From NCBI GenBank assembly GCA_028064935.1, contig JAPTWT010000274.1, positions 1 to 23,912 of the forward strand: a DNA stretch of 23,912 nucleotides. The letters are read 5' to 3'. Below, piece after piece: positions 1 to 23,912 of this stretch. The stretch is from Gammaproteobacteria bacterium (GTDB lineage Bacteria > Pseudomonadota > Gammaproteobacteria > Acidiferrobacterales > Acidiferrobacteraceae). The translations under genes were made by a program, and so were the position numbers. Position 1 is the first letter of the stretch. Every line of letters begins with the position of its first letter. The notes beneath the pieces were generated by a model, which made no database searches, was not told the origin of the DNA, and saw only the letters and a program-made list of their open reading frames with translations.

Positions 1-832
1 CGTTACTGCCTGTGCAAGGAAAGGTATGGTTGTCGGCATGCGGGCAGTGCTTGTTTCCACAGATTGGACACACAATCATGTGCGACCATGCAGACGGGAA
101 TCCGTTGATGGTGTCACCCCGCTGCTCCTCACAGTGTCGGCAGGGGCAAGGCTGTTGGGGTGGCGCGGGATGTTCTTGGTGCCGCACATGCTCAATCGCT
201 TGCCCGGGGGGAGCAGTACGCCAGTCCGGCCAGACCCGCTCTTCGTTTTTGGCCTGTTTAGCGGCCAAGGCCGCAGCAATGGCCTCTGGGGCGTGGCGCG
301 CGGGCCACGCCCCGTCGAGAGCCAGCAGCACAACGTCGATCCACTCCTCGAGATCGTCCGGGTGCTCCGCAATTTCAGCCAGTTCCTTGGCGATATGGTC
401 CAAGACGCCGCGCGTACGCGGCCCGGGGCCGAACGTCCGTTCGGAAAAGTCCTGCTGACGGCGCAGATGCGCGACGAGATCACAATGGTTGCCGCCGGAG
501 GAGTCTTTATGCGTCGTCTCGGCCCGCTCTTCGGCCGCCCGGACCTTTTCCGCCATGGCCTTGTAGGCCTTGTAGGCGTGCCAGGACTGCGCGCCGCGTA
601 GACTCTTGTGGATAGCCTGAATATCCGCTTCGGATAGACGGCTTAACGGCTGACCCGGGCGAAGAAACACACGGTCGGCGTCCCAATCGATTCCGCGATA
701 CGCCGCCCCGACAGAAACGGCTGGCGTGGGCCCCAGCCCGCCATAATCTGTAACGGGAATGACGATTTCCGGGTCGGCGCGGTTGTCAGCAGCTAGCGTG
801 CCCAGTAAACGCAGGAGTTCGGAAAGCCGCAC
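1..832 (-). CDS. DUF550 (MazZ-like) dATP/dGTP diphosphohydrolase, partial at left edge
   Basis: The frame reads leftward from a GTG at 832-830 and stays open to the window edge (277 residues visible). GGAGG seven bases upstream of the GTG decides the start. Residues about 126-216 carry the block typical of phage/prophage DUF550 proteins: QQDFSERTFGPGPRTRGVLDHI, then KELAEI and EEWIDVVLLALDG, ending in WPDWR. The E150-x-x-E153 and E163-x-x-D166 pairs fit the metal-binding pattern of MazG-like all-alpha NTP pyrophosphatases, so the expected reaction is hydrolysis of purine dNTPs to dNMP plus pyrophosphate. Residues 1-100 form a separate N-terminal region opening with an amphipathic SELLRLLGTLA helix. 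The C-terminus has cysteine pairs (CPCRHC 229-234, CPICGNKHC 255-263) that suggest a zinc site. The protein looks nearly complete. The phage-type gene suggests prophage or mobile-island DNA. Family call is from recognition of the block, not a search. Confidence 0.8.
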   Translation of the reverse strand, partial: MRLSELLRLLGTLAADNRADPEIVIPVTDYGGLGPTPAVSVGAAYRGIDWDADRVFLRPGQPLSRLSEADIQAIHKSLRGAQSWHAYKAYKAMAEKVRAAEERAETTHKDSSGGNHCDLVAHLRRQQDFSERTFGPGPRTRGVLDHIAKELAEIAEHPDDLEEWIDVVLLALDGAWPARHAPEAIAAALAAKQAKNEERVWPDWRTAPPGQAIEHVRHQEHPAPPQQPCPCRHCEEQRGDTINGFPSAWSHMIVCPICGNKHCPHADNHTFPCTGSN

Positions 833-958
833 GGGATGACCTCCAAAGGGTAACAGCGATCAGGGTGATTGTTTGGGATGATCAATTCAGAGTCCCGGTA
901 CAGACAGTGTCTCCCGTCTCTTCTTCGAGACGCTCTCCATCACAATTCGGCGCGGGTA

Positions 959-990
959 CTCCCGCTACAACGCCAGGCGCTTAGCGGGAG
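959..990. repeat. Long hairpin downstream of iscB, probable element right end
   Basis: CTCCCGCTA (959-967) is perfectly repeated in inverse as TAGCGGGAG (982-990), and the loop itself contains a smaller CGCC/GGCG pairing. It lies 23 bases downstream of the iscB stop. IS200/IS605-type elements end in subterminal hairpins of this kind, and no T-run follows on the minus strand, so an element end fits better than a terminator. The stretch 833-1012 holds no gene that I can support. Confidence 0.5.
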
Positions 991-1012
991 CGGAAGCGCC
1001 CCCTCATTGCGG

Positions 1013-2296
1013 TTACTGGTACGCATAACCATCACTCCTTTGAATAAGTGATAAGTATTTCGGATGCACATCGAAGATATCAGCCGCTGTCTTTAACGCG
1101 AACGACGGTCGGAATCGGATAGCGACGCGGCCGACATGGATGCCTGCGTGTTTTCCCTTGAGAACGCGGGCCCGTACCAGATCGCCGGTCTGGAAACCAG
1201 AAAAGGACTTGGTGCCCGTTTTGTGTCCAACGGGGAAGCCGTGCCGGTTCAGTCTGGTTCTTTGCCGTTCGCCATGGCCCATGGCCTCTATCGCCAGTGA
1301 CCGTTGTTCAGAATGGAGACTGACCGCATCTCCGCTTTTCCCGACGCAGGCCGCGTCAATCCAATGGGCCTTCACGTACCCTTGTCGGACGCGGTTATAT
1401 TTTGTCCGGCCACCCGTCCCGACCTCGACCGGCAGTCCGGTTTTCTTCAAAGTGCCGAACAAGGCCCATCGGGTGCTATTAACTGCGGCGGCATCCCGTA
1501 GCGGCGCTTTCCGTTGCGCTTCGATACGCGCCAGCCGCTTCGGGTCGTGAGCCAGAAACTCCGTGAGCGGTCGATTGCTCTTGCGCTGGTTGCAGGGAAA
1601 GCAGGCCAGAGTGAGGTTGCTCACCCGATCACTGCCACCCCGGCTCGTGGGGTGTATGTGGTCGATGGTCAAGGGCGCATGTTCCGCATCGCAGTACGCA
1701 CATTGCCGGCCCCACTTCTCCAGCAGGTACTCGCGGACCTCGTAGCCCTGAAGCTCGCCCTGCTGGTACTCGACGCCGCTGATCTCGGGATTCTGCAGTG
1801 CCTGAGTGTCGAAGCGGTGGAGCATTGTGGAAAGGTTTGTGACGGGTACCCATTGCCGCAGCCGACATACCCAGGTCATCGTGGTGTCCACCCGGTGTTG
1901 CAGGGACGGCGCCAACCAGCCTTCGGGCTTCGTCCGGTTATCAAAGCGCGGAGCCCGATAGCGCAAATGGGCCCGACGGAGGCGCCGGTGCCCACGTCGC
2001 TGTTCCAGCGCCTTGCGGATGGCGGCGCCACGGTGAGCCAATTCTCCGGCCCAAATGACCGTGGAACCACGCCGGATAAACTGTGCCACGAGCGCCAAGC
2101 CTGTTACTCGGCTGCCGGGATTCAGTTTTAGGCAGACATCCTGAACCGCGCCACCGGTCCGGTCCTTGAGAATGATCGTGAAGGGAAAGCGCCGAAACAC
2201 GGCCGCCTTTCCCTCCCGCAACAGTTCCCGGGCCCGCGCCGGATGGCAGGGCATGAGCGGCTGCCGGTTCTTGTCCAAGACCAATACTCGTTGCAT
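1013..2296 (-). CDS. iscB: IscB-type RNA-guided endonuclease with degenerate RuvC motifs
   Basis: A 427-residue protein with the full IscB layout. The PLMP motif is at 13-16 and RuvC-I at about 57-70. An arginine-rich bridge helix spans about 92-120, followed by the RuvC-II region (RFDTQALQNPEISGVEYQQG, 161-180). The HNH domain has zinc-knuckle cysteines C199/C202 and C232/C235 and the core IDHIHPTSRGG (211-221), with H213 and N227. RuvC-III is KAHWIDAACVG (309-319, with H311 and D314). IscB proteins are the transposon-encoded ancestors of Cas9 and use an omega RNA encoded upstream. Here RuvC-I reads KLNPGS, with Asn59 where DPGS is expected. RuvC-II reads STMLHRFD, with Met158 where the catalytic Glu is expected. 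HNH looks intact, so the protein may nick rather than cut both strands. No tnpA is present. GGTAG precedes the ATG by about five bases. Confidence 0.92.
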   Translation of the reverse strand: MQRVLVLDKNRQPLMPCHPARARELLREGKAAVFRRFPFTIILKDRTGGAVQDVCLKLNPGSRVTGLALVAQFIRRGSTVIWAGELAHRGAAIRKALEQRRGHRRLRRAHLRYRAPRFDNRTKPEGWLAPSLQHRVDTTMTWVCRLRQWVPVTNLSTMLHRFDTQALQNPEISGVEYQQGELQGYEVREYLLEKWGRQCAYCDAEHAPLTIDHIHPTSRGGSDRVSNLTLACFPCNQRKSNRPLTEFLAHDPKRLARIEAQRKAPLRDAAAVNSTRWALFGTLKKTGLPVEVGTGGRTKYNRVRQGYVKAHWIDAACVGKSGDAVSLHSEQRSLAIEAMGHGERQRTRLNRHGFPVGHKTGTKSFSGFQTGDLVRARVLKGKHAGIHVGRVAIRFRPSFALKTAADIFDVHPKYLSLIQRSDGYAYQ

Positions 2297-2528
2297 AGTC
2301 GCTACCTTTTCAGTCTCCCCTTGCGGGGGTTATGTTCGCCTCGGCAAAGTTATCAAGGCTTTTTGCGGCAAGGACACGGCTCATACTCCCGAATCGCTGT
2401 TTAATCCTTGCCGACAGAGCCGGGAACTGGCAACGCATTCCCGGGTGTCATGACCTTAATAACGGAGTCTCGATGTTTTGAGACTGAGCCTGGTCAACCA
2501 GGAGCCTGCTTTCACAAGCTCCGCCTAG
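2297..2528 (-). ncRNA. Omega RNA (HEARO) of the IscB element
   Basis: The non-coding stretch directly upstream of iscB, read on the minus strand, folds into a chain of perfect stems. In minus-strand order these are GGAGC 2518-2522 with 2501-2505, CCTGG 2498-2502 with 2489-2493, AGTCTC 2480-2485 with 2466-2471, CCGGGAA 2438-2444 with 2420-2426, and TCCTTGCC 2405-2412 with 2367-2374. This position and density of stems is what is known for HEARO/omega RNAs of IscB. The first two stems share bases 2501-2502, so their exact pairing will need a fold. In IscB systems the guide is at the RNA's 5' end, so it should correspond to flanking DNA just beyond 2528. The 5' and 3' ends given here are estimates. 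Confidence 0.75.
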
Positions 2529-2824
2529 AGCCCGTTAGGGCTTAGGGGGAGTGGTTGACAACGATTGACCGCTGCATTCGCGGCCGTAAAAAGCGCCACC
2601 AAGGCTTCGTCAGAGGTCGGTTCCGGATCGATCCAACTGACGTCAAAAAACACGATGTCATCGATATAAACGGCGACAGACACGCCATAGCTCTCCGAAA
2701 CCTTTTCGGGGTCGCAGTTCGCGCATTTGGCAATAAAGCGCGGAGCGGTCGTATGAACCACATAGGCCTCATCCGAATCAGCGCCATCGCCCATGATCCA
2801 GGAATCTGTAATGATTTTATTCAT
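2525..2824 (-). CDS. Hypothetical protein adjoining the IscB element
   Basis: About 99 residues starting MNKIITDSWIMGDGADSDEAY and ending PLPLSPNGL. The ATG at 2824 lacks a clear ribosome-binding site. An in-frame TTG at 2866 would add 14 residues (MSPDLSTEFVDNPI). The protein is acidic, with YVVHTT and VAVYIDDIVFFDVSWIDPEP beta-type stretches and a CANC pair; I do not recognise a family. Its TAG stop (2525-2527) lies inside the start of the omega RNA scaffold, so the last residues may be encoded partly by the inserted element and the original C-terminus may be lost. No signal peptide or membrane segment is visible. Confidence 0.5.
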   Translation of the reverse strand: MNKIITDSWIMGDGADSDEAYVVHTTAPRFIAKCANCDPEKVSESYGVSVAVYIDDIVFFDVSWIDPEPTSDEALVALFTAANAAVNRCQPLPLSPNGL

Positions 2825-2926
2825 GATTGGGTTGTCCACAAATTCTGTGGACAGGTCTGGGGACAAAAGTCGAACCGTTCGGTTACCACGCTGTTATGGC
2901 GACGTGATTACAAAAGTGGCGCGGGA

Positions 2927-3142
2927 TCATCCATCCATCTCGACGACATAGGGAATCACTTCCAGGATCCGCCGCCGCAACAACCCCAGGAACGTCGCTG
3001 TATCGTAAATCAGCACGCCATCTTCGTCCCCCGGCGACGCGCCTAGATAACGGAGTCGCACATAGCGTCCGGCTTGCCCAGCCCAAAGCAACGCATCACC
3101 CGTGCGGGTGTCGCGATACAGTTCCAGAAAAAGGGGTTCCAT
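2927..3142 (-). CDS. Small hypothetical protein
   Basis: 71 residues starting MEPLFLELYRDTRTGDALLWAG and ending RRRILEVIPYVVEMDG. It has alternating hydrophobic/charged strands and then an amphipathic helix (TATFLGLLRRRILEVI), as in a small soluble protein. There is no recognisable family and no strong ribosome-binding site before the ATG. The codon pattern and same-strand position next to the 2525-2824 gene favour a real gene over a shadow frame. It could be the second gene of a small accessory unit reading toward the IscB element. Confidence 0.45.
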   Translation of the reverse strand: MEPLFLELYRDTRTGDALLWAGQAGRYVRLRYLGASPGDEDGVLIYDTATFLGLLRRRILEVIPYVVEMDG

Positions 3143-3326
3143 AGCGGGAGCATACGCGATGGCTCTCTGTGCGACAGCCCGCTATTTCGAGGGTGTCGTG
3201 GTGGCTTGGGTAGAGAGGGCTGGCCGTGCCGGGCGGCACCTCGCGGAGAGCCATCGCCCATCCCTGACGAAAGGGAAGGCCGCTCTGGCGGAGCCCTGCC
3301 CGATCTTGCCGAAGCCCGACTGATCT

Positions 3327-4025
3327 TCATAAGAGCCCTAGGGCCACCGCCTGCGCGACCGCGGCGGTCTTGTTGACCGCACCCAGCTTTGCCATGACAT
3401 TCTGGACATGGAAGTGCACGGTTCGCTCGCCGATCTCAAGGATCGCCGCGACTTCGCTCGCACTCTTGCCGTCACCGGTCCAGCGAAGGATCTCGCGTTC
3501 TCGCTCGGTCAAAGAGGTTAAACCTTCGCAGGCGATAACCGGAGGGAGGAGACAACTCATGGTGTCATGAGCTGTATGGGCGAGCCACAGGACCTGCGAG
3601 GCCTTCTCCCGGCGCTCCGCTGCCGAGAGAGGTTCACCGCTGCGAGCAAGGGTCAGCATGCCGTTGTGCCCGACGTCCCGGACTCCCTGGACCCAGCCTA
3701 CACGCAGACCCATGTCTTGGGCTTCTTGCCATAAGGCAGGCGTATGGGCGAACAGACGATGGGACCAGATCGCCGGGGCTACGGAGGTGCGGGCGTGGTG
3801 GACCGTGGGGTCAATGCCCAGATAGTGTTGTTCTGCATACCGCGCCTGCCAGACCGTCGGATAATTGCTGAACATGTGCGTGCGCGGGCGCGTCAGTGGC
3901 CAAGGTACCTGAAGGCCGTAGGCGCAGTACTCAAAGCCGAGCGCCTGGGCGTGATCGACGAGCTGCGCGAACGCGTCTTCTGGATTGTCGGGCCGATCGC
4001 CTTTGGCGTCCTGTTCTTCCGTCAT
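3327..4025 (-). CDS. luxR: LuxR-family AHL-responsive transcriptional regulator
   Basis: 232 residues. The N-terminal autoinducer-binding domain (about 18-160) keeps the family's ligand residues: W59, Y63, D72-P73, W87 and G122 (HNGMLTL). The C-terminal LuxR helix-turn-helix (about 168-232) begins LTEREREILRWTGDGKSASEVA and continues RTVHFHVQNVMAKLGAVNKTAAV. This is the usual set for binding an N-acyl-homoserine lactone and then a lux box. GAAGG about nine bases upstream supports the ATG at 4025. It diverges from the rsaM-like gene and luxI, so it is very likely the cognate receptor for the AHL made by that luxI. Likely targets are the lux-box-like site at 4079-4098 and the perfect palindrome at 6791-6810. 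luxR here is a family-level symbol. Confidence 0.93.
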   Translation of the reverse strand: MTEEQDAKGDRPDNPEDAFAQLVDHAQALGFEYCAYGLQVPWPLTRPRTHMFSNYPTVWQARYAEQHYLGIDPTVHHARTSVAPAIWSHRLFAHTPALWQEAQDMGLRVGWVQGVRDVGHNGMLTLARSGEPLSAAERREKASQVLWLAHTAHDTMSCLLPPVIACEGLTSLTEREREILRWTGDGKSASEVAAILEIGERTVHFHVQNVMAKLGAVNKTAAVAQAVALGLL

Positions 4026-4078
4026 ACGAAAGTGCCTTCAATGGTGTCCGAAAAATGTCTTATATCTGGGCCCCGACT

Positions 4079-4098
4079 ACCTGTCAATGCTGGCACTG
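4079..4098. promoter_or_regulatory. Candidate lux box between luxR and the rsaM-like gene
   Basis: ACCTGTCAATGCTGGCACTG has a perfect left half-site (ACCTGTCA) identical to that of the palindrome at 6791-6810, and a partial right half (TGGCA against TGACA). It lies 57 bases before the GTG of the rsaM-like gene and about 53 bases before luxR on the other strand. It could therefore control either or both divergent genes. The match is 12 of 20 bases. Confidence 0.5.
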
Positions 4099-4155
4099 GC
4101 CGGTCCGAACCATGATGCCCATAATGACTATCCTCACAGAATCGAGGAGGGGTCC

Positions 4156-4587
4156 GTGAGCCGTAAAGCATCCGTCACGAACCACCGGGCCGTGCTCGGC
4201 CAGGATGGTGCTGTCCGTATGACCGAGTCGCTGCTGCGCAAAACTCCGCTCCAGCACATAATCTCCGGCCTCTATGAAGATCCTATGACCTGCGGGATCG
4301 GCATCGGTATCGGCGCTGGTGCTACTGTCACGTGCTTGGACGGCTATACAGAATGGGTTAGTGAGACCTATCCGCAGATCACCTTGGGTTGGGACTGGGG
4401 ATGGCAGTTTGTATCCGGCCGATCCGGTTACCGACGTCGCGAGGCCCCCTTTAGCAATATCACTCTGGTCGATCAGGACGGCCGCGATATCGGCGTCGCA
4501 GACACCGCCCGCTTACTCGGCGACGTGATTGATCAAAGGGATTGGCAGGACATCGTTGGCGCCTATCTCGCTACCCACTATCGCTAG
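4156..4587 (+). CDS. RsaM-like (DUF4902) quorum-sensing regulator
   Basis: 143 residues from a GTG preceded by GAGGAGG at five bases, a better start than the upstream in-frame codons. The central block GYTEWVSETYPQITLGWDWGW followed by SNITLVDQDGRDIGV and a C-terminal LLGDVIDQRDWQDIVGAYLATHY matches what I know of the RsaM/DUF4902 family. Those small proteins are encoded between luxR and luxI homologues in Burkholderia and some Pseudomonas, and a comparable gene sits between afeR and afeI in Acidithiobacillus. RsaM proteins dampen AHL production by a mechanism that is not settled. The placement directly before luxI and behind a lux-box-like site fits a feedback role. The family assignment rests on context plus motif recognition. 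Confidence 0.75.
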   Translation: MSRKASVTNHRAVLGQDGAVRMTESLLRKTPLQHIISGLYEDPMTCGIGIGIGAGATVTCLDGYTEWVSETYPQITLGWDWGWQFVSGRSGYRRREAPFSNITLVDQDGRDIGVADTARLLGDVIDQRDWQDIVGAYLATHYR

Positions 4588-4591
4588 CATC

Positions 4592-4607
4592 CTGTCAGAC
4601 CTGTCAG
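4592..4607. promoter_or_regulatory. Weak lux-box-like repeat before luxI
   Basis: CTGTCAGACCTGTCAG lies 64 bases before the luxI ATG. It contains the ACCTGTCA half-site also seen at 4079 and 6791, but the second copy is a direct rather than inverted repeat of CTGTCAG. It fits loosely the CTGT...CAG frame of Burkholderia cep boxes. It could be a degenerate site or chance. Confidence 0.35.
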
Positions 4608-4671
4608 TACCGTAGCGCCCGCTAATTCCCTAGATTGCCCTGCAAGGATAGTCACCTTGAAGGGAACCCTT

Positions 4672-5238
4672 ATGCAACTATTGTCAGGAGTGTCGCAAAC
4701 GCTTCCCGCGGGCCTTTACGAACAAGCCGCCCGATATCGTCGGCAGGTGTTTGTGGAACGTCTCGGTTGGCCGCTACCCACGTTCCAAGGCATGGAGGCC
4801 GACCAGTTCGACCGCCCCGACACCGTTTATGTCGTAGCTCAAAACGACAAGGACGAAATCATAGGCTGCGCGCGCCTGCTTCCCACCCACCGCCCCTATC
4901 TCCTGGGAAAGGTCTTCCCCCAGCTTCTCAACGGCTTGCCGGTGCCTTGTTCCCCCGACGTGTGGGAACTCTCGCGCTTCGCGGCCGGTCGCCCCGATGA
5001 TGCAAAAGACAAAGCCGGAAGCCGCTCTCTCCTGAACCCGATGCTGTCGCCTATTGCGGAACCCCTCTTGCGGGAGACGATACGATGCGCGGCAGCCCAT
5101 GGCGCGAAGCGCCTCATTACCGTGTCGCCGCTAGGCGTCGAACGGCTCATCCGGCGCGCAGGCATTGAGGGGCGCAGGGCGGGGCCCCCAGTTTTGATTG
5201 AGGGGAGTCCAGTGATTGCGTGTTGGATCGATGTCTGA
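4672..5238 (+). CDS. luxI: LuxI-family acyl-homoserine-lactone synthase
   Basis: 188 residues from the ATG at 4672, with AGGGA at about six bases. A TTG at 4657 would add five residues. All invariant family positions are present: R24, F27, W33 (RRQVFVERLGW), D44 and D47 (EADQFDRPD), R68 (CARLLPTHRPYLLG), and E99 and R102 (VWELSRFAA). The enzyme joins an acyl chain from acyl-ACP to S-adenosylmethionine to make an AHL. The LGWPLP, CARLLPT and RPYLL stretches resemble Ralstonia/Burkholderia SolI-type synthases. It follows the rsaM-like gene by 84 bases and would form the signal for the LuxR encoded opposite. The acyl length cannot be read from the sequence. Confidence 0.95.
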   Translation: MQLLSGVSQTLPAGLYEQAARYRRQVFVERLGWPLPTFQGMEADQFDRPDTVYVVAQNDKDEIIGCARLLPTHRPYLLGKVFPQLLNGLPVPCSPDVWELSRFAAGRPDDAKDKAGSRSLLNPMLSPIAEPLLRETIRCAAAHGAKRLITVSPLGVERLIRRAGIEGRRAGPPVLIEGSPVIACWIDV

Positions 5239-5495
5239 TGACCCAATTTATAGCTGCGTTATGTGAACCACAAGGCGCTACGCGCCAAACACAGAGAACG
5301 GCAAATCACATATCACCGAGAATGAACGTATCGGCTCCATAAACCTTTCATTTACCCACAATTGTGGCGCCAAGCTGGAAGCCAAACGCAATGTCTGAAG
5401 CCTAACATCCCGCGCCAGATGACGATGTTGCCCGGCGGAGGATCACTGGCTCGGTCGAGGTATCCGCCGAGGCGTGCAAGCTGCTTTAGGCAGGA
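5239..5495. other. Gene-free junction between luxI and the intron fragment
   Basis: No supportable gene. A short GC hairpin (GGCGC/GCGCC, 5274-5286) follows luxI but has no T-run. No group II intron 5' end (GUGYG-type) was seen. In the reverse-transcriptase frame a TAG stop lies at 5487-5489, so the missing N-terminal part of that protein is not here. The stretch looks like a rearranged junction. Confidence 0.4.
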
Positions 5496-6609
5496 TTGTA
5501 TGGTGGGGGATCGTCTACACGCCCGCAACCGGCGCGGCGGGTCCTGATCCCCAAGGAAGATGGGAGCGAGCGACCGCTCAATATCCTCTGCCTGGAAGAC
5601 AAAATCGTCCAGCAGGCGGTGGTGACGGTTCTCAATGCCATCTATGAAACCGACTTCCTGGGATTCTCTTATGGGGATCAATCCGGTCGGGGCCCGCACG
5701 GCGCGCTCGATGCCCTGATCGTAGGGATCGAACGTAAGCCGGTGAACTGGATATCGGACATGGACATTCGAAAATTCTTTGACACTGTCAAACACGGATG
5801 GCTGCTCCGATTCCTACAACACCGTATCCAGGATAGGCGGCTCTTGCGCCTTCTGCGCCAATGGTTGAAGGCCGGCGTGCTGGATGAACACGGACATCGA
5901 GTGCTGGGCACGATCGGTACCCCGCAAGGGGCGGTCGTCTCACCTCTCATGGCCAATGTTTACCTGCATTACATCTTCGATCTCTGGGTGCAGCAATGGC
6001 GTAAGCGACACGCCCGGGGAATGATCGTGGTGGTACGGTATGCCGATGATGTCGTCGTAGGGTTTCAAAACCCTGATGACGCCAGTCGCTTCCGGCGCGA
6101 GATTGAAGTCCGTTTTCAGGAATTCGGTCTGGCAGTCCACCCCGACAAGACCCGGCTGATTCGTTTCGGCAAGTTCGCCCATGAGCAGACCAGGAAGCGG
6201 GGCCTCGGCAAACCCGAGACCTTCAACTTCCTGGGCTTTACGCATATCTGTGGGGTGAGCCGTCAGGGACGATTCTTGATTCACCGCAAAACGCGGAGAG
6301 ATCGCCTACAGAACAAGCTCAAGGCGCTAAGCCAAGAGCTGAAAAAGCGCCTTCACCAACCTGTTCGTGCCACGGGCCACTGGCTTCGGAGCGTCGTTCA
6401 AGGCCATCTGAATTATTATGGTGTCCCCTTGAACGGTGCCGCTCTGAGCCTTTTCTGCTACGAGGTACGGCTTCGTTGGTACCGGGCGCTCTGTCGGCGC
6501 AGTCAACGCAAGCGACTAAATTGGGAACGTTTCGGCAAGATCGCGGATCACTGGATACCAAAGGCTACCATCGTGCATCCTTACCCTCACCAACGCTTTG
6601 ACGCCAAAT

Positions 6610-6690
6610 ACTCAAGGGTGGAACCGGATGCGGGAGCCTCGCCTGTCAGGATGTGTGCGGGGGGTGCCGAGGAATCGGCATTCCTACAGC
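6610..6690 (+). ncRNA. Group II intron 3' end (domain V/VI-like)
   Basis: After the maturase thumb, the sequence GGAACCGGATGCGGGAG followed by TGTGCGGGGGG resembles the domain V to VI segment of bacterial group II introns. A hairpin 6661-6670 / 6675-6684 with a GGAA loop follows, then CCTAC, as in domain VI near the 3' splice site. The exact intron end, close to 6690, is an estimate. Confidence 0.5.
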
Positions 6691-6790
6691 TATCGGTCAG
6701 CCGGCCATTTCTCTCATATGCTTCTCGGACCACACGGGCCGCCTCAATCAGCTTCGGTGAAGGTATACTGGAGAGGGGGCTGTGCCAGAG

Positions 6791-6810
6791 ACCTGTCATA
6801 TATGACAGGT
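6791..6810. promoter_or_regulatory. Perfect palindromic lux box upstream of the biosynthetic cluster
   Basis: ACCTGTCATATATGACAGGT is a perfect 20-base inverted repeat. It has the length and CCTG...CAGG ends of LuxR-type operators such as the las/rhl box. It lies between the group II intron fragment and the fatty acyl-AMP ligase, about 135 bases before the first homologous codon. TATGAT at 6821-6826 and CTATAG at 6835-6840 are candidate -10 hexamers; neither spacing to the box is exactly the classical one. The half-site ACCTGTCA recurs at 4079 and 4599, which ties this operator to the neighbouring luxR/luxI. Confidence 0.82.
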
Positions 6811-7004
6811 TATCTATTTCTATGATCCCGATGTCTATAGAATCGTCCGTAAGCTGATGGATTGGGGAATAACATAGACCGGTGGCAATGCAAACCGTAA
6901 TAACAAAGTTCTTCTCATCGACTATTGGTGCGGAATGTAAGAAAATGTAGACAATCGTAGAGATTTGCAATAATCACGCACGAACGAGTCCAGAAAAGAC
7001 CGCC

Positions 7005-8735
7005 TTGATAATGCTTGACGAACGAGGCGAAGAGGCCGAGCGGCTGAGTTATTCCACTTTGGACGAAAAGGCGCGCTGCATTGCCGCCCGATTGCAATTG
7101 CGATACGAAGTCGGAAATCGCGCGCTGATGTTATTTCGTCCTGGCCTAGAATTTATTGTTGCTTTTCTAGCCTGCCAATATGCGGGCATGGTTCCGGTAC
7201 CGGTATCGTTGTCTTCGCGCAAGCCCCATCACTTGCGCCGCATCGAGCATATCAGTATGGACGCGGGCATCGCTCTGGTCATTACGGCATCTGACTGGCA
7301 GGCGGATATCCATGAGTGGCTCAAGGACAGTCCGTTGGGAGATCTCGAATGCCTTGTGCCACACTGCGCCAAACCGGGACCCGAGTGGGTGGTGCCCACG
7401 CTGGCGGCGGACGATCTGGCGTTTCTGCAATATACCTCGGGGTCTACAGGTAATCCTAAGGGTGTAATGGTGACGCATGCCAATCTCATTCACAACGAGC
7501 AGGTCATCAAGTACAAGTATCAGCATGACGCGGATGTTGTGGTGGGCGGGTGGCTTCCATTCTACCACGATATGGGTTTGATTGGCCTGATCCTTCAGAC
7601 AATCTATCTTGGTGCGTCTTTGGTGCTGATGGCGCCGGTCTCGTTCGTCAAGAGGCCGGCCAATTGGTTGCGTGCGATCAACCGGTATCGCATAAGTTCT
7701 TCCGGCGGTCCCAACTTTGGCTTCGAGCATTGCGTCGCACGGATCCGCGATGAGGAGATTGAGGGAATCGACCTGTCGTGCTGGCGGATTTGCTTCAACG
7801 GCGCGGAACCCGTGAAGTATTCGTCGATGCGTGCGTTCGCAGATCGATTCTCGAAATATGGATTCCGTTACGAAAGCTTTTACCCATGTTATGGTCTGGC
7901 GGAGGCAACTCTGTTCGTGTCTGGAGGGACGCCTGGCGTGGCGGCAAGGCAGATGTGCATCAATCGCGATGAGCTGGAACTCAATCGGGTAGTGCCGGTG
8001 GTCGAGGGCCATCCGCTGGCGTATACAGTAGTAAGTAGCGGGCGGCCCCACGATCTGGAAGTGGCAATCGTTGACCCGTCCACAGACTCCCGTTTGGGCG
8101 AGCGTCAGGTAGGCGAGGTGTGGGTTCACGGCTGCAGCGTGGCGTCTGGCTACTGGCAGGATCCTGACAAGACCAATGATACGTTCCGGGCAAGCGTGGC
8201 GGGCGAACTGGGCACGCACTATATGCGTACCGGTGATCTAGGCTTTCTGGACGGGAGCGAGCTGTACATCACAGGCCGCATCAAGGATTTGGTAATCATC
8301 AACGGCCGCAACATCTATCCGCAGGATATCGAATACCTGACCAGCCGGATCAACAGCCGGTTTGCGGCCGGCCTGTCTGCAGCTTTCGCGGTCGATGGCG
8401 GAACCAGTGAGGCGGTGGTGATCGTGCAGGAGGTCAACACACGGGGCGGCGTTGAGCGCGAGACCCTGGTGTCTCTGAGCGAAGCGGTGCGGCGCGAGGT
8501 CGCCAATAACCTCGATGTCACCGTCGCAAGCGTCGTCCTGACCTCGCTCGGCACGATCCCTCGTACCACTAGCGGTAAGATCCAGAGAGGGAAGACCAAG
8601 GCGCTGTGGGCGAAAGCAGCTCTAGAGCCTCTTTACGAGAGTCGTTTGGCCGGCGGCCAGGCGCATTCGTGGCAGTCTCTGGAACTCTCCACCGAGCAGC
8701 GGAGGCGCCGGCGAAAGCCGCCAGTTTCTGCCTAG
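7005..8735 (+). CDS. Fatty acyl-AMP ligase (FAAL)
   Basis: This enzyme activates a free fatty acid as acyl-AMP and passes it to a carrier protein, here most likely the ACP at 12177. Counted from the TTG at 7005 (576 residues), YTSGSTGNPKG lies at 143-153. Then come GWLPFYHDMGLIG, the FAAL-type segment SSGGPNFGFEHC, YGLAEATLF, TGDLGFLDGSELYITGRIKDLVI and the C-terminal catalytic lysine K525 in TTSGKIQR. The start is uncertain. In-frame homologous sequence (TIVEICNNHARTSPEKTA) extends upstream to 6951, where it meets a TAG directly preceded by ATG (6945-6950). Translation may start at TTG 7005 or ATG 7011, neither with a good ribosome-binding site, or the gene may carry an early amber mutation. 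It is the first gene of the cluster, downstream of the lux box. Confidence 0.92.
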   Translation: MIMLDERGEEAERLSYSTLDEKARCIAARLQLRYEVGNRALMLFRPGLEFIVAFLACQYAGMVPVPVSLSSRKPHHLRRIEHISMDAGIALVITASDWQADIHEWLKDSPLGDLECLVPHCAKPGPEWVVPTLAADDLAFLQYTSGSTGNPKGVMVTHANLIHNEQVIKYKYQHDADVVVGGWLPFYHDMGLIGLILQTIYLGASLVLMAPVSFVKRPANWLRAINRYRISSSGGPNFGFEHCVARIRDEEIEGIDLSCWRICFNGAEPVKYSSMRAFADRFSKYGFRYESFYPCYGLAEATLFVSGGTPGVAARQMCINRDELELNRVVPVVEGHPLAYTVVSSGRPHDLEVAIVDPSTDSRLGERQVGEVWVHGCSVASGYWQDPDKTNDTFRASVAGELGTHYMRTGDLGFLDGSELYITGRIKDLVIINGRNIYPQDIEYLTSRINSRFAAGLSAAFAVDGGTSEAVVIVQEVNTRGGVERETLVSLSEAVRREVANNLDVTVASVVLTSLGTIPRTTSGKIQRGKTKALWAKAALEPLYESRLAGGQAHSWQSLELSTEQRRRRRKPPVSA

Positions 8736-8763
8736 GTCTACACTACCCCACTATGGAAACGAG

Positions 8764-10473
8764 ATGGATACTTTGCAGGCATTGACCAACAGTTTCGAAT
8801 CGCGATTTGGTGATCCGATGCGCGCATCAAATAGCTTCAGCTATCCCACATGCGCGGAGCTCGACAACCGCTCAGCCTTTCCGGCTGATATCGCCGCTAG
8901 TCTCGACGATTGGGGGCTACCGCGCTATTACGTGCCGGCTTCGTTTGGGGGCGAGCTTGTGGGCTTTGACGAGCCGTTCCATATTATGCGGCTGGTGGCG
9001 CGCCGAGATCTGACAGTGGCGATTGGACATGGCAAGACGATGCTGGGCGCTGTCAGCGCGTGGGTCGCCGGGGCGGATGCCCAATGCCGCGCCGTTGCCA
9101 CAATAGTTTTGCAAAACGAGGTCGTGTCGCTTGCGTTGACCGAACGCGAGCATGGCAGCGACGTATCGGCCAGCTCGACCTACGCGACCCTAATGGCGGA
9201 CCATTACCTGCTCAACGGCGAAAAATATCTGATCAACAATGCCACGCGCTGCACTTTGGTGACCGTGTTCGCGCGCACCGCCACGGCACACGGCGGACGC
9301 GACTTCAGCCTGTTCCTCGTAGATAAGACGGCTCTCCCCATGTCGAGTTTCAGCGTGCTGCCGAAGAGCCTGACGCACGGAATTAAGGGTGCCGACATCA
9401 GCGGTATTCGTTTTAACAATGCCCCAGTTGCGGCAGACGCGATTATCGGCGGTGTTGGGCGCGGCCTGGAGGTCGTGCTAAAAGGCTTTCAGATTACTCG
9501 CACGCTGTGCGCGGCTTTGTGCTGTGGGGCGGGCGACCATGCCCTGAGGCTCGCCGCGCGCTTTGCGGCGCAGCGCCAACTCTATGGCAAAACTCTGGGA
9601 TCACTGCCGATAATCCGCCGGACTCTCGGCCAAGCCTGCGCTGACGTGCTTGTCGCAGACGTCGTGGGTCTGTTCGCCAGCCGGGCAATCAACGTGTTGC
9701 CGGGGCAGATGAGCGTCATTTCGGCGGCAGTCAAGGCATTTGTTCCGCCACGCATCGAGTTTGCGGTCGAGAGTTTGGTGGACGTTCTGGGCGCGCGCGC
9801 CTATGTCGACGCTGAGGGGGAGTACGTCAGTTTCGCCAAGCTGCTGCGAGACTGCCGGTTGGTTAGCATGTTCGACGGCAACACCGTTGTCAACCTGCAG
9901 GCATTGATGTTGCAGTTGGGGCAGATCGGTCGCGGGCGCGGGCAAGCGGAGCCGCGGGATGCCTCGCTGCGAGCTTTATTCGACCTTGGCCCTCCATGTC
10001 CACCGCTTGTTCGGGGCCAATTGGCGCTGTCGAGCCGAGGGCAGGATACGATCGTGTCCTCCGTGCTGGACGCCAAAGGGAAGCTGAGTGAAATGACCGG
10101 CGTGGCGGAGGATGTGGCGAAACAATTGCAATCCTTGACCGGGTTCTTGATCGAGAGACTGATCGAAGTCGATCTATTTTTCAGAGACAATGTGGTCCCC
10201 GCACGGAAGGTCGGTAAACCATACTTCGATATGGCTGAGTCTTATTGCAAGGTCTTCGCCGCGTCGTGCTGCATCCAGGCATTCCTTTACAACCGCGGGC
10301 GCGTTCACGCAACGCTGCGCGATGGTGCATGGCTTGCCGAATGCCTTACGCATCTGCTTGACCCGGCGCGCGCGAGCTACGAAACTCTGCTTCAAAACCT
10401 CGACGTGGCCGTTCGCGAGAACGTGCTGATATCGATTTTTCCGTTTTCGCTGGCTCGCGAATTGGCCGAATAG
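8764..10473 (+). CDS. Acyl-CoA dehydrogenase-like flavoprotein 1
   Basis: 569 residues, with GGAAACGAG directly before the ATG. The acyl-CoA dehydrogenase fold is shown by LALTEREHGSDVSAS (the flavin/substrate motif), LNGEKYLINNATRCTLVTVFART, GIKGADISGIRFNNAPV, FQITRTLCAALCCGAGDHALRLAARFAAQRQLYGKTL and the region LLRDCRLVSMFDGNTVVN. In that region the family's catalytic Glu (YEGT) is replaced by Asp371 (FDGN). About 150 extra residues follow the usual C-terminus. It follows the FAAL by 28 bases and precedes a paralogue, so the two probably act together on an ACP-bound acyl chain, introducing a double bond next to the thioester. The carrier-bound substrate and the pairing are inferences from context. 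Confidence 0.85.
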   Translation: MDTLQALTNSFESRFGDPMRASNSFSYPTCAELDNRSAFPADIAASLDDWGLPRYYVPASFGGELVGFDEPFHIMRLVARRDLTVAIGHGKTMLGAVSAWVAGADAQCRAVATIVLQNEVVSLALTEREHGSDVSASSTYATLMADHYLLNGEKYLINNATRCTLVTVFARTATAHGGRDFSLFLVDKTALPMSSFSVLPKSLTHGIKGADISGIRFNNAPVAADAIIGGVGRGLEVVLKGFQITRTLCAALCCGAGDHALRLAARFAAQRQLYGKTLGSLPIIRRTLGQACADVLVADVVGLFASRAINVLPGQMSVISAAVKAFVPPRIEFAVESLVDVLGARAYVDAEGEYVSFAKLLRDCRLVSMFDGNTVVNLQALMLQLGQIGRGRGQAEPRDASLRALFDLGPPCPPLVRGQLALSSRGQDTIVSSVLDAKGKLSEMTGVAEDVAKQLQSLTGFLIERLIEVDLFFRDNVVPARKVGKPYFDMAESYCKVFAASCCIQAFLYNRGRVHATLRDGAWLAECLTHLLDPARASYETLLQNLDVAVRENVLISIFPFSLARELAE

Positions 10474-10481
10474 GTGCACCC

Positions 10482-12140
10482 TTGACTCTCGATACCACGA
10501 TCGCGCGTATCGAAGCACTACTTTACAACGAGCCGTGCTTTACCAGTGCTGCCTTGTTGGCGCACGACGAGACAGCCACGCTGAACGAGGCGGCCGAGGC
10601 AAAGCTGGACGCCATGGGCGTTTCTTCCATGCTGGTGGGCGACGAAGGTGACGGCATCCCCGCCAGCATGCCTAAGCTGATGGGTTTGCTGCGGACCGTC
10701 TGCGGTAAGGATCTCGGATTCGGTCTCGGCTACATGATTACCACTTTCATGGCGGCGACCAATGTGTGGCAGGCGGGGTCCGCGGTGCAGCGCCGGCGCC
10801 TGAGTGATTGGCTGCGCGCGGGGCGGCGCGTGTCGATAGCCTACCACGAATTAGCGCACGGTAACGATATGCTGGGCAACGCCCTGTACGCCACGCGGAC
10901 GGAGGGCGGCTATCTTCTAAACGGAAGTAAATCAGTTATCAACAATATCGGCCGTGCCGCTGCTCTGGTGCTCCAAGCGCGCACCGACAAAGCGCCAGGC
11001 GGACGCTCCCACTCCCTGTTTCTTATCGACAAGGCAGATCTAGACCCGAATTGTTTCGATATCCTTCCTCGAGTCCAGACGGATGGCGTGCGCGGTTGCC
11101 AGATTGCGGGGATTCGCTTTCGCGACTGCTTTGTCGCGGATGCGTATTTGATGGGCAAGGTGGGAAGCGGAACGGACCACGCTTTCCACGCATTTCAAAT
11201 AACCCGTGGCCTGTTGCCCGGCGCGAGCCTGGGCGCGATCGCGCGGGCGCTCGATACGACCGTGCGCTATGTTGGGACGCGGCGCCTCTACGGCGCGACC
11301 GCGCTCGACATTCCGCACGTCCGCGCGCAATTGGCCGAATCCTGGATCGAACTGATGCTAGCCAAGCGGCTTTGCAGGGCCTCCGCACGGGGGCTCCATG
11401 TAGTGCCCGAGGAGATGAGCATACTCGGGTCTGTGTGCAAGTTCATCGTCCCATTGCGCATGCGCGCGGTGCTCAAACGTCTGGCGCTTGTGCTAGGGTC
11501 CCGCTACTACCTGCGCGAAGGGGAGGCGGCGCTGTTTGAAAAGGTGGTGCGTGACTATCCCGCAGTCAGCCTAGGCCACGCCAGTAGCCTGAGCTGTCAA
11601 GCCGCCATTATTCCGCAATTGCCACAAATCTTGCGACGCTTTTATGAAGGGACGATAGAACAGTCAGAATGGACAATGGCTCTGTTCGACGATTCGCCGC
11701 TGCCACGATTCGATATCGGTCGGCTTCGTCTTTCCTGTGCCGGCAAGGACACGCTGCTCGGAAGTCTTCGGCATTGGCCGCGCCGGTTGGAAGGCATGCG
11801 CGGAGACGGTGTGCTCTACGAAACCGACTACGCCCAATTGCAACGTCTGGTCACGGCCTTGGAGCAGCAGGTGGCTGGACTTCGCAAAAGCAGGTTCGAG
11901 CCTCACGATGAGGCAGCATTTGAAGCGACCCGCCGCTATGCCTGGGTGCAGTGCGCAATGGCGGCCTTGGGGGCATGGATGGGTGGCTGGGCGACTGGCG
12001 TAGCCACCCATCCGAAGGTCATGGCCTGCTTGCTCGATTTTGTGTTGCATCAGATTGCGCAGACCCCTTTTCAGATCGATCCGTCGATCGAGCGCGAGCT
12101 GGTCGACGATTTGATCGGGCGCGCCAAAGCAAGCGCCTAA
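10482..12140 (+). CDS. Acyl-CoA dehydrogenase-like flavoprotein 2 (no catalytic acid seen)
   Basis: 552 residues from a TTG, with AGG seven bases upstream; no in-frame ATG gives a better start. It is a diverged paralogue of the preceding gene, with the same order of blocks: HELAHGNDMLGNALYAT, LNGSKSVINNIGRAAALVLQAR, GVRGCQIAGIRFRDCFV, FQITRGLLPGASLGAIARALDTTVRYVGTRRLYG. At the position of the catalytic Glu the sequence is VSLGHASS, with His366 and no acidic residue. A subunit without its own base is known from heterotetrameric acyl-CoA dehydrogenases of steroid catabolism, so a mixed complex with the upstream paralogue is plausible. The spacing to it is only eight bases. Confidence 0.82.
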   Translation: MTLDTTIARIEALLYNEPCFTSAALLAHDETATLNEAAEAKLDAMGVSSMLVGDEGDGIPASMPKLMGLLRTVCGKDLGFGLGYMITTFMAATNVWQAGSAVQRRRLSDWLRAGRRVSIAYHELAHGNDMLGNALYATRTEGGYLLNGSKSVINNIGRAAALVLQARTDKAPGGRSHSLFLIDKADLDPNCFDILPRVQTDGVRGCQIAGIRFRDCFVADAYLMGKVGSGTDHAFHAFQITRGLLPGASLGAIARALDTTVRYVGTRRLYGATALDIPHVRAQLAESWIELMLAKRLCRASARGLHVVPEEMSILGSVCKFIVPLRMRAVLKRLALVLGSRYYLREGEAALFEKVVRDYPAVSLGHASSLSCQAAIIPQLPQILRRFYEGTIEQSEWTMALFDDSPLPRFDIGRLRLSCAGKDTLLGSLRHWPRRLEGMRGDGVLYETDYAQLQRLVTALEQQVAGLRKSRFEPHDEAAFEATRRYAWVQCAMAALGAWMGGWATGVATHPKVMACLLDFVLHQIAQTPFQIDPSIERELVDDLIGRAKASA

Positions 12141-12176
12141 ACTTTTTTGTCACCCATCACGTAGAGAACACAAGCC

Positions 12177-12452
12177 ATGTCTGTCAACTACAGTAAAACC
12201 GCGATCATTGATTTCATACTCGATAAGGTGTCGCCTCAAATCGGCATAGCCAAGCACATCATCGACGTGGATGCGCCGCTCGCCTCCTATGGCGTGGACT
12301 CGGTCAACGCCATCAGCCTGTGTGCCGATCTGGAGGATTGGCTGAAGGTGCCGGTCGATACGACGATCGCCTGGGATTATCCAAGCATCGAGAAGATGGC
12401 GGACTTCCTGACGGGTGAAGTGGCGACGCGTGCGTCGGAATCGGCGGCTTAG
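12177..12452 (+). CDS. Acyl carrier protein 1
   Basis: 91 residues with the carrier-protein core: the phosphopantetheine serine is S42 in YGVDSVNAISLCADLE, followed by the recognition helix and WDYPSIEKMADFL. It lies between the dehydrogenase pair and the PKS, 60 bases before the PKS ATG. It is the most likely acceptor of the acyl group from the FAAL and the carrier on which the dehydrogenases act. It would be activated by the phosphopantetheinyl transferase at the end of the window. The ribosome-binding site is weak (GTAGAGA). Confidence 0.92.
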   Translation: MSVNYSKTAIIDFILDKVSPQIGIAKHIIDVDAPLASYGVDSVNAISLCADLEDWLKVPVDTTIAWDYPSIEKMADFLTGEVATRASESAA

Positions 12453-12512
12453 GCGTTGGAGTCGTCCAGGCTAGTCAAGGCAATAATCAATATGCACAAA
12501 AAGGAACAACGC

Positions 12513-15368
12513 ATGGAGCGAATCGCCATCGTCGGCATCAGCTGTCAGTTTCCTGGTGCCGACAACTCTCAGGCGTTTTGGAATCTGATCCGAGACAACC
12601 GGGTCGCGGTGCGGGATGGCGCCCACGGCGGGCGCTTTGGTCGCGCGGGCGGTTACATCGACAGTGTGGAAGAATTCGATGCGAACTTCTTCGGGATTTC
12701 GGCGCGGGAAGCGCAATTGATGGACCCCCAGCAACGGCTGCTGTTGCAGAACGCGTGGCATGCCATCGAAGATGCCGGCATCGCGCCGCACACGTTGCGT
12801 GGTAGCCGAACGGGCGTGTTCGTCGGGGCCATGTCCAACGACTGGGCACACATCTACCTGCCCGACACCGACAATCTCAATAGCCAGACGGTGACCGGCA
12901 ATGGCTTGGCGCTGCTGGCGAATCGACTGTCCTACCAGTTCGACTTTAAGGGTCCGAGCTTGACGCTGGATAGCGCCTGCTCGTCCTCTCTGGTTGCGCT
13001 GCACTACGCCATTCACAGCCTGCGGGCTGGCGAGTGCGACTACGCACTCGTTGCCGGCGTCAACGCCATCGTCACGCCAACCCTCCAGGTGTTCTACCAA
13101 CGGGCGGGGCTCGCTGCAGCCGATGGACGCTGCAAACCATTTAGCCGCGATGGCGATGGCATCGTGCGTGCGGAGGGTGTTGGCGTGGTACTGATGTGCC
13201 GGGCGGACGTGGCTAGCCAACCTTACGCTGTCGTCCGCGCGTGCGCGGTGAATCATGGTGGCCGCGCCAATGGGTTGACTGCCCCGAGCCGCTTCGCACA
13301 AGAGTCAGTGTTAGCACAGTCGTACGCGTTGGCCGGGCTAGCGCCCGCGCAGATTGGCTATATCGAGTGCCATGGGACCGGCACCCAGTTAGGCGACCAC
13401 ATCGAACTGCGGGCTTTGCAAAGCGTGCATGGCGCCGAAGCACGCGGCAATCCGTGTCATATAGGCTCGATCAAGGGACTGATCGGCCACACAGAGGCGG
13501 CCGCCGGGATGGCAGGCCTCATCAAGGTGGCCTTGATGCTGCGACACGGCCATGTTCCGGCCAGCCTCCACGCCGATGCGCCCCATCCAGTGTTGACCGA
13601 CGAAAGCCCCGTGCAGCTCGTTGCGCGCGCCTATGACCTGCCGGTAGGTGAGCCCATCTTTATGTCCCTGAGCGCATTTGGTCTTGGCGGCACCAATGCC
13701 CATGTGGTACTGGAGCGCACTATGCCGACGGCTACATGCGAACGGTACCCGGCGAGCAATGCCGAACTCTTCCTGTTGTCTGGCCACACGCCCGCCGCAC
13801 TGGCTGCGGAGGCCGCCAATCTCGCGGCGCAGTTGCGCGCGGCCGGTAGGGTCAACCTACCGGCGTTGGCGGCACGTAGTCATGCGCTACGGCGCTTTCA
13901 GCCCCACCGCGAGGCGCTCGTCGCAGGCGATTGCGATGCGCTGTGCGCTGGCTTGGAGGCGCTGGCGAGCGAGTCGGCGCCGCACGATGTCTCGGTAGAG
14001 CCGAACGCGCCGGTCGTGTTCTTGTTCACTGGGGACGGGTCGCAATATCCCGGGATGGGGCGTGCCCTGTACGCGCGCCACGCCGCGTTTCGGCAGGCAG
14101 CCGACGCCTGCGACGCGCTGTTCCAACCGCTTCTTGGTCAGGCGCTGCTGCCGGTGATGTTCGATGCCAATTTGGCCGGCCTGCTTGGCCATGCGCGGTT
14201 CGCGCAGGCGGCGCTGTTCACCTTCGAATACGCCATGGCCCAACTCTGGTTCAGCCACGGCGTCAAGCCTCAGGCGGTAATCGGCCACGGCACTGGCGAA
14301 TTTGCAGCGGCGTGTCTGGCCAGCGTCTTCACGCTTGCCGAGGCTGTTTCCTTGGTCGCCAAACGCGCGCAATTGATAGATGGGATACCTGTTGGCGGCC
14401 AGATGCTGGCGGTAAATAGCGACGTTCAGCCGTTCGTGCCGTTGCTTGAATCGCGTCATCAGACACTAGCGGTCGCAGCGGTCAATGGTCATCAAAATCT
14501 CGTGCTTTCTGGTAGCGCAGACGCCATCGCCGCTGCGTGCGCCCAGGCCGAAGGCTTTGCCTTGCGGCATCGCCGGCTAGACGTCACCCACGCTTTCCAT
14601 TCGCCGTTGATGGCCCCGGTGTTGGCGGACTTTCAACAGCATTGCCGAGGCATTGCCTTCCGGCGGCCAAGACTGCGCTACGCATCGACGCTGACCGGCA
14701 CGATGTTCGACGGTGTACTGGATGCAGAGTACTGGACACGCCAGACTGTCGAGCCCATCAAGTTCCTTGCGGCCCTCCAGCAACTGGGAATGGACGTGCG
14801 ACAAGCCGTGGGTATTGAGGTCGGACCAAGCGCCGTGCTGACCGCACTAGCGCTGAGAAGCGGTTTGCCCCAGAAAACGCTCTGGCTGCCGAGCGTCCAG
14901 ACCGGGCCGGAAGATACTTCGTCACATCTGGAATCCCTGGCGGCACTGTTCCGGGCCGGGCGGCGCTTGCAACTCGATGGTTTGTATGGCCCGGTCGGTG
15001 AGGCGCGCTTGCCGCCCTACGCCTTCGCTCGCGAACGTATCGTGCATGAAGGGGTGCGCGATACCATGCGTCAGCATATCGCAACGGTGTCGGTGCCCAG
15101 GCCTGACATGGCCGCGCAAGAACCGGTCAACGGGACGCGTCTGACCTACCGCTACCTATCTGCCGTCCTGGCTTGTAGCGTCGAGGCGATCGCGGCTGAA
15201 GCACGGCTATCGGAGGACCTCGGTCTCGATTCCATCACCCTGGTCGAGCTGATAGAAAATCTGAATAGCCACCTGCCACCGGAGCGCGCACTTCGCTTTG
15301 AGGATGCGATCGGAATATCAACAGTGGGCGATCTGTGCAAACATATGGATGCCTTGGCAATCATCTGA
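12513..15368 (+). CDS. Single-module type I polyketide synthase KS-AT-ACP with Ser-less AT
   Basis: 951 residues from the ATG at 12513, chosen because AAGGAA lies seven bases upstream; ATG 12492 and TTG 12456 are also in frame. The ketosynthase spans about 1-425 with the full triad C156 (DSACSSS), H287 (ECHGTGT) and H326 (GLIGHTEAAAG). The acyltransferase spans about 500-800, starting VVFLFTGDGSQYPGMG, with HAFHS (693-697, the malonyl-type motif). Its nucleophile motif reads GHGTGE: Gly593 replaces the serine of GHSxGE. The ACP has S907 in GLDSITLVEL. There are no KR, DH, ER or TE domains, so one unreduced extension to a beta-ketoacyl thioester is expected, which is what tetronate formation needs. 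If the AT is inactive, the malonyl group must come from an acyltransferase in trans, such as FabD. Confidence 0.93.
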   Translation: MERIAIVGISCQFPGADNSQAFWNLIRDNRVAVRDGAHGGRFGRAGGYIDSVEEFDANFFGISAREAQLMDPQQRLLLQNAWHAIEDAGIAPHTLRGSRTGVFVGAMSNDWAHIYLPDTDNLNSQTVTGNGLALLANRLSYQFDFKGPSLTLDSACSSSLVALHYAIHSLRAGECDYALVAGVNAIVTPTLQVFYQRAGLAAADGRCKPFSRDGDGIVRAEGVGVVLMCRADVASQPYAVVRACAVNHGGRANGLTAPSRFAQESVLAQSYALAGLAPAQIGYIECHGTGTQLGDHIELRALQSVHGAEARGNPCHIGSIKGLIGHTEAAAGMAGLIKVALMLRHGHVPASLHADAPHPVLTDESPVQLVARAYDLPVGEPIFMSLSAFGLGGTNAHVVLERTMPTATCERYPASNAELFLLSGHTPAALAAEAANLAAQLRAAGRVNLPALAARSHALRRFQPHREALVAGDCDALCAGLEALASESAPHDVSVEPNAPVVFLFTGDGSQYPGMGRALYARHAAFRQAADACDALFQPLLGQALLPVMFDANLAGLLGHARFAQAALFTFEYAMAQLWFSHGVKPQAVIGHGTGEFAAACLASVFTLAEAVSLVAKRAQLIDGIPVGGQMLAVNSDVQPFVPLLESRHQTLAVAAVNGHQNLVLSGSADAIAAACAQAEGFALRHRRLDVTHAFHSPLMAPVLADFQQHCRGIAFRRPRLRYASTLTGTMFDGVLDAEYWTRQTVEPIKFLAALQQLGMDVRQAVGIEVGPSAVLTALALRSGLPQKTLWLPSVQTGPEDTSSHLESLAALFRAGRRLQLDGLYGPVGEARLPPYAFARERIVHEGVRDTMRQHIATVSVPRPDMAAQEPVNGTRLTYRYLSAVLACSVEAIAAEARLSEDLGLDSITLVELIENLNSHLPPERALRFEDAIGISTVGDLCKHMDALAII

Positions 15369-15421
15369 GCACTTACGTTGACGCTTGGCTACCATGCGTT
15401 ATATGGAATACAGGAATTAAT

Positions 15422-16435
15422 ATGACGAACTATATAAACGGGCTAGCCATCAGCCTACCGGGGCTCGCAGTAGACAACCAGGAGTTGGCGAAGTGCTTTT
15501 CACTGAACGAAGAGTGGATCAACCTGTTCCTAGGCAATCGTACCCGACACTTTGGTACCAACCTTCGTACCGGCGAGCAGACGCATAGTCTCTGTGACAT
15601 GGCAACCGATGCCGCGCTTCGCGCCCTTGCCGATGCCGGCATCGCGCGCGGCGATATCGACTTTGTCATCCTGGCTACCGCTACGCCTGACCGGCTGATG
15701 CCAGCGACGGTAAACGAGGTGGCCACGCAGCTTCAGTTACGCGACGTCCAGACCTATCAGCTCCAATCGGGGTGTTCAGGCGCCATTCAGGCACTCGATT
15801 TGGCCAACGTGCTGTTGCAGAGCGGTCGCAACAGGTGCGGCCTAGTAATTGGCGCAGACGCTTGCAACAAGTTTATCGACCCAGCGGCTGATTATGGTAA
15901 GGCTAAGTCGAGCGAGCTTATCAATTACGCGCTGTTCGGCGACGGGGCGGGCGCCGTCGTGCTGTCGTCGGTGCGCGGTGCCAGGCAACTAGCGCTCTCC
16001 CACGTACACTATACCTTCACCGACCGGGGCTGGGCGCCAGGGCAGGTGGTCGAATGGCGCGGCAGCCGCGCCGAACAGGGGGAAATGTTGCGGGAAGACT
16101 ACAAGGCCATTGAGGCGAAGGTGCCGGTGCTGGCCGAAGAGGTGTTGCGGCACCTGCTCGGCTGTTTGCGCGCTAGCATCAGAGACGTGCAATGGTTCCT
16201 ACCACCGCAGTTGTCGGGACGGATGACCCAGCAGCTCGTCGATCGTCTCGGGTTGCCCGAATCGCGCGCGATCAACTGCGTTGCCGACACCGGCAACAAC
16301 GGCAATGCCTTGGCGTTCTTCCAGCTTGCCCGCCTGGCCGATGTGATCGAACCTGGGCAGCGTGCCGTCGCCATTGCCATCGAATCCTCTCGTTGGTTGC
16401 GCGCGGGCTTTATCCTGCATAGCGAGTCCGTATGA
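15422..16435 (+). CDS. KAS III-like tetronate-forming synthase
   Basis: 337 residues from the ATG at 15422, with AGGAA seven bases upstream. Thiolase-fold KAS III features are C118 in LQSGCSGAIQALD, LFGDGAGAVVLS and N292 in the GNNGNALAFF loop. The FabH HQAN motif is replaced by PPQLS, so the catalytic histidine is Pro262. This gene, FkbH, ACP and E2-type acyltransferase come in the order known for agglomerin (agg1-agg4), RK-682 and abyssomicin (abyA1-A4). There the KAS III-like enzyme joins a beta-ketoacyl thioester to glyceryl-ACP, forming the tetronate C-C and C-O bonds. That reaction needs no decarboxylation, which may explain the lost histidine. The stop overlaps the next ATG by ATGA, pointing to translational coupling. 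Confidence 0.88.
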   Translation: MTNYINGLAISLPGLAVDNQELAKCFSLNEEWINLFLGNRTRHFGTNLRTGEQTHSLCDMATDAALRALADAGIARGDIDFVILATATPDRLMPATVNEVATQLQLRDVQTYQLQSGCSGAIQALDLANVLLQSGRNRCGLVIGADACNKFIDPAADYGKAKSSELINYALFGDGAGAVVLSSVRGARQLALSHVHYTFTDRGWAPGQVVEWRGSRAEQGEMLREDYKAIEAKVPVLAEEVLRHLLGCLRASIRDVQWFLPPQLSGRMTQQLVDRLGLPESRAINCVADTGNNGNALAFFQLARLADVIEPGQRAVAIAIESSRWLRAGFILHSESV

Positions 16436-18342
16436 TCCCCCGCGCCAATAAATCGATCGGGCAGACTGATCCGCGCGCCGCCGTCGCGGCGATCCGAGCC
16501 GCTGGGTGGCCCAATGCACAAATGCCGCGATTGAGGGAACTGTTGCGTGGCGCTGCCGATGCTGTGATGCAAGTCAAGCTTGGCAAGCTGTGTCGAACGA
16601 TCAATCGCGAGCACTATTTAGCTGAAGGTGGCAGCGAGATCAAGATTGCCGTCACTGGTAATTTCTCTTGCCAGGCAATCGACGATTTGCTGCGCACGCG
16701 CCTTCTCGGTCGCGGGCTGCTGCCTGCGATCCATATGTGCGATTACAATCAATACAGTTACGACCTGCTGGACCAAGGCAGCGCCTTGTATCGCTTCCAG
16801 CCGGACTTGACGCTATGTCTTCTGGATGAGCATTGCGTGCTCGATGAAATGCCCGATGAATGGCACCCTGGGCAGTTTTCTCAGGCGCTGGTGGTCAAGC
16901 TGGCGCAGTTGACCGACTTGGCGGAGCGCTACGGCCAGCACGGTAGTGGACTCTTGGTGTTCAATACGATTGCTTTGAGCGGCGACACCCTCCGCCAGCG
17001 GCTCGATTATCGCGGACGGGCGCGCATCAGCCGGGCCTGGGCGGAATTCAATGCCGGACTATGCGCACTGGCCGAGCGCTTAGCACATGTCTTCATTCTC
17101 GATACGCATGTGCTGCTGGCCGACGGCGTCGCCCTGCGCAACGCTAGACTGAGCTTCTACGCGAAGCTGCACCTGGGCGACGAGTTGCTGGCCGCCATTG
17201 CGACGGAAGTGGCCGACCTTGCAATGGCGCGGGCCGGCAAGGCGCGCAAGTGCCTGGTTCTGGACCTGGATAACACGCTATGGGGTGGCGTCCTAGGCGA
17301 CGATGGAATCGATGGGATCGAACTGTCAAACTCCGCGGCCGGCGAGGCCTTCGTCGCATTTCAGCGAGTGATTCGCCGCTTGGCTACGCAGGGCGTTTTG
17401 CTCGTAGTCTCCAGCAAAAACGATGACGCCAACGTCAGGCGACTATTGGCTGAACGCACCGACATGGTGCTGAAGGAAGACGACTTCGCGGCGATCTACG
17501 TGGGGTGGGAGCCCAAGAGCGCGGCGCTGGCCGAGATCGCCGGCTCGCTCAACATCGACAGCGACAGTCTCGTCTTCGTCGACGACAGCGCCTTCGAGCG
17601 CGCCGAGGTTGGTGCGGCCCACCCCGATGTGGAGATCCTTGCGCTTGGCGAGGAGCCGGCCGAGCACGTCGGCGTATTGTTGCGCGCCCATGCGTTTGAA
17701 CAGCTTGAATTAAACCATGAGGACTACCTGCGTCGTACGCGCTACAAGACCGAGGCAAAGCGGCAGGACCTACTCAAGAATAGTGGCTCGGCCGACGACT
17801 TCCTGCGTGGGCTGGCATTGACGCTGCGACTGTTCCCGCCGGGCGAAGGGGACCTACCGCGCGTGTCGCAACTGACCTTGCGCACCAACCAGTTCAACTT
17901 GACAACGCAACGCATGACGGAACCCGAGGTGCGGCGCTATCTCGACCAGCCGGGGCACGGCATAGTGGCCATGCACTGCGAGGACCGCTTCGGTGACCAA
18001 GGCCTGATTGGGTGTGTCTTTTATCGCGTCCACGACGACGTGCTACACATCGACAACTTTTTGCTGAGTTGCCGCGTGTTTTCGCGTGCGATCGAAACGG
18101 CGGCCTTGCTGCACCTGCTCGGCTGGGCGAAGCGGCTTGGTTGTAGCGAGGCAAGCGCGTGGTTTGTACTCACTGCCAAGAATGGCAATTTCGCCACCTT
18201 TTACGACAGGCACGGATTCGAGGTGGTCCAAGAAGGCGACACAACGTCGTACCGCCATGCGCTCGATCGGATTGGCCTCCTGCCTGACCATTTGCGCATC
18301 GTCGCAACCTACCAGGAGCAGTACACATGCTTGACGAACTGA
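16432..18342 (+). CDS. FkbH-like glyceryl-S-ACP synthase
   Basis: 636 residues. The N-terminal part (about 60-270) holds an SGNH-like segment (KIAVTGNFSCQAID). The central HAD phosphatase core starts at CLVLDLDNTLWGGVLGDDG, with D278 and D280 as the expected nucleophile/acid pair, followed by VVSSKNDDANV and LVFVDDSAFERAEV. The C-terminal part (about 470-620) resembles the acyltransferase-like end of FkbH proteins (RTNQFNLTTQRM, ASAWFVLTAKNGNFATFYDRHGFE). The family dephosphorylates 1,3-bisphosphoglycerate and loads the glyceryl group onto a dedicated ACP. That ACP is the next gene, whose start overlaps this one by 16 bases. Length and domain order fit long FkbH proteins of tetronate pathways. 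Confidence 0.93.
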   Translation: MIPRANKSIGQTDPRAAVAAIRAAGWPNAQMPRLRELLRGAADAVMQVKLGKLCRTINREHYLAEGGSEIKIAVTGNFSCQAIDDLLRTRLLGRGLLPAIHMCDYNQYSYDLLDQGSALYRFQPDLTLCLLDEHCVLDEMPDEWHPGQFSQALVVKLAQLTDLAERYGQHGSGLLVFNTIALSGDTLRQRLDYRGRARISRAWAEFNAGLCALAERLAHVFILDTHVLLADGVALRNARLSFYAKLHLGDELLAAIATEVADLAMARAGKARKCLVLDLDNTLWGGVLGDDGIDGIELSNSAAGEAFVAFQRVIRRLATQGVLLVVSSKNDDANVRRLLAERTDMVLKEDDFAAIYVGWEPKSAALAEIAGSLNIDSDSLVFVDDSAFERAEVGAAHPDVEILALGEEPAEHVGVLLRAHAFEQLELNHEDYLRRTRYKTEAKRQDLLKNSGSADDFLRGLALTLRLFPPGEGDLPRVSQLTLRTNQFNLTTQRMTEPEVRRYLDQPGHGIVAMHCEDRFGDQGLIGCVFYRVHDDVLHIDNFLLSCRVFSRAIETAALLHLLGWAKRLGCSEASAWFVLTAKNGNFATFYDRHGFEVVQEGDTTSYRHALDRIGLLPDHLRIVATYQEQYTCLTN

Positions 18343-18563
18343 TTTTTCTCGACAGGGTGAACGAGCACATGGGCACCGATCTGAGCACAGCCGATCTGGA
18401 TCGACCGTTGGTTAACATCGATGACTGGGACTCGCTGAACGCCGTGCGGATGATGACGCAGTTAGAGCGCTCATTCGGCATACGGGTGCCAATCGCGCGT
18501 TTCATCGAAGCAACCAGCCTGCGCCAGATCTATGCTCTGATCGGCTCGATAGTACCGGCATGA
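18327..18563 (+). CDS. Glyceryl carrier protein (ACP 2)
   Basis: 78 residues, with AGGAG eight to ten bases before the ATG inside the end of the FkbH gene. The attachment serine is S36 in DDWDSLNAVRMM, followed by a helix rich in hydrophobics and ATSLRQIYALIGSI. The DWDSL form is typical of the free ACPs that partner FkbH enzymes (compare Agg3). It should carry the glyceryl unit that becomes carbons C4, C5 and the hydroxymethyl of the tetronate. It overlaps the next gene by ATGA. Confidence 0.9.
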   Translation: MLDELIFLDRVNEHMGTDLSTADLDRPLVNIDDWDSLNAVRMMTQLERSFGIRVPIARFIEATSLRQIYALIGSIVPA

Positions 18564-19324
18564 GCGACGCTTACACCTTTCCGCGCGAGCGCCGCCACAC
18601 GCTGTTTTTTCTTGAGCAAGCGACTGCCTATCGGCCTGTATATCTTGACACCGAGATCGATATGAGCCAGGTCATCGCCCATCGCAAAGTCTGTAGCGTC
18701 AAGCGAAGCTATATCGCCTACGTGATTCAGGCCGTGGGGCGCGTCGTTGCCCGATTTCCTGAAGCCAATGCCATGATCACCGGACGCTTATTCCCGCGCC
18801 TGTCCCGACTCCCTGGTGTCGACGCCAAGTTCACCCTCGACAAGCCGCTGAACGGCCAACGTATCGTTGTGTCTGCGGTAGTCAGAAACGCCGATCGCGC
18901 CACGCTGGACCAGATCCAGCAGCGACTGGACTACTTCAAGCAACGTGAAGTCACTGATTGCCCCGAGTTCGCGTCGCTCTTGCGCCTGCAGCGGCTTCCT
19001 GTCTGGCTGGGTCGTTGGATGTTTGCCCGCGCGATGCGTGCTCCCGCCTCAAAAGGGCGCCTGCAGGGCTCGTTCGCCGTTACTTCGTTGGGGCATCAGC
19101 CGATATCTCGCTTCGTCCCGCAGGTGGGCGCGACCTTGACACTGGGTGTTGGCGCAATTGTCGACCGTGCCGTGGTAGTAGATGGCGCGGTGCAACTCAA
19201 GCCCATACTCAATCTGACGTTAGCATTTGATCATCGGGTGCTGGATGGCGCCATTTCTGCCGAGATACTAGTCGACATCAAGCGTGAGCTCGAAAATTAT
19301 CGATACGAGGAGCAAGCAGCATGA
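18560..19324 (+). CDS. 2-oxoacid dehydrogenase E2-type acyltransferase (Agg4/AbyA4-like)
   Basis: 254 residues, consisting only of the E2 catalytic domain with no lipoyl or subunit-binding domain. The active-site motif is FDHRVLDGA with H225 and D229, near the C-terminus as in dihydrolipoamide acyltransferases. The N-terminal half has KVCSVKRSYIAYVIQAVGRVVARFPEANA, a typical E2 stretch. In agglomerin and abyssomicin pathways the corresponding enzyme acetylates the primary alcohol of the hydroxymethyl-tetronate to make a leaving group. Its place directly after KAS III, FkbH and ACP supports the same role. It is coupled by ATGA overlaps to both neighbours. Confidence 0.87.
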   Translation: MSDAYTFPRERRHTLFFLEQATAYRPVYLDTEIDMSQVIAHRKVCSVKRSYIAYVIQAVGRVVARFPEANAMITGRLFPRLSRLPGVDAKFTLDKPLNGQRIVVSAVVRNADRATLDQIQQRLDYFKQREVTDCPEFASLLRLQRLPVWLGRWMFARAMRAPASKGRLQGSFAVTSLGHQPISRFVPQVGATLTLGVGAIVDRAVVVDGAVQLKPILNLTLAFDHRVLDGAISAEILVDIKRELENYRYEEQAA

Positions 19325-20541
19325 AGACCGATATATGTATCGTGGGCGGTGGCCCGGCCGGCGCTGTGTTGGCCCTGCAATTGGCGAGGCTCGATGTGGA
19401 TGTGACCCTGCTCGAGAGCGCGCAAAGTTACGAGCGCTCGTTCCGCGGCGAATCAATGCAGCCGGACACGGTAGGCATCTTCCACGAGTTGGGTATCGCC
19501 GAAACCTTGCTAGCGCACGGCTGCGTCGAGACCTACCGCATGGGGATATCCGAACGCCGACGCCTGTTGCTGGCAATCGACTATTCCGATGCCCCCTATC
19601 GGCACAAGTTTGTGATGGATATCCCGCAGCCCGTGCTCTTGGAGGCGTTGCAGGCACGCATCGCCGACCATGCCAATGCCCGTGTGCTGCGCGGTGCGGC
19701 CTGCACCGGCTTGTTGGAACGCGATGGTCGGGTCTCTGGGGTTAGTTATCGCGGCCATGGAAAAAGCGGCGAAATTGAGTCGCGCGTAGTGATCGGCGCC
19801 GATGGGCGCTACAGCCGCGTGCGCGAGATGAGCAAGCTACCATACACCAAGCTGCCAATGAACCGCGACGTACTGTGGTTCAAGGTGCCGGTGCCCGAAG
19901 GATGGTCGAATCATACAGCGCATATTATGCTCAAAGGTGCTCGGCACCTGATCCTGCTACCGACGTATCCCGACCTGTTCCGCGCAGGTGTCAATATTGC
20001 AAAGAATAGCTTCGCCGGCCAGAAGCGACAGGGTATCGACGCTTTCTACACCCTGGTCGATGGGATCGATCCAGAGTTCGGCAGCCATGTGCGCCGCCAT
20101 GTGGCAAACTGGAGAGATATCCATTTGCTCGATATCTTCACCATCAACATGCCGTCCTGGAGCCGCGATGGGCTGTTGCTAATCGGCGATGCAGCACACA
20201 CGGTTACGCCACTGCTGGGCCAAGGTGTGAATCTGGCAATCCAGGACTCGATGGAGTTGGCGCCGATGCTGGCGAACGCGCTGTGCCAGGACCGCCTCGG
20301 TTCTGTGCTTTTCGCTGAGTTCCAGGCGAAAAGGCAGCCAGACATCGAGCTCGTGATGAAAGTGCAGATGCGGCAGGAACGGCTGCTGTGCGCCGAATCA
20401 TCGTGGGCGCAGTTCGTGCGGCGCACCAACTATGCGGCGCTTCACCGTCTGCGCTTCGTCCAGAAAAGGATCAGTGACCGTATCGCCTATAAGCGCCAGC
20501 GCGCGATGCTGCATTTCGACGAATGCACAAACAATTCTTGA
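19321..20541 (+). CDS. FAD-dependent (group A) monooxygenase
   Basis: 406 residues. The N-terminal dinucleotide fold is DICIVGGGPAGAVLALQLA (GxGxxG at 9-14), the DG-type motif is VVIGADGRYSRVRE, and the FAD ribityl motif is LLIGDAAHTVTPLLGQGVNLAIQDSM with D290. These mark the PHBH-like family, which hydroxylates or epoxidises using NAD(P)H and oxygen; some members halogenate, but the WxWxIP halogenase motif is absent. Its substrate is not evident. It is fused into the operon by an ATGA overlap with the acyltransferase gene, so it probably acts on the tetronate or its acyl side chain. No counterpart belongs to the minimal agg1-agg5 set as I know it. Confidence 0.85.
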   Translation: MKTDICIVGGGPAGAVLALQLARLDVDVTLLESAQSYERSFRGESMQPDTVGIFHELGIAETLLAHGCVETYRMGISERRRLLLAIDYSDAPYRHKFVMDIPQPVLLEALQARIADHANARVLRGAACTGLLERDGRVSGVSYRGHGKSGEIESRVVIGADGRYSRVREMSKLPYTKLPMNRDVLWFKVPVPEGWSNHTAHIMLKGARHLILLPTYPDLFRAGVNIAKNSFAGQKRQGIDAFYTLVDGIDPEFGSHVRRHVANWRDIHLLDIFTINMPSWSRDGLLLIGDAAHTVTPLLGQGVNLAIQDSMELAPMLANALCQDRLGSVLFAEFQAKRQPDIELVMKVQMRQERLLCAESSWAQFVRRTNYAALHRLRFVQKRISDRIAYKRQRAMLHFDECTNNS

Positions 20542-20606
20542 ATGGCGCTCGAATGTGGCTTTACACAAACCAGCACCGTAGAAAAACAATGTGGAGTAAA
20601 TAGGAG

Positions 20607-21692
20607 TTGAGATATCTGGATGAATTGAAGGATTTAGTGCATCTGCACAGTCGCGCGCAGGCGATAGACCGCAGGCTGACGGCGGCGGTGCTCGCGGCGA
20701 TCGAGAGCGCGGAGCACGATGGTGCGGGTAGCTGGACCCAAGCATGGAGCGAAGTGGGTGAGGCTGCGTGGCGCGAACAGCGATGGCTGGATGCCGTCAA
20801 GATGTTTAACTTGGCGCGTTTCCCGTTCGTGCAGCGCGAAGGCCAGCGGCGCGCGCATCACGCCTGCGTGGCCTCGTTCGCCGCATGGGTTCACCAAACA
20901 CGGCAGCGCGTCGAAACGCTGACCATCGCCGGCGGCGCCTTCAAGGCTTATGCGGCCGGACTGGACCATGACTGGCCCATGTTGATCGTCACCGGGGGCA
21001 TTGTGTCGATTAAGGAGCAGTGGCATCGGTTCCTGCAACTCGCTGAGCGACTCAGATTGTGTGTCGTCGTGGCCGAAATGCCGGGCGTGGGCGAGAATAC
21101 GCTGTGCTACCACCCCTCGGCGCATGCGATGTATGGCGCGATCCTCGACACCCTGGTGCAGCGCGCCAATACCGCGCATTGCCATTTGCTGGCGCTCAGC
21201 TTCAGCGGCCATCTGGCGCTGCTGCATGCGAGCGTGGACCAACGGATTATCGGCGTGACGACTGTCGGAGCCCCGGTCGTCCGATTTTTCCGCGATGAAG
21301 CGTGGTTTGCGCAAGTGCCAGAAGTTACCAAGCGCACGCTGGCGCACCTGACCAGATACACGCCGGAAACGCTGTTTGAAGAGATGCGCAACTGGGCATT
21401 GCCCGATGATCTGCCGCCGATCACTGTCCCGGTGTACTACCTGCAAAGCAAGTGGGACGAGATAATCCCTGAAGGCGAGGTCGCCGCCCTTGGGTGGCTA
21501 GCAAGCGACCTGCGGTCTTATCGCCTGCCAGACGTGCACGGATCGCCAAACCACCTGGGACTCATGTCCTTGTGGATCGTGTCGACCATTCTAGCCACCG
21601 ATCCACGGCAGCGCATCAAGGCGGGACTGGTGAAACTGGCATGGCGCGTCCGGGCGGCGATGCAAGGTGCCCGAGAATATCGCCATGCATGA
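20607..21692 (+). CDS. Alpha/beta hydrolase, candidate tetronate dehydratase (Agg5/AbyA5-like)
   Basis: 361 residues from a TTG; GGAG lies ten bases and AGGAG directly before it. Upstream in the same frame is ATG TGG AGT AAA TAG, so no ATG start is available. An all-helical N-terminal region (about 1-105) precedes the hydrolase core. The core has TGGIVSIKEQWHRF, the nucleophile elbow ALSFSG (S198), KWDEIIPEGE (candidate Asp) and VHGSPNHLG (candidate His), as in FrsA-like hydrolases. In agglomerin and abyssomicin biosynthesis an alpha/beta-hydrolase-fold protein eliminates acetate to make the exocyclic double bond. Occurrence two genes after the E2-type acyltransferase suggests that role here, but a plain hydrolase is not excluded. 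Confidence 0.75.
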   Translation: MRYLDELKDLVHLHSRAQAIDRRLTAAVLAAIESAEHDGAGSWTQAWSEVGEAAWREQRWLDAVKMFNLARFPFVQREGQRRAHHACVASFAAWVHQTRQRVETLTIAGGAFKAYAAGLDHDWPMLIVTGGIVSIKEQWHRFLQLAERLRLCVVVAEMPGVGENTLCYHPSAHAMYGAILDTLVQRANTAHCHLLALSFSGHLALLHASVDQRIIGVTTVGAPVVRFFRDEAWFAQVPEVTKRTLAHLTRYTPETLFEEMRNWALPDDLPPITVPVYYLQSKWDEIIPEGEVAALGWLASDLRSYRLPDVHGSPNHLGLMSLWIVSTILATDPRQRIKAGLVKLAWRVRAAMQGAREYRHA

Positions 21693-22497
21693 TCATTGGT
21701 TCGCCAACGCTCCGGTTGGAGACGGGCGCTTGAACCTTGTCTGCCTGCCATTTGCCGGCGGCAGCAGCGCCGCGTTCGCTGGCTGGCGTCGCAAGCTGCC
21801 AGCCTGGCTTAACGTCTGTCCAGTGGTGCTACCCGGTAGGGAAGGGCGGCGCCACGAATTGCGCGCCCGCGATTTCGCGTCACTTGCGGGAAATTTGGCC
21901 GATACAGTTATCACGGCCGTCGACGGGAGAAATTACTGCCTGTATGGTCACAGCATGGGCGCGTGGCTTGCTCACAGCATCGCCGTGGCGGGATCGGCAG
22001 CGGGGGTTCCGCCCGCCTGCCTGTGCGTTGGGGCGCAGCACGCGCCGCATCTTGTATATCCGTTTCCGAGCTGTGACCGGATGAGCGACGACAACCTCCT
22101 CGAATTCATGCAGGAATTCGACGGCGTCGACGCACAGATGCTTGCGCACGCGGAGTGGGTGCGCTGGATGTTGCTGCGGGTACGCGACGACCTGAAACTG
22201 TGTGAAACACATTCACACGAGGCACCCTATCCAGTGCTGGACTTGCCAGTCCATGCATTCGTCGGCCGTAGCGACCGCCTGATCGATCCGTCGTGCATTG
22301 CGGCATGGCAGCGCCACACAACGTATCGGCTCGACATGACGCTATTCGACGGTGGCCACTTTTTTATCCGTACGGCAGAGGCCCCATTTCTGCACGAACT
22401 TGCCGACAAGCTCGCCAGGTATGCGGGCTCAACAAGCCTGAGTACGCAGCAAACCGACCTGCGCCCGGCACAGGCGACGCACCGCGCGACGACATGA
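21685..22497 (+). CDS. Type II (editing) thioesterase
   Basis: 270 residues from the ATG at 21685, which overlaps the end of the hydrolase gene by eight bases; a GTG at 21667 is also in frame. Family motifs are LVCLPFAGGSSAAF near the N-terminus, PVVLPGREGRR, the nucleophile elbow YGHSMGA with S90, VGRSDRLI (Asp) and DGGHFFI (His). These are the SrfA-D/GrsT-like thioesterases that clear misloaded acyl groups from carrier proteins of PKS and NRPS lines. A role in final release is less likely, because tetronate ring closure itself frees the chain. Confidence 0.92.
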   Translation: MHDHWFANAPVGDGRLNLVCLPFAGGSSAAFAGWRRKLPAWLNVCPVVLPGREGRRHELRARDFASLAGNLADTVITAVDGRNYCLYGHSMGAWLAHSIAVAGSAAGVPPACLCVGAQHAPHLVYPFPSCDRMSDDNLLEFMQEFDGVDAQMLAHAEWVRWMLLRVRDDLKLCETHSHEAPYPVLDLPVHAFVGRSDRLIDPSCIAAWQRHTTYRLDMTLFDGGHFFIRTAEAPFLHELADKLARYAGSTSLSTQQTDLRPAQATHRATT

Positions 22498-22517
22498 TTC
22501 ACCTACAAGGAGACCGC

Positions 22518-22892
22518 ATGTACGACAAATACATACCCGTCATCCGCTTGGAAAACCTGTTTGCCCTGGCGGCCTGCCTGGCGATCTACCAGCACCTCCG
22601 CTATTCCTGGGAAGCCTTCGCTTATGCCTTCCTGCTGCCAGACATCGCACTGTTCGCCTACGTGGCCGGCAGCCGTGTAGGCGCACGCGCCTACAACACC
22701 ACCCATAGCTATATCGGCCCGGCTTTGCTGGTGTTGCTGGCACCTTGGGTGGACGGTAACCATGCGTTCGCCGCTGCCTTGATCTGGACCGCGCATGTTG
22801 CCATGGATCGCAGCCTTGGCTTCGGCCTGAAATCGACTACATCGTTTCGTGATACGCATTTGGGTATGGTCAACTTCAACCGGATGCGCTGA
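22518..22892 (+). CDS. DUF4260 small membrane protein
   Basis: 124 residues from an ATG with AAGGAG five bases upstream; an ATG at 22494 overlapping the thioesterase stop is also in frame. The sequence RLENLFALAACLAIYQHL, FLLPDIALFAYVAGSRVGARAYN, ALLVLLAPW, ALIWTAHVAMDRSLGFGLK and FRDTHLG fits the DUF4260 family as I recognise it. It is hydrophobic, with three to four probable membrane segments. Function is unknown. The 20-base gap to the thioesterase gene places it in the operon. Conserved acidic and histidine residues (H20, D39, H68, H94, D98, H117) could bind a ligand or metal, but this is speculation. Confidence 0.85.
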   Translation: MYDKYIPVIRLENLFALAACLAIYQHLRYSWEAFAYAFLLPDIALFAYVAGSRVGARAYNTTHSYIGPALLVLLAPWVDGNHAFAAALIWTAHVAMDRSLGFGLKSTTSFRDTHLGMVNFNRMR

Positions 22893-23317
22893 CACGCGCG
22901 GCATGAGCGATTTACCGTAAAAATGGCGGGGCAGAGGACTGTGTTCACGCTGGCCATTCAACCATATTGATCTCGTGTCGGCGGATAGCGAGCATTTTCG
23001 CCCGATGGAGGGGACGACCGTACTTACTACGGAACATTGCCTGTCGCCCGGTCGGGTCCGCTTTGGCGGGCGGCGCAACCTGTACGTGTGCGACAATGCT
23101 ACGAGCCTGCTCGGCCTGACCGGGGGCCCCTACGTCGGCATTCACAACTCGCGCTGCCAAGATATCTGCGGTAAATGTCGGACGCCTATTGCTACTGGTT
23201 GCGCCGCGACGGTCATGCCATTCGCGCACAACACCCGATCTTGTGGATCAATGAGATGCTAGCATATTGCGTCTACGCGTTCGGCGATGTGCGAGTTGAG
23301 TTCGTCGCAGGCATGTC
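22893..23317. other. Long gap with possible gene remnant before the phosphopantetheinyl transferase
   Basis: This is the only long break in the cluster. A GTG frame from 22975 to 23262 (95 residues) contains NLYVCDNATSLLGLTGG, faintly like the C-terminal NLYV-D motif of GMC oxidoreductases, but the rest does not fit. A second frame, 23175-23321 (48 residues, MSDAYCYWLRRDGHAI to FVAGMS), ends in TGA overlapping the ATG at 23318. Neither frame has a good ribosome-binding site. It may be a decayed gene. Confidence 0.35.
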
Positions 23318-23321
23318 ATGA
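23175..23321 (+). CDS. Possible small ORF coupled to the phosphopantetheinyl transferase
   Basis: 48 residues, MSDAYCYWLRRDGHAIRAQH to FGDVRVEFVAGMS. Its stop TGA overlaps the start ATG of the next gene (ATGTCATGA), which is the pattern of translational coupling seen elsewhere in this operon. The composition is protein-like, but I recognise no family and see no clear ribosome-binding site. It may be the 3' tail of a gene whose upstream part has been lost. Confidence 0.3.
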   Translation: MSDAYCYWLRRDGHAIRAQHPILWINEMLAYCVYAFGDVRVEFVAGMS

Positions 23322-23912
23322 GGTGCCTGCGCATCGTCGGGCTGACGTCGAATGGTGCGAACTCTGGCCAATCAACGCGCTACGCGATCGATTTGCCTGG
23401 CTTGGCAGCCGGCGAGGTCCACACTTGGTTGTTAGCAATCGACGCCGATGCCGACTCAACCTTGCTTAGCGCGGAGGAACGGCGTCGAGCCGACGAGATC
23501 CGCGACGACCGGCATCGCCAACGGTTCTGCTCTGCCCACAGCGCCATACGGCGCCTGCTCGCCGGCTACACGGGTATCGCCCCCGCCGACATTACATTCG
23601 ACTACAGCCGGCACGGCAAACCAAGACTCGCACGGTCGCAGACGTTCTTGGCAATTCAATTCAGCGTGTCACACACACACGACCGGTTGCTGATCGGCCT
23701 GAGCGCAAACGGCGAGGTTGGCATCGACATCGAATTCCTGCGTGATGACATCGACTACCTTGCTATCGCGCGGCGGCATTTTTCGGCAAGCGAACTGCGG
23801 GCCATTCTGAACCGGCCGAAGGCGATGCAGGCGGCGGCATTTTTCCGCTGTTGGACCGGGAAGGAGGCCATCACGAAAGTGCGAGGACAGGGCCTGCGCT
23901 GCGACCTGAGCA
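23318..23912 (+). CDS. 4'-phosphopantetheinyl transferase (Sfp-like), partial at right edge
   Basis: The frame from ATG 23318 is open to the window end (198 residues visible). The signature motifs are both present: FSVSHTHDRLLIGLSANGEVGIDIEFLR with D137 and E139 (Mg2+ ligands), and FFRCWTGKEAITKVRGQGL with E183 and K187. The N-terminal half has LLSAEERRRADEIRDDRHRQRFCSAHSAIRRLL, usual for Sfp/Gsp-type enzymes that use phosphopantetheine from CoA to activate carrier proteins. The two free ACPs and the PKS ACP here are its obvious substrates. The last 30-50 residues of a typical protein lie outside the window. Confidence 0.93.
   Translation, partial: MRCLRIVGLTSNGANSGQSTRYAIDLPGLAAGEVHTWLLAIDADADSTLLSAEERRRADEIRDDRHRQRFCSAHSAIRRLLAGYTGIAPADITFDYSRHGKPRLARSQTFLAIQFSVSHTHDRLLIGLSANGEVGIDIEFLRDDIDYLAIARRHFSASELRAILNRPKAMQAAAFFRCWTGKEAITKVRGQGLRCDLS

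Follow-up and report, generated by a model that had tools for sequence, protein, structure and literature searches.

The tetronate class includes the antibiotic agglomerin. In agglomerin biosynthesis, ring formation by a KAS III enzyme and the acetylation-elimination steps are reported as confirmed, ring formation also for RK-682 (excerpt of PMC4979870), and the same steps have been assigned to homologues in abyssomicin and neoabyssomicin biosynthesis (excerpts of PMC3625739 and PMC5819245). The agglomerin cluster (HF565364) spans 8,009 bp with seven ORFs (PMC11350110), whereas the abyssomicin aby cluster employs a modular PKS (excerpt of PMC3625739). A described parallel for the supply of acyl chains is the rotihibin cluster, with the gene order FAAL, ACAD, ACAD, ACP (rthH–rthK), whose authors invoke the two ACADs to account for unsaturation (excerpt of PMC8552735).

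The locus analysed here has KAS III, FkbH, ACP, E2-type acyltransferase and AbyA5-type hydrolase in common with agglomerin and abyssomicin (abyA1-A5), pointing to an exocyclic methylene. Unlike aby, it has a single PKS module, and the length of the agglomerin cluster would leave no room for its FAAL/ACAD/KS part. Judging from the genes, it is likely that this cluster, probably quorum-controlled, makes a 3-acyl-5-methylidene-tetronate, that its cis-AT is a pseudoenzyme and that malonyl is delivered in trans, most likely via FabD.

Gene content and layout

The window, i.e., the whole stretch of 23,912 nucleotides analysed, carries 13 cluster genes between positions 7005 and 22892 (Table 1); gene content, gene order and the catalytic residues kept or lost are direct observations. 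The order is FAAL (fatty acyl-AMP ligase), ACAD1, ACAD2, ACP, KS-AT-ACP, KAS III, FkbH, ACP, E2-type acyltransferase, flavin monooxygenase (FMO), AbyA5-like hydrolase, thioesterase and DUF4260, with a PPTase gene downstream and a LuxR/DUF4902/LuxI block upstream; the thioesterase and the PPTase also count as cluster members. Every gene listed in the initial annotation is present at about its given place, including the FAAL, the two acyl-CoA-dehydrogenase-like proteins and the ACP upstream of the tetronate genes as well as the FMO and DUF4260 genes, but the hydrolase does not immediately follow the E2-type acyltransferase, as the FMO gene separates them.

Table 1. Features of the window with their positions and supporting matches
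Feature	Position	Strand	Evidence
LuxR-type autoinducer-binding regulator	3327..4025	-	Pfam Autoind_bind E 4e-38 and GerE
DUF4902 protein, between luxR and luxI	3985..4587	+	Pfam PF16245 E 2e-25
LuxI-type autoinducer synthase	4657..5238	+	Pfam Autoind_synth E 5e-26
Group II intron-type reverse transcriptase, between luxI and FAAL gene	5496..6857	+	Pfam RVT_1 E 8e-36
FAAL	7005..8735	+	PDB 7r7f E 2e-140
ACAD1, acyl-CoA-dehydrogenase-like	8764..10473	+	Asp at the MCAD base position (presumably Glu376)
ACAD2, acyl-CoA-dehydrogenase-like	10482..12140	+	Gly-His-Ala at the MCAD base position
Discrete ACP	12177..12452	+	Pfam PP-binding E 5e-13
KS-(dead AT)-ACP	12456..15368	+	KS motifs intact; AT motifs GDGSQ, GHGTG
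Tetronate-forming KAS III (putative)	15335..16435	+	Cys-Pro-Asn
FkbH-type glyceryl-ACP synthase	16432..18342	+	TIGR01686 E 8e-92, over cut-off
Discrete ACP (AbyA3/Agg3-like)	18327..18563	+	ORF; Rouxiella homologue 46%
E2-type acyltransferase (Agg4/AbyA4-like)	18560..19324	+	Pfam 2-oxoacid_dh E 1e-19; FDHRVLDG intact
Class A flavin monooxygenase (FMO)	19321..20541	+	Pfam FAD_binding_3 E 4e-41
Alpha/beta hydrolase, AbyA5/Agg5-like eliminating enzyme	20607..21692	+	PDB AbyA5 5no5/4ywf E 4e-75
Thioesterase	21667..22497	+	Pfam Thioesterase E 7e-30
DUF4260 small protein (membrane family)	22518..22892	+	Pfam PF14079 E 4e-36 on longer frame 22293-22889; Rouxiella homologue 40%
4'-phosphopantetheinyl transferase (PPTase)	23318..23912, continues past window end (L017)	+	Pfam ACPS E 9e-15

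Rouxiella badensis DSM 100043 (L002) encodes a co-linear homologue of each of the 13 proteins, with 40–61% identity over the aligned parts (the 50% of KS-AT-ACP refers to residues 13–641 only), and the arrangement is therefore far beyond chance. No PPTase match was detected within 21 kb around the Rouxiella cluster. The R. badensis genome paper records an antiSMASH T1PKS region, and the available excerpt does not name a tetronate (PMC8375033).

The tetronate core

FkbH with a discrete ACP, a KAS III of the tetronate group, and an E2-type acyltransferase with an AbyA5/Agg5-type hydrolase are all found, as expected of an agg/aby-type pathway, and the DLDNT motif of FkbH is intact. Homology and shared gene order argue strongly for a tetronate cluster and lend good support to the originally proposed pathway with an exocyclic methylene, whose product is predicted. 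The second ACP would carry the glyceryl unit.

Among the 62 rows of the KAS III alignment, Cys and Asn are invariant, and Pro occupies the site of the FabH catalytic His in 61, i.e., in all aligned homologues, own row included; the one His belongs to the genome's own FabH, the control. Loss of this His as a lesion was excluded, Pro being the family state. The replacement of FabH's His by Pro in tetronate KAS III is a feature found in this analysis and not taken from a paper. No KAS III of the tetronate type was found in the 13 congeners searched (completeness 77–99%), where the best match, at 1.5e-29, is of FabH level; the assembly that holds the window gave no 16S match.

Starter supply

FAAL, both ACADs and the first ACP are contiguous and ordered as in rotihibin, an arrangement consistent with FAAL-ACP lipoinitiation and acyl-ACP desaturation in the style of rotihibin and ramoplanin. 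The adenylation motifs of the FAAL are intact; its top match listed, PDB 7r7f, is deposited as 'Polyketide synthase', and matches to named FAALs include FadD23 (E 4e-90) and 3pbk (E 2e-81). The frame had been described as running from 6951. The ATG corresponding to the start of its homologues (6945-6947) is directly followed by an in-frame TAG (6948-6950), which shortens the frame at the N-terminus, and the usable ATG/GTG/TTG start is instead TTG 7005; translation may begin there or at another codon. Unlike it, the Rouxiella FAAL opens with ATG and has no such stop.

How many double bonds are introduced is uncertain: the residue at the usual catalytic position is Asp in ACAD1 and not an acid in ACAD2, and the alternative position is Thr in both enzymes. 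With the standard Glu missing from both, one subunit might lend the base to the other, the two ACADs forming one heteromeric enzyme that introduces a single 2-ene and leaves a monoenoyl chain; yet in 12 loci an ACAD2-type gene alone stands beside FAAL and ACP, indicating that this type appears to act by itself, and we regard the heteromeric arrangement as unlikely. Homology and shared gene order give good support to the prediction, put forward in the initial annotation, that FAAL and flavoproteins provide an unsaturated acyl chain, and the first ACP would carry the starter acyl chain.

Regulatory genes and mobile elements

The position of the regulatory block suggests that the cluster is probably under quorum control. 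Its LuxI is one of three autoinducer synthase matches in the genome, and the DUF4902 protein between luxR and luxI is one that we take to be RsaM-like. The cluster is flanked by transposase genes and reverse transcriptases; the reverse transcriptase upstream of the FAAL gene is 58% identical to plasmid ltrA genes, and no Rfam intron match was found in 5200-7100.

Loss of the AT active site

The KS-AT-ACP module had been taken for a working one, but its AT has no catalytic serine: GHSxG is replaced by GHGTG (codons GGC CAC GGC ACT GGC at 14283-14297), and the GQG motif is lost as well, with GDG instead. This is not a canonical cis-AT type I PKS with an active AT and GHSxG nucleophile. Nor is it a trans-AT PKS: in the search of the genome with PF00698, the only matches were the AT domain of the window and, next to fabH, a FabD-like protein, and the cluster encodes no dedicated AT that would act in trans. 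Host FabD, the sole other AT found in the genome, would then load malonyl.

The AT serine is retained in 41 of 45 rows and lost in the window, Rouxiella (GEGVG) and two Streptomyces clusters. Parsimony on the KS tree gives three losses altogether, and a single loss common to the window and Rouxiella is not favoured on this count. Because the AU test leaves a clade of these two standing (p 0.079), "at least two" is the safe number of independent losses, and three is probable. The best 120 of 395 matches in a search with the KS alone were mostly large multi-domain PKS proteins, with no new close relative beside P0002 among the matches listed. The ratio of AT to KS identity between the window and P0002 (0.79) lies within the range for pairs of intact rows (0.73 to 1.01), meaning that the window AT and P0002 have not drifted apart faster than intact ATs have; either the loss is recent, or constraint acts on the fold.

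A recent loss fits trans-loading and decay equally well. Under decay, a real cluster would be degenerating in this genome and make no product, and the damaged AT motifs and the TAG as second FAAL codon would be early signs of pseudogene formation. Two damaged genes within one cluster, an AT free of excess divergence, as for a fresh lesion, and the flanking transposases and reverse transcriptases are in line with this; also, no tetronate-type KAS III was found in the 13 congeners searched, so the cluster may have been acquired recently. However, the remaining frames are open apart from the FAAL start and the AT lesions, the motifs are intact in all six proteins tested (KAS III, FkbH, E2-type acyltransferase, hydrolase, FAAL and FMO), and the FAAL may simply start at TTG 7005 or elsewhere. 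Moreover, the Rouxiella AT is far more decayed, with 71 aligned AT positions gapped, yet its KS, ACP and the other 12 frames are open, which points to the loss of one domain rather than of the whole cluster. Decay is a serious rival but appears the rather unlikely explanation, and a functional pathway independent of the cis-AT is preferred. Its broader form, in which the cis-AT of a single extension module was lost at least two and probably three times and the other steps persisted because host FabD loads the module ACP without a dedicated trans-AT, is put forward tentatively, with the balance leaning slightly against it.

Proposed pathway and tailoring

Substrates, step order and the donor role of FabD are predictions. 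The FAAL would adenylate a fatty acid and load it onto the first ACP, where ACAD1 and ACAD2 would desaturate it, a 2,4-dienoyl chain being the most likely outcome. The KS would add one malonyl unit without reduction, the malonyl reaching the module ACP in trans, most likely from host FabD, given an inactive cis-AT. FkbH would place glycerate on the second ACP, and KAS III would build the tetronate ring from the beta-ketoacyl and the glyceryl unit. Acetylation of the 5-hydroxymethyl group by the E2-type enzyme and elimination of acetate by the AbyA5-like enzyme would create the exocyclic methylene, and the FMO, perhaps with DUF4260, would tailor the product, probably by oxidation. The predicted product is a 3-(2,4-dienoyl)-5-methylidene-tetronate, possibly oxidised. 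The thioesterase is presumably of type II, given its free-standing position.

NADPH-site arginines distinguish monooxygenases from cyclases. The FAD-site motifs of the FMO are intact, and its best PDB match is 8uiu 'Flavin monooxygenase' (E 2e-36), for which no related publication was apparent by title among the matches listed. FAD-monooxygenase-like cyclases are known from polyether tetronate clusters (excerpt of PMC7489565), the weaker PDB matches of the FMO include PyrE3 and ChlE3, and the predicted product would offer both an exocyclic methylene and a diene; the FMO could therefore be a flavin-dependent [4+2] cyclase like PyrE3, ChlE3 and Tsn11, and the product a cyclised or dimeric spirotetronate instead of an oxidised acyl tetronate. 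We consider this very unlikely, as PyrE3 (E 4e-13) and ChlE3 (1e-11) fall far below 8uiu, the FAD site is intact, and a diene directly on the 3-acyl group would be badly placed for intramolecular closure.

Related clusters

Four Streptomyces clusters (L003/L077 from S. smaragdinus, L069, L083 and L084) contain FAAL, ACAD1, ACAD2, ACP, KS-AT-ACP, KAS III, FkbH, ACP, E2, PPTase, FMO, hydrolase and DUF4260. Unlike in the window, their AT serine is intact and the PPTase gene lies between E2 and FMO rather than after DUF4260; no thioesterase match was found in these stretches. In Streptomyces L074, L075 and L082 the hydrolase is kept and the E2-type acyltransferase was not seen, so the acetylation step is not shared by the whole family; the AT serine of L082 is intact. 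Across the 57 loci surveyed for co-occurrence, 40 with FAAL, the E2-type acyltransferase accompanies FAAL in 18/21 two-ACAD loci, 0/12 single-ACAD loci and 1/7 without ACAD. The single-ACAD clusters (L018, L019, L045 and nine others) share FAAL, an ACAD2-type gene, ACP, KS-AT-ACP, KAS III, FkbH and PPTase with the window but, in all 12 stretches examined, show no match to E2-type acyltransferase, hydrolase or FMO; we presume that they are perhaps RK-682-like.

In a first count, limited to stretches up to about 20 kb around KAS III, FMO looked missing from most Streptomyces loci. The idea of a special subset, marked by FMO and DUF4260 and holding all dead ATs, was dropped when FMO was found just outside these stretches; among 12 stretches chosen for FMO matches adjoining KAS III loci, 7 hold DUF4260-like, 10 FkbH and 9 thioesterase matches. 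The combination, which the initial annotation did not recognise from a described cluster, is thus not unusual: Rouxiella and many of the sampled Streptomyces share its core, with FMO and often DUF4260.

Implications

In the mostly open-access literature searched, which cannot prove absence, no description of this acyl-tetronate cluster type was found, nor any paper that mentions a tetronate together with a fatty acyl-AMP ligase. The DUF4260 family, whose integral membrane proteins have no known function and have been noted in azoxy clusters (Ady6, homologous to VlmO; excerpt of PMC9379638), gains a second recurrent biosynthetic setting.

Taken together, the locus appears to be a variant of known tetronate pathways in which one enzyme domain has lost its catalytic residue, and it shows that an acyl-tetronate cluster type recurrent in Streptomyces is present also in Gram-negative bacteria. 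It offers a small single-module system for direct tests of cis-AT loss and of a takeover by FabD; if the proposed repeated loss is true, such clusters would be living intermediates between cis-AT and AT-less polyketide synthases.

Cluster organization

The thirteen closely spaced genes of the tetronate cluster share one orientation, and the window as a whole maps to the minus strand of its own genome (G000:C2:625958-649869). All components listed in the initial annotation were recovered within this run, namely the fatty acyl-AMP ligase (FAAL), two acyl-CoA-dehydrogenase-like proteins (ACAD1 and ACAD2), both ACPs, the KS-AT-ACP module, KAS III, FkbH, the E2-type acyltransferase, the alpha/beta hydrolase, a class A flavin monooxygenase (FMO) and DUF4260. 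The hydrolase does lie downstream of the E2-type gene, as described there, but the FMO gene stands between the two.

Coordinates of features in and around the tetronate gene cluster
Feature	Position in window	Strand	Remarks
RRXRR + HNH protein with adjoining HEARO RNA	1013-2559	minus	427 aa; RNA at 2329-2559, 149 bits
LuxR	3327-4025	minus	upstream of FAAL
DUF4902	3985-4587		upstream of FAAL, between LuxR and LuxI
LuxI	4657-5238		upstream of FAAL
Group II intron-type reverse transcriptase	5496-6857		immediately upstream of FAAL
ATG matching the Rouxiella FAAL start	6945-6947	+
In-frame TAG	6948-6950	+
Tetronate gene run	7005-22892	+	FAAL, ACAD1, ACAD2, ACP, KS-AT-ACP, KAS III, FkbH, ACP, E2-type acyltransferase, FMO, alpha/beta hydrolase, thioesterase, DUF4260
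GHGTG codons of the AT	14283-14297	+	GGC CAC GGC ACT GGC
PPTase	23318-		ends in right flank (L017)

The cluster sits among mobile elements, and transposase genes, which we take to be of the IS3 kind, follow the PPTase in the right flank. Besides transposase genes, this flank (L017 17811-19105, 14642-16030 and 19552-19773) holds another group II intron maturase and a short remnant of a LuxR-type HTH. The RRXRR/HNH protein resembles an IscB-type nuclease, and the HEARO RNA beside it would be the omega RNA of that nuclease. DUF4902 also lies between regulator and synthase in known quorum loci, and the position of the LuxR/DUF4902/LuxI genes suggests quorum control of the cluster.

Tetronate formation and acyl supply

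The proposed tetronate pathway is supported by homology at several steps. The hydrolase matches solved AbyA5 structures (E 4e-75, residues 6-337 of 361), FkbH scores above its curated cut-off, and the FDHRxxDG motif of the E2-type enzyme is present in 34/34 aligned rows. KAS III retains Cys and Asn and carries Pro at the position of the FabH catalytic His, as do 61 of the 62 aligned rows (61 homologues, including that of the window, and the FabH of the same genome as a control), His occurring in this FabH only. An enzyme of this kind would presumably have no need to decarboxylate malonyl. This is in keeping with the ring closure reported for RK-682 and agglomerin (PMC4979870), in which two ACP-bound acyl groups are joined; acetylation by Agg4 and elimination by Agg5 are described in the same source and in PMC5819245. 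The substitution, found in 61/61 KAS III rows, is a handy marker of ring-forming KAS III.

The site of the MCAD catalytic base, which we take to be Glu376, is occupied by Asp in ACAD1 and by Gly-His-Ala in ACAD2 (4/4 aligned sequences each); two Streptomyces clusters with a single ACAD likewise show Gly-His-Ala there, and the L004 ACAD has Gly-His-Val. Both window ACADs have Thr where isovaleryl-CoA dehydrogenase has its alternative Glu. With moderate confidence, two desaturations yielding a 2,4-dienoyl chain are predicted. FAAL, ACAD, ACAD and ACP follow the identical order listed for rotihibin rthH-rthK, whose authors draw a comparison with ramoplanin and attribute unsaturation to the two ACADs (PMC8552735).

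The FAD motifs are intact in the FMO, which is closest in the PDB to 8uiu, titled just "Flavin monooxygenase" (E 2e-36), with weaker matches to PyrE3 (E 4e-13) and ChlE3 (E 1e-11). A role as a cyclase is kept as a minor alternative because FAD-monooxygenase-like cyclases are described in polyether tetronates (PMC7489565). PMC9379638 connects DUF4260 with Ady6/VlmO, which belong to azoxy pathways.

Distribution of the cluster type

A KAS III scan of genome_contigs, limited to close relatives, gave five loci. The gene combination was initially not recognised from a described cluster. No description of this acyl-methylenetetronate type turned up in the literature searched; the combination recurs in Streptomyces and in Rouxiella badensis, which holds all thirteen genes in conserved order. 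KAS III matches at E 1e-70 or better occur in 44 of 246 Streptomyces genomes (centre genome counted), at E 1e-60 in 1/398 Pseudomonadota genomes, that of the window, and in 1/394 genomes of Rouxiella's order, Rouxiella itself. At E 1e-20, 40 of 41 relatives' genomes (including the window's own) have a match, those beyond its cluster being at FabH level only (best 7e-33); the best match in 13 congeners was 1.5e-29.

Among 57 loci (49 stretches, Rouxiella and S. smaragdinus included, and 8 others), which are not independent and include near copies, 40 encode a FAAL: 21 with two ACADs, 12 with a single ACAD2-type protein and 7 without ACAD. The E2 gene occurs in 18/21, 0/12 and 1/7 of these and the hydrolase in 18/21, 0/12 and 7/7, in stretches of up to ~20 kb that may miss outlying genes. 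Three Streptomyces clusters (L074, L075 and L082) have an AbyA5-like hydrolase and no detectable E2 acyltransferase, the AT serine being gone in 2/3.

Rarity of the FMO, suggested by this table, did not hold up in a search with a Streptomyces FMO, which matched in 30 of 392 genomes, not each placed in a tetronate cluster. The 20 stretches analysed around matches include three whole compact clusters (L082-L084) and 12 that adjoin KAS III loci; the latter, all with FMO by selection, contain a DUF4260-like gene (7/12), FkbH (10/12) and thioesterase (9/12), indicating that FMO regularly belongs to the cluster type and that DUF4260 often does. FMO relatives at 53-61%, listed for R. badensis, Shewanella psychrophila and unclassified Acinetobacter, speak against rarity of the cluster type in Gram-negatives, the gene neighbourhood being covered for Rouxiella.

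Repeated loss of the acyltransferase serine

In the window AT, GDGSQ takes the place of the GQGxQ of active ATs and GHGTG that of their GHSxG; alteration of two separate motifs makes a single sequencing error unlikely. The Rouxiella AT has GEGVG, lacks GQG and HAFH, and shows 71 gapped AT positions relative to the window. A first set of 44 rows took in loci scoring over 350 bits for KS-AT and over 150 bits for FAAL, together with the window, Rouxiella (present twice) and the protein relatives P0002 and P0119. Three further rows brought the number of different rows to 46, of which L052 lacks an alignable AT. The serine is present in 41 of the 45 alignable rows and missing in the window, Rouxiella, L074 and L075. 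On the KS tree these losses need three changes, because intact P0002 groups with Rouxiella (96/88), a long row of odd composition, and intact L082 is sister to L074 and L075 (99/97). A window-Rouxiella clade is not rejected by the AU test (p 0.079), so that at least two of the losses, and probably three, are independent.

Early decay of the window's copy is a serious rival, because the AT lesion is accompanied by a stop codon at the start of FAAL. Rouxiella FAAL starts MKTIV; in the window the matching ATG is followed by TAG, and homology picks up directly past it. The first usable start (ATG, GTG or TTG) is TTG 7005, ~20 residues later, and not 6951 as annotated initially; either another start codon is used or the gene is impaired. 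The AT/KS identity ratio of window to P0002 is 0.79, the window AT diverging no faster than that of P0002; Rouxiella ratios are 0.35-0.53 (four pairs), i.e., faster AT divergence. The only other Acyl_transf_1 match in the window's genome is a 332-aa frame adjoining a fabH match and taken as FabD; Rouxiella has four: the decayed AT, one that resembles FabD, and two arranged in tandem within a single frame on a different contig.

The cluster is a real, well-delimited member of the acyl-methylenetetronate type, ordinary in its class, and repeated AT loss is the one uncommon, testable feature of this cluster type.
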